Shown in pieces: positions 1-64,000 of a stretch of DNA of 64,000 nucleotides (position 1 is the first letter of the stretch; every line of letters begins with the position of its first letter). Below the pieces are notes generated by a model, which saw only the letters and a list, made by a program, of their open reading frames with translations, had not been told where the DNA came from and did no database searches. A program made the translations under genes and the position numbers. Source of the stretch: Lutibacter oceani (GTDB lineage Bacteria > Bacteroidota > Bacteroidia > Flavobacteriales > Flavobacteriaceae); the NCBI RefSeq assembly GCF_003384935.1, contig NZ_QTTQ01000011.1, positions 248,001 through 312,000 of the forward strand, read 5' to 3'.

Positions 1-2
1 GT

Positions 3-71
3 CGTAAATCTTTGGGAATACTAGCTCTTCTGTCATTTTCAATTTTGTTTATAGTTGATTATATATTATAA
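3..71 (+). CDS. 3' end of a membrane protein gene (partial)
   Basis: An open frame enters from the left edge and stops at TAA 69-71. Its 22 visible residues are almost wholly hydrophobic (GILALLSFSILFIVDYIL at the end), which fits a last transmembrane helix. The family cannot be named from this fragment. It lies on the same strand as the next operon, about 100 bases upstream. Confidence 0.45.
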   Translation, partial: RKSLGILALLSFSILFIVDYIL

Positions 72-171
72 GCATTAAAATTATTGAATAAATAAAACTA
101 ATTAGTCTTTTACCTAAATTAGTTAATAACATTTTATTGTTGAAAAGTTGTTTTCTTTGTTTTTTTTAACG

Positions 172-190
172 TACTTTGTGTTTCAAAGTA
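172..190. promoter_or_regulatory. palindromic operator upstream of the membrane-protein/HTH operon
   Basis: A perfect inverted repeat TACTTTG-N5-CAAAGTA ends 8 bases before the ATG at 199. The left arm resembles the flavobacterial -7 box (TAnnTTTG, one base short), so a bound protein would block transcription. The same palindrome with the same 5-base spacer recurs at 1133-1151 before creD. The winged-helix gene between the two sites is the obvious candidate binder (inference). Confidence 0.7.
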
Positions 191-198
191 CTTTTATT

Positions 199-816
199 AT
201 GAGCGAAAAAGATTATTTACAGGATCTTACAGAAATTAAATCTATAATGAATAAATCTACACGATTTTTATCATTAAGTGGTCTGTCAGGAATTTTAGCT
301 GGTGTGTATGCATTAGTTGGTGCTTATGTTGGTAATTTCTTAATAAATTCATATAAGAACAGTAATTCAAGTATTTCTTTATTACCAATATCATTTTTTG
401 AACTTCTTTTAGTTGGCATAGCCTCAATTATTTTAATACTTTCTGTAGCAACAGCTTTTGTACTAACTAGAAAAAAAGCTAAAAAAAATAAAGAAAACAT
501 ATGGAACACTGCCTCTAAAAGATTGTTAAAAAACTTTATGATTCCTTTAATAGTTGGAGGCTTACTTTGCATAACCTTATACCAATACAATTTAATTGGA
601 TTAATAGCGCCTTTTACATTAATATTTTATGGCTTGGCGTGTATTAATGCAAGTAAATATACTTTAGGTAACATCTATTATTTAGGATTGGCAAATGTTA
701 TAATTGGTTTAATTTCTACCCAATTTATAGGATATGGATTATTCTTTTGGGCTTTAGGTTTTGGTGTTTTTCATATTATATATGGAGTATTAATGTATAC
801 AAAGTATGAGAAATAA
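199..816 (+). CDS. multi-pass membrane protein of unknown function
   Basis: About 205 residues starting at MSEKDYLQ. An ATG at 148 is open in frame, but it lies upstream of the palindromic operator and would add an unlikely N-terminus, so the start at 199 is preferred. After a roughly 20-residue soluble head (LTEIKSIMNKSTRF), five to six hydrophobic segments follow. A basic loop (TRKKAKKNKEN) lies near the middle. No catalytic motif is seen. It is the first gene of a unit with the winged-helix regulator 5 bases downstream and creD after that. This pairing of a small membrane protein with a HTH regulator recurs in Bacteroidota. The job is unknown; a role in envelope stress is suggested only by the CreD neighbour. 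Confidence 0.75.
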   Translation: MSEKDYLQDLTEIKSIMNKSTRFLSLSGLSGILAGVYALVGAYVGNFLINSYKNSNSSISLLPISFFELLLVGIASIILILSVATAFVLTRKKAKKNKENIWNTASKRLLKNFMIPLIVGGLLCITLYQYNLIGLIAPFTLIFYGLACINASKYTLGNIYYLGLANVIIGLISTQFIGYGLFFWALGFGVFHIIYGVLMYTKYEK

Positions 817-821
817 AACCT

Positions 822-1118
822 ATGAAAGATATTCTTAAAAATATTAATAAAGCTTTTGATAATAAAATAAGACTTGGTTTAATGGCGGCACTTATGGTTA
901 ATGAATATCTTGATTTCAATTCTTTAAAAGAAATTTTAGGAGTTACAGACGGAAATTTAGCAAGTCATATAAAAGCACTTGAAAAAGTTGAATATATAAA
1001 AATTGAAAAACAATTTATTGGTAAAAAACCTAATACTCGCTATAAAATAACAAAACTTGGACAACTCGAATTTAAAAAGCACATAAGTGCTCTTGAAAAA
1101 TTAATTAATAATAACTAA
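822..1118 (+). CDS. winged-helix transcriptional regulator (HTH_34 / MarR-like)
   Basis: A 98-residue protein that is a single winged-helix domain. The N-terminal helix (NKAFDNKIRLGLMAALMV) leads into the recognition region (LKEILGVTDGNLASHIKALE), and the wing follows (KKPNTRYKITKLGQLEF). This matches the PF13601-type family of small regulators. There is no ligand-binding domain. It begins 5 bases after the membrane-protein gene, so the two are surely co-transcribed. The unit is flanked on both sides by the identical palindrome (172-190 and 1133-1151), which points to autoregulation and control of creD. That last step is inference from the layout. Confidence 0.85.
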   Translation: MKDILKNINKAFDNKIRLGLMAALMVNEYLDFNSLKEILGVTDGNLASHIKALEKVEYIKIEKQFIGKKPNTRYKITKLGQLEFKKHISALEKLINNN

Positions 1119-1132
1119 TTTTTTTAATCATT

Positions 1133-1151
1133 TACTTTGTTTTTCAAAGTA
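1133..1151. promoter_or_regulatory. second copy of the palindromic operator, upstream of creD
   Basis: TACTTTG-N5-CAAAGTA with arms and spacing identical to 172-190; only the spacer differs (TTTTT here, TGTTT there). It ends 16 bases before the creD ATG and again contains a near-consensus -7 element. The identity extends a few bases past the right arm (CTTTTA in both). This is very likely the binding site of the regulator encoded just upstream. Confidence 0.7.
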
Positions 1152-1167
1152 CTTTTAAATATAAATT

Positions 1168-2535
1168 ATGGAAACACAAAAAAACAAAATTGGAAACTGG
1201 CTTAAAACATCAATTACTGCAAGAATGTTGATGGTAGGAATTTTAATAATTATACTTATTATTCCGCTATCCTATATACAATCACTAATTAAAGAAAGAT
1301 CTTTAAGGCAAGAATCGGTTGTAAATGAAATAAATCAAAAATGGGGAAATGAAGTTGTAATATATGGCCCCATTTTAAAGATTCCTTATAAAACCTATAC
1401 AAAAAAATTATTAAGTTCCAATGAAACAAAAAAAGTAACCAAAGAAACTATTGAGCACATTAATTATGCTTACTTTTTTCCAGAAGAGTTATATATTAAA
1501 AGCGAAATAAACCCTGAAGTAAAACAACGGGGAATTTATAAAACATCCGTTTATAAAAGTTCCATAAAAATAAGTGGAAGTTACCATAAACCTGATTTTA
1601 CTAGTATTGAAACATCTGATAAAGATGTGCTATGGGAAAAAGCAACCATTATTATTAAAACTACTAACTTAAAAGGAATAAATAACCAGGTTGAAATTAA
1701 CCTAAACAACCACAACTATAATTTTGTTCCTAAATACGAACCGCAAGATATAAATGTATATCCTAAACAATTAGGGCTTCATAAATTAGAAACTAATTAT
1801 TTAAAAACAGAAGACCTTTTTTCAGAAATAAAACAAAGCTTTTCAATAAATTTAAATATTAGTGGAAGTAAACAGTTTACCATAATTCCTATTGGAAAAG
1901 AGACCGATTTAAATGTTACATCTAACTGGAAAACAGCCAATTTTATTGGAGAATTTCTTCCATTAAATTCAGATAAAATTACAGAAAATGGTTTTAATGC
2001 TACATGGAAAGTACTACATATAAATAGACCTTTTTCACAAGAATATTTTAAAATTTTACCTAATTTAAATGAATATGCTTTTGGTGTAAATTTTATGATT
2101 CCTGTTGATGAATACCAAAAAAGTGAGCGCTCAGCAAAGTATGGTTTTTTAGTAATTGCACTTACCTTTTTAGTTTTCTTTTTAATACAAAGTATTAGTA
2201 AAATTCCTATTCATCCATTTCAATATTTAATGATTGGTTTGGCTCTTACCATGTTTTACACCTTACTTATTTCGATTTCAGAACACAGTAATTTTTTAAA
2301 AGCCTATTTAATTGCAGGTATTTCGGTAATAACGTTAATAGTTTTATACTCAAAATCCATTTTAAAAACGTTTAAATTTCCTTTGTTTATAGGAGTTTCA
2401 CTTATTGCTTTATACACCTTTATTTATGTTATTATACAATTAGAAAATTATGCTTTAATAGTTGGCAGTATAGGTTTATTTGCAATACTGGCAATAATAA
2501 TGTATGCTTCAAGAAAAATTGATTGGAATTTATAA
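1168..2535 (+). CDS. creD: cell envelope integrity protein CreD
   Basis: A 455-residue inner-membrane protein with the CreD layout. One N-terminal transmembrane helix (residues about 18-38) precedes the family-typical IPLSYIQSLIKERSLRQ segment and the GPILKIPY stretch. A large extracytoplasmic beta-rich domain (about 45-315) follows, then several C-terminal helices starting near SAKYGFLVIALTFLVFF. CreD is linked to envelope stress and beta-lactam responses in other bacteria, and its biochemical role is unknown. Here it is not next to a CreBC two-component system; it sits behind a small winged-helix regulator, the usual arrangement in Bacteroidota. It carries its own copy of the palindromic operator and a strong terminator. 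Confidence 0.9.
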   Translation: METQKNKIGNWLKTSITARMLMVGILIIILIIPLSYIQSLIKERSLRQESVVNEINQKWGNEVVIYGPILKIPYKTYTKKLLSSNETKKVTKETIEHINYAYFFPEELYIKSEINPEVKQRGIYKTSVYKSSIKISGSYHKPDFTSIETSDKDVLWEKATIIIKTTNLKGINNQVEINLNNHNYNFVPKYEPQDINVYPKQLGLHKLETNYLKTEDLFSEIKQSFSINLNISGSKQFTIIPIGKETDLNVTSNWKTANFIGEFLPLNSDKITENGFNATWKVLHINRPFSQEYFKILPNLNEYAFGVNFMIPVDEYQKSERSAKYGFLVIALTFLVFFLIQSISKIPIHPFQYLMIGLALTMFYTLLISISEHSNFLKAYLIAGISVITLIVLYSKSILKTFKFPLFIGVSLIALYTFIYVIIQLENYALIVGSIGLFAILAIIMYASRKIDWNL

Positions 2536-2570
2536 AAAAGAAGAACCTAAAAATAGGTTCTTCTTTTTAA
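2534..2570 (+). terminator. rho-independent terminator after creD
   Basis: A 15-base-pair stem (arms 2535-2549 and 2554-2568, core AAGAACCTA/TAGGTTCTT) with a 4-base loop, followed by a T-rich end. It overlaps the creD stop region and closes the operon. Confidence 0.85.
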
Positions 2571-2616
2571 AATTTCATTTTTTATTATTGCGTAAATCCA
2601 ATTTATATATTTTAGA

Positions 2617-2982
2617 ATGTTCACATTTAATTATCGTAATTTTATATTTTTTAAAGTACTTTTAATTTTAGAACTATTAATTGCAATCTATTGTAAACAT
2701 CCTTTAATACGTGGCTTATTTGGTGATTATTTAGTTGTAATAATGATTTATTATTTTTTTAGAAGTTTTTTACTTTTAAAACCATTTTATACTGCTTTTA
2801 TGGTTTTAATAATTTCATTTTTTATTGAAATATTACAACTTATTAATATCACACGTATTTTAAATATTCAAAATAATATTATTAAAATAGTTATGGGTAC
2901 CTCATTCAGTTGGTTAGATTTAGTTGCATATTGTTTGGGAATTTTAACAGTTTTAATTTTTGAAAAATTAACTAGTTCTTAA
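2617..2982 (+). CDS. DUF2809 family membrane protein
   Basis: A 121-residue protein with about four transmembrane helices. It carries the family pattern of a HPLIRGLFGDYLVV segment in the first half and a FSWLDLVAYCLGI segment near the end. These match DUF2809, small integral membrane proteins of unknown function. It stands alone after the creD terminator. Its 3' end overlaps the convergent gene at 2968-3189 by 15 bases, so the two coding ends are read from both strands. Confidence 0.8.
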   Translation: MFTFNYRNFIFFKVLLILELLIAIYCKHPLIRGLFGDYLVVIMIYYFFRSFLLLKPFYTAFMVLIISFFIEILQLINITRILNIQNNIIKIVMGTSFSWLDLVAYCLGILTVLIFEKLTSS

Positions 2983-3189
2983 TCTCCTAACTAAATCCTC
3001 TAAACCATTTAATTTAATTTCATAAACTAAACGAAGCATATCTCCTGTTTTACCTTTTGGAAAACCTTTATTGTTATACCAAACAATATAATGCTCGGGT
3101 AAATCAATTAAAAAAGTACCTTTATGTTTGCCATAAGGCATCTTTGTATTTGCAAGCTTTTCCAATGCATGTTGTTGGTTATTTTCCAT
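2968..3189 (-). CDS. DUF3820 family protein
   Basis: A 73-residue soluble protein. The start at MENNQQHALEKL is preferred over an ATG two codons upstream. It has the DUF3820 core: MPYGKHKGTFLIDLPEHYI followed by WYNNKGFP. The family is small and widespread in Bacteroidota and Gammaproteobacteria; its function is unknown, though some members are annotated as quorum-regulated virulence factors. The start codon lies inside the end of the saccharopine-dehydrogenase-like gene (stop at 3179), which suggests translational coupling. Confidence 0.8.
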   Translation of the reverse strand: MENNQQHALEKLANTKMPYGKHKGTFLIDLPEHYIVWYNNKGFPKGKTGDMLRLVYEIKLNGLEDLVRRLRTS

Positions 3190-4381
3190 CAACATAGTTT
3201 TGTAAATAGCTAAAACGCTCTGTTAATTTTCCATTTTGTGTCATCCTTGCCCTTAAAAGAACCCCATTTTCATCATTATTAAAAAATGCTGGAATCACAT
3301 TTTTTGAAAAACTTTCTCCAAATCCTTCTGAAGCATCTTTTGGTAATTCGCAAGGCAAATTGTCTACAGCCATTACAGCAATTGCATTTTTATCTTTAAA
3401 GTCAACTTCTTGTTCCGTTAAAGGATTGTATCCATAAATTGGATCTGCAATTGTTGAAGATCTAATTGTTGAAGCAACAGGCCCATCAATATCGCAACTT
3501 ATATCTGCAACAACTTTAATATGAAACTCTTTTGATTTTGCATCATCTCTTGTAAAAAGGTATGGTGCACCATCTCCATAAAAATGACCTGCAATAAATA
3601 AATCTGCCACTTTGGCAAATCTTAAAAAATTGCTTTTATATTCTGTTGGGTTTATAAAAAAATCATTCTGATCCTTTAGCTGTCCATCTTTTCTAGAATT
3701 ATAATCTAAAACATCAATTTGCACGTAAACTGGTTCTTCAAAAGTTTTAGTTAAAAATTCATTTATTGTCACTTTTTTCATAACCATACCTTTAAGCATT
3801 TCTTTAGCTCCATTACCCACTCTACCTTTTCCTGTTAAAAGTACTTTTATAGCTGGTAGTTTAATTTTTTGAAGTTCGTGAATTAACATTAATTGATCGT
3901 GAAGCTCTTCAGCTTTAGGTAATTTAAATAGGTTAAATTTTAATCCGTAAGTTCTAAAACCGTTATATGCCCCAACAATTCCAGCATATCTTCCAAAAGC
4001 AACCAATCGTTGTCCTTTTTCATTTACAATAACTTCGTGGTCGTATAATTCAATATTTTTAGCTAAAATAGCTTGTAATAATTTTCGATTATAAGGTTGT
4101 TTTTTAATGGTATGCGAAAAGAAAAAATACTTTTTATTTGGAATTAAATATTCAATGGGCACTTCTTTTACACCTAATAAAACATCGCAATCAGAAACAT
4201 TATCTACAACTTCAATCCCTTCTATTTTATAATCTTCATTTGTAAAAAAACGATTATCAGAACTTTCAACTTTAATAGAAAGATTTTCATATTTTTTTAA
4301 CAATCGCTTACATTCTTTTGGAGATAAAACTACTCTTCTGTCTGGTGGATTTTTACGTTCTTTAATGATTCCTATTTTCAT
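3179..4381 (-). CDS. NAD-dependent saccharopine dehydrogenase / alanine dehydrogenase-like oxidoreductase
   Basis: About 400 residues starting at MKIGIIKERKNPPDRRVVLSP, the typical N-terminus of the alanine dehydrogenase / lysine-forming saccharopine dehydrogenase superfamily. A longer frame upstream adds 19 unlikely residues. The nucleotide-binding turn is visible as LLTGKGRVGNGAKEML near residue 200. The substrate region includes YDHEVIVNEKGQRLVAFGRYAG, and the C-terminal half has VVADISCDIDGPVAST, as in saccharopine dehydrogenases. Flavobacteria normally make lysine by the diaminopimelate route, so a role in lysine breakdown or another 2-oxoacid/amine reaction is possible. It is divergent from tmRNA and shares the 4382-4504 gap with it. 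Confidence 0.75.
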   Translation of the reverse strand: MKIGIIKERKNPPDRRVVLSPKECKRLLKKYENLSIKVESSDNRFFTNEDYKIEGIEVVDNVSDCDVLLGVKEVPIEYLIPNKKYFFFSHTIKKQPYNRKLLQAILAKNIELYDHEVIVNEKGQRLVAFGRYAGIVGAYNGFRTYGLKFNLFKLPKAEELHDQLMLIHELQKIKLPAIKVLLTGKGRVGNGAKEMLKGMVMKKVTINEFLTKTFEEPVYVQIDVLDYNSRKDGQLKDQNDFFINPTEYKSNFLRFAKVADLFIAGHFYGDGAPYLFTRDDAKSKEFHIKVVADISCDIDGPVASTIRSSTIADPIYGYNPLTEQEVDFKDKNAIAVMAVDNLPCELPKDASEGFGESFSKNVIPAFFNNDENGVLLRARMTQNGKLTERFSYLQNYVDGK

Positions 4382-4504
4382 TATATAATTTGGTATAAAA
4401 TTTGTGTCTAAGATATTATGAATTAAAGGAACAAACAAATAATTAATCTAATGGATTTTTTATACATTTGCCTTCTTTAAAAAGATTTAGTTCTTTGATT
4501 TATT

Positions 4505-4895
4505 GGGGACGACTGGTTTTGACTGCAAGGTCAATTAAACTGGAAGCATGTCGAGTTATGAAATAGCACTCGTAAATCTCAATTTCAACATTTTAAACGG
4601 CGAAGATAACTACGCTTTAGCTGCTTAATCCGAATTACAGTAGGATAAGCCTCGGCACACTAGGTGTGCAAGCTAAATGCCCCCTGAAAGCCTTGGTTAG
4701 CGGCGGTCAATTTAGGGGCATCGTAAAAGTTAACATAGAAATACCATTGTTTCGTTGGTATTTTGAAACTTAAGAAGCTAAGTTTTAAGTGGGCGGTTTT
4801 CGGTCAGCTTAAAATCTAAAACCAAACGAAAACTAAGCATGTAGAAACTACTTTGGTTGCTTGTTTGGACCCGGGTTCGATTCCCGGCGTCTCCA
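4505..4895 (+). ncRNA. ssrA: transfer-messenger RNA (tmRNA)
   Basis: The two ends form a tRNA-like acceptor stem: GGGGACG at 4505-4511 pairs with CGTCTCC at 4888-4894. A T-arm with GGGTTCGATTCCC lies at 4873-4885. The tag reading frame ends GEDNYALAA-stop at 4599-4628, the usual ALAA degradation tag for ribosome rescue. CCA is not encoded in full (A then CTA follows the stem). A -7 box TACATTTG at 4463-4470 gives a plausible promoter. The 5' and 3' ends are inferred from stem pairing, so the boundaries may be off by a base or two. Confidence 0.95.
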
Positions 4896-4912
4896 CTATT
4901 TAAATTACTTTT

Positions 4913-6850
4913 TTAATAATCCCACTTAACAAATGCTTCCATAGCAGCATAATCAGCGAGTCCTAATTCTTTATATTTTAACGCGGTTTTATTATTTCTA
5001 TCTTCAGCACGCATCCAAAACTCTCTTATATCGTTTCCTTGAAACATAACACCATCTTTTTGAGATTGATGAAAGAATATTGCCTTCCTCTTTTTTAATA
5101 CCTGATCTGGACTCATAGGAACCGCCATATCAATTTCATCAATATCCCATTCTTGCCAAGCTCCTCTGTACAACCACAACCAGCAATCCTTCATAAAAAA
5201 CTTTGGTTTTAAAATTTTTAAAGCTTCAAATAACACATCTAAACAAACTCTATGTGTACCATGTGGATCAGCTAAATCTCCAGCTGCATAAATTTGATGT
5301 GGTTTAATTTCTTCAATAATTTTACACATTATTTGAATATCATCTTCTCCCATTGGGTTTTTCTTAATACTTCCCGTTTCATAAAATGGTAAATTCAAAA
5401 AATGCACATTTTCATCTAAAACACCTAAATATCGAGTTGCCGCCAAAGATTCACACTGACGAATCATCGCTTTCAATTTTCTAACATCAACACTATCAAT
5501 AGCATTATCCTTTTTACACACAATATCATCAATAATTTTCTTCATTAAACCATTATCATTATTGCAGCGCATCCCTTTTGTTACTTCCGCAAATTTAAGT
5601 GCTTCATGGTCAGAAACTGCAATGTTTCCAGAGGTTTGATAAGCAATATGTACCTCATGACCCTGCTCAACTAATCTATCAAAAGTACCTCCCATAGAAA
5701 TCACATCATCATCAGGATGTGGACTAAAAATTAGCACTCTTTTTTTAGCTGGATTTGCTCTTTCAGGTCTTGAAGTATCATCAGCATTAGGCTTACCTCC
5801 TGGCCAACCTGTTATTGTATGTTGCACTTTATTAAACATTTTAATGTTTAAATTATAAGACGATCCTTCTTCTGCTAATAAGCTAGACATTCCATTGTCA
5901 TTATAATCTTTATCAATTAATTTTAAAATTGATTTTCCAGTCTTTTGACTCAACCAAATTATAGCTTTACTACTTAACTTTTGATCCCAAACACATGGAC
6001 CAACCAACCAGGGTGTTTTAATTCTTGTTAATTCGGATGCAGCTTCAATATCCAAAATAAAAGTAGTGCTATTATGCCTCTGCAAATAAGTGGCAGGAAC
6101 TTTTGATGAAATTTCGCCTTCAATTGTACTTTTAATAATTGAAGACTTGTTTTGCCCCCAAGCTAACAGAATAATTCTTTTGGCTTTTCTAACCGTTTTA
6201 ATTCCCATTGTTATTGCTTTTTTGGGAACATTTTCAATTCCTAAAAAAGATGGTGCTGCATCAAACCTAGTTATAGAATCTAAAATTATACTTCTAGTTT
6301 CTGAATTAAAATGTGAACCAGGCTCATTAAAACCAATATGCCCTGTTCTACCAATACCTAACAATTGTAAATCAATACCACCTTTTTGATCTATTGCATT
6401 TTCATAATCTATACAATATTGATGTAAATCATCAACAGACACTGTTCCATCTGGTATGTTAATATTTTCAGGTAATATATCTATATGATCAAACAAATGC
6501 TGATGCATAAAGTAGTAGTAACTTTGAATATTTTCTTTAGTCATTGGGTAATATTCATCTAAATTAAAAGTCACAACATTTTTAAAGCTTAATCCTTCTT
6601 CTTTATGCATTCTCACAAGCTCTTCATAAACTTTTACGGGAGAAGAACCAGTTGCTAAACCCAAAACACATAACTTTCCTTTTGTCTTTTTACTAATAAT
6701 TAAATCTGCAATTTCTCTTGCTACTTTAATTGATCCCTCTTTAGAGTTCGAAAAAATAACATTGTGCTTTTTTTCAAATCTAGTTTCTTCAAATTTTCCA
6801 GATTCTTCATAAGAAATGCTTTTTGCGTTTTGGTATAAATTAGTTTTCAT
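4913..6850 (-). CDS. nagB: glucosamine-6-phosphate deaminase fused to a PIG-L/LmbE-type deacetylase domain
   Basis: A 645-residue protein, more than twice the usual NagB length. Residues about 30-290 are a NagB isomerase domain: GLATGSSPVKVYEELV near 65, FNLDEYYPM near 95 and LLGIGRTGHIGFNEPGSHF near 165. From about 365 a second domain has the PIG-L metal motif (FSPHPDDDVISMGG near 376) and a distal HGTHR motif. NagB turns glucosamine-6-P into fructose-6-P plus ammonia. PIG-L enzymes remove N-acetyl groups from GlcNAc compounds. The fusion is common in Bacteroidota; the exact role of its second half is not settled. No NagA-type deacetylase is present nearby, so the PIG-L half may supply that step (inference). 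The gene is divergent from the DeoR regulator. Its -7 box TACTTTTG lies at 6882-6875. It ends 17 bases from tmRNA. Confidence 0.92.
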   Translation of the reverse strand: MKTNLYQNAKSISYEESGKFEETRFEKKHNVIFSNSKEGSIKVAREIADLIISKKTKGKLCVLGLATGSSPVKVYEELVRMHKEEGLSFKNVVTFNLDEYYPMTKENIQSYYYFMHQHLFDHIDILPENINIPDGTVSVDDLHQYCIDYENAIDQKGGIDLQLLGIGRTGHIGFNEPGSHFNSETRSIILDSITRFDAAPSFLGIENVPKKAITMGIKTVRKAKRIILLAWGQNKSSIIKSTIEGEISSKVPATYLQRHNSTTFILDIEAASELTRIKTPWLVGPCVWDQKLSSKAIIWLSQKTGKSILKLIDKDYNDNGMSSLLAEEGSSYNLNIKMFNKVQHTITGWPGGKPNADDTSRPERANPAKKRVLIFSPHPDDDVISMGGTFDRLVEQGHEVHIAYQTSGNIAVSDHEALKFAEVTKGMRCNNDNGLMKKIIDDIVCKKDNAIDSVDVRKLKAMIRQCESLAATRYLGVLDENVHFLNLPFYETGSIKKNPMGEDDIQIMCKIIEEIKPHQIYAAGDLADPHGTHRVCLDVLFEALKILKPKFFMKDCWLWLYRGAWQEWDIDEIDMAVPMSPDQVLKKRKAIFFHQSQKDGVMFQGNDIREFWMRAEDRNNKTALKYKELGLADYAAMEAFVKWDY

Positions 6851-6874
6851 TTAAAAAGTTTAGAATTACGTATG

Positions 6875-6940
6875 CAAAAGTACAACAAAACACTTAAAAC
6901 AGCATAATATTTTGCCGTTTTATGCATTTTTATGATTTTT
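6875..6940. promoter_or_regulatory. nagB promoter with putative DeoR-family operator
   Basis: On the minus strand a -7 box TACTTTTG (6882-6875) serves nagB. Just upstream is an inverted repeat GCATAA (6902-6907) / TTATGC (6920-6925), placed where the -33 box would lie. It runs into TTTTATGCATTTTTATG at 6918-6934, a 17-base string found again at 7888-7904 before susC. The T4-5ATG unit recurs with about a 10-base period, so the repeats face the same side of the helix. The binder is inferred to be the adjacent DeoR protein. Confidence 0.6.
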
Positions 6941-7118
6941 ATCTTTTTAAAAAGATAAAATACTTCAGAAATATCAGTTAAAACAGTTCTGAATTAACAA
7001 CCCTAAAAAGAAAAGTCGCATATTTCTTTCATATATAACTCATAAAAACTTAAATTTGCGCAATAGTGTAAATTAAGTTACATATTTACAAATCGCATAA
7101 TATTAAAAAAAGAAGAAA

Positions 7119-7868
7119 ATGCTTAAAGAAGAAAGACAAAACCACATACTTGATAAAATCAAATTAAACAGAAAGGTTTTATCATCTGACCTAAGCATCG
7201 AACTAAATGTTTCTGAAGATACTATCAGAAGAGATCTTAATGATTTATCATCAAAAAAACTAATTAAAAAAGTTCATGGAGGCGCACTACCAATAGATAC
7301 AAAAGCTCCATCCTATGAAGAAAGAAAATTCTATAGTTTAAAAGAAAAAAACAGCATTGCTAAAAAAGCCGTTAACCTAATTAAGGATGGACAAGTTATT
7401 ATAATGAGTGGTAGCACTACTAATTTACAGTTAGCAAAAATTATTCCTTCAGATGTAAATGCAACCATTTACACGTATAGCCTTCCTATTGCACTTCAAT
7501 TAACAGAACACCCATCAATTGAAATAATTTTTATTGGAGGCAAACTAAATAAACCTGCTCAAGTAACTGTTGGACTTGATGTTGTTTCTTCAATTTCTCA
7601 ATTAAGAGCAGACTTATGCTTTATGGGAACAGGAGGAATTAATGTATTAAATGGAATGACAGAACCCAACTGGGAAGTTTCTCATATTAAAAAATGTATG
7701 ATTGAAGCTAGTAATAAGGTTATTGTATTATGCACTAACAATAAAATTAATGAAATTAAAAGGTACTCTGTTACACCATTAAATCAAATTAATACCATTA
7801 TTACAGACCTTGATCCTAACAATCAAATATTTATTCCCTACAAAGAAAAAGGAGTTGAAATTCTTTAA
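7119..7868 (+). CDS. DeoR/GlpR-family sugar-phosphate-responsive regulator
   Basis: A 249-residue protein with the classic DeoR layout. The N-terminal helix-turn-helix is MLKEERQNHILDKI followed by LNVSEDTIRRDLNDLSSKKLI and KKVHGGALP (residues 1-58). The C-terminal DeoR sugar-phosphate isomerase-like domain begins near residue 75 (KNSIAKKAVNLIKDGQVIIMSGSTT) and includes GGKLNKPAQVTVG and FMGTGGINVLNGMTEPNW. Relatives such as AgaR respond to phosphorylated amino sugars. It lies between nagB (divergent) and susCD (same strand), with matching repeats in both gaps. It therefore probably represses both and is released by an amino-sugar phosphate. Its own -7 box TAAATTTG is at 7051-7058. Confidence 0.9.
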   Translation: MLKEERQNHILDKIKLNRKVLSSDLSIELNVSEDTIRRDLNDLSSKKLIKKVHGGALPIDTKAPSYEERKFYSLKEKNSIAKKAVNLIKDGQVIIMSGSTTNLQLAKIIPSDVNATIYTYSLPIALQLTEHPSIEIIFIGGKLNKPAQVTVGLDVVSSISQLRADLCFMGTGGINVLNGMTEPNWEVSHIKKCMIEASNKVIVLCTNNKINEIKRYSVTPLNQINTIITDLDPNNQIFIPYKEKGVEIL

Positions 7869-7887
7869 ACAACTCAAATAAAAATAT

Positions 7888-7976
7888 TTTTATGCATTTT
7901 TATGCGTTTTTAAATGTTAAATTTTGCATTTTTTTAACAATTTATTAACGAAGTATAAAAATAAATACTACTTTTG
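7888..7976 (+). promoter_or_regulatory. susC promoter region with putative DeoR operator
   Basis: Three tandem units of roughly TTTTTATGCN with a 10-base period start at 7887; the third (TTTTTAAATG) is degenerate. The first 17 bases (7888-7904) are identical to the nagB/deoR site at 6918-6934. A consensus -7 box TACTTTTG follows at 7969-7976, 31 bases before the susC ATG at 8008. No clear TTTG -33 box is visible. Co-regulation with nagB is inferred from the shared repeat. Confidence 0.6.
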
Positions 7977-8007
7977 AGTTCTAAATTATTATTTTAAATC
8001 CATTTTT

Positions 8008-11001
8008 ATGAACAAAACAAATGAAAACCTCTCTTTTTTTAAGAGATTTCGATTTATGAGTAGTGTATTTGCACTTATGATGTTGGGGTTTACCCTTCAA
8101 GCGCAAACAACCACGTATACATTAAAAGGTAATGTAACAGATAATATTGGTGAACCCGCTCCTGGTGTTAGTGTACAAATAAAAAACACCAATATGGGGG
8201 AAATTTCTGATTTCGACGGTAATTATTTATTAACTGCTAACCTAAACGCAGGTAGCTACACACTTGTTTTTAGATCACTAGGATTAGTAACTAAAGAAAT
8301 ACAAATTTCTTTGGGGTCTGAATCTGAAGTAGTTAATAATGTTGTTATGAATTTAGATATTCTAGGTTTAGATGAAGTAGTTATTACTGGTGCAGGAGCA
8401 TTAACAGTAAAAAAACAATTAGGTAATACTATTTCTAGCATTAAAGGTTTAGCAATTACCGAATCAGCATCTGTAGATATTACTGGAGGTCTTTCTGGAA
8501 AGTTAGCAGGTATTCAAGTAACTCAGAATTCTGGAGATCCAGCAGGTGGTATTAGTGTTCGATTAAGAAGTGCTAGTACAGTAAATGGTAGCTCTGACCC
8601 GTTATATATTATTGATGGAGTAATTGTCAACAACAACTCTACTGATATTTTAGGAACAACAAGTGTTGTTCAAAATAGATTATCAGATATTAGCCCACAA
8701 GACATTGATAGAATTGAGGTAATTAAAGGTGCTGCAGCAGCAGCCATTTACGGATCTAGAGCAAGTAATGGTGTTGTTCAAATTTTTACTAAAAAAGGGC
8801 AATCTGGAGAACCTGTAATAACAGTTTCAAGTAGTGTAAATTTTAATTCTCTAAGAAAGAAACGCGATTTTAATCAGGTTCCTTTAGATTGGGGAGCAGA
8901 TGGCACTACAGTACCTGCAACAAGATATGACTACCAAGATATGGTGTTTCAAAACTCAACAGGAACAGATAACTACGTTTCTATGTCAGGTGGAAAAGAA
9001 AAAACAAATTACTTTGCTTCATTTTCATATTTACAAAATGATGGAATTCTTAAAAGTACCGATTATCAAAGGCAAGGTGGTAGAATAAGAATTAACCAAA
9101 CAATTAACGATTGGGCTTCTGCTTCTTTTGGTACATATTTCTCAACAAGCAAAAGTAATGACCAACCTAATGGAGGTTATGTTGCTGGTATTTTACCAAC
9201 AATACTATTTACAAATAACACAATAGATCCTAGTGCTGATGCAGATGGTAATTATCCAAATATGACTTTTTATCCTAATATTTTGGAATACATTGAAACT
9301 TTTGATTTTACTCAAGAGAACAATAGAACTATTAGTGATTTTCAGCTTAGTTTAAAACCTACTGATGGACTTAAAGTAAATTATATTCTTGGTTATGATA
9401 ATTCTGAATCTATTGGTAATTCATATATACCAATTGGAACTAATACTATTGCATTAGGTAGTGCAAAAACAAATACTATAAGCACAAAACAATTAAATAG
9501 TGATTTGAATGCTTCTTTTGATAAGGATCTAAATGATAACATAAAATCTACAACAACAACTGGATTTTCTTGGCAATCAGATAAAACATTATTACGTTCT
9601 ATTTCAGCAACTGGATTGGCATTAGGAGTAAAAACTACAGATGGAGCTGCCTCAATTTCTACTGACGAAAGTAGAAGTGAAAGAACATTCTGGGGAGGTT
9701 TTCTACAACAAACATTTGGTTTTAATGATAAACTTTTTGTTACTGGAGCAATCAGACTGGATGGATCTTCAGTATTTGGTAAAGATGAAAGAAATCAATT
9801 TTACCCTAAAGCAAGTATGTCTTATTTAGTTTCCGAAGAAAATTTTTGGGAAAACAGCTTTGGAAGTTCAATTAATAGCTTTAAAATAAGAGCCGCTTGG
9901 GGTCAAGCCGGAAACTTAACAGCTATTGGACCTTTTGATAGATTATCAAATTATTCAGCTATAAGTATTGATGGAACTTCAGGTTTAATTGCACCTACAA
10001 GACTTGGAAATGCCGATTTAAAACCAGAAAGACAAACCGAGTTAGAATTTGGTATTGACTTGGGGTTATTTGATAACAAACTTGGTTTAGAACTTACTTA
10101 TTACAAACAAGACATTGAAGACCTTTTATTAGCAAGAACATTATCTCCTTCAACAGGTTTTGGTTCAAGAGTGGAAAACATTGGAACAATGACTAACAAA
10201 GGTTTTGAAGCATTAATTACAGCTACCCCTATTCAAACAACTGATTTTAGCTGGTCAATTACTGGTACTTACTCTTCAAACAAAAATGAAGTAAATGACA
10301 TTGAGGGTGAACAATTTGGAATTGGAAACTTTGGATTTTCAGTTGCAAAGAATGGACAACCCTTAGGAGTATTTTATCAAGGATATTATGCAAGAAATGC
10401 TGACGGAAGCTTACTTTTAACAGATGGAGGGCTACCTCAAAGAGAAAAAGGTTCTTATGATGCTAACGGAAATCCTGTTCCAGAAAGAGATGCATCGGGT
10501 CAACCTACTGGATCATCCCTAAGTAAAGTAATAGGAAATCCAAATCCTGATTTTATTGCTTCTTTAACAAATGAATTTAAATACAAGAACTTTTCTTTTA
10601 GAATGCAGTTTGACGCCGTGCAAGGTGTAGATGTTTTAAGTTGGGATACACGTATGTTCTATAGATTTGGAGGCGGACCAGCAACTGCAAGTGAATTAAG
10701 TGGAGAAAGTGTTAGAGGAACTGGAGCAGCTAAGTTTGGCATTGCAGAATCTTATATTGAAGATGGATCTTATATTAAACTTAGAGAGTTATCAACTTCC
10801 TATTTATTAAAAGATCCTTTGAAAGGAATTAATAGTGTTAAATTTTCTATAACTGGACGTAATTTATTTTCAATAGATAATTTCTCAGGCTATGACCCAG
10901 AAGTAAACATGGATGGGCAAAGTAATGGAGCTAGAGGAGGTATTATGGGGCTTGTTCCAATACCTAGCGTAATTAAATTTGGTGTAGTAGCTACTTTTTA
11001 A
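8008..11001 (+). CDS. SusC/RagA-family TonB-linked outer-membrane transporter
   Basis: A 997-residue protein. An N-terminal signal peptide ends near LGFTLQAQ (residue 33), followed by a carboxypeptidase-regulatory-like domain (LKGNVTDNIGEPAPGVSVQIKN) and a TonB plug (GLDEVVITGAGALTVKKQLG, GLSGKLAGIQVTQNSGDP, DPLYIIDGVIVNN, IEVIKGAAAAAIYGSRASNG). The beta barrel runs to the end (VIKFGVVATF). SusC proteins import oligosaccharides or peptides with the SusD lid protein, which follows 24 bases later. The downstream MurQ, AnmK, epimerase and NagZ genes suggest muropeptides or muramic-acid saccharides as cargo. That cargo assignment is inference. Confidence 0.95.
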   Translation: MNKTNENLSFFKRFRFMSSVFALMMLGFTLQAQTTTYTLKGNVTDNIGEPAPGVSVQIKNTNMGEISDFDGNYLLTANLNAGSYTLVFRSLGLVTKEIQISLGSESEVVNNVVMNLDILGLDEVVITGAGALTVKKQLGNTISSIKGLAITESASVDITGGLSGKLAGIQVTQNSGDPAGGISVRLRSASTVNGSSDPLYIIDGVIVNNNSTDILGTTSVVQNRLSDISPQDIDRIEVIKGAAAAAIYGSRASNGVVQIFTKKGQSGEPVITVSSSVNFNSLRKKRDFNQVPLDWGADGTTVPATRYDYQDMVFQNSTGTDNYVSMSGGKEKTNYFASFSYLQNDGILKSTDYQRQGGRIRINQTINDWASASFGTYFSTSKSNDQPNGGYVAGILPTILFTNNTIDPSADADGNYPNMTFYPNILEYIETFDFTQENNRTISDFQLSLKPTDGLKVNYILGYDNSESIGNSYIPIGTNTIALGSAKTNTISTKQLNSDLNASFDKDLNDNIKSTTTTGFSWQSDKTLLRSISATGLALGVKTTDGAASISTDESRSERTFWGGFLQQTFGFNDKLFVTGAIRLDGSSVFGKDERNQFYPKASMSYLVSEENFWENSFGSSINSFKIRAAWGQAGNLTAIGPFDRLSNYSAISIDGTSGLIAPTRLGNADLKPERQTELEFGIDLGLFDNKLGLELTYYKQDIEDLLLARTLSPSTGFGSRVENIGTMTNKGFEALITATPIQTTDFSWSITGTYSSNKNEVNDIEGEQFGIGNFGFSVAKNGQPLGVFYQGYYARNADGSLLLTDGGLPQREKGSYDANGNPVPERDASGQPTGSSLSKVIGNPNPDFIASLTNEFKYKNFSFRMQFDAVQGVDVLSWDTRMFYRFGGGPATASELSGESVRGTGAAKFGIAESYIEDGSYIKLRELSTSYLLKDPLKGINSVKFSITGRNLFSIDNFSGYDPEVNMDGQSNGARGGIMGLVPIPSVIKFGVVATF

Positions 11002-11025
11002 GTATTAAAATAAAAACATAATAAA

Positions 11026-12372
11026 ATGAAAAACATAAAAATATATACAATTATAAGTGTTTTGCTTATTAGCAGTGGTTTATTTACTGCGTGCGAAACT
11101 GACTTTGAAAATCTAAACAACCCTACTGAAGATGTTGTATTAGGTACAAAGGAAGGACTGTTTGCATTAGCAACAGGAATTAGACAGTACTATTCAGTTA
11201 TAGCATTAAGACAAGTAATTGAAGCACCAGGAATTACGACAAGAGAATTAGGGGTAACCAATACCTTTTTAAATATTAATGAATTAGCTAAAGGTGGAGC
11301 TGAATTACCTGGCGAAAGTGGAGGTATAACAAATCCTTGGGTAAATCTTATGAGAGCTAAAGGAATGGCTGAATCATTAATTGATGGAGCAAATTCAGTT
11401 GAACTTTCTGGAGGTACAAGAAGTGGCCTTTTAGCATATGGTAATTTATTTAAAGCAATGTGCTTGGGTTCTCTTATTCAAATGTTTGAACAAGCCCCAA
11501 TCAATAATTCTGCAGATGGAGCAGCTCAATTTAGTGACAGAACAACCGTATTAGCTAGTTGTATTAGTTTGTTAGAAGAAGCGAATGATGTATTAACTTC
11601 AACACCTATGTCAGATGAATTTAAATCTACTGTTTTATGGTCAGAAATGAACTTACAAAAAACAGTAAATGCATTTCTTTCAAGATATTACTTATTAGCA
11701 GGTAATTATACTGAGTCAATTAATGCTGCTAATGCTGTATTAAATAATAGTGACACAACAAATTCAATGTGGGTTTATGATGCAAACAACCAAAACCCTA
11801 TTTGGAATAGAACAGTAAATTCTGCCGACTTAAATCCTCAAACTAATTTTGGTTTACTAGGAGCATATGTTCCTGAAGCTGGTGATGGCCGTGTCGATTT
11901 CTATTTAGGAGCTGATGCAGGTTTTGCTAATTTAGATGCAGGTGGACAAGCCCTAAGTGAAATGCTTGGATTTTTTGGCACTAGCACATCTTCAATTCCA
12001 ATTTACCTTCATGGTGAAATGCTACTAAACAAAGCAGAAGCATACGCTAGACAAACTCAATTGAGTAATGCGGTTATACAGTTAAATTTGGTAAGGCAAA
12101 AAAATGATGATCCACTTAGTGTTAATGCTAACCTTCCTGCATGGACTGGAGATGAAACTAATCAAAATGATATTTTAGAAGAAATTTATAAAAATAGATG
12201 TATCGAACTATTTTTAACTGGAATGAGATTTGAAGATAGTAAAAGATTTCATCCTAATTTTGCTGTTCCTTCTGCTGCAAATACTACTAATGAAAGAAAT
12301 AGGAATTTTTATCCTTATCCAACAATAGAAAGGGAAAATAACCCAAATACTCCAGCAGACCCAAGTATTTAA
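11026..12372 (+). CDS. SusD/RagB-family outer-membrane lipoprotein
   Basis: A 448-residue protein with a lipoprotein signal (SSGLFTAC, Cys 23) and the SusD-typical NLNNPTEDV after it. Helical TPR-like regions include a GEMLLNKAEAYARQ segment near residue 335, and a C-terminal ILEEIYKNRCIELFLTGMRFEDSKRF motif is characteristic of the family. It caps the SusC barrel and binds the substrate at the cell surface. It shares an operon with susC; a hairpin at 12395-12435 separates the pair from the intracellular enzymes downstream. Confidence 0.94.
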   Translation: MKNIKIYTIISVLLISSGLFTACETDFENLNNPTEDVVLGTKEGLFALATGIRQYYSVIALRQVIEAPGITTRELGVTNTFLNINELAKGGAELPGESGGITNPWVNLMRAKGMAESLIDGANSVELSGGTRSGLLAYGNLFKAMCLGSLIQMFEQAPINNSADGAAQFSDRTTVLASCISLLEEANDVLTSTPMSDEFKSTVLWSEMNLQKTVNAFLSRYYLLAGNYTESINAANAVLNNSDTTNSMWVYDANNQNPIWNRTVNSADLNPQTNFGLLGAYVPEAGDGRVDFYLGADAGFANLDAGGQALSEMLGFFGTSTSSIPIYLHGEMLLNKAEAYARQTQLSNAVIQLNLVRQKNDDPLSVNANLPAWTGDETNQNDILEEIYKNRCIELFLTGMRFEDSKRFHPNFAVPSAANTTNERNRNFYPYPTIERENNPNTPADPSI

Positions 12373-12394
12373 TTGAATTTTGTTTTAATATGAT

Positions 12395-12435
12395 AATAAA
12401 CGGGGTTTCAAAGAAATTTGTCAACCTCGTTTATT
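12395..12435 (+). terminator. hairpin after susD
   Basis: Arms AATAAACGGGGTT (12395-12407) and AACCTCGTTTATT (12423-12435) pair over 13 positions with one G-U. The loop is 15 bases. Only a weak T-run follows, so it may be a partial terminator or an RNA-processing/stability element that sets susCD levels above the downstream genes. Confidence 0.5.
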
Positions 12436-12476
12436 CATATTAGTTAATTTTTTAAACTTAAGTACCTATAAGGTAT

Positions 12477-12518
12477 AAGTTTATTATTTTTAGTTTTTAA
12501 AATAAAAATAATAAACTT
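12477..12518. repeat. perfect 15-base inverted repeat before the symporter gene
   Basis: AAGTTTATTATTTTT (12477-12491) and AAAAATAATAAACTT (12504-12518) are exact complements separated by 12 bases. The element ends 24 bases before the ATG at 12543. It could be an RNA hairpin in the 5' leader or a protein-binding site. It is A/T only apart from one G/C pair per arm, so a hairpin would be weak for its length. Confidence 0.55.
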
Positions 12519-12542
12519 AAAATTCCTATCTAAAATAAATTT

Positions 12543-14000
12543 ATGAGCCCAATACTAATTTTAATTATCATTACTTCCTACTTTGGACTATTAATGCTAA
12601 TCTCTCATATTACTTCAAAAAACTCAAGTGACGCTTCTTTCTATACAGGTGACAGAAAATCTCCTTGGCAAGTTGTTGCTTTTGGAATGATTGGAGCTGT
12701 AATGTCTGGAGTTACATTTGTATCTATACCTGGAATGGTTGGTACCAATTATTTTTATTATTTACAATTTGTCTTTGGAAATGTAGTGGGTTATGTTTTT
12801 ATAACATATGTGCTTTTGCCAATTTACTACGATTTAAAACTAATTTCTATCTATACCTATCTTGAAACTAGGTTTGGCACTAAAACATATAAAACCGGAT
12901 CGTTGTTTTTTTTAATATCACAATCATTCGGAGCTGCACTTCGTTTACTGCTTGCTGCAAAAATTTTACAATTCGCAGTATTTGATGCATTCAACATTCC
13001 ATTTTATGTTACTGTAATTATAATATTAATTCTTATTTGGTTTTACACGCATAAATCTGGAATTAAAACCATTGTGTGGACAGATACGCTACAAACATTT
13101 TTTTTACTTTTAGCAGCTATTGTTTCTATATATGTTGTAAAAAGTTCTTTAAATTTAGATTTTACTGAAACCATTACTGCTGTTACCAACCATAAATATT
13201 TTAAAGTTTTTGATTGGGATTTTAATTCTGGAAGCAATTTTTATAAACAATTTATTTCAGGATTTTTAATTGCTGTTGCTATGATCGGATTGGATCAAAA
13301 TATGATGCAAAAAACCCTTACTTGTAAAAATAAAAAAGAAGCTAAAAATAACATTTTAACTTTCAGTTTAATTTTAGCTGTAACTCAATTTCTTTTTTTA
13401 GGATTAGGTGTGATGCTTTATTTATATGCTGAAAAATTTGGCATTCAACTAGAAACTTTAAATGGAAAGTTTATTAATACAGATGACTTATTTCCAATGC
13501 TATCTCTTAATCATTTTGGAATTATTGCAAGTGTTAGCTTTATTTTGGGAATAACTGCTGCCTCATTTTCAAGTGTAGACTCATCATTAACGGCCTTAAC
13601 TACATCATTTACACATGACTTTTTAGACATTCAACATAAAAATTCAAAAGAAAAAAAACGATTAAAAAACTTGGTATTATTAGGTTTTTCAATGGTTATT
13701 TTTACAATTATTATGTTATTTTCTGAAAGTAAAGGAAATGTAATTTCAACCATTTTTAAAGTAGCAGGCTATACTTATGGTCCTCTATTAGGACTCTATT
13801 TATTTGGCATTTTTACAAAAATAAAAATAAAAGACACAGCTGTACCATTTATTTGTGTTCTTACACCATTACTTACTTACTATTTAAACCATCTATTCTT
13901 AACAAAATTCTCTTTTGATTTAGGTTTTATGAATATATTAGTAAATGCACTTTTAACCATTGTATGTTTAATTATTGTAACCAAAAAAAATGAAAAATAA
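12543..14000 (+). CDS. sodium:solute symporter family transporter (probable muramic-acid sugar importer)
   Basis: A 485-residue protein with about 13 hydrophobic helices in the SSS layout: SDASFYTGDRKSPWQVVAFG near residue 30, MSGVTFVSIPGMV near 55, and FILGITAASFSSVDSSLTALTTSF near 335, the Na2-site Ser region. SSS members import sugars, amino acids or sialic acid with Na+. The 3' end overlaps murQ by 11 bases, so the cargo is probably the sugar that AnmK and MurQ act on, meaning MurNAc or anhydro-MurNAc. Tannerella forsythia has a comparable MurNAc transporter-kinase-MurQ cluster. Substrate is inferred from context. Confidence 0.85.
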   Translation: MSPILILIIITSYFGLLMLISHITSKNSSDASFYTGDRKSPWQVVAFGMIGAVMSGVTFVSIPGMVGTNYFYYLQFVFGNVVGYVFITYVLLPIYYDLKLISIYTYLETRFGTKTYKTGSLFFLISQSFGAALRLLLAAKILQFAVFDAFNIPFYVTVIIILILIWFYTHKSGIKTIVWTDTLQTFFLLLAAIVSIYVVKSSLNLDFTETITAVTNHKYFKVFDWDFNSGSNFYKQFISGFLIAVAMIGLDQNMMQKTLTCKNKKEAKNNILTFSLILAVTQFLFLGLGVMLYLYAEKFGIQLETLNGKFINTDDLFPMLSLNHFGIIASVSFILGITAASFSSVDSSLTALTTSFTHDFLDIQHKNSKEKKRLKNLVLLGFSMVIFTIIMLFSESKGNVISTIFKVAGYTYGPLLGLYLFGIFTKIKIKDTAVPFICVLTPLLTYYLNHLFLTKFSFDLGFMNILVNALLTIVCLIIVTKKNEK

Positions 14001-14802
14001 ACCAACAACAGAACAAGCTTCAAATTACAATAACTTAGAAAAAATGAGTACTACAGAATTACTCAAAAATATAAATAATGAAGATAAAACAGTTCCAAAT
14101 GCCATAGAAAAAGTAATTCCTTCCATAGAAAAACTAGTAAATAGTATACACACTAAAATGAAAAATGGAGGAAGATTATTTTATATTGGAGCAGGAACAA
14201 GCGGAAGATTAGGTGTTTTAGACGCTTCTGAATGCCCTCCAACATACGGTGTTTCAGATAATTGGGTAATAGGATTAATTGCAGGTGGTGATTCTGCCCT
14301 TAGAAAGGCTGTAGAAAATGCTGAAGATGATACCACGTTAGCTTGGAAAGATTTACAAAACTATCATATTTCAGATAAAGATGTATTAGTTGGCATTGCT
14401 GCCTCGGGAACAACTCCATACGTTATTGGAGGTCTTAAAAAAGCTAAAGAGAATAATATTGTTACCGGGTGCATTGTTTGTAATAAAAATAGCCCTGTTG
14501 CAGAAGTAGCAGATTTTCCTATTGAAATTGTGGTTGGTCCTGAATTTGTTACTGGAAGTACTCGAATGAAAGCCGGTACCGCACAAAAGTTAGTCTTAAA
14601 TATGATTTCTACCTCAGTAATGATTAAACTTGGTAGAGTGAAGGATAATAAAATGGTTCATATGCAATTATCAAATACAAAATTAGTGAATCGTGGTATT
14701 CTTATGTTAATGGATGAACTTCATATCAATCAAGAATTAGCTACCTCACTACTTGAAGAGCACAAAAATGTTAAAAATGTATTAGACATCTATCAAAAGT
14801 AA
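13990..14802 (+). CDS. murQ: N-acetylmuramic acid 6-phosphate etherase
   Basis: A 270-residue SIS-domain enzyme. The start region has TEQASNYNNLEKMSTTELL, typical of MurQ. The active-site block is FYIGAGTSGRLGVLDASECPP near residue 65, with GDSALRKAVENAEDD after it; these carry the two conserved glutamates. MurQ cleaves the lactyl ether of MurNAc-6-P to give GlcNAc-6-P and D-lactate in the cytoplasm. It is slightly short compared with the roughly 300-residue E. coli enzyme, with the C-terminal end trimmed. It overlaps the transporter upstream and precedes anmK by 12 bases. Confidence 0.95.
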   Translation: MKNKPTTEQASNYNNLEKMSTTELLKNINNEDKTVPNAIEKVIPSIEKLVNSIHTKMKNGGRLFYIGAGTSGRLGVLDASECPPTYGVSDNWVIGLIAGGDSALRKAVENAEDDTTLAWKDLQNYHISDKDVLVGIAASGTTPYVIGGLKKAKENNIVTGCIVCNKNSPVAEVADFPIEIVVGPEFVTGSTRMKAGTAQKLVLNMISTSVMIKLGRVKDNKMVHMQLSNTKLVNRGILMLMDELHINQELATSLLEEHKNVKNVLDIYQK

Positions 14803-14814
14803 ACTTATAAAATT

Positions 14815-15882
14815 ATGAGAAATCTTACAAAACATTGCATTGGTGTTATGAGTGGCACTTCTTTAGACGGCATTGATATTGCTTACATAAAACTTAATTT
14901 TGATACTAATTATCAATTTGAGATACTTAAAGCCACTACAATTCCTTACCAAAAAGAATGGAAAATAGCTTTAAAAAATGGTTTTCATTTAACAGGAGAA
15001 GCTTTAACAAAGCTTGATGCTAATTATGGTATTTATCTTGGCAACACTCTAAAAGAATTTATTAAAAGTAACCAAATTGAACATTTAGATTTCATAGCCT
15101 CTCACGGTCACACTATTTATCATAATCCAAAAGAAAACTACACGCTACAAATTGGAAATGGTCCATATATTAATACAATTACTGGAATAAAAACCATTTG
15201 TAATTTTAGAGTACAAGATGTTGCTTTGGGCGGTCAAGGTGCTCCCCTAGTTCCAATTGGAGATATGCTTTTATTTTCTGAATATGATTATTGCTTAAAC
15301 TTAGGTGGTTTTTCAAATATCTCAATGAATGATGAGAACAAACAACGTATTGCTTTTGATATTTGCCCTGCAAATATTGTTTTAAACCATTATGTAAATT
15401 TATTAAACCTTGAATATGATGATAATGGTGAAATTGCTTCAAAAGGGAATATTGAATCGGATTTACTAAACGAATTAAATTCTTTGCCTTTTTATAACGA
15501 TTCTAAACCAAAATCATTGGGTTATGAATTTATAGTAGAAACCATATTTCCAATAATTGATAAGTATAAACTTGAAATTACAGATATATTAAGAACTTTT
15601 GTTGAACATATAGCCATCCAAATTGCAAAAAAAACGGACTCAAATCCCAGAAAAAAAATGCTTATTGCTGGTGGAGGTGCCTACAATGGTTTTCTTATTG
15701 AAAGATTACAGTCTCTTACAAAAACTCAATTAATAATACCTGATGATAGTATTATTAATTATAAAGAAGCTTTAGTTTTTGCTTTATTAGGTTATTTAAA
15801 AAATGAAGGAAAAAATAACTGCCTAAAAAGCGTTACAGGAGCAAGCATAGACCATAGTAGTGGAATTATATATACTTCTTAA
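14815..15882 (+). CDS. anmK: anhydro-N-acetylmuramic acid kinase
   Basis: A 355-residue protein with the AnmK N-terminal signature IGVMSGTSLDGIDIAYIKL. It also has the catalytic/ATP regions DFIASHGHTIYHNP, RVQDVALGGQGAPLVPIGD and LNLGGFSNIS, and a C-terminal IAGGGAYNGFLIERL. AnmK opens and phosphorylates 1,6-anhydro-MurNAc to MurNAc-6-P, the substrate of MurQ encoded 12 bases upstream. 1,6-anhydro sugars come from lytic transglycosylases, so the locus can handle wall-turnover products and not just free MurNAc. Confidence 0.95.
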   Translation: MRNLTKHCIGVMSGTSLDGIDIAYIKLNFDTNYQFEILKATTIPYQKEWKIALKNGFHLTGEALTKLDANYGIYLGNTLKEFIKSNQIEHLDFIASHGHTIYHNPKENYTLQIGNGPYINTITGIKTICNFRVQDVALGGQGAPLVPIGDMLLFSEYDYCLNLGGFSNISMNDENKQRIAFDICPANIVLNHYVNLLNLEYDDNGEIASKGNIESDLLNELNSLPFYNDSKPKSLGYEFIVETIFPIIDKYKLEITDILRTFVEHIAIQIAKKTDSNPRKKMLIAGGGAYNGFLIERLQSLTKTQLIIPDDSIINYKEALVFALLGYLKNEGKNNCLKSVTGASIDHSSGIIYTS

Positions 15883-15893
15883 AAACATATTTT

Positions 15894-18809
15894 ATGTCTA
15901 CCAAAACATTAGACCTAAACAAACTAAATAATTTATTGTCAGGAGAGCTTTTTTTTGACAATTTGCATAAAAGTATTTACGCAACTGATGCATCAGTATA
16001 TAGAAAAATTCCATTAGGGGTTGCATATCCAAAAAACAATAATGATATCAAAACTCTTATCAATTTTGCAACAGAAAACAACATCACTTTAATCCCTCGA
16101 GCGGCTGGAACTTCATTAGCAGGCCAATGTGTTGGAGATGGTTTGGTTGTAGATACATCAAAACATTTCACAAATATTTTAGCTTTTGATGAGCATACTA
16201 AAAAAATAACTATTCAACCTGGAGTTATTAGAGATGAATTAAACGATTTCTTAAAACCCTATGGATTATTTTTTGGTCCAAATACCTCTACAAGTAATCG
16301 TTGTATGATTGGTGGAATGGTTGGTAACAATTCATCTGGAACAACTTCCATAAAATATGGTGTTACAAGAGATAAAGTACTTGAATTAAAAACAATTTTA
16401 AGCGATGGTTCTGAAGTCGTTTTTAATGAATTAACCACCCAACAATTTAATCAAAAAAAGATTGGAAATTCTTTAGAAAGTAAAATATATAAGACTGTTT
16501 TTAATGAATTATCCAATGAAGAAACACAACAAGAAATTGTAAGTCAATTTCCTAAAAAAAATATCCACCGAAGAAATAATGGTTATCCTATTGATGAGTT
16601 ATTAAACTACGAAGGTTTTGGAGGTCAAAATGAATCCATAAATTTAGCAACTTTATTAACAGGAAGCGAAGGTACTTTAGCTTTTACTACAGAAATAACT
16701 TTAAAATTAGACTCACTTCCTCCTTCTAAAAACATTATGATTGCTGCTCATTTTAACAGCATTCAAGAAAGTATGGAGGCTGTTGTAGTTGCAATGAAAC
16801 ATAATTTATTTACGTGTGAATTAATGGATAAAACCATTTTAGATTGCACTAAAAATAACAGAGAGCAGTTAAAAAACAGGTTTTTTGTTGAAGGCAATCC
16901 TAAAGCTATATTAATGCTTGAAATTTGCACAAATTCTAATGACGAATCTAACAAATTAGCTGATGCTTTAATAAATGATTTACAATCAAAAAAATTGGGA
17001 TATGCATTTCCAAAATTAGTAAATAACAATATTGACAAAGCTGTAAACTTACGAAAAGCTGGTTTAGGTTTGTTAGGTAATATTGTTGGAGACAATAAAG
17101 CCGTGGCTTGTATTGAAGATACGGCTGTAACAGTAAAAGACCTGCCAAATTACATTGCAGAATTCACTAAAATGATGGAAGATTTCGGACAAGAAGCTGT
17201 GTATTACGCACATGCTGGTGCTGGTGAATTACATTTACGTCCAATACTTAATTTAAAAAAGAAAGAAGATGTTGCTTTATTTAGAGAAATAACTTCTAAA
17301 ACAGCTAAATTAGTTAAAAAATATGGTGGTTCTTTTAGCGGAGAGCACGGCGATGGAATTGTAAGAGCTGAATTTATTCCTCAAATGATTGGAGCAAAAA
17401 ATTATGAACTTTTAAAACGCATAAAACAAACTTTTGACCCAAATTCAATTTTTAACAAAGGAAAAATTATAGATCCATTTCCTATGGATGAAAGTTTGCG
17501 TTATGAAATTGACCGAGAAGAGCCACAGATTGAAACCATACAAGATTTTTCAGATAGTTTAGGAATTCTAAGAGCTACCGAAAAGTGTAACGGTTCAGGC
17601 GATTGCAGAAAACTCCCTGAAGCTGGCGGAACTATGTGCCCAAGTTACAGAGCAACCAGAAATGAAAAAGATACAACACGTGCAAGAGCAAACGCCCTAC
17701 GCGAATTTTTAACAAATTCAGAAAAGCAAAATAAATTCAATCACAAAGAATTATACGATGTTTTCGATTTATGCTTAAGTTGTAAAGCATGTGCCAGTGA
17801 ATGCCCTAGTAATGTTGATGTTGCTGCCTTAAAAGCAGAATTTCTATATCAATATTACAAGGAAAATGGCATTCCGTTTAGAACTCAACTATTTGCCAAT
17901 AATGTAAAATGGAATAAATTAGGAAGCCTTACTCCTACTTTTACAAATTTAGTATTAAACACAAAACTCACTAAAAAATTAATGGGAATTGCCACCAAAA
18001 GAAGCATTCCTAAATTAGCCAAAAAAACTGTTTATAGTTGGTATAAAAGAAATAAAAAAAGACTGCTTAATCAGCCTGTAAAACATGGCGAATTGTTTCT
18101 ATTTGTTGATGAGTTTACAAACTATTATGATGCAAACATTGGTATTGATACTATTGAATTATTGACCCAATTAGGCTACAAAATAAACATTACACAACAC
18201 GAAGAAAGTGGAAGAAGTTTTATTTCAAAAGGAATTTTAGACAAAGCCAAAGAAAAGGCCGATTTTAATGTAAACTTTTTTAAGACAAAAATAACCAATA
18301 CAAAGCCTCTGGTTGGAATAGAACCCTCAGCAATTTTAACATTTAGAGATGAATATTTAAGATTGGCTGATGATAAAGAAGCTGCCAAAGAAATTTCAAA
18401 AAATACTTTTACTATTGAAGAGTTTATAAAACAGGAATTTGATAAAAACAATATCACTTCTGAATGCTTTACTACCAAATCAGCAATATTAAAAATTCAT
18501 GGTCATTGTCAACAAAAATCATTGAGTAGCACGGAACCTACTTTTAAGATGTTATCAATTCCAAAAAATTATAGTGTAACTATTATTAATTCAGGTTGCT
18601 GTGGTATGGCAGGTTCTTTTGGTTATGAAAAAGAGCATTATCAAATTAGTATGCAAGTTGGTGAAGATACCTTATTTCCAAAAATTAGAAATACTGAAAT
18701 TGACACTATTATTGCAGCTCCTGGCACTAGTTGTAGGCATCAAATAAAGGATGGAACTACCAGAGAATCTAAACATCCCGTATCAATTTTAAGAGACGCA
18801 TTGCTGTAA
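15894..18809 (+). CDS. FAD-binding / 4Fe-4S D-lactate dehydrogenase-type oxidoreductase
   Basis: A 971-residue fusion of an FAD-linked oxidase (residues about 1-490) with a GlpC-like iron-sulfur part. FAD motifs: PRAAGTSLAGQCVGDGLVV, GGMVGNNSSGTTSIKYG, LTGSEGTLAFTTEI and SGEHGDGIVRAEF. Iron-sulfur motifs: CNGSGDC with a distal Cys-Pro near 564-580, and CLSCKACASECP near 627. A CCG-type motif (CCGMAGSFGYE) lies near 900. Such proteins oxidise D-lactate or glycolate and pass electrons to quinone. MurQ releases D-lactate, so its place 11 bases after anmK makes D-lactate the likely substrate (inference). Glycolate or D-2-hydroxyglutarate oxidation cannot be excluded by sequence alone. Confidence 0.88.
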   Translation: MSTKTLDLNKLNNLLSGELFFDNLHKSIYATDASVYRKIPLGVAYPKNNNDIKTLINFATENNITLIPRAAGTSLAGQCVGDGLVVDTSKHFTNILAFDEHTKKITIQPGVIRDELNDFLKPYGLFFGPNTSTSNRCMIGGMVGNNSSGTTSIKYGVTRDKVLELKTILSDGSEVVFNELTTQQFNQKKIGNSLESKIYKTVFNELSNEETQQEIVSQFPKKNIHRRNNGYPIDELLNYEGFGGQNESINLATLLTGSEGTLAFTTEITLKLDSLPPSKNIMIAAHFNSIQESMEAVVVAMKHNLFTCELMDKTILDCTKNNREQLKNRFFVEGNPKAILMLEICTNSNDESNKLADALINDLQSKKLGYAFPKLVNNNIDKAVNLRKAGLGLLGNIVGDNKAVACIEDTAVTVKDLPNYIAEFTKMMEDFGQEAVYYAHAGAGELHLRPILNLKKKEDVALFREITSKTAKLVKKYGGSFSGEHGDGIVRAEFIPQMIGAKNYELLKRIKQTFDPNSIFNKGKIIDPFPMDESLRYEIDREEPQIETIQDFSDSLGILRATEKCNGSGDCRKLPEAGGTMCPSYRATRNEKDTTRARANALREFLTNSEKQNKFNHKELYDVFDLCLSCKACASECPSNVDVAALKAEFLYQYYKENGIPFRTQLFANNVKWNKLGSLTPTFTNLVLNTKLTKKLMGIATKRSIPKLAKKTVYSWYKRNKKRLLNQPVKHGELFLFVDEFTNYYDANIGIDTIELLTQLGYKINITQHEESGRSFISKGILDKAKEKADFNVNFFKTKITNTKPLVGIEPSAILTFRDEYLRLADDKEAAKEISKNTFTIEEFIKQEFDKNNITSECFTTKSAILKIHGHCQQKSLSSTEPTFKMLSIPKNYSVTIINSGCCGMAGSFGYEKEHYQISMQVGEDTLFPKIRNTEIDTIIAAPGTSCRHQIKDGTTRESKHPVSILRDALL

Positions 18810-18810
18810 A

Positions 18811-19824
18811 ATGAAGCTAATTATACGAACCTATAAATTACAATTAAAGCATCCTTTTACAATTTCAAGAGGTACTAGAACTGAAATTCCTTCAATAATA
18901 GTGGAACTTCAAGAAAATGAATTTTCAGGATTTGGAGAAGCAACCGCAAACCCATATTACAACACCTTTGTTGAGCAATTTGAAGAAGAACTTCTTGAAA
19001 AACGAGTGATTATTGAAAACATTTCAGATAAAACACCAAAAGAATACTGGGATTATTTATATCCGTATTTTAAGAATAATATGTTTTTATTATGCGCTTT
19101 AGATGAAGCTTACACGGATTTATACACACGTAAAAAAGGAATTAAATTGTATCAATATTGGGATTTAAAACCTAAAAATATTCCTCAAACAAATTTTACA
19201 ATTGGAATTGACACCATAGAAAATATGGTTTCAAAAATGACAGAAACATCATGGCCAATTTATAAAATTAAGTTGGGAACAAAAGATGATATTCAAATAG
19301 TTACTGAACTAAGAAAACATTCAAATTCCATTTTTAGAATTGATGCAAATTGTGGTTGGGATGTTACTGAAACAGTCAAAAACTCTGTTGAATTAAAAAA
19401 ATTAGGCGTTGAATTTATTGAACAACCGCTACCAGCAGATAACTGGAGAGGAGCAAAAGTAGTGTTCGACAATACTTTCTTACCTATAATTGCTGATGAA
19501 AGCTGTATTATTGAAAGTGATATTGAAAAATGTTACAATCATTTTCACGGAGTAAACATCAAATTAATGAAATGTGGCGGTTTAACTCCTGCTAAAAGAA
19601 TGATTACAAAAGCTAAATCTTTAGGTTTAAAAACCATGGTGGGCTGTATGACAGAATCTTCTGTTGGTATTTCAGCAATTGCACATTTAACGCCACTTTT
19701 AGATTATGTAGATATGGACGGTGCTTTATTGTTAAAAAATGATGTAGCAACAGGTGTAAAATTAGTAAATGGCAACATTTTATTTTCAGAATTAAACGGA
19801 ACTGGAGCACAAATAAAAGAATAA
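18811..19824 (+). CDS. dipeptide epimerase (L-Ala-D/L-Glu epimerase type)
   Basis: A 337-residue enolase-superfamily enzyme of the muconate-lactonising group. The capping domain includes HPFTISRGTRTEIPSIIVEL. The barrel carries the KxK pair (IYKIKLG), metal ligands in FRIDANCGW, IEQPLP and IADES, and the second catalytic lysine in VNIKLMKCGG. These fit L-Ala-D/L-Glu epimerases, which convert the murein dipeptide L-Ala-D-Glu to L-Ala-L-Glu so that it can be cleaved and used. It begins one base after the preceding stop, in the same operon as murQ and anmK. Confidence 0.92.
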   Translation: MKLIIRTYKLQLKHPFTISRGTRTEIPSIIVELQENEFSGFGEATANPYYNTFVEQFEEELLEKRVIIENISDKTPKEYWDYLYPYFKNNMFLLCALDEAYTDLYTRKKGIKLYQYWDLKPKNIPQTNFTIGIDTIENMVSKMTETSWPIYKIKLGTKDDIQIVTELRKHSNSIFRIDANCGWDVTETVKNSVELKKLGVEFIEQPLPADNWRGAKVVFDNTFLPIIADESCIIESDIEKCYNHFHGVNIKLMKCGGLTPAKRMITKAKSLGLKTMVGCMTESSVGISAIAHLTPLLDYVDMDGALLLKNDVATGVKLVNGNILFSELNGTGAQIKE

Positions 19825-19838
19825 AAAAATATTAAAAA

Positions 19839-22775
19839 ATGAAAAAAATACTAATAGCAAGCATCTTCTTATTTCTTGGAACTAGTAGCTATGCGCAACA
19901 AATTGATCCATTACTAACTTCTGATGTTGAAGATCAAGAAAAATGGGTTGAAAATATTATGAATAAGCTAAGTTTAGATGAAAAAATAGGCCAGCTTTTT
20001 ATGATTCAAGCCTATTCAAATAAAGACAAAAAACATACAGCCTATGTAAAAAAAATGATTAAGAAATATCATATTGGTGGGTTGATTTTTATGCAGGGAA
20101 CTCCAGAAAAACAAGCTGAATTAACAAATACATATCAAGCAACTTCTAAAATTCCTTTATTAATTGGTTTTGATGGGGAATGGGGCTTAAATATGCGTTT
20201 AAAAAATTCGTTTCGTTATCCTTGGAATATGACTTTAGGTGCTGTTCAAAATAATAAACTAATTGAGCAATTTGGAGAACGATTAGGAGAACATTGTAAA
20301 AGAATTGGAATCCATGTTAATTTTGCTCCAGTAGTTGACATTAATACAAATCCTGAAAACCCAATTATTGGTAATCGTTCATTTGGCGAAAATAAATACA
20401 ATGTTACCGAAAAAGCAATTGCTTTTACAAATGGAATGCAAAGTACTGGAGTGCTTGCAAATGCGAAACATTTTCCGGGACATGGAGATACTTCTACAGA
20501 TTCTCATAAAACACTTCCTTTTCTTGATTTTACTTTAGAACGATTAGATTCTATTGAATTGTTTCCTTATAAAGAATTGTTTAAAATCAATTTGGCAAGT
20601 GTTATGGTGGCGCATTTAAATGTGCCTTCATTAGAACCTAAACCTGGAGTTCCAACTTCTATTTCTTATAAAGTTATTACAGAACTTTTAAAAGAAAAAA
20701 TGGGATATAATGGACTCATTTTTACAGATGCATTAAATATGAAAGGTGCTGCCAATTATGCAAAGCCCGGAGATATTGATTTGGCAGCTTTTTTAGCTGG
20801 TAACGATATGTTATTAATTCCTGAGGATGTAAAAGCTGCTGTGAAAAAATTAAAGTCAGCTCTTAAAAAAAATCTTTTTACAGAAGAAAAACTTAACCAA
20901 TCTGTAATAAAGATTTTAAAAGCTAAATACTGGGTAGGCTTGAATAATTTTACACCAATAAATGAAGAAAGCATACAAGAAGATATTATTACCATTAAAG
21001 ACAAATTATTATACCGCTCTTTAATGAAAGAAGCTACAACGCTTGTTCAAAATAAGGAAGCTATAGTACCAATTAAAGAATTATCAAATACTAAAATAGC
21101 CTATGTTAAATTGGGAGATTCTGATAATTTTGCCTTTACAAATACCTTAAAAAAGTATACACAAGTTGATATTATTTCTGAAGAAAATTTAACTGTATTA
21201 TTGCAAAAATTAGAACCTTATTCAACTGTTATTATTGGTTATCATAAATCTAATGAAACTCCTTGGAAAAGTTTTAAAATGACTGAAGAAGAGCTTATTT
21301 GGTTAGAAGAAATTTCTAAAAACAACAACGTAATTTTAGATGTTTTTGCCAGTCCGTATGCTTTATTAAACATCCCAGATTTCAAAAATATAAATGCAAT
21401 TTTAGTTTCGTATCAAAACAGTAAAGTGTCTCAGGAAATTTCGGCACAGATGATTTTTGGAGCAATAGAGATAAAAGGAAAATTGCCAGTTTCAATAAAT
21501 CAAGTTTTTCCTGAAGGAACAGGAATAACTACTTCAAATTTAATGAGATTATCCTATACGATTCCTGAAGAAGTAGATATGGACAGCAAATTACTCTCTA
21601 AAATTGATTCTTTAACAACTATGGTTGTAGATTCAACAATGGCACCCGGAGGGCAAGTATTGGTTGCTCGTTACGGAAAAGTAGTTTATCATAAAAGTTT
21701 TGGATACCAAACCTATGACAAAAAACAACAAGTAAAATTAACCGACATCTACGATTTGGCTTCAGTAACAAAAATTTTAGGAGGTCTTCCAATGATTATG
21801 AAAAGTGAAGAAATGGGTTTATTTAATTTAGAAACTACTCTTGGTGAATTGTTGCCATATTTAAAAGGCTCCAATAAAGATACGATTACTATGAAAGAAG
21901 CTTTATCTCATGTAGGTAAAATAAAACCTTGGATTCCTTATTATTTAGAAACAGTTGATAGTATTTCAAAAGTACCTTTTAGCAACTTATATAGTACAAC
22001 TAAAAGTGATAATTTCTCCATTAAAGTTGCTGAAAATTTATTTTTAATTAATTCTTATACCGACTCTATTTACAAGAAAATAGCTGAAGCTCCTCAAAGA
22101 AAAACTGAAGGCTATAAATATAGCGGACTTATCTTTTACCTATTTAAAAAGTATATTAAAGATACTTTCCATAAAGAAATGGATGAGCTTAACAATGAAA
22201 ATTTCTATTTGCCTTTAGGTTCAAAATCATTAGGTTACAATCCATTAAAAAAAATTAGTCCAACTGAAATAGCTCCAACTGAAATTGATGATTATTACCG
22301 ACATCAAACATTAAGAGGTAACGTTCATGACATGGGAGCCGCAATGATGAATGGTGTTAGCGGAAACGCAGGGTTATTTTCTAACTCTAATGATGTTGCT
22401 AAAATGATGCAAATGTATTTACAAAAAGGGTTTTATGGTGGTAAAAGATATTTTGAAAGTAAAACAATTGATAAATTTAACCAGCGGTATTATGAAAATG
22501 ACAGCATAAGAAGAGGCCTTGGTTTTGATAAACCTAGCCTAGATCCAGAAATTAAAGCAAGTAGTAAATATGCTTCTGCCAATAGCTTTGGACATAGTGG
22601 TTTTACAGGAACCTTTACATGGGCTGACCCAGATAATGGCATTTTATATGTATTCTTATCAAACAGGGTATATCCAACTATGAGTAATAATAAACTTGGA
22701 GAAAAAGATATGCGATCTGAAATTCATAACCTTATTTACAAAGCTATCCAAAAAACAAATGCTTACTTTAATTAA
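19839..22775 (+). CDS. exported NagZ-type beta-N-acetylglucosaminidase fused to a beta-lactamase-like serine hydrolase
   Basis: A 978-residue protein with a signal peptide (ILIASIFLFLGTSSYAQ). The GH3 NagZ domain runs to about 370, with the signature NAKHFPGHGDTSTDSHKTLP near 209 carrying the His/Asp dyad. A GH3 C-terminal sandwich follows. A class-C beta-lactamase/DD-peptidase-like domain runs from about 590 to the end, with the nucleophile SxxK as SVTK near 641 and a GHSG motif near 916. The middle Tyr motif reads YSG rather than YSN/YAN. NagZ removes GlcNAc from muropeptides; the fused domain may cut a peptide or ester bond. The fusion is known in Bacteroidota. It is probably periplasmic, acting before import by the symporter. 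It is the last gene of the locus. Confidence 0.9.
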   Translation: MKKILIASIFLFLGTSSYAQQIDPLLTSDVEDQEKWVENIMNKLSLDEKIGQLFMIQAYSNKDKKHTAYVKKMIKKYHIGGLIFMQGTPEKQAELTNTYQATSKIPLLIGFDGEWGLNMRLKNSFRYPWNMTLGAVQNNKLIEQFGERLGEHCKRIGIHVNFAPVVDINTNPENPIIGNRSFGENKYNVTEKAIAFTNGMQSTGVLANAKHFPGHGDTSTDSHKTLPFLDFTLERLDSIELFPYKELFKINLASVMVAHLNVPSLEPKPGVPTSISYKVITELLKEKMGYNGLIFTDALNMKGAANYAKPGDIDLAAFLAGNDMLLIPEDVKAAVKKLKSALKKNLFTEEKLNQSVIKILKAKYWVGLNNFTPINEESIQEDIITIKDKLLYRSLMKEATTLVQNKEAIVPIKELSNTKIAYVKLGDSDNFAFTNTLKKYTQVDIISEENLTVLLQKLEPYSTVIIGYHKSNETPWKSFKMTEEELIWLEEISKNNNVILDVFASPYALLNIPDFKNINAILVSYQNSKVSQEISAQMIFGAIEIKGKLPVSINQVFPEGTGITTSNLMRLSYTIPEEVDMDSKLLSKIDSLTTMVVDSTMAPGGQVLVARYGKVVYHKSFGYQTYDKKQQVKLTDIYDLASVTKILGGLPMIMKSEEMGLFNLETTLGELLPYLKGSNKDTITMKEALSHVGKIKPWIPYYLETVDSISKVPFSNLYSTTKSDNFSIKVAENLFLINSYTDSIYKKIAEAPQRKTEGYKYSGLIFYLFKKYIKDTFHKEMDELNNENFYLPLGSKSLGYNPLKKISPTEIAPTEIDDYYRHQTLRGNVHDMGAAMMNGVSGNAGLFSNSNDVAKMMQMYLQKGFYGGKRYFESKTIDKFNQRYYENDSIRRGLGFDKPSLDPEIKASSKYASANSFGHSGFTGTFTWADPDNGILYVFLSNRVYPTMSNNKLGEKDMRSEIHNLIYKAIQKTNAYFN

Positions 22776-22846
22776 AGCACTCATAAATTTTACAAAATTT
22801 TAACAAAAAAATTCATTCTTAAATTATTTTATTTGTATATTTGCAC

Positions 22847-22920
22847 TTGATGAGTTGAAAGACTTATCAATCTTTTTCATAGCAATTTTCCTCACTCATT
22901 TTTGAGTGAGGTTTCTTTTT
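22847..22920 (+). ncRNA. candidate small RNA with own promoter and terminator
   Basis: In the gap after the nagZ gene lies a consensus -7 box TATATTTG (22836-22843). A 9-base-pair hairpin follows, TTGATGAGT (22847-22855) with ACTTATCAA (22862-22870). About 20 unpaired bases separate it from a strong terminator CCTCACTCA/TGAGTGAGG (22890-22911) with a T-rich tail. The expected transcript is about 70 bases. No -33 TTTG is seen and no coding frame fits. It could instead be a 3' element of the upstream operon. Confidence 0.5.
22890..22920 (+). terminator. rho-independent terminator
   Basis: A 9-base-pair G+C-rich stem (22890-22898 and 22903-22911) with a 4-base T loop, followed by TTTCTTTTTTT. 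It ends either the candidate small RNA or the whole muramic-acid operon. Confidence 0.88.
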
Positions 22921-22970
22921 TTATAAACCTTTCCTTTTTTCTTTTACCTTTGCCAGCTAAAATATAATAA

Positions 22971-23204
22971 ATGCTTTTAAATATTTCATATACAGAATGG
23001 GTTGGCTATATGGCTTCCGCAGTACTTATGGTTTCATTTTTAATGAAAAACATATCAACTTTAAGAATCGTAAATTCAACAGGTGCCATATTATTTATAC
23101 TTTACGGTATCATGCTTAAAACTTCTTGGCCAATTATTATATCTAACGGATTTATTTTAATGGTAAACATATATTACCTTTACTTTAAACAAAGTAAAAG
23201 TTAA
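22971..23204 (+). CDS. small YgjV-like inner membrane protein
   Basis: A 77-residue protein with three predicted membrane helices: WVGYMASAVLMVSFLM, IVNSTGAILFILYGIML and WPIIISNGFILMVNIYYLYF. The pattern fits the Imp-YgjV family and is also reminiscent of half-size SemiSWEET/PQ-loop transporters. Related flavobacterial entries are sometimes mislabelled uroporphyrinogen decarboxylase, but nothing in the sequence supports that enzyme. A -7 box TACCTTTG at 22945-22952 gives a promoter 18 bases upstream of the ATG. The glycosyltransferase gene begins 19 bases later. Confidence 0.75.
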   Translation: MLLNISYTEWVGYMASAVLMVSFLMKNISTLRIVNSTGAILFILYGIMLKTSWPIIISNGFILMVNIYYLYFKQSKS

Positions 23205-23223
23205 CTTATAAAAAACAGCTTTT

Positions 23224-24321
23224 TTGAAACGAGTAATAGTTTCTGTAACAAATGATTTGGTAACTGATCAACGGGTTTATAAAATTTGTAACACCCTGTT
23301 GAAAATGAATTATAACCTGCTGTTAATTGGAAGAAAACTACCCAATAGTAAAGAAATAAACAGACCTTATAAAGTACACCGTTTTAATTTATTATTTAAT
23401 AAGGGATTTTTATTTTATGCAGAATATAATTTGCGATTATTTTTTAAACTATTTTTTTTAAAAAAAGATATTTTACTTAGTAATGATTTAGATACATTAT
23501 TACCGAATTTTATAATTAGTAAAGTTTTTAGAAAAAAATTAGTTTATGATAGCCACGAATTATTTACTGAAGTCCCCGAATTAATTGATAAGCCTTTTGT
23601 TAGAAATTTTTGGTTGAAAATTGAAAAATTTATTGTTCCTGAAATTAAAAATTGCACAACAGTTAGTAACTCAATTGCAAATTATTACAATACAAAATAT
23701 AATACTGATTTTAAACTAATCAGAAATTTCCCCTATAAAACTACAACTCAAAAAACTGATAATTTTCCTTTTGAAACAAGCAATAAAAAAATTATTTTAT
23801 ATCAAGGAGCAATTAATAAAGGAAGAGGTTTGGAGCTTATGATTGAGACCATGCAATTTATTAATAACACTATTTTTATAATAATTGGAAAAGGAGATCT
23901 TGAACTTAAATTAAAGGAAAAAATTACGAATCTAAATGTATCTGAAAAAGTAAAATTTATTAGTGAAATTACTCCAAAAAAACTTAAAAAATTAACACCT
24001 TTGGCTAGTTTAGGAATAAGCTTGGAAGAAGATTTAGGTTTAAATTACAGATTTGCATTACCAAATAAATTGTTTGATTACATTAATGCCAAAATTCCAG
24101 TATTAGTTTCAGATTTACCAGAAATGAAACAAATAATTTTAACATACAATGTTGGAGAAATTATAAATAGTAGAGAACCAAAACAATTGGTAAATCAAAT
24201 TGAAAAATTACTTAAAAAAGAAACTTCATATTTTGAAAAAAAATTAGAAATTGCTAAAAATGAACTAATTTGGGAAAATGAAGAAAATAAATTAATTGAA
24301 ATATTTGAAAATTTAAATTGA
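23224..24321 (+). CDS. glycosyltransferase (GT4-like fold)
   Basis: A 365-residue protein. The start is a TTG codon at 23224: an in-frame TAA at 23209 rules out any upstream ATG, and the first in-frame ATG would remove the conserved KRVIVSVTNDLVTDQRVYKI segment. An N-terminal Rossmann domain has the YDSHELFTEVPEL motif. The C-terminal nucleotide-sugar domain has IILYQGAINKGRGLELMIE and PNKLFDYINAKIPVLVSDLPE, ending in the GT-B style. It probably adds a sugar to a surface glycan or lipid; donor and acceptor are unknown. Its end overlaps the convergent GT2 gene by 9 bases. Confidence 0.85.
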   Translation: MKRVIVSVTNDLVTDQRVYKICNTLLKMNYNLLLIGRKLPNSKEINRPYKVHRFNLLFNKGFLFYAEYNLRLFFKLFFLKKDILLSNDLDTLLPNFIISKVFRKKLVYDSHELFTEVPELIDKPFVRNFWLKIEKFIVPEIKNCTTVSNSIANYYNTKYNTDFKLIRNFPYKTTTQKTDNFPFETSNKKIILYQGAINKGRGLELMIETMQFINNTIFIIIGKGDLELKLKEKITNLNVSEKVKFISEITPKKLKKLTPLASLGISLEEDLGLNYRFALPNKLFDYINAKIPVLVSDLPEMKQIILTYNVGEIINSREPKQLVNQIEKLLKKETSYFEKKLEIAKNELIWENEENKLIEIFENLN

Positions 24322-25215
24322 TTTATATTTGGTATTTATAAAACACAAATAAGTTAATTTATAAATATCTAATAAAAATAATGATGGTGTTTTACCTAAT
24401 AAATTGTTCTCAAAATATTTATGAAAAACGTTATATCCTTCAGCAAAAAACCAAGTTATTTTAAGTGTTTTTAAAATTTTAAATGTTCTTAATAATTTTA
24501 AATTTTCACCCTTTAAAATCTGACTTGAATTTAAACGTAATAAATTTTCAATTCCTTCTTTTGTTTTAGCTAAAAAAATTGAATTAGTTTCTAAGCCTAA
24601 ATGATAAACAGGATTATTAATCTGTGTTATTTTAAAATTTTTAATTTTCAATTCCTCAACAAAAAGCACATCTTCATATCCATATTTATTAATTTTCTCA
24701 TTAAATTTTATATGGTTAAAAATTGATTTATTAATCAAAAAATTAGCACCAGATACATATTGGTAAGGTTTATAATTCCTTTTTTCAACAGAAATCTCTT
24801 CTCTTTTTTTTCCATAAACCCATCGCAACATGTTATCCTTTTCTGGTTTATTTTTACTGTAAACAATACCTCCAACAAAAACCTTATCTTCACTCTTTTG
24901 AATACATTCAATATACTTTTTTATAAAAGTTGGTTCTTTTGGTAACACATCTGCATCTAAAAACAACAACCAATTATAAGCTGATTTTTCTACAAGTAAA
25001 TTTCTTATTTTACTTCTTCCTATATTTTTATCTAAATTTATTAATTGAGTGTTTTTAAACTTTTTTAGTTCATTATTTTCAAAACTAAACTTAGTTGAAG
25101 CATCATTTATACAAATAATTTCGAATTGAATGTCAGTATTTTGTAATTGTTCTAAAATAAAAGCAATAAGAGTTACAGCATTGTAATTGTATATTGGAAT
25201 TAAAACTGAAATCAT
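24313..25215 (-). CDS. glycosyltransferase family 2
   Basis: A 300-residue GT-A fold enzyme. The N-terminus ISVLIPIYNYNAVTLI is typical. The metal-binding DxD appears as WLLFLDADVLPKEP near residue 88, and the acceptor region includes YVSGANFLINKS and YGYEDVLFVEELKI. No membrane helix is evident. It overlaps the GT4 gene end on the other strand. It follows ftsE by two bases in the same direction, so it is likely co-transcribed with it. Acceptor unknown. Confidence 0.88.
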   Translation of the reverse strand: MISVLIPIYNYNAVTLIAFILEQLQNTDIQFEIICINDASTKFSFENNELKKFKNTQLINLDKNIGRSKIRNLLVEKSAYNWLLFLDADVLPKEPTFIKKYIECIQKSEDKVFVGGIVYSKNKPEKDNMLRWVYGKKREEISVEKRNYKPYQYVSGANFLINKSIFNHIKFNEKINKYGYEDVLFVEELKIKNFKITQINNPVYHLGLETNSIFLAKTKEGIENLLRLNSSQILKGENLKLLRTFKILKTLKITWFFAEGYNVFHKYFENNLLGKTPSLFLLDIYKLTYLCFINTKYKSI

Positions 25216-25217
25216 TA

Positions 25218-25907
25218 TTATACTGAACTTTTCTGCTGAACAACTTCAAACAGTTCTCCTCCTTCACACTTTAATGTTTTACAAGGAAATTTTAAAATAA
25301 GTGCATAATCATGAGTTGCCATTAAAATAGTTTTACCACTGTTGTGAATTTCTTTTAAAACTTTCATAACATCAACTGAGGTTGCAGGATCTAAATTTCC
25401 GGTTGGTTCATCGGCTAAAATTAAATCTGGGTCATTTAACAAAGCCCTGGCAATGGCTATTCTTTGCTGTTCTCCACCAGATAATTGAAAAGGCATTTTA
25501 AAATCTTTAGTTTCCATTCCTACTTTTGCTAAAACTTCCATTATTTTAGTTTTCATTTTAGCTGCATCTTTCCAACCTGTTGCTTTTAAAACAAATTTTA
25601 AATTTTCAAATACATTTCTATCGTTTAACAATTTAAAATCTTGAAAAACAATTCCAAGTTTTCTTCTTAAAAAAGGAATCTCTTTTTCTTTTAATGTATT
25701 TAAATTAAAACCTACAATACTTCCAGTTCCTTTTTCAAGGGTTAAATCGCCATACAACGTTTTCATTAAGCTACTTTTTCCACTTCCAGTTTTACCAATT
25801 AAATACACAAATTCACCTTTATTAATTGTAAGATTTACATGAGATAAAACTAAATTTTCACGCTGAAAAATTTGAGCATTTTGTAGAGAAAGTATCGATT
25901 CTGACAT
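25218..25907 (-). CDS. ftsE: cell-division ABC ATPase FtsE
   Basis: A 229-residue ABC ATPase. Walker A is GKTGSGKSSL (residues 38-47), the signature is LSGGEQQRIAIARAL near 143, Walker B with LILADEPTGNLDP near 160, and the H-loop is MATHDYAL. The FVYLIGKTGSGKSSL and VFQDFKLLNDRNVFENL stretches are typical of FtsE. FtsE works with the membrane partner FtsX to activate wall hydrolases at the septum. No ftsX lies next to it here; in flavobacteria the two genes are often apart. It is the first gene of a two-gene unit with the GT2 enzyme. Confidence 0.88.
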   Translation of the reverse strand: MSESILSLQNAQIFQRENLVLSHVNLTINKGEFVYLIGKTGSGKSSLMKTLYGDLTLEKGTGSIVGFNLNTLKEKEIPFLRRKLGIVFQDFKLLNDRNVFENLKFVLKATGWKDAAKMKTKIMEVLAKVGMETKDFKMPFQLSGGEQQRIAIARALLNDPDLILADEPTGNLDPATSVDVMKVLKEIHNSGKTILMATHDYALILKFPCKTLKCEGGELFEVVQQKSSV

Positions 25908-26124
25908 TTAAAACTGATTTTTAACAAATCTAAATATTTAATTATACAATTTCAACATCTACACAATTAATAATTTTAAAAAAATACAATAATCGTAATT
26001 CAAATTTATTTTTAGGTATAGTTCTTGTGATAACCTTTTGATAAAAATATTAACTATCAAATGCAATTTCAAAAAAATATTGCGTTATTAGATTATAGTT
26101 TTCAACTTTCAATTTTTATTAAAA

Positions 26125-29100
26125 ATGAATTATAAAAAAATTGTATTGCCCTTTGTAGTGTTATTTATATCCTTCACTATTTCAGCACAAAAAACAGCAA
26201 TTTACACCAACCCTTTAAAAGAATACAATCACGCTGTAGCATTGTATCAAAACAAAGCATATGTTGCTGCTCAGCAAAAATTTAACCTCCTAAAAAATGA
26301 TTTTGATAACTCCTCTGAATTAAAAGCAAATTGTGAGTATTATGCTGCTAATTGTGCGGTTCGTTTAGGACAACGAAATGCAGACGATTTAATGCAGCAA
26401 TTTGTAGATAAGTATCCAACAAGTACAAAAAGAAATAGTGCTTTTATTGATGTTGCCGATTATTATTATAAAGTTGGTAAATATTCTTATGCTGCAAAAT
26501 GGTATAAAAAGGTAAATACTACCAATTTAACTATAAAACAAGAAGAGACTTTTAATTTTAAATATGCGTATTCCTTGTTTGCAACTAAAAATTATACTGA
26601 GGCCAAAAACTATTTTTTAAATTTATTAGATTCTCAGGAATATGGAGCACAAGCAAAATATTACTATGGTTTTATTGCTTATAACCAGGATGATTATGCA
26701 ACCGCAGATAAATATTTAGGCGAAGTTGAAGATGATACATCTTTCAAAAAAGATGTTTCTTATTATTTGGCTGATATGAATTTTAAATTAGGGAAATTTG
26801 AAATTGCCATTGAAAAAGGTGAACCTCTCTTGGCAAAATCGAGAGGGCTTGAACATTCTGAAATTTCCAAAATAGTAGGAGAAAGTTATTTTAATCTTCA
26901 GAAATATAAAGAAGCAATACCTCATTTAAAAAATTACAAAGGTAAACGCGGCAAATGGAATAATACCGATTTTTATTTAATTGGATACTCTTATTATAAA
27001 CAAAACGACTTTGAAAATGCCATTAATAATTTCAATAAAATAATTGGTGGAAATAATGCAGTATCACAAAATGCTTATTATCACTTAGCTGAATGTTACT
27101 TAAAATTAGAGAAAAAGCAGGAAGCATTAAATGCATTTAGAAATGCATCACAAATGAAGTTTGAGCCAGAAATTCAGAAAGATGCTTGGCTTAATTATGC
27201 TAAATTGAGTTACGAAATTGGAAATCCTTATAAAAGTGTTCCTGATGTTTTACAAGAATATATGGAACTGTATCCAAATTCAACCCATAAAGAAGAAATC
27301 AACAATTTAATAATTAGTGCTTACATAACTTCCAAAGATTATAAAGGCGCGCTTGAATTTTTAAAAAATAAAAAAAGTGCAAAAGAGCGTGCTTTATTTC
27401 AAAAAGTGGCTTTTTATAGAGGTTCTGAACTTTTTTCTGAAGGAAATTACGATTTAGCAAAAGAAAATTTTGAAAGCTCTTTAAGCATTCCTTTAGACCA
27501 GACATTTACTGCAAAAGCAACTTTTTGGAAAGGTGAATCTAATTACAGGTTAAACAATTTTATTGATGCTTTGGCCGATTTTGAAAATTTTGCCACAAAT
27601 TATGAAGCTCCAAAAACTTCCGAGTTTGAACATATTAATTACAATATGGCCTATGCATTATTTAAACAAAAAGAATATACACAAGCCATTTCCGAATTTA
27701 ATAAATACATTAGTAAAAATACTGATGATACCGTTAGAAGAAACGATAGTTATTTAAGAATTGCTGATGGATATTTTGTAAACAGTAATTATGCAAGCGC
27801 TATAAGTTATTACAACAAAGCCATTGAAACTAATGGTATTGATGGTGATTATGCCCAGTTTCAAAAAGCAATTTGCTATGGATTAACTGGTAACGAAAAT
27901 CTTAAAATTAATGAACTAAATTCATTTTTAAACAAATATTTACGATCAACTTATAGAGATGATGCATTTTATGTGTTGGGAAATTCTTACATAAAAAAAG
28001 GAGAAAATCAATTAGCTATTGAGAATTTTGACAAGCTGATTTCTACTTATAAAAGAAGTCCTTTAGTTTCAAAAGCCTTACTTAAAAAAGGTTTAATATA
28101 TTACAATACAGATAAAAATGAACAAGCTTTAAAAACTTACAAAAATGTTGTAAGCAGATTTCCTAATACAGCTGAATCCAGACAAGCGGTTAAAGATGCA
28201 CGTCAAATTTATGTTGATTTAGGAAGAGTTGATGAATATGCAAATTGGGTAAAAGGTGTTGATTTTGTAAATATTTCTGATGCAGATTTAGATAATGATA
28301 TGTACGAATCTGCTGAAAAACAATATTTGCAAAACAATCACAATAAATCCATTTCAAGTTTTAAAAAGTACTTGCAAAATTTCCCAAGAGGCTTACATGC
28401 ATTACAAGCTAATTTTTATTTAGCACAATCGTTGTTTTCAGAAAAAAAACATCAGGAAACTATTCCATATTATAATTTTGTGATAGAACAGCAACAAAAT
28501 GAATTTACTGAAAGTGCACTTTCAAGATTAGCGTTAGTTTATTTAGAAAACAATAACTGGCAAAGCGCTATTCCTGTTTTAGAACGTCTAGAAAATGAAG
28601 CCGATTTACCTCAAAATATAACTTTTGCACAATCAAATTTAATGAAAGGTTATTATGAAAATAAAAATTATAGCAAAGCAGTTAACTATGCAGAAATGGT
28701 GTTGAGAAATTCTAAATTAGAAAATCGTGTAAAATCTGATGCACATATAATTATTGCGCGTTCTGCAATTAAAACCAACGATGAAGATAAAGCAAGAAGC
28801 GCATATAAGGAAGTTGAAAAAATTGCTTCTGGAGAATTAAAAGCTGAAGCTTTGTATTACGATGCATATTTTGAAAACAAAGATGGCAGCAACAGAGTTT
28901 CTAATCAAATTGTTCAAAAAATTGCTTCAGACTATTCCGCTTATAAATATTGGGCAGCAAAAGGTTTAATTTTAATGGCAAATAACTATTACGAACTAGA
29001 TGATGCATACCAAGCAACCTATATTTTAGAAAGTGTAATTAAAAACTTTGCTCAATTTGATGATGTGACTGCAGAAGCTACTACAGCATTAAATAAAATA

Positions 29101-29142
29101 AAAACCGAAGAAGCAAAAACAAACGAATCCATAAAAAATTAA
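26125..29142 (+). CDS. exported tetratricopeptide-repeat protein
   Basis: A 1005-residue protein with a signal peptide (MNYKKIVLPFVVLFISFTISAQ). At least a dozen TPR/Sel1-like helical repeats run over the whole length, for example YNHAVALYQNKAYVAAQQKF, AINNFNKIIGGNNAVSQNAY and AIENFDKLISTYKRSPLVSK. No enzyme motif is present. Such proteins act as scaffolds in the periplasm or at the outer membrane. The gene for an outer-membrane barrel begins within 70 bases on the same strand. Pairing of a large TPR protein with that barrel recurs in flavobacteria, so the two may form one complex (inference). Confidence 0.85.
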   Translation: MNYKKIVLPFVVLFISFTISAQKTAIYTNPLKEYNHAVALYQNKAYVAAQQKFNLLKNDFDNSSELKANCEYYAANCAVRLGQRNADDLMQQFVDKYPTSTKRNSAFIDVADYYYKVGKYSYAAKWYKKVNTTNLTIKQEETFNFKYAYSLFATKNYTEAKNYFLNLLDSQEYGAQAKYYYGFIAYNQDDYATADKYLGEVEDDTSFKKDVSYYLADMNFKLGKFEIAIEKGEPLLAKSRGLEHSEISKIVGESYFNLQKYKEAIPHLKNYKGKRGKWNNTDFYLIGYSYYKQNDFENAINNFNKIIGGNNAVSQNAYYHLAECYLKLEKKQEALNAFRNASQMKFEPEIQKDAWLNYAKLSYEIGNPYKSVPDVLQEYMELYPNSTHKEEINNLIISAYITSKDYKGALEFLKNKKSAKERALFQKVAFYRGSELFSEGNYDLAKENFESSLSIPLDQTFTAKATFWKGESNYRLNNFIDALADFENFATNYEAPKTSEFEHINYNMAYALFKQKEYTQAISEFNKYISKNTDDTVRRNDSYLRIADGYFVNSNYASAISYYNKAIETNGIDGDYAQFQKAICYGLTGNENLKINELNSFLNKYLRSTYRDDAFYVLGNSYIKKGENQLAIENFDKLISTYKRSPLVSKALLKKGLIYYNTDKNEQALKTYKNVVSRFPNTAESRQAVKDARQIYVDLGRVDEYANWVKGVDFVNISDADLDNDMYESAEKQYLQNNHNKSISSFKKYLQNFPRGLHALQANFYLAQSLFSEKKHQETIPYYNFVIEQQQNEFTESALSRLALVYLENNNWQSAIPVLERLENEADLPQNITFAQSNLMKGYYENKNYSKAVNYAEMVLRNSKLENRVKSDAHIIIARSAIKTNDEDKARSAYKEVEKIASGELKAEALYYDAYFENKDGSNRVSNQIVQKIASDYSAYKYWAAKGLILMANNYYELDDAYQATYILESVIKNFAQFDDVTAEATTALNKIKTEEAKTNESIKN

Positions 29143-29209
29143 AATGATGACAAGTTTATTAAATACAACTTTCAAACTTTGTAAACTTTCAACTTTTAAA
29201 CTGAAACCT

Positions 29210-30940
29210 ATGCGAAAGCTCCTTATAACTTCAATATTAATTTTAGCAGCCTGCGTTTCTTATTCACAAGAAACTAAAACAGATACTTTAAAAACAGAGG
29301 AAATTTTGGTTGTAAAACCATACACTCCAACAATTTCAGATGCTTTTAAAGTAAAGTCCAATCCACTTACAGATACTGTTACAACAATTCAAAAAGAAAA
29401 AGTTAATTATAGTATTTTTTCAATTCCAGTTGCTTCTACCTTTACTCCTTCAAAAGGAAAAGCCAAAGGCGTTGTAAAAGAACCAAAAGAACGTTTGTTC
29501 GAAAATTACATCTCAGCTGGTTTTGGAAATTTTACAAGTCCGTTGTTTGAAGCTTATTTACATACTGGAGATGCTAGATATAGTGATTTAGGCATTTTTA
29601 TAAATCACCATTCTTCTGAAGGTGGAATTAAAGATTTATTGTTGAATGATAACTTTGCAGATACCAAAATTGATGGTTATTATAAGCAATTTGACAAATA
29701 TTATAATTGGCAGATAAATGCTGGTGTTCAGCGTAAATTATACAATTATTACGGTTTACCATCTGATGTTCTTTTTGATGATGCTGTAATTAACTCAATG
29801 GATGAAAAACAAATTTATAAAAACATATATGTTGGCGGAAAAGTTAGTTTTGAAGATTCGTTTTTTCAAGGTGCTACTGCTGAATTAATTAATTTTTCAG
29901 ACAATTATAACAGTAATGAATTTAGGCTTACAGTGAAGCCAAAATTAGAATTTCCTATTTCAACCGAATTAATAAATGGTGAGTTTTTAATTGATCTTAT
30001 TAACGGAAAATTTAAACAAAATTACAATACAACTGATGATATTAAATATAGCTTCTTAAATTTAGGTTTCAACCCAAATTTTGAAGTATTACGTGAAAAT
30101 TTAACTGTTAATTTAGGTGCTAAATTGTATTATTCAAGTGATCTTGAAAATAAAACCAATACATTTTATGCATATCCAAATGTAACAGCATCACTAAAAT
30201 TAGTAGATGAAGTTTTTATATTAGTTGCTGGTGCTACAGGAGATTTAGTACAAAACAACTATAGAAATTTCTCAAATGAAAACCCTTATATTTCACCAAC
30301 TTTAAATATGCTGCAAACAGATAAGCAATACAAAGCATTTGTAGGTGCTAAAGGAAAGTTAGCTTCAAATATTGGCTATAATTTTATGGTTAGCCATACC
30401 AATGAAAAAAATAAACCACTTTTTGTTCAAAATCAAACTAAAACAGATGGTACTATTAACGTTGCAAATGCGTATGAAGCAGGAAATTCATTTGGTGTAA
30501 TTTACGATTCTATTAAAACACTCGGTTTTTTTGGAGAACTAACTATAAATGCTTCTAAGGAATTTAATTTTGGAGGAACAATAAATTATGCAAATTATAC
30601 TACTGAAACTGAATTAGAAGCTTGGAATTTACCAGACATAACAGCTACCATTTCTGCTGACTACCAAAATAAAAGTTGGTTTGCAGGAGCAAAATTATTT
30701 TATAACGGGCAAACAAAAGACTTTGTAATTCCTTATGGACAACCTTCAACTGCCGGAATTATTATAGAAAATGATTCTTATATGGATTTAAACCTAAATG
30801 GTGGTTATATTTTTTCAGACAGGTTAACAGCTTTTGCTAAAGTGAACAACGCGTTGGGTAAAAAATACCAGTCTTTTGTAAATTATCAAGTGCAAACACT
30901 ACAAATTTTAGCAGGTATCACTTATAAATTTGATTTATAA
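29210..30940 (+). CDS. TonB-dependent-receptor-like outer-membrane beta-barrel protein
   Basis: About 576 residues from MRKLLITSILILAACVSYSQ, a clear signal peptide. An ATG at 29144 is open but adds 22 residues without signal character. After a short linker (VKPYTPTISDAFKV) the protein is a run of amphipathic strands with alternating aromatic residues, ending VQTLQILAGITYKFDL, the typical barrel-closing strand. It lacks a clear plug domain, so it resembles a porin or a degenerate TonB receptor. It follows the TPR gene closely and is probably co-transcribed. Confidence 0.78.
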   Translation: MRKLLITSILILAACVSYSQETKTDTLKTEEILVVKPYTPTISDAFKVKSNPLTDTVTTIQKEKVNYSIFSIPVASTFTPSKGKAKGVVKEPKERLFENYISAGFGNFTSPLFEAYLHTGDARYSDLGIFINHHSSEGGIKDLLLNDNFADTKIDGYYKQFDKYYNWQINAGVQRKLYNYYGLPSDVLFDDAVINSMDEKQIYKNIYVGGKVSFEDSFFQGATAELINFSDNYNSNEFRLTVKPKLEFPISTELINGEFLIDLINGKFKQNYNTTDDIKYSFLNLGFNPNFEVLRENLTVNLGAKLYYSSDLENKTNTFYAYPNVTASLKLVDEVFILVAGATGDLVQNNYRNFSNENPYISPTLNMLQTDKQYKAFVGAKGKLASNIGYNFMVSHTNEKNKPLFVQNQTKTDGTINVANAYEAGNSFGVIYDSIKTLGFFGELTINASKEFNFGGTINYANYTTETELEAWNLPDITATISADYQNKSWFAGAKLFYNGQTKDFVIPYGQPSTAGIIIENDSYMDLNLNGGYIFSDRLTAFAKVNNALGKKYQSFVNYQVQTLQILAGITYKFDL

Positions 30941-31000
30941 AACGAGTTTATTTTTATCAACTATTTTATGTAGTTTTAGCAATCTAAAATCTACATACTC

Positions 31001-32404
31001 ATGAGAAACATTTTTCTTGCACTTAGTTTTCTAATTGTAATTTCATCTTGTAATAAAGTAAAACCTGCAAAACAACTAGCGCAAACGGTTAACAAGGCTG
31101 ATTCAATAACGATAAAAAAAATATTTAATAGTGCCTTAACTAATGGGAAAAGTTACCAATGGTTAGACGCTTTATCAAATGATATTGGAGGAAGACTTTC
31201 AGGTTCACCAGAAGCTCAAAAAGCTGTAGAATGGGGTGAAAATTTAATGACTGAATTAAATTTTAACAAGGTATGGTTACAACCAGTTATGGTACCACAT
31301 TGGGTGAGAGGAGAAAAAGAAGAAGCTTTTTTTACAAGTAGTAATGAAAAATTTAATGTTCCTATTTGTGCACTAGGTGGATCTGTTGCAACTCAAAAAG
31401 ATGGTGTTTTAGGTGAAGTTATTGAAGTTCAAAGTTTGGAAGAAGCGGAACAGTTAGGTGAAAAATTGAGAGGAAAAATAGTTTTTTTTAACCGTCCATT
31501 TGATGATGCATTATTACTTACTTTTAAAGCTTATGGAGGTTGTGTTGACCAAAGAGGTGGCGGTGCAAAAGTAGTTGGTAAATTTGGTGCGCTTGGAGCA
31601 ATTGTACGTTCTATGACACATAGTATTGATGATTTTCCACATACTGGAGCAATGAGTTATGGTGATTTAGAAGAAAATCAAAAAATCCCAACTGCTGCAA
31701 TTAGCACTAAAGCAGCAAATTTATTAAGTGAAAAATTAAAAGAAAATCCTTCTTTAAAATTTTATTTTAAACAAAGTTGTAAAACACTTCCTGATGCTCC
31801 TTCATTTAATGTAATTGGAGAAATTACTGGGAGTGAATTTCCAGATAAATATATTACCGTTGGCGGACATCTAGATTCTTGGGACTTGGGTGATGGTGCA
31901 CACGATGATGGTACAGGAATTGTACAATCTATTGAAGTTTTACGCCTTTTAAAATTAAACAATATTCAGCCAAAACATACCATTCGTGTGGTATTATTTA
32001 TGAACGAAGAAAACGGGTTACGCGGTGGAAAAAAATATGCTGAAGAGGCTAAAAATAATAATGAAAATCATATTGCTGCCTTAGAGTCTGATTCTGGCGG
32101 TTTCACTCCAAGAGGTTTCTCATTTGATATAAACTCTGAAAACTACGATTTATTTATGAGTTGGAAACCTTTATTAGCACCTTACGGATTACACGATTTT
32201 GATAAAGGACATAGCGGTGCAGATATTGGCCCTTTAAAAAATGAAACCATTTCTCTATTTGGTTACAGACCAGATTCTCAACGTTATTTTGATTATCACC
32301 ATGCTTCAACAGATACTTTTGATAAAGTTAACAAACGAGAACTTGAATTAGGTGCAGCTTCAATGACTTCACTAGTATATTTATTAGATAATTATTTAAA
32401 TTAA
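31001..32404 (+). CDS. M28-family zinc aminopeptidase lipoprotein
   Basis: A 467-residue protein with a lipoprotein signal (IVISSC, Cys 17). Residues about 110-230 form a PA-type insert (LRGKIVFFNRPFDD, GALGAIVRSMTH). The M28 zinc ligands are visible as GGHLDSWDLGDGAHDDGTG, then FMNEENGLRGG (catalytic Glu and ligand), ALESDSGG and DYHHASTDTFDKV. It cleaves N-terminal amino acids from peptides at the cell envelope. Fifteen bases separate it from the amidohydrolase gene, so they likely form an operon for peptide or amide scavenging. Confidence 0.9.
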   Translation: MRNIFLALSFLIVISSCNKVKPAKQLAQTVNKADSITIKKIFNSALTNGKSYQWLDALSNDIGGRLSGSPEAQKAVEWGENLMTELNFNKVWLQPVMVPHWVRGEKEEAFFTSSNEKFNVPICALGGSVATQKDGVLGEVIEVQSLEEAEQLGEKLRGKIVFFNRPFDDALLLTFKAYGGCVDQRGGGAKVVGKFGALGAIVRSMTHSIDDFPHTGAMSYGDLEENQKIPTAAISTKAANLLSEKLKENPSLKFYFKQSCKTLPDAPSFNVIGEITGSEFPDKYITVGGHLDSWDLGDGAHDDGTGIVQSIEVLRLLKLNNIQPKHTIRVVLFMNEENGLRGGKKYAEEAKNNNENHIAALESDSGGFTPRGFSFDINSENYDLFMSWKPLLAPYGLHDFDKGHSGADIGPLKNETISLFGYRPDSQRYFDYHHASTDTFDKVNKRELELGAASMTSLVYLLDNYLN

Positions 32405-32419
32405 TTTTAAAACTAAAAA

Positions 32420-34036
32420 ATGAAAAATTTATCCATTTTAATTTTAGCTGTAATTACATTTTCTTGTGATAAAAAAGAAGAAGTAGATAGTGTTATTATT
32501 AATGCTAACGTTTATACTGTAAATACTAATTTCGAAAAAGCTGAAGCTTTTGCTATTAAAAATGGTAAAATTATTGATGTTGGAACTACTTTAGAAATTC
32601 AAGAGAAATATGCCCCAACTTTTATAAATGATGCAAAGGGAAAAACAATTGTTCCAGGTTTTATAGATGCGCATTGCCATTTTCTTGGTTTAGGTTTGCA
32701 ACAACAAAAAGTAGATTTAACAGGAACAAAGAGCTTTAAAGAAGTTATCTATAAAATTTCTCAATTTCAAAATAAAAATAAAGTACCCTACATAACTGGA
32801 GGTGGTTGGGATCAAAATGATTGGGAAGTGAAAGAATTTCCAACAAAAGAAGAATTAGACAAAGTATTTCCAAAAACTCCAGTTGTAATAACAAGAATTG
32901 ATGGCCATGCTTTATTAGCCAATCAAACTGCTATAGATTTGGCAGGAGTTACTGTAAATACCATAGCTGAAGGTGGCTACATTTTAAAAAAGGATGGAAA
33001 ATTAACTGGTATTTTTATTGATGGGCCCATGGGTTTAATTAATGCACAAATTCCAAAACCATCTATAAATGAAATAACACAAGCTTTAAAAAATGCTGAA
33101 AAAATGTGTTTCGAATTAGGCTTAACCACAGTTGATGATGCAGGACTTTCAAAAGAAGTAATTGAATTGATTGATACCTTACAAAAAACTGGAGCGCTTA
33201 AAATGAGAATTTATGCAATGGTTTCTGTAAGTGATAAAAACATTGATTATTACACACAAAAAGGAATTATTAAAACTGATCGTTTAAATGTACGTTCATT
33301 TAAAGTATATGCTGATGGTGCTTTAGGCTCAAGAGGTGCAGCGATGAAAGAATCATATAGCGATCAACACAACCATTTTGGAGCACTGGTAACACCATTG
33401 AAAGATTTAAAACGTTATGCTGAAAAAATTGCAGCTTCAGATTATCAAATGAATACACATGCTATTGGAGATTCAGCAAATTACGTAATGTTAAAAACTT
33501 ATAAAGATGTTTTAAAAGATCAAAAAGACAGGCGTTGGAGAATTGAACACGCACAAGTTATTGATAAAGAAGATTTTAATTATTTTGATAATATTTTACC
33601 TTCTGTGCAACCTACACATGCAACATCTGATATGTATTGGGCTGAGGACAGAGTTGGAGCTGAGCGCATAAAAGGAGCCTATGCTTTTAAAGATTTATTA
33701 AATAAATACGGAAAAATAGCACTAGGAACCGATTTTCCTGTCGAAAAAGTGAGTCCTTTTTTAACTTTTTATGCTGCCGTGGTTCGTAAAGATTTAAATA
33801 ATTATCCTGAAAATGGTTTTCAAATGGAAAATGCATTAACCCGAGAAGAAACCTTAAAAGGAATGACTATTTGGGCTGCATATTCAAACTTTGAAGAACA
33901 TGAAAAAGGAAGTATTGAAGTAGGTAAAATGGCCGATTTTATAATACTTGACAAAAACATTATGGAAGTTGAAGCTTCTGAAATACCTTCAATAAAAGTT
34001 GAGGAAACTTATATAGGTGGTGAAAAAGTGAAATAA
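32420..34036 (+). CDS. YtcJ-like amidohydrolase lipoprotein
   Basis: A 538-residue amidohydrolase-superfamily enzyme with a lipoprotein signal (VITFSC, Cys 16). It has the metal HxH motif (GFIDAHCHFLGLG), GGGWDQNDW, DGHALLANQTA, KVYADGALGSRGAAM, the IEHAQVI histidine, and the terminal LGTDFPVEKVSPF and GKMADFIILDKN of the YtcJ group. These hydrolyse amide bonds; the substrate is unknown. It follows the M28 peptidase in the same unit and ends 1 base before the convergent FUSC gene. Confidence 0.88.
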   Translation: MKNLSILILAVITFSCDKKEEVDSVIINANVYTVNTNFEKAEAFAIKNGKIIDVGTTLEIQEKYAPTFINDAKGKTIVPGFIDAHCHFLGLGLQQQKVDLTGTKSFKEVIYKISQFQNKNKVPYITGGGWDQNDWEVKEFPTKEELDKVFPKTPVVITRIDGHALLANQTAIDLAGVTVNTIAEGGYILKKDGKLTGIFIDGPMGLINAQIPKPSINEITQALKNAEKMCFELGLTTVDDAGLSKEVIELIDTLQKTGALKMRIYAMVSVSDKNIDYYTQKGIIKTDRLNVRSFKVYADGALGSRGAAMKESYSDQHNHFGALVTPLKDLKRYAEKIAASDYQMNTHAIGDSANYVMLKTYKDVLKDQKDRRWRIEHAQVIDKEDFNYFDNILPSVQPTHATSDMYWAEDRVGAERIKGAYAFKDLLNKYGKIALGTDFPVEKVSPFLTFYAAVVRKDLNNYPENGFQMENALTREETLKGMTIWAAYSNFEEHEKGSIEVGKMADFIILDKNIMEVEASEIPSIKVEETYIGGEKVK

Positions 34037-34037
34037 A

Positions 34038-36266
34038 TTAAGTATTAGATTTATATTGCTTAACAACATTAATTAGTTTCTCAGATAAGTTAAATAACCA
34101 TTTAACTTGTTCTGAAACTAATTGTGTTTCTTTTAGCTTATCACCCATTTCAATAGTTATTTCTATACCTTCTTCTATCTCTTTATCTCGTTGATTAGAA
34201 AGGTTTTCAAAATATGAATCATATAATTTTTGAGCTTTATCAACTTCTGAATGTTCTAACTCTTTTATACTTGCACTATCATTCAGAATTTCAATTGCTA
34301 ATTTTAAATTAGATATAATATGAGCAACAATAATTTCAAATTGAAAAGGAACGGCCACAGTTTTATTATTTCTAATAAACATTCCCAAAGAAGTTAACGA
34401 CGACAAAAAGGTATTGTTTATGGTTATAATTTCATAAATATGTGTAAAATCCTTTTGTTTAGATTTTGGATCCTGGTTCATTCTTTGAAACGCTGCATTT
34501 AAATTTCCAATAGCTAAAAAAGCTTCTTTTCTAGATAATTTATAAACTGTTGGCACTTCTCCTTTTTTATGATAGTAAGCATCAATTTGTTTCAAAAAAT
34601 TACAATTAGATTGTATTACTTCTATAAAATATTCTTGAATATTTTGAAATTGCCACGCTGGCCATAAAAAATAATTTGCACCAAATGCCAATGTTGCACC
34701 AATTAATGTATCAATAACTCTAAATTTAATTACCGAAAGAATATTAGGTTCTACAATTGCATACACAAAAACAACATTTAAGGTAATAAATATTGCCGCA
34801 TTTCTATAATTAGATTGAATTATTGAAAAAGCTATTGGTAAAGAAATTATTGCAATAATACCATATATTAAAGTGCTTTGGGTCATTAAAATTATTAATG
34901 TAGCAATTGATGCTCCAATTAAGGTTCCAACAACTCTTTGTATTGTACGATCTTTAGTTAAGCCATAACTTGGGCGCATTATTACTATAACTGTTAATAA
35001 AATCCAATATGGATTTTGCATAGAAAAAATGTTACCAATTAAAAACCCTATAACAACAATTAGAGCTAAACGAAGTGAATGCTTGAAAATTGGCGACTTA
35101 AAACTAAAATTTTCAATTAATTTTTTAAAATCATAATCCTGTGGAGTAATAAATCTGTTAGCATCTTTAATGTCTAAAATTTTATTATTTGAAATATAGT
35201 TTCCTAAAACCCGCTCTAATCCAACAATATTTTGAACCTGCTTTTCTTGATAATTATTTAAGTTTAAAAGCATTAAAGTACCCACTCTAGATTTTGGTAA
35301 ACCTACTAAAATTCTATAATAATCTATATTTCTGGTTGTTTCCTTTAATAGCTCATCAATTTTAGGATTCGGTTTTAATATTGCTTCTTTTCGTATCACT
35401 TTTGAAATGTGATCCAGTTGGTTAGCGATTTCAAAAGTCAGATTTTTAAAAACCGCTATTTTTTCTTGATGTTTGTCAAAAACTTCATCAAATTTTTTAT
35501 AATTCACAGGGTTTGCAACTGCCAATTCTAAAATTTCCATTAGTTCTGAAAACACGAGTTGTTGTCTTCTTGTTCTGTTTGATAAAACTGTATTTGCACT
35601 GTTATTTAAAATAATTTCCCTTAAATTTTCGTGTTTATCATTTATTTCAGCTTGTAATTCAAACATTTTATGATATAAAGCATCACGTTTTGTTTTACAA
35701 ATCAACAATTCTCCTCGCACTCTTAAAAAATCGGCTGTTTTTTCTATTACTTCAACAAATAATTCATCCGTCTGAATTTTAGGAAATAATAATGAAGCAG
35801 ACATCGATAAAATTAAATACCAAAAGCCTCCTAATGCAATTAATAAAGAATGTTCCCATAAACTTATTGAAGTACTGTTATAAGCAAAACTTAACACTAT
35901 TGCTAACAGTCCTGAAAATGAAATAAGCGATGCTCTAAACCCGAAAACTGAAAGGTAAGAAACTAAAAAAACAATTATACCTAATAATAAAACAAGTACC
36001 CAACCAATTTCTGAAATAGCACCAAATAAAAAGGTTAAACTAAAAGATAAAATTATCGCTGCTAATAAGCCAAAAAATTTATGTTTTAAACTTCCGGGAA
36101 CATCTGTTGGTGAACAAAACAATACACCTAAAGCCACACTAAACCCTACTGAAATATCATTCAGCAAAAAATTGCCAATTAAAATAGGAGTTATCATTGC
36201 AAAAGCTAAAACAAAAGCTTTTAAAAAATTAAAACTTATTATAAATCTGCTTATTTTTTCTAACAT
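34038..36266 (-). CDS. FUSC-family (YccS/YhfK-like) inner membrane protein
   Basis: A 742-residue protein with two hydrophobic blocks of about five to six helices each (residues about 10-160 and 390-530) separated and followed by soluble helical regions. The second block starts at LRLALIVVIGFLIGNIF and contains the FUSC-type PYWILLTVIVIMRPSYGLTK and RVVGTLIGASIATL motifs. This matches the fusaric-acid-resistance-like superfamily, thought to export aromatic acids or similar compounds; no substrate can be named here. A -7 box TAAATTTG lies at 36291-36284. Confidence 0.88.
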   Translation of the reverse strand: MLEKISRFIISFNFLKAFVLAFAMITPILIGNFLLNDISVGFSVALGVLFCSPTDVPGSLKHKFFGLLAAIILSFSLTFLFGAISEIGWVLVLLLGIIVFLVSYLSVFGFRASLISFSGLLAIVLSFAYNSTSISLWEHSLLIALGGFWYLILSMSASLLFPKIQTDELFVEVIEKTADFLRVRGELLICKTKRDALYHKMFELQAEINDKHENLREIILNNSANTVLSNRTRRQQLVFSELMEILELAVANPVNYKKFDEVFDKHQEKIAVFKNLTFEIANQLDHISKVIRKEAILKPNPKIDELLKETTRNIDYYRILVGLPKSRVGTLMLLNLNNYQEKQVQNIVGLERVLGNYISNNKILDIKDANRFITPQDYDFKKLIENFSFKSPIFKHSLRLALIVVIGFLIGNIFSMQNPYWILLTVIVIMRPSYGLTKDRTIQRVVGTLIGASIATLIILMTQSTLIYGIIAIISLPIAFSIIQSNYRNAAIFITLNVVFVYAIVEPNILSVIKFRVIDTLIGATLAFGANYFLWPAWQFQNIQEYFIEVIQSNCNFLKQIDAYYHKKGEVPTVYKLSRKEAFLAIGNLNAAFQRMNQDPKSKQKDFTHIYEIITINNTFLSSLTSLGMFIRNNKTVAVPFQFEIIVAHIISNLKLAIEILNDSASIKELEHSEVDKAQKLYDSYFENLSNQRDKEIEEGIEITIEMGDKLKETQLVSEQVKWLFNLSEKLINVVKQYKSNT

Positions 36267-36349
36267 TTATATAAATTAATGTGCAAATTTAAGTAGTATT
36301 TATTTATTCATTAAATTTAAAAAATTATACTATTGTAAAACTAACATTA

Positions 36350-37006
36350 ATGTTTATTCACAAACACCCTTACAATCCATTTATTCCAGAAAATGCAACT
36401 AAATTAATTGTTGGTACTTTACCTCCTCCCCGATTTTTTAAAGGGAAATTAAAAAAAGGCGATGTTGATTTTTGCTATGGAAGTATTGATGGTCAATTAT
36501 GGAAAATTTTAGATGAAATATTTAATTTGAATTTAAATTTTGAAACTACTCAATTTGCCATTCAACAACGAAAAGAGTTTTTAACAACTAATAAAATTGG
36601 TATTTGTGATATTGTTGAATCTTGTTACAGAACAAAAATTGACGCATCTGATTTGGGCATGGAAAATATTGTACTTAGAGATATGATGCTTTATATAAAA
36701 AAGTTCAGAAAAGTTAACACCTTACTTTTAACAGGTGGAAATAGTAAAAATGGTCCCGAATATCATTTAAGAAGGCAATTAAAAGAACAAAATATTGAAT
36801 TAATTCCGGTTTCTTTAGAAACTCCAAGAATTCACCAATTTAATTTCGAAAACAGAATTATAAAAGTCGTTTCATTAACCGCACCATCTGGTGCCGCAAA
36901 CAGAGCCGTTGGCAGTAATTTACAGTATAAAATACTAAAACAGCAAAACCCAAATTTTAACACATTTGATTTCAGAGTTTTACAATATAAAAAATTCTTT
37001 ATTTGA
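36350..37006 (+). CDS. uracil-DNA glycosylase-fold family protein
   Basis: A 218-residue soluble protein. The N-terminal block KLIVGTLPPPRFF, then FCYGSIDGQLWKILDEIF, IGICDIVESCYR and TLLLTGGNSKNGP, resembles the UDG superfamily layout (GTLPG-like motif 1, a Trp/Leu helix, and a later LTAPSGAANRAVG stretch near the place of motif 3). The canonical GQDPY water-activating motif is absent, so glycosylase activity is uncertain. It stands alone between a divergent FUSC gene and the FKBP lipoprotein. Moderate confidence only. Confidence 0.6.
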   Translation: MFIHKHPYNPFIPENATKLIVGTLPPPRFFKGKLKKGDVDFCYGSIDGQLWKILDEIFNLNLNFETTQFAIQQRKEFLTTNKIGICDIVESCYRTKIDASDLGMENIVLRDMMLYIKKFRKVNTLLLTGGNSKNGPEYHLRRQLKEQNIELIPVSLETPRIHQFNFENRIIKVVSLTAPSGAANRAVGSNLQYKILKQQNPNFNTFDFRVLQYKKFFI

Positions 37007-37104
37007 TTTTTTATAAATATATTTAGTTTTTAAAACATGGTTTATATTTTTTTAGCTTCATAGATTTTCACTTATATTCGCAGCTTAAATTATTAAATAA
37101 TAAT

Positions 37105-37551
37105 ATGAGATCATTTTTTTCCATACTACTGTTAACACTATTTATATCGTGTAATAAAGAAAATACAAGTATTCCAGTTCAAACTGAAGAAGATATTATT
37201 CAATATATTGAAGATAATAATTTAGATGCCACTAGAAGTGATTCCGGATTGTATTATGTAATTGAAAATCAAGGAACTGGAGATAAGCCAACTAGCACTT
37301 CTAATGTTACCGTTGCTTATAAAGGTTATTTTTTAGACGGGTCAGTTTTTGATCCGGGCAGTTCTGAAGGAATTACATTTAATTTACAACAAGTTATCGC
37401 TGGATGGACAGAAGGTATCACCTATTTCAATGAAGGTGGTGAAGGAATTCTTTTGGTTCCTTCAAATTTAGGATATGGAAGTCAAAATTATTATGGTATT
37501 CCTGGCGGGTCTGTATTGGTTTTTGATATTAAATTATTAAAGGTGAATTAA
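37105..37551 (+). CDS. FKBP-type peptidyl-prolyl isomerase lipoprotein
   Basis: A 148-residue protein with a lipoprotein signal (LFISC, Cys 16). The FKBP domain fills the C-terminal two thirds: VTVAYKGYFLDGSVFDPG, FNLQQVIAGWTEGITYFNEGG, LLVPSNLGYG and GSVLVFDIKLLKV. It should catalyse proline isomerisation in exported proteins, anchored at the cell envelope. Its stop codon lies within a perfect palindrome shared as a terminator with the convergent trp operon. Confidence 0.92.
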   Translation: MRSFFSILLLTLFISCNKENTSIPVQTEEDIIQYIEDNNLDATRSDSGLYYVIENQGTGDKPTSTSNVTVAYKGYFLDGSVFDPGSSEGITFNLQQVIAGWTEGITYFNEGGEGILLVPSNLGYGSQNYYGIPGGSVLVFDIKLLKVN

Positions 37552-37568
37552 TTCACCTTTAATAATTT
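37531..37568. terminator. bidirectional terminator between the FKBP gene and trpA
   Basis: A perfect 38-base palindrome (arms 37531-37549 and 37550-37568, core AAAGGTGAATT). It starts inside the FKBP coding end and includes its stop codon at 37549-37551. It finishes 5 bases before the trpA stop. It has A-runs on the left and T-runs on the right, so it can end transcription from both sides. Confidence 0.8.
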
Positions 37569-37573
37569 AATAG

Positions 37574-38335
37574 TTATCTAATTTCAGTTATAAATTTACT
37601 GATTGAATTTACACCATTTTCAGTTAAATACTTTACAAATGCAGAACCAATAATTGCTCCTTTTGCTTTTGAGGTTGCCATTTGAAATGTTGCGGCATTA
37701 GAAATTCCAAATCCAATTACTTGTGGTACTTTTAAATTCATTTCAGCAATTCTGTTAAAATAGTCTTTTTGAGCATTCCCAAAACTATTTTTCGCCCCTG
37801 TAACACCTGCTGAACTTACCATATAAATAAAACCATTCGAAATACTATCAATAAATCGAATACGCTCCTCTGAAGTTTGTGGTGTTATTAAAAACACATT
37901 TATTAACCCATATTTTTCAAAAATAGCCTTATAATTTTCATTATAATCCAGTACAGGTAAATCTGGAATAATTAACCCATCAATTCCAATTTCAGCACAT
38001 TTTTTACAGAAAGCTTCTACTCCATATTGCATTATTGGATTAAAATAACCCATAATAATTAGTGGAATTGTTACTGTTTTTCTAATATCTTTTAACTGGC
38101 TGAATAAAACCTCACTAGTCATCCCATTATCCAATGCAGTTGTAGAACTTGCTTGTATTGTTGGTCCATCAGCTAAAGGATCACTAAAAGGTAATCCAAT
38201 TTCAATAAAATCTACACCACTATTTTCTAAGTTTTGAATTACAGAAACTGTATCATTCAATTGAGGATAACCTGCTGTAAAATAAATGGATAATAACTTT
38301 TTATCTTCTTGTAATTTTTGATTAATTCTGTTCAT
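37574..38335 (-). CDS. trpA: tryptophan synthase alpha chain
   Basis: A 253-residue TIM-barrel protein. Motifs: DFIEIGLPFSDPLADGPTIQ near residue 42 (catalytic Glu and Asp region), PLIIMGYFNPIMQYG, GLIIPDLPVLDY (second catalytic Asp), ISNGFIYMVSSAGVTG, and VIGFGIS with GAIIGSAFVKYL at the end. It releases indole from indole-3-glycerol phosphate and passes it to TrpB. It is the last gene of the trpEGDCFBA operon, separated from trpB by a 139-base gap that holds a palindromic repeat pair. Confidence 0.97.
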   Translation of the reverse strand: MNRINQKLQEDKKLLSIYFTAGYPQLNDTVSVIQNLENSGVDFIEIGLPFSDPLADGPTIQASSTTALDNGMTSEVLFSQLKDIRKTVTIPLIIMGYFNPIMQYGVEAFCKKCAEIGIDGLIIPDLPVLDYNENYKAIFEKYGLINVFLITPQTSEERIRFIDSISNGFIYMVSSAGVTGAKNSFGNAQKDYFNRIAEMNLKVPQVIGFGISNAATFQMATSKAKGAIIGSAFVKYLTENGVNSISKFITEIR

Positions 38336-38350
38336 TTTGTTTTATATTAA

Positions 38351-38470
38351 GTCACCCTGAACTTGTTTTAGGGTCACATTATATTTGTAATATATTTAAT
38401 ATCAATTTAAGCCTTATATAAACAAATACTTTATCAATAGATGAGATGCTGAAACAAGTTCAGCATGACG
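38351..38470. repeat. inverted pair of dispersed palindromic repeats (trpA-trpB gap)
   Basis: GTCACCCTGAACTTGTTTTA with GGGTC after it (38351-38375) and, inverted, GATGCTGAAACAAGTTCAGC with ATGACG after it (38445-38470). Each half is itself a small hairpin with a CTTGTTT loop. Related copies are at 41284-41310 and 43022-43092. The paired arrangement resembles REP/BIME elements; function and mobility are unknown. Confidence 0.8.
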
Positions 38471-38474
38471 AAAA

Positions 38475-39656
38475 CTATAACTTAAAATATTTAATATAAG
38501 TATCTAAATCTTTATCTCCTCTTCCAGATAAATTTAACACAATCACATCCTCTTTTTTAAAGTTTTTAGTCTTGAAAATCGCCAATGCGTGCGAACTTTC
38601 AATTGCAGGAATAATTCCTTCTAATTCGGATAATTCTAATCCTGCTTGCATTGCTTCATCATCAGTAATTGAAACAAATTCAGCACGCTTGCTTTCACAC
38701 AAGTGTGCATGTAAAGGTCCAACACCTGGATAATCCAAACCGGCAGAAATAGAATATGGTTCAGTAATTTGACCATCTTTGGTTTGCATTAACAAGGTTT
38801 TACTACCGTGAATAACACCTTCATTTCCTAAAACACTTGTTGCAGCACTTTCTCCAGAATCTACACCTAAACCGGCAGCTTCAACAGCTATTAAACCAAC
38901 TTCTTTTTCATCTAAATAATGATAAAAAGCACCAGCAGCATTACTTCCTCCACCAACACAAGCAATTACATAATCAGGATTTTCTTTTCCTTCTTTTTCC
39001 ATTAATTGCCATTTTATTTCTTCTGAAATTACAGACTGAAACCTTGCAACCATATCTGGATATGGATGTGGACCTACAACCGAACCAATAATATAATGTG
39101 TGTCAACCGGATTGTTAATCCAATCTCTAATTGCTTCATTGGTAGCATCTTTCAGGGTTCTACTTCCCGATAACGCTGGTACAACTGTTGCACCCAACAT
39201 TTTCATACGGGCAACATTTGGGGCCTGACGAGCAATGTCAATTTCACCCATATAAACAATACACTCCATTCCCATTAAAGCACAAACCGTAGCGGTTGCC
39301 ACACCATGTTGTCCTGCTCCTGTTTCGGCGATAATACGATTTTTACCTAGCTTTTTCGCCATTAAAATTTGCCCAATTGTATTGTTTACTTTATGTGCGC
39401 CAGTATGACATAAATCTTCACGTTTTAAGTAAATTTTTGTATTGTATTTTTCAGATAACCTTTTTGCAAAATACAAAGGTGTTGGTCTGCCAACATACTC
39501 TTTTAATAAGGAATCAAACTCTTTCTTAAAAGATTCCTCTTGCATTATTTTTAAATAATTTTGACGTAATTCTTCAACGTTTGGATATAGCATTTCTGGA
39601 ATATAAGCACCTCCAAATTTTCCATAATATCCATTTTCATCTACAAAATAACTCAT
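38475..39656 (-). CDS. trpB: tryptophan synthase beta chain
   Basis: A 393-residue PLP enzyme of standard TrpB1 type. The PLP lysine is in [11 protein letters not shown] near residue 86, the catalytic glutamate in [19 protein letters not shown], and the phosphate loop in [27 protein letters not shown] and [14 protein letters not shown] close the protein. It condenses indole with serine. Its start overlaps the trpF stop by 4 bases, so the two are translationally coupled. A second, divergent trpB copy lies at 54151-55356. Confidence 0.97.
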
Positions 39657-40345
39657 AGTAAGTTTTGTTTAAATTCTTTAATATTTGCTATATTTTTTAA
39701 CCCTGGTTCAATTTCAAAACCGCTATTTATATCAACTCCTGCAAAAGCTTTATGCGAAACATTTTTAATTTCAGCAGCATCAACTTTTGATATTCCTCCA
39801 CTTAATAAAAATGGTGTTTCTCCCTTATAATTATCTAAAATCTGCCAATTGAATTTAACTCCGTTTCCACCATAATCTTTCCCTTTTGTATCAAAAAGGA
39901 AATAATTACAAGCTTTTTCATAAACTTTAGTTTTTTCAAAATTGAAATTATCATCTACCGAAAATGCTTTAAAAATCTCAAAAGGGTGATTGAGCGGAGT
40001 CGAAATCACTTCACCACTATTGTCACTTCGACTCCGCTCAGTAACCGCACTTCGACTGGGCTTAGTAAGACAATTCCTTAAATCCTTACAATATTCAGGA
40101 GTTTCACTTCCATGTAACTGAATAGCATCCAACTTGTTTTTTTCTACAATTTCAATCACCTCATCAATGTTTTCATTTACAAAAACACCTACTTTTTTTA
40201 TTTTAGAAGGAATTTCAATTTTTGGAAATTTAGCTACAAAACGCTTTGATTTACCATAAAATATAAAACCTATATAATCTGGTTTCAATTTTACTAATTC
40301 CGAAATATTTTCGGTATCACGCATTCCGCAAACTTTAATTTTCAT
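39653..40345 (-). CDS. trpF: phosphoribosylanthranilate isomerase with an in-frame repeat insertion
   Basis: About 230 residues from [17 protein letters not shown], the family start; an upstream ATG adds 13 residues that overlap trpC. Core motifs are present: [49 protein letters not shown] and [12 protein letters not shown]. Between [17 protein letters not shown] and [10 protein letters not shown] sits an extra stretch of about 25-30 residues ([17 protein letters not shown] and on) that has no place in TrpF. It is encoded by a palindromic repeat element (see the repeat feature at 39987). The insert is in frame and stop-free, at a surface-loop position between barrel strands, so the enzyme may still work. 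It turns phosphoribosylanthranilate into CdRP. Confidence 0.93.
39987..40071. repeat. palindromic repeat element captured inside trpF
   Basis: Perfect 14-base inverted arms TGAGCGGAGTCGAA (39991-40004) and TTCGACTCCGCTCA (40027-40040), followed by a second partial unit ACTTCGACTGGGCTTAGT (40049-40066). These units are the kind of GC-richer repeat found between genes in many flavobacteria. It differs in base composition from the surrounding A+T-rich gene. Read on the minus strand it yields the Ser/Arg-rich insert of TrpF. Confidence 0.82.
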
Positions 40346-40349
40346 ATTC

Positions 40350-41135
40350 TTATCCAATTTGGCTAATAAATTCTTGACAAGCAAACCCTGGATTTTCAGT
40401 TTTCATAAAATTTTCTCCAATTAAAAAACCTTGAAAACCATATTCTTTTAATCCAGTTATTACTCTTGGATCACTTAATCCGCTTTCTGAAACTTTTATA
40501 CAACTATCTGGAATTTGACTTGCAAGTTCAATTGAATGCTCCAAATCAACCTTAAAAGTTTTTAAGTTTCTATTGTTAATACCAATAATTTTATTGTCTA
40601 ATTCAATCTTATCTAATTCCTCTTGATTATGAACTTCATACAAAACATCCAAACCTAAATCCTCCGCTAATTTTCCGTAATTCTTCAACTCTTCTTTAGT
40701 TAAACAAGCTGCAATTAACAAAATAACATCAGCTCCAATGGCTTTTGCTTCCACAATTTGAAATCCATCAACAATAAAATCTTTTCTTAAAATTGGGGTT
40801 GTATCTTGTATTGAACGCGCTTTTATAAGATCTAAAATATTTCCTCCAAAAAACTCGGTGTCAGTTAAAATAGATTGTGCAGCAACATTCGCATCTAAAT
40901 ATCCATTGGTAACTTCTTCAATAGTTACTTTATTATTTATAATTCCTTTTGAAGGAGATTGGCGCTTAAATTCAGCAATAATTCCAGTTGAACCAACCGT
41001 TAATAAACTCTTTTTTAAAGATAAAGGTGTTCTTTGAAAATTTGGGCTTTTAACCAATTTTTCTAATTGAACCTCTTTTTTTAACTGTGCAATTTCTTGC
41101 TTCTTGTGTGCTATTATTTTATCTAAAATATTCAT
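40350..41135 (-). CDS. trpC: indole-3-glycerol phosphate synthase
   Basis: A 261-residue TIM barrel. Motifs: IIAEFKRQSPSKGIIN near residue 52 (substrate lysine), AQSILTDTEFFGG, PILRKDFIVDGFQI, GADVILLIAACLT, DVLYEVHNQEEL, IIGINNRNLKTFKVDL and VSESGLSD. It closes CdRP to indole-3-glycerol phosphate. It ends 4 bases before the trpF start. A 191-base gap with two kinds of palindromic repeat separates it from trpD. Confidence 0.97.
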   Translation of the reverse strand: MNILDKIIAHKKQEIAQLKKEVQLEKLVKSPNFQRTPLSLKKSLLTVGSTGIIAEFKRQSPSKGIINNKVTIEEVTNGYLDANVAAQSILTDTEFFGGNILDLIKARSIQDTTPILRKDFIVDGFQIVEAKAIGADVILLIAACLTKEELKNYGKLAEDLGLDVLYEVHNQEELDKIELDNKIIGINNRNLKTFKVDLEHSIELASQIPDSCIKVSESGLSDPRVITGLKEYGFQGFLIGENFMKTENPGFACQEFISQIG

Positions 41136-41148
41136 TCTCTATGCTTAT

Positions 41149-41222
41149 GTCATTCCTGCGTAGGCAGGAATCTAATTCATATTACTTTATTTTCTTCGAA
41201 TTCCTGTCTTCACAGGAATGGC
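41149..41222. repeat. palindromic repeat pair in the trpD-trpC gap
   Basis: GTCATTCCTGCGTAGGCAGG with AATC after it (41149-41172) is a hairpin (ATTCCTGC/GCAGGAAT). A second half, GAATTCCTGTCTTCACAGGA with ATGGC after it (41198-41222), lies inverted to it. It differs in sequence from the CTTGTTT family at 38351 and is a separate repeat type. It lies in transcribed RNA of the trp operon. Confidence 0.75.
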
Positions 41223-41283
41223 ACTTTATTAGTTTTTATTGATTCTAAAATCTCAATCTATCTAACAACTACTATTATCTTGC

Positions 41284-41310
41284 GATGCTGAAACAAGTTC
41301 AGCATGACGA
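41284..41310. repeat. single palindromic repeat unit in the trpD-trpC gap
   Basis: GATGCTGAAACAAGTTCAGC followed by ATGACGA. The 26 bases GATGCTG to ATGACG are the same as at 38445-38470 near trpB. The core TGCTGAA-N5-TTCAGCA forms a hairpin. Only one half of the usual inverted pair is present here. Confidence 0.78.
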
Positions 41311-41326
41311 TTTTGACGATTTATTC

Positions 41327-42316
41327 CTAACTCTCTATCAACCTCTTTAAACACGCTTTTGCTTTTAAACCAAATAATGAATCTTTTGCCTCTTCATAAG
41401 CGGTCTCAAAGGATTTTTTGGAATCCAATGTTTTTAATGCAAATGCTGCATTTGCTAAAACTGTATTATTTTGAGCTTCGGTTCCTTCGCCATTCATAAT
41501 TGCAATAAAAATAATTGCTGACTCTTCAACAGTAGTTCCTCCAAATATTTCCGATTGCTCTAATCTTCTCAAACCTAAACTTTCAGGAGTTATAACTTGT
41601 TCATTATCTTTTGTAAACAACTTAAATCCACTTGTTAACGAAATTTCATCATAACCATCTAAACTATGAACAATTCCATAATTTTGTGTGGTTTCCTGCA
41701 ATAAATAATTGTAAACTCTTGCAACCTCTAAATTGAAAACTCCAACCATTTGATTTTGTGGTTTACTTGGATTTACTAACGGACCTAACATATTAAAAAA
41801 TGTTTTCATTCCTAACTCTCTACGAGTTGGCCCAACTGCTTTCATTGCTGGATGAAATAATGGTGCGTGTAAAAAACAAATATTTGCTTTCTCAATTTGG
41901 CTTTTTAAAATAGCTTCATTATTAGTAAATTTGTAGCCTAAATACTCCAACATATTTGATGATCCACTTATTGAAGATGAACTGTAATTACCGTGTTTAG
42001 CTACTTTATTTCCGGTACCTGCAACAATAAATGATGTTAAAGTTGAAATATTAAACGTATCTTTTCCATCGCCTCCAGTACCACATAAATCTATAGTATT
42101 AAAGTCTGACAAGTCAATTTTTACAGATAACTCCAGTAACGCTTCTCTAAATCCTGCTAACTCATCAACAGAAATTGGTCGCATTAAAAACACGGTTAAA
42201 AATGAAGCAATTTGAGAATTGTTAAATTTCTCAGCCGCAATTTCAATTAAAATAGATTTTGCCTCTTCCTTAGTTAAGCGCTGTTGCTCAAATAATTTAT
42301 TTAGTATGTTTTTCAT
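41327..42316 (-). CDS. trpD: anthranilate phosphoribosyltransferase
   Basis: A 329-residue enzyme. The PRPP motif is DLCGTGGDGKDTFNIST near residue 77, followed by KHGNYSSSSISGSSNMLEYL. Further blocks are FLHAPLFHPAMKAVGPTRRE, TFFNMLGPLVNPSKP and HSLDGYDEISL. It joins anthranilate to PRPP. It is a separate gene from trpG, unlike the TrpGD fusion of enteric bacteria. Gaps holding repeats lie on both sides. Confidence 0.97.
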   Translation of the reverse strand: MKNILNKLFEQQRLTKEEAKSILIEIAAEKFNNSQIASFLTVFLMRPISVDELAGFREALLELSVKIDLSDFNTIDLCGTGGDGKDTFNISTLTSFIVAGTGNKVAKHGNYSSSSISGSSNMLEYLGYKFTNNEAILKSQIEKANICFLHAPLFHPAMKAVGPTRRELGMKTFFNMLGPLVNPSKPQNQMVGVFNLEVARVYNYLLQETTQNYGIVHSLDGYDEISLTSGFKLFTKDNEQVITPESLGLRRLEQSEIFGGTTVEESAIIFIAIMNGEGTEAQNNTVLANAAFALKTLDSKKSFETAYEEAKDSLFGLKAKACLKRLIES

Positions 42317-42354
42317 AATTCAATTTGAAAAATTAAAAGTCTTTCTTTTTTAAC

Positions 42355-42387
42355 AGATTGCCACCTTGTTTCTCTCCTCGCAATGAC
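42355..42387. repeat. dispersed repeat in the trpG-trpD gap
   Basis: AGATTGCCACCTTGTTTCTC continuing TCCTCGCAATGAC. The outer parts ATTGC and GCAAT are inverted, giving a hairpin. This is a third repeat type, different from the CTTGTTT and CATTCCTGC types. Such sequences are common between flavobacterial genes. Confidence 0.65.
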
Positions 42388-42427
42388 ATAAATCTTTCTT
42401 CTTTTTATCTTTTTTCTACTCTATTAA

Positions 42428-43003
42428 TTATTTATTTGCATCTATAAAATTACGAACCATTTTTTCTCCGGTTGGAGTTAAAATAGATTCCGGATGAAAT
42501 TGCACCGCACTAATATTATATTCTTTATGTTGAATACTCATAATATCACCAAACTCATCTTCTGCAGTTATTTCTAATTCAGCAGGAAACCCTTTTTTTG
42601 AAGCAATCCAAGAATGGTAACGTGCAGCTTCAAATTCAGCAGGAAATCCGTTATAAATTACAGCATCTTTTTTAGTAATATTCATTGTTGTTGCAACTCC
42701 ATGAAATACCTCATCCATATTTTCTAAACTTCCACCAAAAACTTCAGTAATTGCTTGTAAACCCAAACAAACTCCAAAAATTGGTTTTTTACCTGCATAA
42801 GTTTTAATAGTATCTTTTAAAATTCCTGCTTCATCTGGAATTCCAGGCCCTGGTGAAAGAATTATTAAATCGTACTCATTTATTGCTGATATTTCAATTT
42901 CATCGTTTCTAAATACAGCTGGATATTCTCCGGTAATATCTTCAACCATATGTACCAAATTATAGGTAAATGAGTCGTAATTGTCTAGTATTATTATTTT
43001 CAT
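42428..43003 (-). CDS. trpG: anthranilate synthase component II (glutamine amidotransferase)
   Basis: About 191 residues from MKIIILDNYDSFTYNLVHMV; an ATG 8 codons upstream adds a non-family segment that reaches into a repeat element. Class I amidotransferase motifs: LSPGPGIPDEAG, FGVCLGLQAI with the nucleophile Cys near 80, and VQFHPESILTP with the catalytic His/Glu. It supplies ammonia from glutamine to TrpE, encoded directly upstream. Confidence 0.96.
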   Translation of the reverse strand: MKIIILDNYDSFTYNLVHMVEDITGEYPAVFRNDEIEISAINEYDLIILSPGPGIPDEAGILKDTIKTYAGKKPIFGVCLGLQAITEVFGGSLENMDEVFHGVATTMNITKKDAVIYNGFPAEFEAARYHSWIASKKGFPAELEITAEDEFGDIMSIQHKEYNISAVQFHPESILTPTGEKMVRNFIDANK

Positions 43004-43021
43004 TTTTTTATTTTCTATTCT

Positions 43022-43092
43022 CGTCACCCTGAATTTATTTCAGGGTCTCATCATCCATATCAAGAGATTCTAAAACAAGTTCAGAATGACGG
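43022..43092. repeat. inverted pair of palindromic repeats (trpE-trpG gap)
   Basis: CGTCACCCTGAATTTATTTC continuing AGGGTCT (43022-43048) and, inverted, GATTCTAAAACAAGTTCAGA continuing ATGACG (43066-43091). It has the same family and head-to-head layout as 38351-38470, with only about 17 bases between halves. It is transcribed as part of the trp operon and fills most of the gap. Confidence 0.8.
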
Positions 43093-43101
43093 GTTCTTAT
43101 T

Positions 43102-44493
43102 TTATATTTTTTCTGCTAAGATTAATGCCTTTTTTAAAGCAGCTAATTTGTTATTTACTTCTTGTAACTCTCCTTCTTCAGAAGATTTCATTACAATTCC
43201 TGCACCAGCCTGATAATATAACGTGTTGCTTTTACTCACAAAAGAACGAATGGCAATTGCTAAATTTACACTGTTATCTAGCCCAATAAAACCAACTGCC
43301 CCACCATAAAAACCACGTGTTTGATTTTCATAGGTGTCAATTAATTCCATGGCTTTAAACTTTGGAGCACCACTTAAAGTTCCCGCAGGAAAAGTATCTC
43401 CTACAATTTCAATTGCTTTCCCTTTTGGTTTTCCTTGTACTGTTGAAACCAAATGAATTACGTGACTAAAATACTGCACTTCTTTAAACACTTCAACGTT
43501 TACATTACTCGCGTGTTTGCTTAAATCGTTTCGCGCTAAATCAACCAACATAACGTGTTCTGCAGTTTCTTTTTGATCTTTAGATAATTTTTCTCCCAAC
43601 AAAATATCTTTTGCCATATCTCCAGTTCTTCTAAAAGTACCCGCAATAGGATTAATAATTGCTTTATCTGCATCAATTTTTATTTGGGCTTCTGGTGAAG
43701 ACCCCATTAATTTAAAACTTCCATAGTCGAAATAAAATAAATATGGTGAAGGATTTATAGATCGTAATGCTCTGTAAACATTAAATTCATCTCCTGAAAA
43801 AGACTGTTGAAACTGACGGGATAATACTAATTGAAAAACATCTCCACGTTTACAATGTTGTTTGGCTTTTGCCACATTATTTTTAAAATATGCATCGGTA
43901 CAATTTGATGCTTCTTCTCCTTTTATCTCAAACTTGTATAATCCATAAGTACGTGCATTTATTAAGGTTTGAATTTCTTCAATTCTTGATTCTTCGCCTT
44001 CTTCTATATTTTCAATTAAAGTTAATTCATCATTAAAATGATTGATTGCAATAATAAAACGGAAAAAACTAAATTGTAAATCAGGAATTTCTGATGTTGC
44101 TTTTTTAGCTTTCAACTTTATTGTTTCAAAATATTGAATTGAATTATAGGAAATATATCCGTAAAATCCGTTGTAAGCTTTTATACTTTCATCACAATCA
44201 ACATTAACTGTACTTTTATATGCTTCAAAAATTGAATAGAAATCGCTGTTAATTTCTTTAACACCTAACTCTTTCCCTTTATAACTATATGTAAATATAT
44301 TAGCATCAGCCCTTAAAGTAACTATTGGCTCGGCACATATAAATGTAAAACTTTCCTCTTTACTATGATAATCTGAACTTTCTAACAACAAACTATTAGC
44401 ATATTTATCTCTAATTTTAGAGTACATACCTACTGGAGTTATAGTATCTGCTAATTGTTGTTTTGAAATTGTTTTAAATTTTAATTTCTTCAT
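43102..44493 (-). CDS. trpE: anthranilate synthase component I
   Basis: A 463-residue chorismate-binding enzyme. The N-terminal feedback region has LLLESSDYHSKEESFTFI. The catalytic part has DVFQLVLSRQFQQSF, NPSPYLFYFDYG, LMGSSPEAQIKI, NPIAGTFRRTGDMAKD, MLVDLARNDLSKHA and FPAGTLSGAPKFKAMELI. It makes anthranilate from chorismate with TrpG. It is the first structural gene of the operon and sits behind a Trp leader peptide and terminator at 44505-44631. Confidence 0.97.
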   Translation of the reverse strand: MKKLKFKTISKQQLADTITPVGMYSKIRDKYANSLLLESSDYHSKEESFTFICAEPIVTLRADANIFTYSYKGKELGVKEINSDFYSIFEAYKSTVNVDCDESIKAYNGFYGYISYNSIQYFETIKLKAKKATSEIPDLQFSFFRFIIAINHFNDELTLIENIEEGEESRIEEIQTLINARTYGLYKFEIKGEEASNCTDAYFKNNVAKAKQHCKRGDVFQLVLSRQFQQSFSGDEFNVYRALRSINPSPYLFYFDYGSFKLMGSSPEAQIKIDADKAIINPIAGTFRRTGDMAKDILLGEKLSKDQKETAEHVMLVDLARNDLSKHASNVNVEVFKEVQYFSHVIHLVSTVQGKPKGKAIEIVGDTFPAGTLSGAPKFKAMELIDTYENQTRGFYGGAVGFIGLDNSVNLAIAIRSFVSKSNTLYYQAGAGIVMKSSEEGELQEVNNKLAALKKALILAEKI

Positions 44494-44504
44494 ATTAGTT
44501 AAAT

Positions 44505-44538
44505 AAAAAAGGACTTATCAACGAGATAAGTCCTTTTT
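44505..44538 (-). terminator. trp attenuator terminator
   Basis: GGACTTATC (44511-44519) and GATAAGTCC (44525-44533), extended by A/T pairs to 14 base pairs with a 5-base loop, followed on the minus strand by a T-run. It lies between the leader peptide and trpE, 12 bases before the trpE start, where only an attenuator makes sense. On the minus strand AGCGAGA, just after the leader stop, can pair with TCTCGTT in the loop and first arm, giving a possible antiterminator. Confidence 0.88.
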
Positions 44539-44577
44539 GTTATATATTGTTTATTAAATATAATGGATGCTTCTCGC

Positions 44578-44631
44578 TTATTGTATAAGAGAGTTCCACC
44601 ACCAATTCATATTTAAAGTATTGTTTTTCAT
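44578..44631 (-). CDS. trpL: trp operon leader peptide
   Basis: A 17-residue open frame MKNNTLNMNWWWNSLIQ with three Trp codons in a row at positions 10-12, too short for routine gene finding. It starts 9 bases downstream of the -7 promoter box and is followed by a terminator before trpE. Stalling at the Trp codons when charged tRNA-Trp is scarce should free the antiterminator and let transcription enter trpE. A hairpin CTCTCTTAT/ATAAGCGAG covers the end of the frame and could act as the pause structure. Confidence 0.9.
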   Translation of the reverse strand: MKNNTLNMNWWWNSLIQ

Positions 44632-44639
44632 TATTGGCA

Positions 44640-44670
44640 CAAATTTAGCATACATTTTTAAATGAGCAAA
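44640..44670 (-). promoter_or_regulatory. trp operon promoter (flavobacterial type)
   Basis: On the minus strand: -33 box TTTG (44670-44667), a 19-base spacer, and -7 box TAAATTTG (44647-44640). It matches the Bacteroidota consensus TTTG-N19-TAnnTTTG exactly. The expected start of transcription, 5-7 bases further on, falls almost at the leader-peptide ATG (44631), so the leader is nearly leaderless. Confidence 0.85.
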
Positions 44671-44716
44671 TTATTCATTAAAAAAATATTTTATTAAATT
44701 TGATAAAAACATATTT

Positions 44717-45550
44717 ATGAAAAATTCATATAAAATTGCACTTTTATTTACATTATCTATAACAGTTATAACAAGCGCTCAAGAGAAATTAAAAGGAAAT
44801 AAAAAAGTTACTACAGAAAATAGAGCAATTTCAGAATTTACAAAGCTTGAAATTATTGATGACATTGATGTTTTTTTGGTGTATAATGAAACACAATCTG
44901 TAAGTGTTGAAACAGACTCTAATTTGCAAAATGCCGTGGTTACAGTTGTTGAGAATGGGATACTTTCTATTAAAATTGGAACTAAAATTGCTAAAAAAAA
45001 GGAACTTGCTGTTCATTTAAAAGTTAACAAACATTTAAAAGAAATTAATAGCTACAACAATGCTAAAATTAAATCTAATAATTCCTTAATTATTGATTCG
45101 TTAACAATAAACACTTTTGATAATTCTGATATTGATTTGAAATTAAATTCTAAAATTGTTAGTATTAATAGTAAAAAAAATAGTGACTTAAAACTTCAAA
45201 TTTTAAGTGATAACATTTTAATTATATCAGAAGAATCTTCTGCAATTAAAGGCACTTTTGATTCTAAAGAAGCTATTTTTACATTACTTGATAAATCTAC
45301 AGTAAATATAAATGGATCAACAACACATTTTGAAATTGAAACATTAGGAAATACTAGCTTTAAAGGAAAAGAATTTAAAACTAACAATGCTATTTTAAAT
45401 GCTACAAATTCTTCTGAAACCTATATAAATGCAACTGAAAATATAGAGATCCGCGCAAAAAATTCAGCTGAAGTATATTTATATTCTAACCCGAAAATTA
45501 CTTTGACAGAATTTTTTGATAAAGCCTCACTTAATAAAAAAGAGCTTTAG
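44717..45550 (+). CDS. exported DUF2807 (GIN domain) protein
   Basis: A 277-residue protein with a signal peptide (IALLFTLSITVITSAQ). It continues with a head typical of the DUF2807 family (KVTTENRAISEFTKLEIIDDIDVFLVYN). The rest is a repeating beta-strand pattern (LIIDSLTINTFDNSDIDLKL and similar), consistent with a right-handed beta-helix as proposed for GIN domains. Function unknown; members are often surface or periplasmic adhesin-like proteins. It is divergent from the trp operon and ends one base before the convergent AspT-like gene. Confidence 0.82.
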   Translation: MKNSYKIALLFTLSITVITSAQEKLKGNKKVTTENRAISEFTKLEIIDDIDVFLVYNETQSVSVETDSNLQNAVVTVVENGILSIKIGTKIAKKKELAVHLKVNKHLKEINSYNNAKIKSNNSLIIDSLTINTFDNSDIDLKLNSKIVSINSKKNSDLKLQILSDNILIISEESSAIKGTFDSKEAIFTLLDKSTVNINGSTTHFEIETLGNTSFKGKEFKTNNAILNATNSSETYINATENIEIRAKNSAEVYLYSNPKITLTEFFDKASLNKKEL

Positions 45551-47134
45551 TTATAATAAACTAAGTATTTGAACAACAATTATTAGCAACACCATTGCAA
45601 TAGGATATACAGTTGCATATGCAACTGATGGTGCATCTGTTTCAGTCATATTATCAATTGCCGCAAGCCCTGGTGTACTTGTCATACTTCCTGTAAGAGT
45701 TCCAAGTAAGGTTAACAAATTAATATTAAAAAAAAGTTTGGAAATTATAGTTGTAATAATCATAGGGAAAAGGGTGATAACAAATCCATATACAAATAAT
45801 TCAATACCATAATTTTCAAATGTCTCAACAAGGCTAATTCCGGCGCTAGTACCTACAGCTGCTAAAAAGAATAATAATCCGAACTGACGTAACAAGTTAT
45901 TTGCTGCCCCAGTCATTGTCCACATTATAGGTCCTGTTTTACCTGTTCTTCCTAAAAACAGAGCCACCAATAAAATACCTCCTGTTAACCCAAGGCTAAA
46001 TGAAAAATCCCCCATATTAATACTTAGTTTACCAACTAAAATACCAATTATAATTCCTAATGCAATTGGAAAAAAGTCTGTACTTGATAGTTTACTATCA
46101 TCGTCACCAAAAACACGACTTACTTGTTTCATATTTTCTTTACTACACGTAACCATTAACTTATCACCAAACTGTAATTTTGATGAAGGACTTGGTGATA
46201 AATTTATACCTGAACGACGTATACGTGTAACAGTTGCATTATAAGCACTAAGAATATCAAGTTCTCCTAAAGTTTTTTTAACAACTTCTTTATTTGTTAC
46301 CAATATTGCTCTTACATCATATTTATTACTTAAAGGAATTTCTTGTTTCGTTTCTGAACCAATTAATAACTCAACTCTTTCTAAGGCTTCTTCTGTACCT
46401 ACAGCTCTTACTAAATCTCCTTTTTTCAAAATTAAAGAAGGCTCGGGTGTTATAACTACTCCGTCATGCATAATTCTTGATATAACTGCCTTAGTCATAA
46501 ATCGAATATTTAAATCTTCCAGACTTTTATCTATAACATTTTCATTTTCAACTATAAAGTTTCTTCTTGAAATTTCTGGATAATCAATATTTATTTCATC
46601 TTTATAATTTATCTCTTCATCTTTTATTTTAACACGAAGAATACGCGGTAAAAAACTTACAAAAAGAATAACTCCAATTACCCCAAAAGGATACCCTATA
46701 CCATATCCTATTGATGCCAATGGGGATCCAGTTGTATCAATTGCCGCGGCTAAACCCGGTGTACTTGTTAATGATCCTGTTAACAATCCGATGGATAAAT
46801 TTTTATCAACTCCTAAAAAATGAAAAATTATGAATGTAATAATTGCGGAACTAACAACAAGTATTGTTGCCAAAATTGTTAATTCTCTACCATGTTGTTT
46901 AAATGATTCAAAAAAACTGGGCCCAGCCTGAATACCAATTGTAAAAATAAAAAGCACTAATCCTAAGTACTGAAAATCTTTTGGTACTATGTAACCATAA
47001 TGCCCAAAAACTAGTGCTACAAAAATAACAGCTGAAACATCTAAAGAAATCCCTTTTATTTTAATTCGGCCAATAATAAAACCTATTAAAATAATTAAAA
47101 ACAATACAAAATAACTATTAGATAATAAATTCAT
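45551..47134 (-). CDS. AspT/YidE-family transporter with two TrkA-C domains
   Basis: A 527-residue protein made of two membrane halves of the AspT-YidE-YbjL duplication, each with a TSTPGLAA motif (GSLTSTPGLAAAIDTTGSP and GSMTSTPGLAAIDNMTETDA). They flank two soluble TrkA-C (RCK_C) domains (residues about 190-350; MHDGVVITPEPSLILKKGDL and NLSPSPSSKLQFGDKLMV). The family includes aspartate:alanine exchangers, but most members have no known substrate. It is separated from trxB upstream by a strong terminator, so it has its own promoter. Confidence 0.88.
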   Translation of the reverse strand: MNLLSNSYFVLFLIILIGFIIGRIKIKGISLDVSAVIFVALVFGHYGYIVPKDFQYLGLVLFIFTIGIQAGPSFFESFKQHGRELTILATILVVSSAIITFIIFHFLGVDKNLSIGLLTGSLTSTPGLAAAIDTTGSPLASIGYGIGYPFGVIGVILFVSFLPRILRVKIKDEEINYKDEINIDYPEISRRNFIVENENVIDKSLEDLNIRFMTKAVISRIMHDGVVITPEPSLILKKGDLVRAVGTEEALERVELLIGSETKQEIPLSNKYDVRAILVTNKEVVKKTLGELDILSAYNATVTRIRRSGINLSPSPSSKLQFGDKLMVTCSKENMKQVSRVFGDDDSKLSSTDFFPIALGIIIGILVGKLSINMGDFSFSLGLTGGILLVALFLGRTGKTGPIMWTMTGAANNLLRQFGLLFFLAAVGTSAGISLVETFENYGIELFVYGFVITLFPMIITTIISKLFFNINLLTLLGTLTGSMTSTPGLAAIDNMTETDAPSVAYATVYPIAMVLLIIVVQILSLL

Positions 47135-47237
47135 AATTTAAATTTTAAAGAACAAAATTAATTAGTATTCCAGACTCATTTAACATTTATTTTTAGTAAT
47201 CACGAAAACGATTGCTAAAAAATAAAGTTTTTTTAGC

Positions 47238-47267
47238 AAAAAGCCCAAGTAAGTACTTGGGCTTTTT
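47238..47267 (-). terminator. terminator after trxB
   Basis: AAGCCCAAGTA (47241-47251) and TACTTGGGCTT (47254-47264) form an 11-base-pair stem with a 2-base gap. A/T extensions flank it. On the minus strand a run of T follows. It lies 20 bases after the trxB stop. Confidence 0.88.
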
Positions 47268-47287
47268 TTATTTTGCAAATAAAATAT

Positions 47288-48235
47288 TTATTCTAAAGAT
47301 CCCAAATAGCGCTCGGCATCTAAAGCTGCCATACAACCAGTTCCTGCAGCAGTAACCGCCTGTCTGTATTCTTTATCTTGTACATCACCTGCAGCAAAAA
47401 CACCTGGTAGGTTTGTTTTAGTAGTTTTTCCTTTTGTTTTTAAATAACCTGTTTCATCCATTTCTAAAATACCTTTAAATATTTCAGTATTTGGTTTATG
47501 CCCAATTGCAATAAAAACACCCGTTACATCAATAACTTCTTTTTCTCCGCTTATATTATTAAAAACCCGAACACCTTCAACTACAGTATCACCTAACACT
47601 TCATCTATTTCAGTATTAAATTTAACCTCTAAATTAGCCGTTTTATTAACCCTATGTTGCATTGCTTTAGAAGCTCTCATATAATCTTTTCTAACCAACA
47701 AAGTAACTTTGTTACATATATTAGACAAATAAGTTGCTTCTTCTGCGGCTGTGTCTCCAGCACCAACTACTATTACATCTTGTTTTCTATAAAAGAAACC
47801 ATCACATGTTGCACAAGCCGAAACCCCACCACCAATTAAACGTTGTTCACTTTCTAATCCTAAATATTTTGCAGTTGCTCCTGTTGAAATAATTACTGCT
47901 TCTGCTTCAATTTGAGTAGTCTCATCAACAACAACTTTATGAATACCACCAACTTTATTGCTAAAATCAACTTTAGTAACCAAACCAAATCTAACTTCAG
48001 TACCAAAACGTTCTGCTTGATTTTTTAAATCTTCCATCATTGCAGTACCATCAGTTCCATTAGGGTAACCTGGAAAATTATCTACCTCAGTTGTAGTTGT
48101 TAACTGACCTCCCATTTGCATTCCAGTATACAAAACCGGTTTTAAATCTGCACGAGCTGCATAAATAGCTGCTGTATAGCCAGCTGGACCAGAACCAATT
48201 ATTAAACATTTTATTCTTTCAATTTTATCAGACAT
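47288..48235 (-). CDS. trxB: thioredoxin-disulfide reductase
   Basis: A 315-residue flavoprotein. FAD motif CLIIGSGPAGYTAAIYAARA near residue 10, GGQLTTTTEVDNFPGYP, the redox-active CATCDGFFY near 140, the NADPH motif VVGAGDTAAEEATYLS, and the terminal GVFAAGDVQDKEYRQAVTAAGTG. It reduces thioredoxin with NADPH in the cytoplasm. A gene for a thioredoxin-like protein lies divergently at 48405. Confidence 0.96.
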   Translation of the reverse strand: MSDKIERIKCLIIGSGPAGYTAAIYAARADLKPVLYTGMQMGGQLTTTTEVDNFPGYPNGTDGTAMMEDLKNQAERFGTEVRFGLVTKVDFSNKVGGIHKVVVDETTQIEAEAVIISTGATAKYLGLESEQRLIGGGVSACATCDGFFYRKQDVIVVGAGDTAAEEATYLSNICNKVTLLVRKDYMRASKAMQHRVNKTANLEVKFNTEIDEVLGDTVVEGVRVFNNISGEKEVIDVTGVFIAIGHKPNTEIFKGILEMDETGYLKTKGKTTKTNLPGVFAAGDVQDKEYRQAVTAAGTGCMAALDAERYLGSLE

Positions 48236-48404
48236 AATTAATTCACTTTAATTTTAGATGAACAAATTTATAGCAATTTATTAGAAATTAACACCAATGT
48301 TTATAATTTTTAATAATGCAATTATAAACAAACAAAATAGGTATTATGAATTACATAAATTATATTTGATTGTAGTAAATTTGGTATCTAATTATAGAAA
48401 ATTA

Positions 48405-48743
48405 ATGAATACACAAAAATTAATAAATTCTTCTGAAGAGCTAAATGAAATTTTAGCTACTCAACTTGCTGTATTATTATATTTCTCTACTGCATCTTGC
48501 AGTGTAGGAGAAGCATTTGAACCCAAAGTAAAAATGCTTATAAACTCCAAGTTTCCAAAAATTAAGTTTTACAATGTAGATCTTAATTTTTCACCTAAAA
48601 TTGCTGCTGAACATAGTGCCTTTGTTGAGCCAACTATATTAGTATTTTTTGATGGAAAGGAAACAATACGAAAAAGCAGAAATATTAGTATTTACGAATT
48701 AGAGGAAGCCATTAAAAGACCTTATGAACTTATTTTTGAATAA
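48405..48743 (+). CDS. thioredoxin-like protein lacking the CxxC pair
   Basis: A 112-residue thioredoxin fold starting at MNTQKLINSSEELNEIL. A longer frame from 48297 reads through the promoter region (-7 box TATATTTG at 48361-48368), so the shorter start is preferred. The active-site area is LLYFSTASCSVGEAFEPKVK, with a single Cys where CGPC is expected. The cis-Pro region is SAFVEPTILVFFDGKE. Dithiol exchange is therefore unlikely; it may act as a monothiol or binding protein. It is divergent from trxB. Confidence 0.8.
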   Translation: MNTQKLINSSEELNEILATQLAVLLYFSTASCSVGEAFEPKVKMLINSKFPKIKFYNVDLNFSPKIAAEHSAFVEPTILVFFDGKETIRKSRNISIYELEEAIKRPYELIFE

Positions 48744-48747
48744 TTAC

Positions 48748-48777
48748 TTGTAATATATATTTTTAGTTTTATATTTG
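48748..48777 (+). promoter_or_regulatory. tRNA-Pro promoter
   Basis: -33 TTG (48748-48750), 19-base spacer, -7 TATATTTG (48770-48777). It starts right after the preceding stop codon and leads into the tRNA 15 bases later. Confidence 0.75.
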
Positions 48778-48792
48778 CAGACCGAAATTATT

Positions 48793-48867
48793 CGGGGTGT
48801 AGCGTAGCCCGGTTATCGCGCCACGTTTGGGACGTGGAGGCCGCAGGTTCGAATCCTGCCACCCCGA
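48793..48867 (+). tRNA. tRNA-Pro (anticodon TGG)
   Basis: A 7-base-pair acceptor stem (CGGGGTG with CACCCCG), an anticodon arm CCACG-TTTGGGA-CGTGG giving anticodon TGG, and a T-arm with GGTTCGAATCC. Discriminator A, CCA not encoded. It is 75 bases and stands alone with its own promoter and terminator. Confidence 0.96.
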
Positions 48868-48870
48868 CAA

Positions 48871-48907
48871 AAAGAAAAAACCTGATATATTATCAGGTTT
48901 TTTCTTT
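48871..48907 (+). terminator. terminator after tRNA-Pro
   Basis: A perfect 17-base-pair stem (48871-48887 and 48891-48907, core ACCTGATA/TATCAGGT) with a 3-base loop; the T-run is part of the distal arm. It starts 3 bases after the tRNA. Confidence 0.9.
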
Positions 48908-49096
48908 TCTAAATCTAAATTATCCAGTTTTTACATATAATTTAATTGATTATTTTTAATAAAAGCTTTAACTTTATACTGAGCTCGTAAAATCTGACAC
49001 AGATTAATTATACCTAATCAAGAACTCTATAGTTGGTATAATGTGTTGATTTTTAATTTTCACCTCCTTTTTTTATTGAATTTTAAATGTTTTGTT

Positions 49097-50668
49097 ATGT
49101 TTCTATTTAAAGAAATAGCAAATGATAATTATTCTCTTAGTACCGGGTTAAACTATGGATGGAAACATATTTTTACCTTGTACATAATAGTTAGTATACT
49201 TCGAATTTTATTCGCTGTTTTAGGAGGAATTGATCTTGATCCTGAAGAAGCTCAATACTGGCTATGGTCTAAATATCCCGATTGGTCTTACTATTCAAAA
49301 CCCCCTTTAATTGCCTATATTAATGGTTTCACCAGCTCTATATTTGGAAGCTTTACTTGGTCCGTTAGGTTAAATGCAATAATAGTAGGTAGTGTTATTG
49401 GCCTATCAACTTATTATATTATTGATAAAATATATAATTCAAAAAAATTGGCATTTTTTATTTCAGCGGGGCTTTTACTATTACCTGCTTACCATTATAT
49501 ATCTATGTTTTTTACTACAGATGTTTTAGTAGCATTTTTTTGGTTACTTACCTGTTATTTTTTCTGGAAAGCTATTAAATATAACCATTTAAAATATTGG
49601 ATATTATCTGGCCTTGCTATTGGAATTGGTCTAATGGCAAAATACTCGTTACTCTTTTTTATTCCATTTTCCTTTATATTTTTACTATTTAAAAGAAAAG
49701 ATCTACTAAAACAAAAAGGATATTATATTTCGCTAATAATAGCCATCGTTTTTTTTAGTCCTATTTTAATTTGGAATATAAACCATGATATGGTTGGTCT
49801 GTTTCATGTATCCAATTTAGCTGGCATTGGTCGAAAATTTACTAGTTTTAATAAATCAATAACATATCTATTCGAATTTTTTGCCGGACAATTATTATTA
49901 AACCTACCTTTCTTATTTCTATTCTTTTTCTGGAAAAAATACAAACTAGGCAGCTATTTAAAAGCTGATTTTGAACAATTTATAATTTTAAAAACAATTT
50001 TCATTATTAGTATATTCACCTGTATTGCTTTTATTAAAAGAGTTCAAATAAATTGGCTTATTTTCTGTTATATTCCATTATACATTATTTTACTGAAAGC
50101 TATTTTAAAATCGGGAATTCTAAAAAATAAAATTGTAAAAACTTATATAACATTCTCCTCAGTATTACTACTACTTCTGTTATTACAACCAGTTTTTGAA
50201 ACTTTCACGCCCAGTTTTTCTAAAATAATTCCTGCCAAAATAGATCCCTTTGGTAAATTGGTAGACTGGAAAGGACTTGCCAATTTTGTGCAAAAAGAAA
50301 TAAATGGTAAATGTGATGAAAAGAATTATATTATTGTATCGGACAAATATCAAATAGCTTCCCAGTTAACTTTCTATACCGCAGGCCAACCTAAAACATA
50401 CTGTTTGCCTTTTTCAGGAAGAAGAATGAATCAATTTGACATTTGGGGAATTCCTTACTCTGAAATTGAACAAAAACAAGTTGTTTTAATTAAAAATTCA
50501 CCTCTTGAATTAGATACTGAAATTAATTCATTAATTGATCAAAACAGTTTAATATACTCAACTACATATACTATTTTGTACAAGGAAAAACTAATAAAAA
50601 CTTATTATATTTATTTATTAAGTAAAATGCCTGAATTATCATCATCAAAATTAATTTCAAAGTTTTAG
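49097..50668 (+). CDS. GT39-family (ArnT/PMT-like) membrane glycosyltransferase
   Basis: About 523 residues; the start at MFLFKEIANDN is preferred over an ATG at 49043. Ten or more membrane helices occupy residues 25-370. The first extracytoplasmic loop has DLDPEEAQYWLWSKYPDWSYYSKPPLI, with the acidic-residue motif of lipid-linked sugar transferases. A soluble C-terminal part follows (IDPFGKLVDWKGLANFV). Such enzymes move a sugar from a polyprenyl-phosphate donor to lipid A, a protein or another glycan; the acceptor is unknown. The gene stands alone between two tRNA genes. Confidence 0.85.
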   Translation: MFLFKEIANDNYSLSTGLNYGWKHIFTLYIIVSILRILFAVLGGIDLDPEEAQYWLWSKYPDWSYYSKPPLIAYINGFTSSIFGSFTWSVRLNAIIVGSVIGLSTYYIIDKIYNSKKLAFFISAGLLLLPAYHYISMFFTTDVLVAFFWLLTCYFFWKAIKYNHLKYWILSGLAIGIGLMAKYSLLFFIPFSFIFLLFKRKDLLKQKGYYISLIIAIVFFSPILIWNINHDMVGLFHVSNLAGIGRKFTSFNKSITYLFEFFAGQLLLNLPFLFLFFFWKKYKLGSYLKADFEQFIILKTIFIISIFTCIAFIKRVQINWLIFCYIPLYIILLKAILKSGILKNKIVKTYITFSSVLLLLLLLQPVFETFTPSFSKIIPAKIDPFGKLVDWKGLANFVQKEINGKCDEKNYIIVSDKYQIASQLTFYTAGQPKTYCLPFSGRRMNQFDIWGIPYSEIEQKQVVLIKNSPLELDTEINSLIDQNSLIYSTTYTILYKEKLIKTYYIYLLSKMPELSSSKLISKF

Positions 50669-50795
50669 TCTGTATATTATATTCATAAATAGTTGAACTA
50701 AATGTTAATTTCATTAAAAAAATTAACAAGTCTAAATCCAAGAAAAAAATTAATAAAAACAGCTTTCTATTTTCTTTAAAAAAAATGAAAATTTA

Positions 50796-50827
50796 TTTGC
50801 AAATTAATTTTAAATAAATTTAATTTG
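50796..50827 (+). promoter_or_regulatory. tRNA-Thr promoter
   Basis: -33 TTTG (50796-50799), 20-base spacer, -7 TTAATTTG (50820-50827; one mismatch to TAnnTTTG). The tRNA starts 13 bases further on. Confidence 0.75.
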
Positions 50828-50840
50828 CATCCGCTAACAA

Positions 50841-50914
50841 GCCGATGTAGCTCAGCTGGCTAGAGCAGCTGATTTGTAATCAGCAGGTCGTGGGTTCGAG
50901 TCCCTCCATCGGCT
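50841..50914 (+). tRNA. tRNA-Thr (anticodon TGT)
   Basis: Acceptor stem GCCGATG/CATCGGC, D-arm GCTCAGCTGGCTAGAGC, anticodon arm CTGAT-TTGTA-ATCAG giving TGT, and T-arm GTGGGTTCGAGTCCCTC. It is 74 bases with discriminator T; CCA is not encoded. Confidence 0.96.
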
Positions 50915-50916
50915 CT

Positions 50917-50947
50917 AAAGCCTCTTCAATTGAAGAGGCTTTTTTAT
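50917..50947 (+). terminator. terminator after tRNA-Thr
   Basis: A perfect palindrome 50917-50942 (core GCCTCTTCAATTGAAGAGGC) followed by a T-run. It begins 3 bases after the tRNA end. Confidence 0.9.
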
Positions 50948-51050
50948 TTTCATGTTTTTTTGATTCGTCAACAACTAACAGATAAAAAATAACACAAACT
51001 AGTTTTCACAATAATAGAATTCTTAAATTTGCATTACTAAATAAACTTAT

Positions 51051-51656
51051 ATGCTAATTATTGGAATTGCAGGAGGAACTGGAAGCGGCAAAACAACTGT
51101 TGTAAATCAAATCTTAAACGAATTACCTGCTGATGAAGTTTGTGTAATATCACAAGACTCATATTATAACGAAACCCATAACCTAACTTACCAAGAACGC
51201 ACAAAAATTAATTTCGATCATCCAAAAGCTATCGACTTTGATTTACTCGTTTCCCATATAAATAAATTAAGAAAAGGGGAAATTATTGAGCAACCAATCT
51301 ATTCATTTGTAACACACGACAGAACAAAAGATACCATAGTAACACATCCTAGAAAAGTTGTAATTGTTGAGGGTATTTTAATTTTTAACAGTAAAGAATT
51401 ACGTGATTTATTTGATATAAAAATATTTGTTCATGCCGATACTGATGAACGCTTAATTAGAAGAGTTAGACGCGATATTGAAGAACGTGGAAGAGATATA
51501 AATGAAGTTTTAAACAGGTATCAAAACACTTTAAAGCCTATGCACCAGCAATTTATAGAGCCAACTAAAAACTATGCCGATATTATTATACCAAATGACA
51601 GGTACAATACAGTAGCTGTTGATATCGTTAGAACTGTTATAAGTAATAAATTATAG
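51051..51656 (+). CDS. udk: uridine kinase
   Basis: A 201-residue P-loop kinase. Walker A is IAGGTGSGKTTVVNQIL at the N-terminus. The substrate region is SQDSYYNETHNLTYQERTKINFDHPKAIDFDLL, followed by the lid RLIRRVRRDIEERGRDINEV and IEPTKNYADIIIP. It phosphorylates uridine and cytidine for pyrimidine salvage. The -7 box TAAATTTG is at 51024-51031. The DivIC-like gene follows 4 bases later. Confidence 0.95.
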   Translation: MLIIGIAGGTGSGKTTVVNQILNELPADEVCVISQDSYYNETHNLTYQERTKINFDHPKAIDFDLLVSHINKLRKGEIIEQPIYSFVTHDRTKDTIVTHPRKVVIVEGILIFNSKELRDLFDIKIFVHADTDERLIRRVRRDIEERGRDINEVLNRYQNTLKPMHQQFIEPTKNYADIIIPNDRYNTVAVDIVRTVISNKL

Positions 51657-51660
51657 TTTT

Positions 51661-51981
51661 ATGACATTTAAGCAGTTTAGAAACAAACCAATTGTAAAAA
51701 TTATTTCAAATAAATATGTTTTAATTTTACTTACATTTATTGTTTGGATGGTATTTTTTGATGAAAATTCCTGGTTAAACCACAGAGAATTTAATAAAGA
51801 AATAGATAAACTTAATAGCGAAAAAGAGTATTATAATTCTCAAATAGAAAAAGACAAAGAACTAATTCAAAAATTAGACGACACCGAAGAATTAGAAAAG
51901 TTTGCCAGAGAAGAGTATAAAATGAAAAAGGAAAACGAAGAGATTTATATCATTGAATACGATACGCTAAAGAAAAAGTAG
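51661..51981 (+). CDS. septum formation initiator (FtsB/DivIC-like) protein
   Basis: A 106-residue single-pass protein. A short cytoplasmic N-terminus (FKQFRNKPIVKIISN) precedes one membrane helix (YVLILLTFIVWMVFF). A coiled coil of about 50 residues (REFNKEIDKLNSEKEYYNSQ and on) follows, then a short C-terminal segment (EKFAREEYKMKKENEEIYII) typical of FtsB/DivIC. It bridges the divisome with FtsL and FtsQ. It is co-transcribed with udk. Confidence 0.88.
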   Translation: MTFKQFRNKPIVKIISNKYVLILLTFIVWMVFFDENSWLNHREFNKEIDKLNSEKEYYNSQIEKDKELIQKLDDTEELEKFAREEYKMKKENEEIYIIEYDTLKKK

Positions 51982-52026
51982 TTCACCATACTTAAATTAT
52001 TAAGTTTTGTTTTAATTTTAATACCT

Positions 52027-53367
52027 ATGAGTAATCTTTTAACTGATGATTTTGAACCTAGTTCAGCCGCAGCCTGGAAACAAAAAATTCAGTTTGAACT
52101 TCATGGAGAAGATTACAAAACACTGCTAACTTCAACAAATGAAGGCATTACAATAAAGCCTTTTTATCATTCAGATGATTTTGAAAAATTAGAAATTCCC
52201 GTTCCAAACGAAGATTTTATATTTTGCAAACATATACTTATTACTTCTGAAGAAGCAGCAAGTAAAACTGCACTTAACAGCATAAAACAAGGAATAAAAT
52301 CTTTAAAATTTATTGTTAAAAAAGAGTTCGATTTTGAAACTGTTTTTTCAAAACTTTTAAATAAAGAGGTCGATTTTCAGTTTGAATTCAGTTTTTTTTC
52401 GCCAATTTTTATTTCTGAATTAGCTGAAAAACTTAAAAATGAGACTGTTTATTTTAATATAGATATTATTGGGAACCTTGCCAAAACAGGAAATTGGTAT
52501 AAATCGTTCCATGATGATTTCAAAAATTTAGAATCAATCATACAAAAATATCCCACTAATTATTGCATCGCCGTTCATGTTGATTTATATCAAAATGCTG
52601 GTGCAAATACTGTTCAGCAAGTGGCATATGCCATTTCTCATGTAAACGAATATTTATTGAAGTTTGGAGGAGAAATTGCTAATAAAATTCAATTTGATTT
52701 TGCAATTGGAAGCAATTATTTCTTTGAAATTTCAAAATTAAGAGCCTTTAGATATTTGTTTAATCTTGTTTTAAATGAATACAATACAAAAGCCGAACCT
52801 AAAGTATTTGCACAACCTAGTTTACGAAATAAAACATTATTTGGCACTGATTTAAATAACTTATTACGTTCAAAAACCGAATGTTCGAGTGCGGTTTTTG
52901 GAGGCGCAAATACCATCTCAATCGAATCTAATAATTCATTCTTTACAAACCCTATTGAGTTAAAAGAAAACGATTTAAATTCATTCATACTTTTAAAAGA
53001 AGATAGCGCTCAAAATAGCGTAACCGATTCTTATTATATAGAAAGTATTACCAAACAAATTGCCGAAAAAGCATTGGAAATTTTTAAAGAAATTGAAAAA
53101 GGCGGAGGATTTCTAAGTCAATTAAAAGAAGGTACAATTCAAAGAAAAATTAAAGAAAACGCACAAAAAGAACAACAACAATTTGATTGTGGTGAACTGG
53201 TAATAGTTGGCGCAAATAAATACATAAATGAAACGGACACTCTAAAACCCAATTTAAGTAAAAATCCTTTTAAAGAAAAAAAATCGCATAAAACGTTAAT
53301 AATACCTATAATTCCAAAACGATTGACTGAAAAATTGGAGCAAAAAAAATGGAGAAATGAAACGTAA
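52027..53367 (+). CDS. mutA: methylmalonyl-CoA mutase small (beta) subunit
   Basis: A 446-residue protein with the start SSAAAWKQKIQFELHGEDY and KTLLTSTNEGITIKPFYH of MutA-type subunits. A TIM-barrel-like region includes HVDLYQNAGANTVQQVAYAISH and FDFAIGSNYFFEISKLRAFRYL. VTDSYYIESITKQIAEKAL and FCGELVIVGANKY-like ends follow (DCGELVIVGANKYIN). The degenerate cobalamin domain found in longer MutA proteins is missing, as in other flavobacteria. The small subunit is non-catalytic and needs MutB, but the MutB gene that overlaps it by 11 bases is badly shortened (next feature). Confidence 0.88.
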   Translation: MSNLLTDDFEPSSAAAWKQKIQFELHGEDYKTLLTSTNEGITIKPFYHSDDFEKLEIPVPNEDFIFCKHILITSEEAASKTALNSIKQGIKSLKFIVKKEFDFETVFSKLLNKEVDFQFEFSFFSPIFISELAEKLKNETVYFNIDIIGNLAKTGNWYKSFHDDFKNLESIIQKYPTNYCIAVHVDLYQNAGANTVQQVAYAISHVNEYLLKFGGEIANKIQFDFAIGSNYFFEISKLRAFRYLFNLVLNEYNTKAEPKVFAQPSLRNKTLFGTDLNNLLRSKTECSSAVFGGANTISIESNNSFFTNPIELKENDLNSFILLKEDSAQNSVTDSYYIESITKQIAEKALEIFKEIEKGGGFLSQLKEGTIQRKIKENAQKEQQQFDCGELVIVGANKYINETDTLKPNLSKNPFKEKKSHKTLIIPIIPKRLTEKLEQKKWRNET

Positions 53368-53983
53368 AGATTTTTCGAAACTTAAAATAACGGTTCAAAA
53401 AGAGAAAGACAGCTACTTTGAACATGAAGATTTTATTGCAGGTGTTGCACCAAATCTTAGAGGAATAAATTCAACTATGTATTTACAAACACCATTAGAA
53501 ACTAAAATTTCTTCTGATTCTTTTACTAAAGAGAATATAACTCCAGAAATTGAATTATCTATTTTTTTAAATGAATCTCTAAGAGCTATTGAAAAAGGGT
53601 TTGAAGCTAAATTTACTATTGACACCATTGTTTCAGAATTATCTTTTGAAACAAAAATTGGAGAGAATCATTTTGATGAAATCGCAAAAATGCGTGCAGC
53701 AAGAATGCTTTGGGCAAAACTAATTAAACAGTTCAACCCTAAAAACCAACGTTCATTTGCTTTAAAAATTAATGCTATAATAACAACTTCTTTTAATGCT
53801 TTACCAGCCATTTTAGGAGGTTGTCAACAAATAACTTCAAAAGACACAGAGCATTTAATTTTTATTGAAGAAACAGGAATTACAAAAACAATTGACCCCT
53901 GGGCAGGAGCTACCTATCTTGAAAAAAGGACGGAAGAAATTACAGATAAATCATGGTTGTTATTTAAAAAGAATAGTATCTAA
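53357..53983 (+). pseudogene. shortened methylmalonyl-CoA mutase large-subunit gene (mutB remnant)
   Basis: An intact 208-residue frame, where MutB is normally about 700. Recognisable MutB pieces are joined with gaps: FIAGVAPNLRGINSTMYLQTP (N-terminal substrate region), EIAKMRAARMLWAKLIKQFNPKN (mid barrel), LGGCQQITS and TKTIDPWAGATYLEKRTEEI. Missing are most of the barrel between the first two pieces, the TSGWSLTEQDP region, and the whole cobalamin-binding C-terminus. All losses keep the reading frame, and the ATG still overlaps mutA. No further mutB sequence is visible in 53984-54150. It is either a decaying gene with in-frame deletions or a retained short protein; it cannot act as a mutase. 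Confidence 0.72.
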
Positions 53984-54150
53984 TTTAGAATTAATTACAA
54001 ACTTTCTTTTAAAAAAACCTTTCTCCATATTTATATATAAGTGGTAATAAATATTATTATTTTTTATAATAGAAGATAATTTTATCCTAAAAATTCTTAT
54101 TTTAGAAGCTGCTTTAATAATTCAACTTTTAAATTAAAAAACACATCAGA

Positions 54151-55356
54151 ATGTCAGCAAATTATTTCAAAAATTACCCAAACAAAGAAGGCTTTTTTAA
54201 CGAATATGGAGGTGCTTTTATTCCACCTCAACTTGAAGAAGAAATGAAAAAAATTAATGATGCTTATTTTTCAATAAGTAAATCTCATAAATTCATTTCG
54301 GAACTAAGAAATATTCGTAAACATTTTCAAGGCAGACCAACTCCAGTATACCATTGTCACCGATTATCTCAAAAATATGGCGGACAAATTTATTTGAAAA
54401 GAGAAGATTTAAACCATACTGGTGCACATAAGTTAAACCATTGTATGGGTGAAGCTTTACTTGCAAAATATATGGGTAAAAAGAAATTAATTGCCGAAAC
54501 AGGTGCCGGGCAACATGGAGTTGCTTTAGCTACTGCTGCTGCTTATTTTGGATTGGAGTGCGAAATTCATATGGGTGAAGTTGATATAGCAAAAGAATTT
54601 CCAAATGTACAACGCATGAAAATTCTTGGAGCAACAGTTGTTCCTGCAACTCACGGATTAAAAACTTTAAAGGAAGCTGTTGATAGTGCTTTTGGCGCAT
54701 ATCTGGAAGATCCAATTACTTCAATTTATTGTATAGGATCCGTTGTTGGTCCGCACCCATTTCCTATGATGGTTCGTGATTTTCAACGTATAGTTGGCAT
54801 TGAAGCTAAAGATCAATTTTTTGATATGACAGGTGAATTACCCGACAATGTAGTTGCTTGTGTTGGTGGCGGAAGTAATGCAATGGGAATTTTTTCAGCA
54901 TTTTTAGATGATGAAGAGTGTAAATTATATGGCGTTGAACCTGCTGGAAAATCACTTGAAAAATTAGGTGACCATGCTGCTACAATGACTTTAGGAAGGC
55001 CTGGAATTATTCACGGCTTTAAATGCTATACTTTACAGGATGAAAAAGGCGAACCTGCCCCTGTACATTCTATTGCAAGTGGATTGGATTACCCTGGTGT
55101 TGGTCCAGAACACAGTATGTTAAAAGATTTGAACAAAGTAACTTATGAAAGTATTACAGATAAAGAATGTATTGATGCCTTTTTTGAATTAAGTAGACAA
55201 GAAGGTATTATTCCTGCTTTAGAAAGTGCACATGCTGTTGCTTATGCTTTTAAATTAGCAAAAGAAAATCCTCGACAATCAATATTGGTTAATTTAAGTG
55301 GTCGTGGAGATAAAGATTTGGATTACGTGGTTGATAATTTTGGACTGCCAGAATAA
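54151..55356 (+). CDS. trpB: stand-alone second tryptophan synthase beta-like protein
   Basis: A 401-residue TrpB homologue of TrpB1 type with catalytic residues kept: PLP lysine in [15 protein letters not shown] near 92, [31 protein letters not shown] and [13 protein letters not shown]. It differs clearly from the operon copy at 38475 (for example HKLNHCMG against HKVNNTIG) and is not a recent duplicate. No trpA neighbour is present. It may salvage free indole or make Trp-like amino acids on its own. The 167 bases before it hold no gene. Confidence 0.88.
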
Positions 55357-55376
55357 AATATTAATTATTACCTATT

Positions 55377-55445
55377 AGGTTGAGCTTGTCTAAATATTTT
55401 TGTTTACTGATAAGTAATATCAGTTTCGACAAGCTCAACTTGACA
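55377..55445. repeat. inverted repeat between trpB2 and the GH5 gene
   Basis: GTTGAGCTTGTC (55379-55390) and GACAAGCTCAAC (55428-55439) are exact complements 37 bases apart, each inside a longer related unit (AGGTTGAGCTTGTCTAAA; TTTCGACAAGCTCAACTTGA). It lies between two convergent genes and is a further type of dispersed repeat. It might also act as a two-way terminator. Confidence 0.7.
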
Positions 55446-55475
55446 TAATAAATTTAAAAGACTTTTTTGGGCAGC

Positions 55476-56531
55476 TTATTTTTTATGATAAGCTTGTAAT
55501 GCATTTTTAAAATATACACCTTGACGAGATGGTGTAAAATCCCAATCATTAAATAACATTGGAGACCAGTTAGGATCAAACACCCAAACAGTATAAGAAA
55601 TTCCACATTCATCAGCATATTTTGTAATTGCATCACCGTAAGATTCATCACTTATTACTGGTATATGTGCACCCTCATCATCAGGCCCACAAAAGCCCAT
55701 TTCAGATAAAATTAAAGGGTACTTTTCAGCAGCAAACCCCCAATCATTTGTCCATTTTGACTCCCAAGGTTTGTCTCTTTTTTGTGGATAAGGATGACTT
55801 ACATATCCTATCCCTTCAGCTACAATTGGATTATCTTTAAGCGGCGATAAATCATACCCCCAATTAAAACCAGCTACTAACGGTATTGTTTCACATCCAT
55901 TTTCTCTAATCACAGCTATCAATTTTTCCATTAAAACTTTCCATTCATCCCAAGTACAAGTTCCTAATGTTCCGTTATAAGTTGTTGGCTCATTAAACAA
56001 TTCAAAAAATGCTAAAGTTGTATTGTCTTTATACCTAACAGCCATTGTACGCCAAAAGTCTTCAGTTTCCTCTATTGTAGTTTCATACATTGGCATAAAA
56101 TATTTATTTTCTCTTAAATTACCTATACTATGCCAATCCATAATTACATAAATACCAACTTCCGTTGCCCATTTTAAACCATCATCAATTAATTTTAAAT
56201 ATGCTTCTTTACCACGTTCTCTCCAAGCTTTTGGATGTACAGGAAACCGTGTAATTGTTGCACCCCAATTTTTCATTTCTTGAAAATATTCTAAATTCCA
56301 ATGACCATCTTTTTCTAATTTATCAGGATCACTCGTATCTAAACCTCTAAAAACAATTGGAGTTCCTTCAGCTGTTATAAATGAATTTCCTTTTACACTA
56401 ATTTTAGCTAAAACCGGTGTCTCAACCACTTGTTTTACCTCCATTATTTCTTTCTTTTCCTGCTTATTACCACATGATATAAGTACTAGAAATAAGGCTA
56501 AAGTTATTTGAGCTATTATTATTTTTTTCAT
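55476..56531 (-). CDS. GH5-family glycoside hydrolase lipoprotein
   Basis: A 351-residue protein with a lipoprotein signal (FLVLISC, Cys 20). GH5 features: FRGLDTSDPDKL, TRFPVHPKAWRERG, VIMDWHSIGN, LAFFELFNEPTT with the acid/base Glu near 180, GIGYVSHPYPQ, and ILSEMGFCG with the nucleophile Glu near 275. It is probably a surface or periplasmic beta-glucanase, mannanase or cellulase; the exact bond cannot be told. No SusCD pair flanks it. Confidence 0.88.
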   Translation of the reverse strand: MKKIIIAQITLALFLVLISCGNKQEKKEIMEVKQVVETPVLAKISVKGNSFITAEGTPIVFRGLDTSDPDKLEKDGHWNLEYFQEMKNWGATITRFPVHPKAWRERGKEAYLKLIDDGLKWATEVGIYVIMDWHSIGNLRENKYFMPMYETTIEETEDFWRTMAVRYKDNTTLAFFELFNEPTTYNGTLGTCTWDEWKVLMEKLIAVIRENGCETIPLVAGFNWGYDLSPLKDNPIVAEGIGYVSHPYPQKRDKPWESKWTNDWGFAAEKYPLILSEMGFCGPDDEGAHIPVISDESYGDAITKYADECGISYTVWVFDPNWSPMLFNDWDFTPSRQGVYFKNALQAYHKK

Positions 56532-56648
56532 AATTAATATATTTTATAATTATTTTAAAGTATAAAACCTTAACATTCAAAAATACCTCATAAATATTTT
56601 TTCATTCAACATAAAAATTACAAATTATGATACAAAAACATCAATTGA

Positions 56649-57875
56649 TTAGCCAATGTTTTCATTAACACTTAACATTCTTCTTAATGTAACCATAAGA
56701 ATTACAGCTAATAAACCCAAACCTCCCATTAAAAACCAGTTTGTAGCAAAACCAAACCTATCAATAACTTCCATTCCAGTTTTAGCACTAAAAATATGCG
56801 CAAATGAAAAAGCCATAGAATACAATGCCAAATAACGTCCTTCTTTACCTTTAGGTGCTCTATTCATTGCAAAATTATTAGTGAATGGAAATGCCAACAT
56901 TTCTCCAACAGTAATAAATAACATTGAAATTATTAAGATTCCACTCCAAGTTGTTATATTCAAAACAACATAACTTGAAGCTAATAATACTAAACTCCAG
57001 GTTATAATTTTTAACCGGTTAAATAATTTTTTCTCTATATAATGAATTAAAGGCATTTCTAATACAAAAATCAGAAAACCATTAATTGATATTAAAAGTC
57101 CTATTTGAACTTCTGTTAAATTGTGAATTTCTTTATAAAATAAAGGCATTGTTGTAAATAACTGTAAAAACACAAAACCCATTAAAAAAACAACAATTAA
57201 AAACACCCAATAAGGCCTATCTTTATAAACGGAAAGTACCTTTTTATCATTTTCAATAATTGTTTTTAGCTCATCTTTATGATATTCTTTTTGTTTAAGG
57301 ATTAATTTCATTAATAAAATTGCTACTATACAAGTTATACCATCAACCCAAAAAAGTCCTGAATAACTTAATGTTGCAATAATAATTCCTCCTAAAAAAG
57401 GACCAAAAGAAAACCCTAAGTTTATTGCTAAACGGATTAATGTTAATGACCTTGTTTGATTTTCTGGCTTACTATACGCTTTTAATGAAACAAACATTGC
57501 AGGCCTAAAAGAGTCTGCAACCGTCATTGTTAAAAATATACCTATTGCAAATCCATAAAATGTTGAAATATATTGTAGCCCAATAAAAAGGAATCCAGTA
57601 ATTAATAAACTCCAGAACATTACCTTATAATAACCAACTGAATCTGTTAATTTACCACCCAACCAAGAACCCAGTAGTGAGCCAACACCAAAAGCACTCA
57701 TTATCCAGCCTACTTGAGCTAAGGTTAAATTTAAATCTTCAGTTAAATAAAGAGATAAAAATGGTAACACCATTGTTCCTGCTCTATTTATAAATGTAAT
57801 TAGTGCCAGCCACCATATTTCCTTTGAGAGGCCTCTAAATGAATCTTTATAAGAATTTATTACTCTTTTTACCAT
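56649..57875 (-). CDS. MFS transporter, drug-efflux (DHA1/MdtH-like) type
   Basis: A 408-residue protein with 12 predicted membrane helices. The first loop has the MFS motif GSLLGSWLGGKLTDSVGYYKV, and the N-terminus RAGTMVLPFLSLYLTEDLNLT resembles MdtH/YceL-type exporters. A central cytoplasmic loop (KQKEYHKDELKTIIENDKK) splits the two halves. The gene is preceded by a 24-residue leader frame and a terminator hairpin 15 bases before its ATG, which suggests control by leader translation. The cargo is unknown. Confidence 0.88.
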   Translation of the reverse strand: MVKRVINSYKDSFRGLSKEIWWLALITFINRAGTMVLPFLSLYLTEDLNLTLAQVGWIMSAFGVGSLLGSWLGGKLTDSVGYYKVMFWSLLITGFLFIGLQYISTFYGFAIGIFLTMTVADSFRPAMFVSLKAYSKPENQTRSLTLIRLAINLGFSFGPFLGGIIIATLSYSGLFWVDGITCIVAILLMKLILKQKEYHKDELKTIIENDKKVLSVYKDRPYWVFLIVVFLMGFVFLQLFTTMPLFYKEIHNLTEVQIGLLISINGFLIFVLEMPLIHYIEKKLFNRLKIITWSLVLLASSYVVLNITTWSGILIISMLFITVGEMLAFPFTNNFAMNRAPKGKEGRYLALYSMAFSFAHIFSAKTGMEVIDRFGFATNWFLMGGLGLLAVILMVTLRRMLSVNENIG

Positions 57876-57889
57876 TATTTTAAACTAAA

Positions 57890-57912
57890 AAACCCAGCTT
57901 ATAGCTGGGTTT
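57890..57912 (-). terminator. probable attenuator terminator before the MFS gene
   Basis: On the minus strand ACCCAGCT/AGCTGGGT (57910-57903 and 57899-57892), a stem of 8 or more base pairs with a 3-base loop, then TTTTTT. It lies between the leader peptide and the transporter start, with no minus-strand gene upstream that it could serve. The leader end carries another GCTGGG (57967-57962) that can pair with the first arm, giving an alternative antiterminator. Confidence 0.75.
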
Positions 57913-57944
57913 AAAATGAATTGATATTATTTATTTCTGAATAA

Positions 57945-58019
57945 TTATAACACATACATACCCCAGCAGTTTTTAATAAACCCCTTTATTTCGGTATAAA
58001 ATTTTGTACACGTATTCAT
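57945..58019 (-). CDS. short leader peptide upstream of the MFS transporter
   Basis: A 24-residue frame starting MNTCTKFYTEIK and ending NCWGMYVL, followed by stop, terminator (57890-57912) and the transporter gene. A -7 box TAGATTTG lies at 58048-58041 and another candidate, TATTTTTG, at 58056-58049. Its codons for Cys-Trp-Gly contain GCTGGG, which pairs with the terminator's first arm. This is the layout of translation-controlled attenuation, as in antibiotic-inducible genes. The trigger is unknown. Confidence 0.65.
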   Translation of the reverse strand: MNTCTKFYTEIKGFIKNCWGMYVL

Positions 58020-58124
58020 ATTTTATTTTCTATTATTTTTCAAATCTACAAAAATAATTCAATTATAATCACTTTTAAATTCAACTAACCTATTTTTGTA
58101 ATTTAATTACCAAATTGAATACTA

Positions 58125-58736
58125 ATGAAAAAACCACTTTTTATACTTTTTTTTATAAGCCTTTTTTTAAGTTGTTCAGATAAAAAAACTTCATATGAAG
58201 ATGAAATAAAACTTTTTCAATATGAGTTAAATACACAATACGCAAACGCTGAAGAATCTCCTTTAACTGAAGAAGATTTAAAAACATTTAAAGCTTTAGA
58301 TTTTTTTGAAATAAATGAAAACTACAAAGTTACAGCTGAGTTTGAATTAACACCAAACACACCAATTTTTGAAATGCCAACCACTACAGAGCGTCTACCC
58401 TTATACAGAAAATATGGTATAGCGAAATTTAACTTAAATGGAAAAAATTTAGAATTAAGCTTATATCAAAATCAAAATTTAATGAACTCTTTAGAGTATA
58501 AAAATTATTTATTCTTACCATTTAATGATGCTTCAAACAGCAAAACCACTTATGGTGGAGGACGCTTTATTGATTTAGAAATTCCCAAAAAAGGAAGCAA
58601 AACAATTATTATAGATTTTAATAAAGCTTACAATCCATATTGCGCATACAATCACAAATTTTCTTGTCCAATTCCTCCTGCTGAAAACAATTTACCAATT
58701 GATATTCCTGTAGGAGTTAAAAATTATAACAAATAA
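58125..58736 (+). CDS. DUF1684 family lipoprotein
   Basis: A 203-residue protein with a lipoprotein signal (SLFLSC, Cys 17). The C-terminal part has the DUF1684 blocks YLFLPFNDASNSKTTYGGGR, then FIDLEIPKKGSKTIIIDFN and AYNPYCAYNHKFSCPIPPAE. The family is common in Bacteroidota and Actinobacteria, with no known activity. It stands alone and is divergent from the MFS leader. Confidence 0.88.
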   Translation: MKKPLFILFFISLFLSCSDKKTSYEDEIKLFQYELNTQYANAEESPLTEEDLKTFKALDFFEINENYKVTAEFELTPNTPIFEMPTTTERLPLYRKYGIAKFNLNGKNLELSLYQNQNLMNSLEYKNYLFLPFNDASNSKTTYGGGRFIDLEIPKKGSKTIIIDFNKAYNPYCAYNHKFSCPIPPAENNLPIDIPVGVKNYNK

Positions 58737-58741
58737 TATTA

Positions 58742-58783
58742 AAAAAAAGCGCATTTAAATTATATTAAATGCGCTTTTTAAAC
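58742..58783. terminator. bidirectional terminator between the DUF1684 gene and amtB
   Basis: Arms 58744-58758 and 58765-58779 (core AAAGCGCATTTAA/TTAAATGCGCTTT), 15 base pairs with a 6-base loop. A-run left and T-run right, so it can serve both convergent genes. Confidence 0.85.
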
Positions 58784-58827
58784 TTATTTATATATAGCTT
58801 TCTTTAGTAAACTAAACTAATAAACTA

Positions 58828-60069
58828 TTAATGTTGATTTAAACGGAAATCTGGATAAGCATCCATACCGTGTTCATGGATATCTAAACCTTCTTGTTCT
58901 TCTTCTGAAGAAACACGAATACCAACGGTACTTTTTAAAGTTTTTATAATTACATAAGCTGAAATTAAGCAAGTTACTCCAATTGAAACTACTCCAATTG
59001 CTTGGTAACCTAATTGCGCCCATCCTGCTAAATCTCCAAATATACCAACCGCTAAAGTTCCCCAAACACCACAAATTAAATGTACAGCAATTGCACCTAC
59101 AGGATCATCTAATTTTAATTTATCAATTAATGCAACACCTAATACAATTAAAGCTCCTGCTATAAATCCAATTACAATTGAGTCCGTTACATTCATTACA
59201 TCAGCACCAGCAGTTATACCTACTAACCCTCCTAAAACACCATTTAAAAACATAGATAAATCGTATTGTTTGTATTTAAAAAGTGAAACTAAAAAAGCAG
59301 ACATTCCTCCTGAAGCAGCAGCAATACAAGTAGTTACTAAAACTAAAGAAGTAGCACCTGGATCTGCGGAAAGTACTGATCCTCCATTAAATCCAAACCA
59401 ACCTAACCATAAAATAAAAACACCTGCTGTTGCAAATGGCATATTATGACCAGGAATAGCTCCAATAGATCCATCTTTTTTAAATTTACCAATTCTTGCA
59501 CCTAATAACCAAACTGCAACTAAAGCTGCCCAGCCACCAACTGAATGTACTAATGTAGAACCAGCAAAATCATAAAAACCTAATTCATCTAACCAACCTG
59601 TTCCCCATTTCCAAGAACCTACTATTGGGTAAACCAGACCAACATAAATTATTGTAAAAACCATAAATGCCCCTAGTTTAATTCTTTCAGCAACCGCTCC
59701 AGATACTATTGTAGCTGCTGTAGCTGCAAACATTCCTTGAAACAAAAAATCTGTCCAAAAGGTGTAACCGCCATCAGCATAATCAGCTGTTAAACCATTT
59801 TCAGGTGAACTTAATCCAAATAAATCAATAAAATAATCTGGAATAATACCCGCAATAAATGAACCTGGGTACATTAAATTAAAACCAATTAAGGCATATA
59901 AAATTAATCCAATACAAATAATAAATACGTTTTTAAACAGAATATTAATTGTATTTTTTTGTCTTGTTAATCCAATTTCTAAAAGTGAAAATCCTAAATG
60001 CATTAAAAATACCAAAGCGGTACAAATCATCATCCATACATTATTCACTGTAAATAGTGTTTCTTCCAT
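58828..60069 (-). CDS. amtB: ammonium transporter (first copy)
   Basis: A 413-residue protein with 11 or more helices and the Amt features: MHLGFSLLEIGLTRQKN, FFQ-type pore segment (FLFQGMFAATAATIVSGAVAER), AGSTLVHSVGGWAALVAVWLLG with the first pore His, PGHNMPFATAGVFILWLGWFGFNGGS, and VHLICGVWGTLAVG with the second pore His. It passes NH4+/NH3 across the inner membrane. It lies 20 bases after glnK copy 1 and is surely controlled by it. It differs from copy 2 (61784) over its length, so the duplication is old. Confidence 0.95.
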   Translation of the reverse strand: MEETLFTVNNVWMMICTALVFLMHLGFSLLEIGLTRQKNTINILFKNVFIICIGLILYALIGFNLMYPGSFIAGIIPDYFIDLFGLSSPENGLTADYADGGYTFWTDFLFQGMFAATAATIVSGAVAERIKLGAFMVFTIIYVGLVYPIVGSWKWGTGWLDELGFYDFAGSTLVHSVGGWAALVAVWLLGARIGKFKKDGSIGAIPGHNMPFATAGVFILWLGWFGFNGGSVLSADPGATSLVLVTTCIAAASGGMSAFLVSLFKYKQYDLSMFLNGVLGGLVGITAGADVMNVTDSIVIGFIAGALIVLGVALIDKLKLDDPVGAIAVHLICGVWGTLAVGIFGDLAGWAQLGYQAIGVVSIGVTCLISAYVIIKTLKSTVGIRVSSEEEQEGLDIHEHGMDAYPDFRLNQH

Positions 60070-60089
60070 AATAATAGTTTATTGTCTCT

Positions 60090-60428
60090 TTATTTTAATG
60101 ATTCTGAACCTTTTTCTCTTGTTCTAATTCTATACGCTTCCTGTATATCAGAAACAAATATTTTTCCATCTCCAACTGCTCCCGTGTATGCCGATTTTAA
60201 AAGAACCTCAATTGTTTTCTCTAAAAAAGGATCAGAAACTACGATTGATAAAAATCTTCTTTGTAATTCTGAAGTACTATAACTAACACCACGATATACA
60301 TGACCTTCTTTTTCATTTCCTACCCCAGTTACATCCCAGTAACTAAAAAAATTAACCTCAATTTCATGTAACGCTTCTTTAACTTCATCAAACTTTGATT
60401 TTCTAATTATTGCTTCAATTTTCTTCAT
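60090..60428 (-). CDS. glnK: PII nitrogen regulatory protein (first copy)
   Basis: A 112-residue PII protein. The start MKKIEAIIRKSKFDEVKEAL is typical. The T-loop region reads VTGVGNEKEGHVYRGVSYS, and the C-terminal ATP site has TGAVGDGKIFV and YRIRTREKG. The usual FGRQKGH stretch is altered: the Gln that helps bind 2-oxoglutarate is not in its place. The protein likely gates the AmtB next to it. It is nearly identical in pattern to copy 2. Confidence 0.94.
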   Translation of the reverse strand: MKKIEAIIRKSKFDEVKEALHEIEVNFFSYWDVTGVGNEKEGHVYRGVSYSTSELQRRFLSIVVSDPFLEKTIEVLLKSAYTGAVGDGKIFVSDIQEAYRIRTREKGSESLK

Positions 60429-60459
60429 AATTAAATAGTTTATATAATTGATTTGCTGC

Positions 60460-60545
60460 CAAAAATAAAAAAAATATTTATACCCCCTATTTTTAAAGGG
60501 GATAAAATGTATTTTTTACTATATATGTAATTTTACCCCTATATT
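60460..60545 (-). promoter_or_regulatory. glnK1-amtB1 promoter with two TACCCC sites
   Basis: -7 box TATTTTTG (60467-60460, minus strand). Upstream is a TACCCC...GGGGATA inverted element (60481-60504), and 53 bases further a second TACCCC (60534-60539). The first covers where a -33 box would be and no TTTG is present, which fits an activator. The same layout stands before glnK2. Confidence 0.65.
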
Positions 60546-60595
60546 TTTAATATATATAAATTATATTATTCAATTTACAAAAGTTATTAAAAAAG

Positions 60596-60632
60596 AAAAT
60601 TGCCTAATGACAATAAGTCATTAGACAATTTT
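60596..60632 (-). terminator. terminator after the outer-membrane porin gene
   Basis: Arms 60596-60611 and 60617-60632 (AAAATTGCCTAATGAC with GTCATTAGACAATTTT) pair over 16 positions with one C-A mismatch and a 5-base loop. On the minus strand the distal side is T-rich. It closes the glnK2-amtB2-porin unit and sits between it and the glnK1 promoter. Confidence 0.78.
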
Positions 60633-60714
60633 TAACTAAACCTCAATTATAATATTGTTGTAACTATACCAGTATAATTAACTATTAGAATTAATACTAT
60701 TTATTTTTAAACTT

Positions 60715-61737
60715 TTAAAATGAATAAATTGCAGCTATCAAGAAAGATGATAATTTATCTGTTGCCAAACCATCAGCATCAATATAAGGCATATCATCAC
60801 TCCAAGAATCCAATCTAAATTCTGGCTTTATTGTTAAGTTTTCAACAGTATAACTACCTGTTAAAGTTAGCCCTAAAACACTTTCTTCTGCAGGGTTATC
60901 ATCTCCATATCTACCAAAATACTCACCTCTTAAACCAATTGAGAAAGAGTCTGAAGTTGCTAATTGAGGATACAAAGCAGCTCCATAGAAACCAGAACCA
61001 TCATTATCATTATAAGCAGCATTAATTCCTAAGAAGAAAGAATCAGATACATCAAACCCACCTGTGTAATCAATTTCAAAACCTAAGCCTCCGTTTTTAC
61101 CGCTGTCATAATACAAGTTAAGATATTGACCATAAAATCCTAATTGACCTCCTAGTGCATATTCACCAGTCATAGAAACATCATTAGTATCCCAAGGATT
61201 GGTAATGGCAAGCATTAAGCTAAAATCATCCGACAAAGTAAAATCAGCTTTTATACCCATATGAGAAAAAGGACCACTTGAAAATAAGTAAGAAGTACTG
61301 TAGTTAAAGTTTGCTGCTGGAGCAATAACTTCATACCCTAAGAAGGTGTTGAATCTACCCATTGTAAGCTTTGTACTCTCAGACACGTTGTAGTAAACAT
61401 ATGCTTGATTTATGATACCATCAACAATATCAGAATTAAAAGTAGCGCTAGCACCTCTTGGCCCAGTAACTAAATCAAGAACAGCACCTACTTTTTCATC
61501 TTCGTAAGCAAAAACAATGTTCCCCATACCTAAAGCAAATCCTGTTTTTCCTGCAAAAGCAGTTCCGAAAGATTGCTCTGCATTATCTGCCGCACTTAAA
61601 TTTGATTGAAAATAAGCGTCCACAGAACCACTTATAGTTAATTTTTTCTTCTCTTCTTTATTTTCTTCCTGAGCATTTACTGTAGAAATTGTTAAAACCC
61701 CCACAAATACTAATATAATTTTTTTAATTGTTTTCAT
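60715..61737 (-). CDS. outer-membrane beta-barrel (porin-like) protein
   Basis: A 340-residue protein with a signal peptide (ILVFVGVLTISTVNAQ). It starts KKKLTISGSVDAYFQSNLS and runs as alternating amphipathic strands (FAYEDEKVGAVLDLVTGPRG, AYVYYNVSESTKLTMGRF) to the barrel end LSSFLIAAIYSF. It belongs to the OprB/DcaP-like set of flavobacterial barrels often found near ammonium transporters. It follows amtB2 by 46 bases and may bring nitrogen compounds through the outer membrane (inference). Confidence 0.82.
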   Translation of the reverse strand: MKTIKKIILVFVGVLTISTVNAQEENKEEKKKLTISGSVDAYFQSNLSAADNAEQSFGTAFAGKTGFALGMGNIVFAYEDEKVGAVLDLVTGPRGASATFNSDIVDGIINQAYVYYNVSESTKLTMGRFNTFLGYEVIAPAANFNYSTSYLFSSGPFSHMGIKADFTLSDDFSLMLAITNPWDTNDVSMTGEYALGGQLGFYGQYLNLYYDSGKNGGLGFEIDYTGGFDVSDSFFLGINAAYNDNDGSGFYGAALYPQLATSDSFSIGLRGEYFGRYGDDNPAEESVLGLTLTGSYTVENLTIKPEFRLDSWSDDMPYIDADGLATDKLSSFLIAAIYSF

Positions 61738-61783
61738 TTTTTTTAATTTAATTTATTAATGTTCTTTTTTAATAATTATTTTC

Positions 61784-62980
61784 CTAATTGTACACGTTAG
61801 ATTTATGTTCGTGTATATCTAACCCATCCACTTCTTCTTCTTTAGAAACTCTTAAACCAATAGTTTTCTTTAAAATATAAAGCACGATAAAAGCAGTACC
61901 AGCAGCCCAAGCTCCAATTGCAAGTACCCCAATTGCTTGTACACCTAATAGAGAGAATCCTCCACCATACAATAAACCACCGTCTGTAGCAAAAACACCT
62001 ACCAACAAAGTACCTATAGCTCCACATACTCCATGTACCGAAACAGCACCTACAGGATCATCAACTTTTAGAGTTTTATCAATAAAATCAATTGAAAGAA
62101 CAACAACAGCCCCACCAATAATACCTATTATAAAGGCACCCATTGGACTAACAGCTGCACAACCAGCAGTTATCGCAACCAAACCAGCTAATGCTCCGTT
62201 TAATGTCATTGAAATATCAGGTTTTCCATATTTTACCCAAGAAACAACCATTGCAGTAAATGCACCTGCTGCTGCTGCTAAATTTGTTGTAATTACAATA
62301 CCAGCTACAGCATTTGCACTATCACCAGAAATTGCCAATTCAGAACCTGCATTAAATCCAAACCATCCTAACCAAAGAATGAAGATACCTAAAGCACCTA
62401 TTAATAAGTTATGCCCTGGAATTGCATTTGATTTTCCATTTGTATATTTTCCAAGTCTTGGACCTACCAAAATAGCACCAACTAAAGCAGCCCATCCACC
62501 AACAGAGTGCACTACCGTTGAACCTGCAAAATCCACAAATCCAAGTTCAGTTAACCAACCATCTCCTTGCCACACCCAGTGACCTGAGATTGGGTAAATC
62601 ACAACCGTCATTATAAATGAAAATATGATATACGTAGAAAATTTAGTCCTTCCTGCTACCGCACCCGAAACAATTGTTGCAGCTGTAGCGGCAAATACTG
62701 TTTGAAAGAATAAATTGTGCATGTTTTCCACATCATCAAAAAACAATGTTGGACTTCCTATAAAAGATCCAATTGATTCTCCATACATAACAGTATAACC
62801 GATTGCCCAAAAACCTATGCTACCAATACAAAGGTCCATGATATTTTTCATAATTATATTCCCTGCGTTTTTTGATCTGGTAAATCCAGTTTCGACTAGC
62901 GTAAATCCAGCCTGCATAAAAAACACTAAAATTCCGCAGATTACAATCCACATTAAGTCTAATACAGCGTTAGCTTCCAT
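61784..62980 (-). CDS. amtB: ammonium transporter (second copy)
   Basis: A 398-residue Amt protein with MQAGFTLVETGFTRSKNAGN, FFQTVFAATAATIVSGAVAGR, AGSTVVHSVGGWAALVGAIL, PGHNLLIGALGIFILWLGWF and VHGVCGAIGTLLVGVFATDG, including both pore histidines. It follows glnK2 by 39 bases. Compared with copy 1 it is shorter and clearly diverged, so the two may differ in affinity or expression. Confidence 0.95.
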   Translation of the reverse strand: MEANAVLDLMWIVICGILVFFMQAGFTLVETGFTRSKNAGNIIMKNIMDLCIGSIGFWAIGYTVMYGESIGSFIGSPTLFFDDVENMHNLFFQTVFAATAATIVSGAVAGRTKFSTYIIFSFIMTVVIYPISGHWVWQGDGWLTELGFVDFAGSTVVHSVGGWAALVGAILVGPRLGKYTNGKSNAIPGHNLLIGALGIFILWLGWFGFNAGSELAISGDSANAVAGIVITTNLAAAAGAFTAMVVSWVKYGKPDISMTLNGALAGLVAITAGCAAVSPMGAFIIGIIGGAVVVLSIDFIDKTLKVDDPVGAVSVHGVCGAIGTLLVGVFATDGGLLYGGGFSLLGVQAIGVLAIGAWAAGTAFIVLYILKKTIGLRVSKEEEVDGLDIHEHKSNVYN

Positions 62981-63019
62981 AATTTTATATTTTTGTAATT
63001 AGTTAATTTTTTTTATTTA

Positions 63020-63358
63020 TTAGTTTACAGCGTCAGTACCCTTTTCTTTAGTTCTTATTCTATAAACTTCGTCGATTGTAGATATAAATAATTTACCATC
63101 TCCAACAGTTCCTGTTGCTGCCGATTTCAATATTGCGTCAACCGTTCTATCCAAAAACGGATCCGAAACCACAATTGATAAAAATCTTCGCTGTATATCC
63201 GATGTACTATAACTTACACCCCTATAAACATGCCCCTGTTTTTCGTTGCCAACTCCAGTTACATCCCAGTAACTAAAAAAATTGACTTCAATTTGATGCA
63301 AAGCTTCTTTTACTTCATCAAATTTTGACTTTCTAATAATAACTTCAATTTTCTTCAT
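63020..63358 (-). CDS. glnK: PII nitrogen regulatory protein (second copy)
   Basis: A 112-residue protein, very close to copy 1. The start is MKKIEVIIRKSKFDEVKEAL and the T-loop region VTGVGNEKQGHVYRGVSYS, with YRIRTKEKG at the end. It has the same change at the 2-oxoglutarate-binding Gln position. It is the first gene of the glnK2-amtB2-porin unit. Confidence 0.94.
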   Translation of the reverse strand: MKKIEVIIRKSKFDEVKEALHQIEVNFFSYWDVTGVGNEKQGHVYRGVSYSTSDIQRRFLSIVVSDPFLDRTVDAILKSAATGTVGDGKLFISTIDEVYRIRTKEKGTDAVN

Positions 63359-63389
63359 AATAAAGTGATTTTTATAATTGATTTCGAGA

Positions 63390-63487
63390 CAAAAATATAA
63401 TTATATTTTTTTACCCCCTAATTTTTTAGGGGTATGACTATCATTTTTATATAATATTAATTTTTTACCCCCATTTTTTTGAGGGTA
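63390..63487 (-). promoter_or_regulatory. glnK2 promoter with two TACCCC palindromes
   Basis: -7 box TATTTTTG (63397-63390, minus strand). Two inverted elements follow upstream, TACCCC...GGGGTA at 63412-63434 and TACCCCC...GAGGGTA at 63466-63487, 54 bases apart start to start. This matches the 53-base spacing and the -7 box before glnK1, while most bases in between have changed. It is a likely site of a nitrogen-responsive activator. Confidence 0.68.
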
Positions 63488-63579
63488 TTCAAATATTTAT
63501 GTTCTATTTTATCATATTAAGACATACAGAATTACCTATATCTTTAATACGGGTTAAAAAAGAACAAAAAAGAGGTAAA

Positions 63580-63951
63580 TTAAAATACTTTTGAAAAGTA
63601 GAAACCAATAAAAACTGCTAGTAAGCCCAAAATAATTGAACCTATAGTATAAAGAAGAAAAGAAAAATAATCACCATTCCTTAAAAAAAGGTGATTTTCA
63701 TAAGCAAAAGCAGAAAAAGTTGTAAAGCCACCGCAAAAGCCTGTAGCTAATAAAAAAACATAATCATTTGAAGTATCTGAAACTTTTATAAAGTAGCCAA
63801 TAACAAGCCCTATTATTAAACTTCCAAGTACATTTACTAAAAGTGTTGCATAAGGAATTGTATTTTCTGTACTGTTAAACCACCTGCCAATAATATAACG
63901 CATCACACTCCCAAAACCTCCACCAAAAAACACTAATAGTAGCTGCTTCAT
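63580..63951 (-). CDS. crcB: fluoride ion channel CrcB/Fluc
   Basis: A 123-residue protein with four membrane helices. Motifs: VFFGGGFGSVMRYIIGRWFN, LLVNVLGSLIIGLVIGY and LATGFCGGFTTFSAFAYEN, the Asn and Phe-box residues of Fluc channels. Two copies pack in opposite directions to export fluoride. No fluoride riboswitch can be seen, since its upstream side is another gene's end at 63955. Confidence 0.95.
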   Translation of the reverse strand: MKQLLLVFFGGGFGSVMRYIIGRWFNSTENTIPYATLLVNVLGSLIIGLVIGYFIKVSDTSNDYVFLLATGFCGGFTTFSAFAYENHLFLRNGDYFSFLLYTIGSIILGLLAVFIGFYFSKVF

Positions 63952-63954
63952 TTA

Positions 63955-64000
63955 TTAAAAGTTAATATTATCAACATCAACCCAACTGTATTTTCCAATT
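63955..64000 (-). CDS. 3' end of a gene entering from the right (partial)
   Basis: A minus-strand frame ends with stop at 63957-63955. The last residues read GKYSWVDVDNINF. Its stop lies 3 bases before the crcB start, so the two are co-transcribed. The family cannot be named from this fragment. Confidence 0.45.
   Translation of the reverse strand, partial: IGKYSWVDVDNINF

Follow-up and report, generated by a model that had tools for sequence, protein, structure and literature searches.

Does a SusC–SusD outer-membrane importer encoded beside genes for the sugars of the bacterial cell wall serve to take up and break down peptidoglycan fragments, or do the two sets of genes lie together for other reasons? 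The question is raised by positions 7119–22775 of the window (the whole 64-kb stretch of DNA that was analysed), where profile searches found peptidoglycan-sugar genes, all on the + strand and where a preliminary description had placed them. The features of the locus are as follows.

4913..6850, − strand: NagB-PIG-L fusion (PF01182 and PF02585; NF002557, 1048 bits against a cut-off of 384; TIGR00502, 258 against 237)
7119..7868, + strand: DeoR/GlpR-family regulator (PF00455, PF08220)
8008..11001, + strand: SusC-type TonB-dependent outer-membrane transporter (TIGR04056, 573 bits against 368)
11026..12372, + strand: predicted SusD-type surface lipoprotein (PF07980, 44 bits against 23; FTAC lipobox read from the sequence)
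12543..14000, + strand: sodium:solute symporter (SSS; PF00474; SSF, 88 against a cut-off of 23)
13990..14802, + strand: MurQ, MurNAc-6-phosphate etherase (TIGR00274, 335 bits against 302)
14815..15882, + strand: AnmK, anhydro-MurNAc kinase (PF03702; NF007144, 499 bits against 436)
15894..18809, + strand: FAD and 4Fe-4S 2-hydroxyacid dehydrogenase (PF02913, PF01565, PF13534)
18811..19824, + strand: dipeptide-epimerase-family protein (PF13378/PF02746)
19839..22775, + strand: exported GH3 (NagZ)–beta-lactamase-fold fusion (PF00933, 266 against 27; PF00144, 109 against 27)
6913..6932, + strand: predicted DeoR operator, tandem TGCNNTTTTA, perfect match
7893..7912, + strand: predicted second DeoR operator, upstream of susC, perfect match
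12396..12434, + strand: hairpin found by folding the 170-bp susD–symporter gap
22890..22911, + strand: terminator-like hairpin with a T tract (9-pair stem, then TTTCTTTTTT)

The + strand genes follow one another from the regulator to the GH3 fusion with gaps of 139 bp (DeoR–SusC), 24 bp (SusC–SusD) and 170 bp (SusD–symporter), and then, gene by gene from the symporter on, of −11, 12, 11, 1 and 14 bp, in line with the short gaps proposed after 12543. SusC, SusD, the symporter, MurQ and AnmK, described as lying on a single strand, were each recovered there above a curated cut-off. The earlier gene list was sound for the genes that it named and omitted the divergent NagB-PIG-L gene, which is probably part of the locus; 7119–7868 encodes the DeoR-family regulator. 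Three functional names were retained in looser form. The 'D-lactate-type' flavoprotein has the FAD/Fe-S architecture of a 2-hydroxyacid dehydrogenase and solved relatives that include glycolate oxidase (9qgz), LctD (7qh2) and a probable D-lactate dehydrogenase (8jdc). No curated model was matched above its cut-off and, because the best of them, the D-2-hydroxyglutarate dehydrogenase YdiJ, scored far below (608 against 1350), we infer the substrate of the predicted reaction, oxidation of the D-lactate released by MurQ. The 'L-Ala-D/L-Glu epimerase' belongs to the dipeptide-epimerase group of the enolase superfamily (best solved relative 3iji, E = 2e-59, then the L-Ala-D/L-Glu epimerase 1jpd), scores under cut-off with all the listed NCBIfam models, and is predicted to convert L-Ala-D-Glu to L-Ala-L-Glu. 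The exported 'NagZ fusion' does carry a GH3 domain and a leader peptide, the latter read by eye; its closest solved relative is YbbD/NagZ (3bmx, E = 3e-63), its score with the NagZ-type model NF003740 is 162 against a cut-off of 207, and the fusion partner, at the C-terminus, has a serine beta-lactamase fold and carries SxTK and HxG motifs (best NCBIfam model PBP4B, under its cut-off). The catalytic motifs KHFPGHGDTxTDSH, TDAxNMKG, SxTK and HxGFTG are invariant in 9/9 aligned GH3–beta-lactamase fusions, and the protein is predicted to be a periplasmic glucosaminidase and AmiE-like muramoyl-L-alanine amidase.

Of the steps sought for a MurNAc catabolic pathway, two were found above cut-off with their own models, the etherase as MurQ and the kinase yielding MurNAc-6-P as AnmK, which acts on the anhydro form of MurNAc; a search of the organism's own genome gave one BadF-family candidate kinase beyond the locus (G000:C4:320519). 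The symporter is the predicted inner-membrane importer of (anhydro)MurNAc, with 5nv9, a 'putative sodium:solute symporter' which we take to be a sialic-acid SSS transporter, as its closest solved relative (E = 4e-30). Because a search of the same genome for full-length NagA (TIGR00221) returned only partial matches, none above 33 bits, we tentatively assign the deacetylase step to the PIG-L domain, so that NagB-PIG-L would combine glucosamine-6-phosphate deaminase with a PIG-L-type deacetylase and perhaps take GlcNAc-6-P to fructose-6-P in one protein.

Judged as a polysaccharide utilisation locus (PUL), the region has an adjacent susC–susD pair and a linked carbohydrate-active enzyme, the GH3 domain. 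A profile search of the ten locus proteins found no surface endo-acting depolymerase, a common but non-universal PUL trait, and the locus thus fits import of ready-made fragments and not attack on sacculi. The reading that we consider likely is a peptidoglycan-fragment utilisation locus. SusD would capture soluble wall fragments, most plausibly GlcNAc-anhydroMurNAc or GlcNAc-MurNAc, whether or not a peptide is attached, and SusC would import them using TonB energy. In the periplasm the NagZ–AmiE-like fusion would cut off GlcNAc and the stem peptide, and the symporter would carry (anhydro)MurNAc to the cytoplasm, where AnmK would produce MurNAc-6-P and MurQ would cleave it to GlcNAc-6-P and D-lactate. 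The dehydrogenase would oxidise the D-lactate, NagB-PIG-L would process the GlcNAc-6-P, and the epimerase would prepare the Ala-Glu dipeptide for a peptidase. The grounds are observed gene content, linkage across taxa and motif recurrence; we infer every substrate and every localisation, the latter from leader peptides read by eye.

The same enzymes could belong to a cell that recovers its own turnover fragments, SusCD retrieving only what leaks through the outer membrane. The catabolic enzymes of the locus are the standard turnover enzymes, the scanned proteins include no depolymerase, and AnmK specialises in the 1,6-anhydro sugars that lytic transglycosylases produce. However, Gram-negative turnover fragments are normally kept in the periplasm, which makes an outer-membrane importer superfluous for recycling alone, and MurQ is present in 114 of 120 family genomes against six (one weak) with a SusD relative. 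The genome also holds a separate MurQ (G000:C2:713517) beside the gene for monomeric isocitrate dehydrogenase (icd). Self-recycling is accordingly given a small share of the probability. On account of the icd-adjoining copy, the window MurQ was rejected as the ordinary recycling enzyme and is read as an extra, catabolic paralogue. In a tree of 35 MurQ rows (34 different, L054 and L095 being identical; 7/31 inner branches starred), icd-linked and catabolic copies were separated by one change when five 'other' rows were omitted; when the three groups were all kept, the catabolic label required 3 changes and the icd label 2, against shuffled means of 8.9 and 4.8. The window copy falls in a clade of 19 rows with a support of 80.

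A gene-order survey, proposed in the preliminary description as a check, bears directly on the importer. The best 79 of 408 confirmed SusD relatives were surveyed for the core markers MurQ, AnmK, NamZ, NagZ, AmiE-like and epimerase. These lay near the SusD relative in 38/79 loci, in 34 of the 58 whose two flanks together come to 10 kb or more (a figure that omits the 21/79 loci with less), and in 22/34 with at least 8 kb on each side. By SusD identity, the 58 flanked loci divide into 15/20 with core genes at 70% or above, 0/1 at 60–70%, 10/14 at 45–60% and 9/23 below 45%. Of 40 control SusD neighbourhoods only one, L157, contained any of these genes, namely an epimerase; the controls came from 13 family genomes, the organism's own supplying eight, and were hand-picked from listings of strong PF07980/PF14322 matches, and so are non-random and unmatched for divergence. 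One-sided Fisher tests against the controls gave 1.1e-9 for 34/58 and 4.2e-9 for 15/20, values that overstate the significance, since the related loci share ancestry and are not independent. Chance adjacency of SusCD and wall-sugar genes was rejected on this comparison, and the linkage supports the earlier suggestion that SusCD would be aimed at wall-derived muramic sugars.

SusCD-type proteins do import other things, RagAB being a peptide importer of this type, and the pair might carry unrelated cargo such as peptides beside the wall-sugar genes by accident. Core markers are absent from 24/58 flanked relatives, among them 5/20 loci of at least 70% identity (three Gelidibacter loci, L071–L073, with L084 and L086), and L089, likewise without a marker, has a sulfatase nearby; part of the SusD superfamily may carry other cargo. 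The cargo is also unreadable from structure because SusD is only weakly similar to solved SusDs (best E = 1e-4). Its lipobox cysteine, C23, is invariant in 64/64 aligned sequences (the window sequence and 63 of the 75 relatives used for the SusD tree). Against incidental adjacency stand the excess over the control loci and a motif common to the upstream regions of the regulator and of susC, and it is judged very improbable. An importer of GlcNAc, chito-oligosaccharides or mucin-type glycans, with the muramic genes as passengers, is also a poor prospect. MurQ, AnmK and NamZ, whose substrates are muramic sugars, recur beside this SusCD clade, and no chitinase family was found among the ten locus proteins scanned. 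NagB-PIG-L would nevertheless suit any GlcNAc route, DeoR and GH3 could serve one as well, and RmNag3, of GH3–beta-lactamase architecture, is reported active on acetyl-chito-oligosaccharides (PMC6987092).

Wall-fragment uptake, the preferred reading, extends with somewhat better than even confidence to a distinct peptidoglycan-fragment SusCD clade across several Bacteroidota families, repeatedly recombined with varied inner-membrane routes and NamZ, which would make the bacterial wall a usual and not an exceptional PUL substrate in the phylum. Two routes were seen beside SusCD: an SSS symporter with the exported NagZ–AmiE-like fusion, or an AmpG-like permease with a leaderless NagZ. The second occurs in L124 and L126 (Fulvivirga, Flammeovirgaceae), where MurQ and DeoR diverge from NagB-PIG-L, SusC, SusD, GHL10, the permease (AmpG its best NCBIfam family, below the curated cut-off), NagZ and AnmK. 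NamZ (PF07075/PF20732), an exo-muramidase, lies downstream of susD in L049, L052, L067 and L080, and in L065, L067 and L069 it separates susD from the symporter gene. Close relatives vary, L068 being without the dehydrogenase, L097 without the symporter and L069 without NagB-PIG-L before DeoR. One weakly supported catabolic MurQ clade pairs with three unlike SusCD types: that of the window, another whose SusD is only 48–53% identical, and a SusD-like_2 type. Descent from one inherited cluster was rejected, as a quick SusD tree required at least 10 changes of any-core-marker linkage over 57 rows, the window's and those of 56 loci. Minimum changes were 10 for MurQ, 9 for AnmK, 8 for NamZ and 4 for the epimerase, and those of MurQ and NamZ argue for repeated association of SusCD with wall-sugar genes, as far as can be read from a tree with 15/73 inner forks open and long-branch warnings, in which short flanks can inflate the counts. 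The tree took 75/79 SusD ORFs; L102, L113, L133 and L141 were excluded by a filter on completeness and length. The importer is rare, as strong relatives occur in 4/119 other family genomes and not in the single other genome of the genus sampled; L083, L095 and L105 are apparently G119:C48, G057:C329 and G116:C19, so that the survey overlaps this count and is not independent of it.

In the window, perfect copies of the tandem TGCNNTTTTA motif stand only ahead of deoR and of susC, and no other site matches it with two or fewer mismatches. It recurs with 0–2 mismatches in the gap matching 6913–6932 in L066, L068, L092 and L097, and in that matching 7893–7912 in L065, L066, L068, L069, L092 and L097. 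DeoR bound to these repeats would silence the divergent units for as long as no sugar phosphate is present, the direction of control presumably being repression. Folding of the whole 170-bp susD–symporter gap gave −43.2 kcal/mol (z = −6.2), and its hairpin is possibly an attenuator or mRNA-processing stem. Two-sided change was seen at 1/16 pairs in seven aligned sequences, broken pairs being mainly in L068 and L097; because covariation is weak, the claim is held to an intercistronic stem conserved in close relatives. The hairpin at 22890–22911 is the probable operon end by its position and not by count, terminator-like sites numbering 9 in the region against 6.7 in shuffles. The Bacteroidetes-type promoter TTTG-N17-23-TANNTTTG gave 7 matches where 9.8 were expected, and none of them precedes the operon; a sigma-70 scan did not rise above background (70 against 82.8).

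The catabolic logic resembles that of Bacillus subtilis, whose operon runs murQ-murR-murP-amiE-nagZ-namZ and whose AmiE is an amidase of the beta-lactamase family. Its NagZ and AmiE are reported as exported (PMC6987092), and the likeness lies in MurQ and in the predicted exported NagZ and AmiE-like amidase. B. subtilis, however, is Gram-positive and imports by a PTS, whereas the window fuses NagZ to the amidase-like domain and uptake would be by SusCD and the symporter. RmNag3 of Rhodothermus marinus, described as the sole characterised enzyme of GH3–beta-lactamase architecture, shares the GH3, second and beta-lactamase domains and a signal peptide, and a role in peptidoglycan turnover was suggested; the available text mentions SusCD only for the R. 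marinus xylan locus (PMC6987092). Tannerella forsythia, reported to need MurNAc as MurA and MurB are absent, salvages it through MurT-MurK-MurQ with AmpG (cluster Tanf_08345-08385), likewise a Bacteroidota route through an inner-membrane transporter and MurQ (PMC7670621, PMC10465942). T. forsythia uses MurK and has no predicted AnmK ortholog (PMC7670621), whereas the window has AnmK, and the consulted portions of both papers mention no SusCD for the cluster (PMC7670621, PMC10465942). NanOU of T. forsythia and Bacteroides fragilis, within a sialic-acid utilisation operon, is likewise a SusCD pair specialised for one acidic amino sugar (PMC3969230), a likeness echoed by 5nv9; its cargo is sialic acid, whereas the catabolic genes here point to muramic sugars. 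With PULs in general the locus shares SusC, SusD, a glycoside hydrolase and a regulator. PULs are usually understood as serving the use of glycans from plants, algae or hosts. GH23, GH24, GH25 and GH73 are reported as under-represented in them, though present in several (PMC6499787), and 'peptidoglycan' does not occur in the main text of a survey of 400 Flavobacteriia PULs (PMC6298971). Among the matches listed from the open-access literature, none described a SusCD that takes up MurNAc or muropeptides.

The walls of dead cells supply carbon and nitrogen in abundance. Among marine bacteria, peptidoglycan-degradation genes are reported as commoner in those that live free than in those attached to particles, which the authors read as rapid solubilisation and recycling (PMC10877868). 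If the present reading is true, the SusD protein is on offer for direct muropeptide-binding tests, the SusCD clade would supply the missing outer-membrane step ahead of MurT/AmpG-type salvage, and it would provide a signature by which necromass feeding could be counted from metagenome sequences.

The preliminary description had proposed a SusCD-coupled locus for the uptake and breakdown of muramic-acid sugars from the cell wall, and all genes it named were recovered by ORF calling and two profile libraries on a single strand, from the DeoR gene at 7119 to the end of the GH3 fusion at 22775. From the symporter gene onward the genes are tightly packed, as had been reported, with either an 11-bp overlap or a spacing of 1 to 14 bp. 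Two features flank the locus:

4913–6850, divergent from the locus: NagB-PIG-L gene
22890, 3' of the locus: terminator-like hairpin

The NagB-PIG-L gene is probably a member of the unit, because its position before DeoR is kept in four gene neighbourhoods of compared genomes (L065, L068, L092 and L097) and on the cut contig L066; in L069 it does not precede DeoR. The gap between susD and the symporter gene (12373–12542) contains a strong stem-loop that is kept in close relatives and is also found 3' of susD in L097, where SusCD is of another type. This element perhaps sets the level of SusCD above that of the downstream genes. Elsewhere in the window, a CreD inner-membrane protein (1168–2535, PF06123) is encoded a few kb upstream of the locus, a tmRNA gene (4505–4898, + strand; RF00023, 162 bits) lies between an AlaDH-like gene and NagB-PIG-L, and an ordinary set of tryptophan biosynthesis genes (trpA, a PALP enzyme, IGPS, a Glycos_transf_3 protein and an anthranilate-synthase-type protein) occupies 37574–44493 on the minus strand.

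Among the proteins of the locus, scores over the model cut-off were obtained for MurQ, AnmK, NagB and the NagB-PIG-L model, and the closest solved structure to the GH3 part of the fusion was YbbD/NagZ. D-lactate as the substrate of the dehydrogenase, Ala-Glu as that of the epimerase and muramic sugars as the cargo of the symporter are all inferred from gene company. The genome of Lutibacter oceani carries two NagB-PIG-L genes and no full-length NagA was found in it with model TIGR00221. Across 60 family genomes, NagA was detected in six (E up to 1e-30; above its cut-off in two), all of which also carry NagB-PIG-L and five a short stand-alone NagB. NagB-PIG-L exceeded its cut-off in 30 of the 60, 24 of them lacking NagA; neither was present at the thresholds used in the remaining genomes, save a sub-threshold fragment in one (G041). 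The frequent occurrence of NagB-PIG-L without NagA suggests that the PIG-L domain does the work of NagA, so that, judged from sequence, it may be a GlcNAc-6-P deacetylase replacing that enzyme; this activity is not mentioned in the best 10 of 14 literature matches listed.

A shared regulatory motif was found at the head of the locus. At up to two mismatches, TGCNNTTTTATGCNNTTTTA occurs twice in the 64 kb, both times perfectly, in the gap between NagB and DeoR (6913) and in that between DeoR and susC (7893). A mean of 0.67 sites was expected at this tolerance, and about 0.0009 perfect sites under an order-1 model, both figures being optimistic given that the pattern was derived from the same gaps. 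Recurrence in relatives is the fairer evidence: allowing 0–2 mismatches, L066, L068, L092 and L097 have the motif in both gaps, L065 and L069 have it between DeoR and susC, and L069 has a further minus-strand site upstream of DeoR. Both sites are kept in L097 despite its SusCD being of a 49–51% type. No site within two mismatches was present in the gap of L099 or L075, whose DeoR is divergent (39–41%).

A gene-order survey was performed using an alignment of five SusD orthologues as the query, and a scan of named genomes gave 408 confirmed relatives, the best 79 of which made up the set of loci. The top matches, at 87–90% identity, were to Lutibacter (five records) and to one unclassified Flavobacteriaceae MAG. 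Core markers (MurQ, AnmK, epimerase, NagZ, AmiE-like or NamZ) were called by a fixed rule of 30% identity, half of the reference covered and 100 bits. A marker lay near SusD in 38 of these 79 loci; restricting the set to loci whose flanks sum to 10 kb or more gave 34 of 58, and requiring 8 kb or more on each side gave 22 of 34. Of 40 neighbourhoods of other SusD genes, taken from 13 family genomes, only one had a marker (34/58 versus 1/40; one-sided Fisher 1.1e-9, with related loci counted as independent). Binned by SusD identity, markers were present in 15/20 loci at 70% or more, 0/1 at 60–70%, 10/14 at 45–60% and 9/23 under 45%, the pattern expected of a specialised clade with less specialised distant relatives. 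Mapped onto the SusD tree, linkage showed a minimum of 10 changes for any core marker, 10 for MurQ, 9 for AnmK, 8 for NamZ and 4 for the epimerase, counts that can come out too high where flanks are short, branches long and the search quick. It seems, then, that the importer and the catabolic genes joined more than once.

The neighbourhoods differ in architecture. Three Lutibacter loci (L065, L067 and L069) carry NamZ between susD and the symporter gene, a position from which it is absent in the window, L066, L068 and L092. L069 and L068 are the loci of the cultured L. litoralis JCM 13034 and L. citreus 1KV19, respectively. Between susD and NamZ, L065 has a 122-aa ORF (11540–11908) resembling the symporter (79%), an arrangement suggestive of a NamZ insertion or of a duplicated symporter start. 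In Aureibaculum (L080, L082 and L083) and Flagellimonas/Muricauda (L076, L079 and L081), NamZ is the sole core marker found beside SusCD. By eye, NamZ beside this SusCD has no export leader (L065:11944–13131, L067:4428–5615, L069:11458–12642 and L049:7748–8932), unlike the lipoprotein-like NamZ of L050:5185–6399. If NamZ is a cytoplasmic exo-muramidase, disaccharide import across the inner membrane would be required.

In L124 and L126, from Fulvivirga and a Flammeovirgaceae MAG, the genes after SusCD encode a GHL10 hydrolase, a permease (best NCBIfam family AmpG, below its cut-off), a leaderless NagZ and AnmK; MurQ and DeoR are divergently oriented. NagZ has an export leader in the window layout and none in this one; in both it would act after passage through SusC, and therefore the imported cargo probably retains the GlcNAc-MurNAc bond. 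Relatives of the window symporter, MurQ, AnmK and dehydrogenase (74–85%) sit beside a SusCD of only 44–49% identity in L096 and L100. In three family genomes (L050, L057 and L058) an unlike SusCD type (SusD-like_2, PF12771) lies near symporter, MurQ, NagZ and NamZ genes, the MurQs belonging to the window MurQ clade (support 80). Parts are also missing, namely the dehydrogenase in L068 and the symporter in L097. Three Gelidibacter loci (L071, L072 and L073) have SusCD (81–83%) without core markers; L071, the one profiled, has as neighbours a gene of the Mur-ligase family (below cut-off for the MurC and Mpl models) and a PBP4B-like gene, likewise below cut-off, and the other two look similar.

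Salvage of MurNAc by Tannerella through MurT/MurK/MurQ/AmpG is on record (PMC7670621, PMC10465942), as is NanOU, a SusCD for sialic acid (PMC3969230). RmNag3 of Rhodothermus marinus has the same GH3-beta-lactamase architecture as the window fusion (PMC6987092). In a survey of 13,537 PULs some peptidoglycan families were under-represented, yet present in several PULs (PMC6499787). Among the open-access literature matches listed, no SusCD for MurNAc or muropeptides is described.

The 3.38-Mb assembly holds a further MurQ (C2:713517) adjoining a monomeric isocitrate dehydrogenase gene (PF03971, TIGR00178), a linkage shared by four more family genomes (L051, L061, L062 and L064), with the dehydrogenase gene profiled in L063 and L061 only. 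The sole NamZ found in this genome (C4:61126) is outside the window locus. Two AnmK-like pieces with internal stops (38–41%; C4:361360–361971, L194 and L195) are apparently a decayed second AnmK.

The original proposal stands and is widened by the recurrence of SusCD with core markers. The locus is quite likely a catabolic PUL for cell-wall fragments with a predicted ligand, and we lean, with less assurance, towards its representing one of several layouts built on a recurrent SusCD clade; confidence is slightly reduced by the caveats on the tree counts and the choice of controls. MurQ is present in 114 of 120 family genomes, and strong relatives of the window SusD only in four (G014, G057, G116 and G119) and L. 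oceani itself, a sixth match (G074) being weak. With MurQ near-universal and the SusD relative rare, the locus looks like an accessory layered over ordinary recycling.
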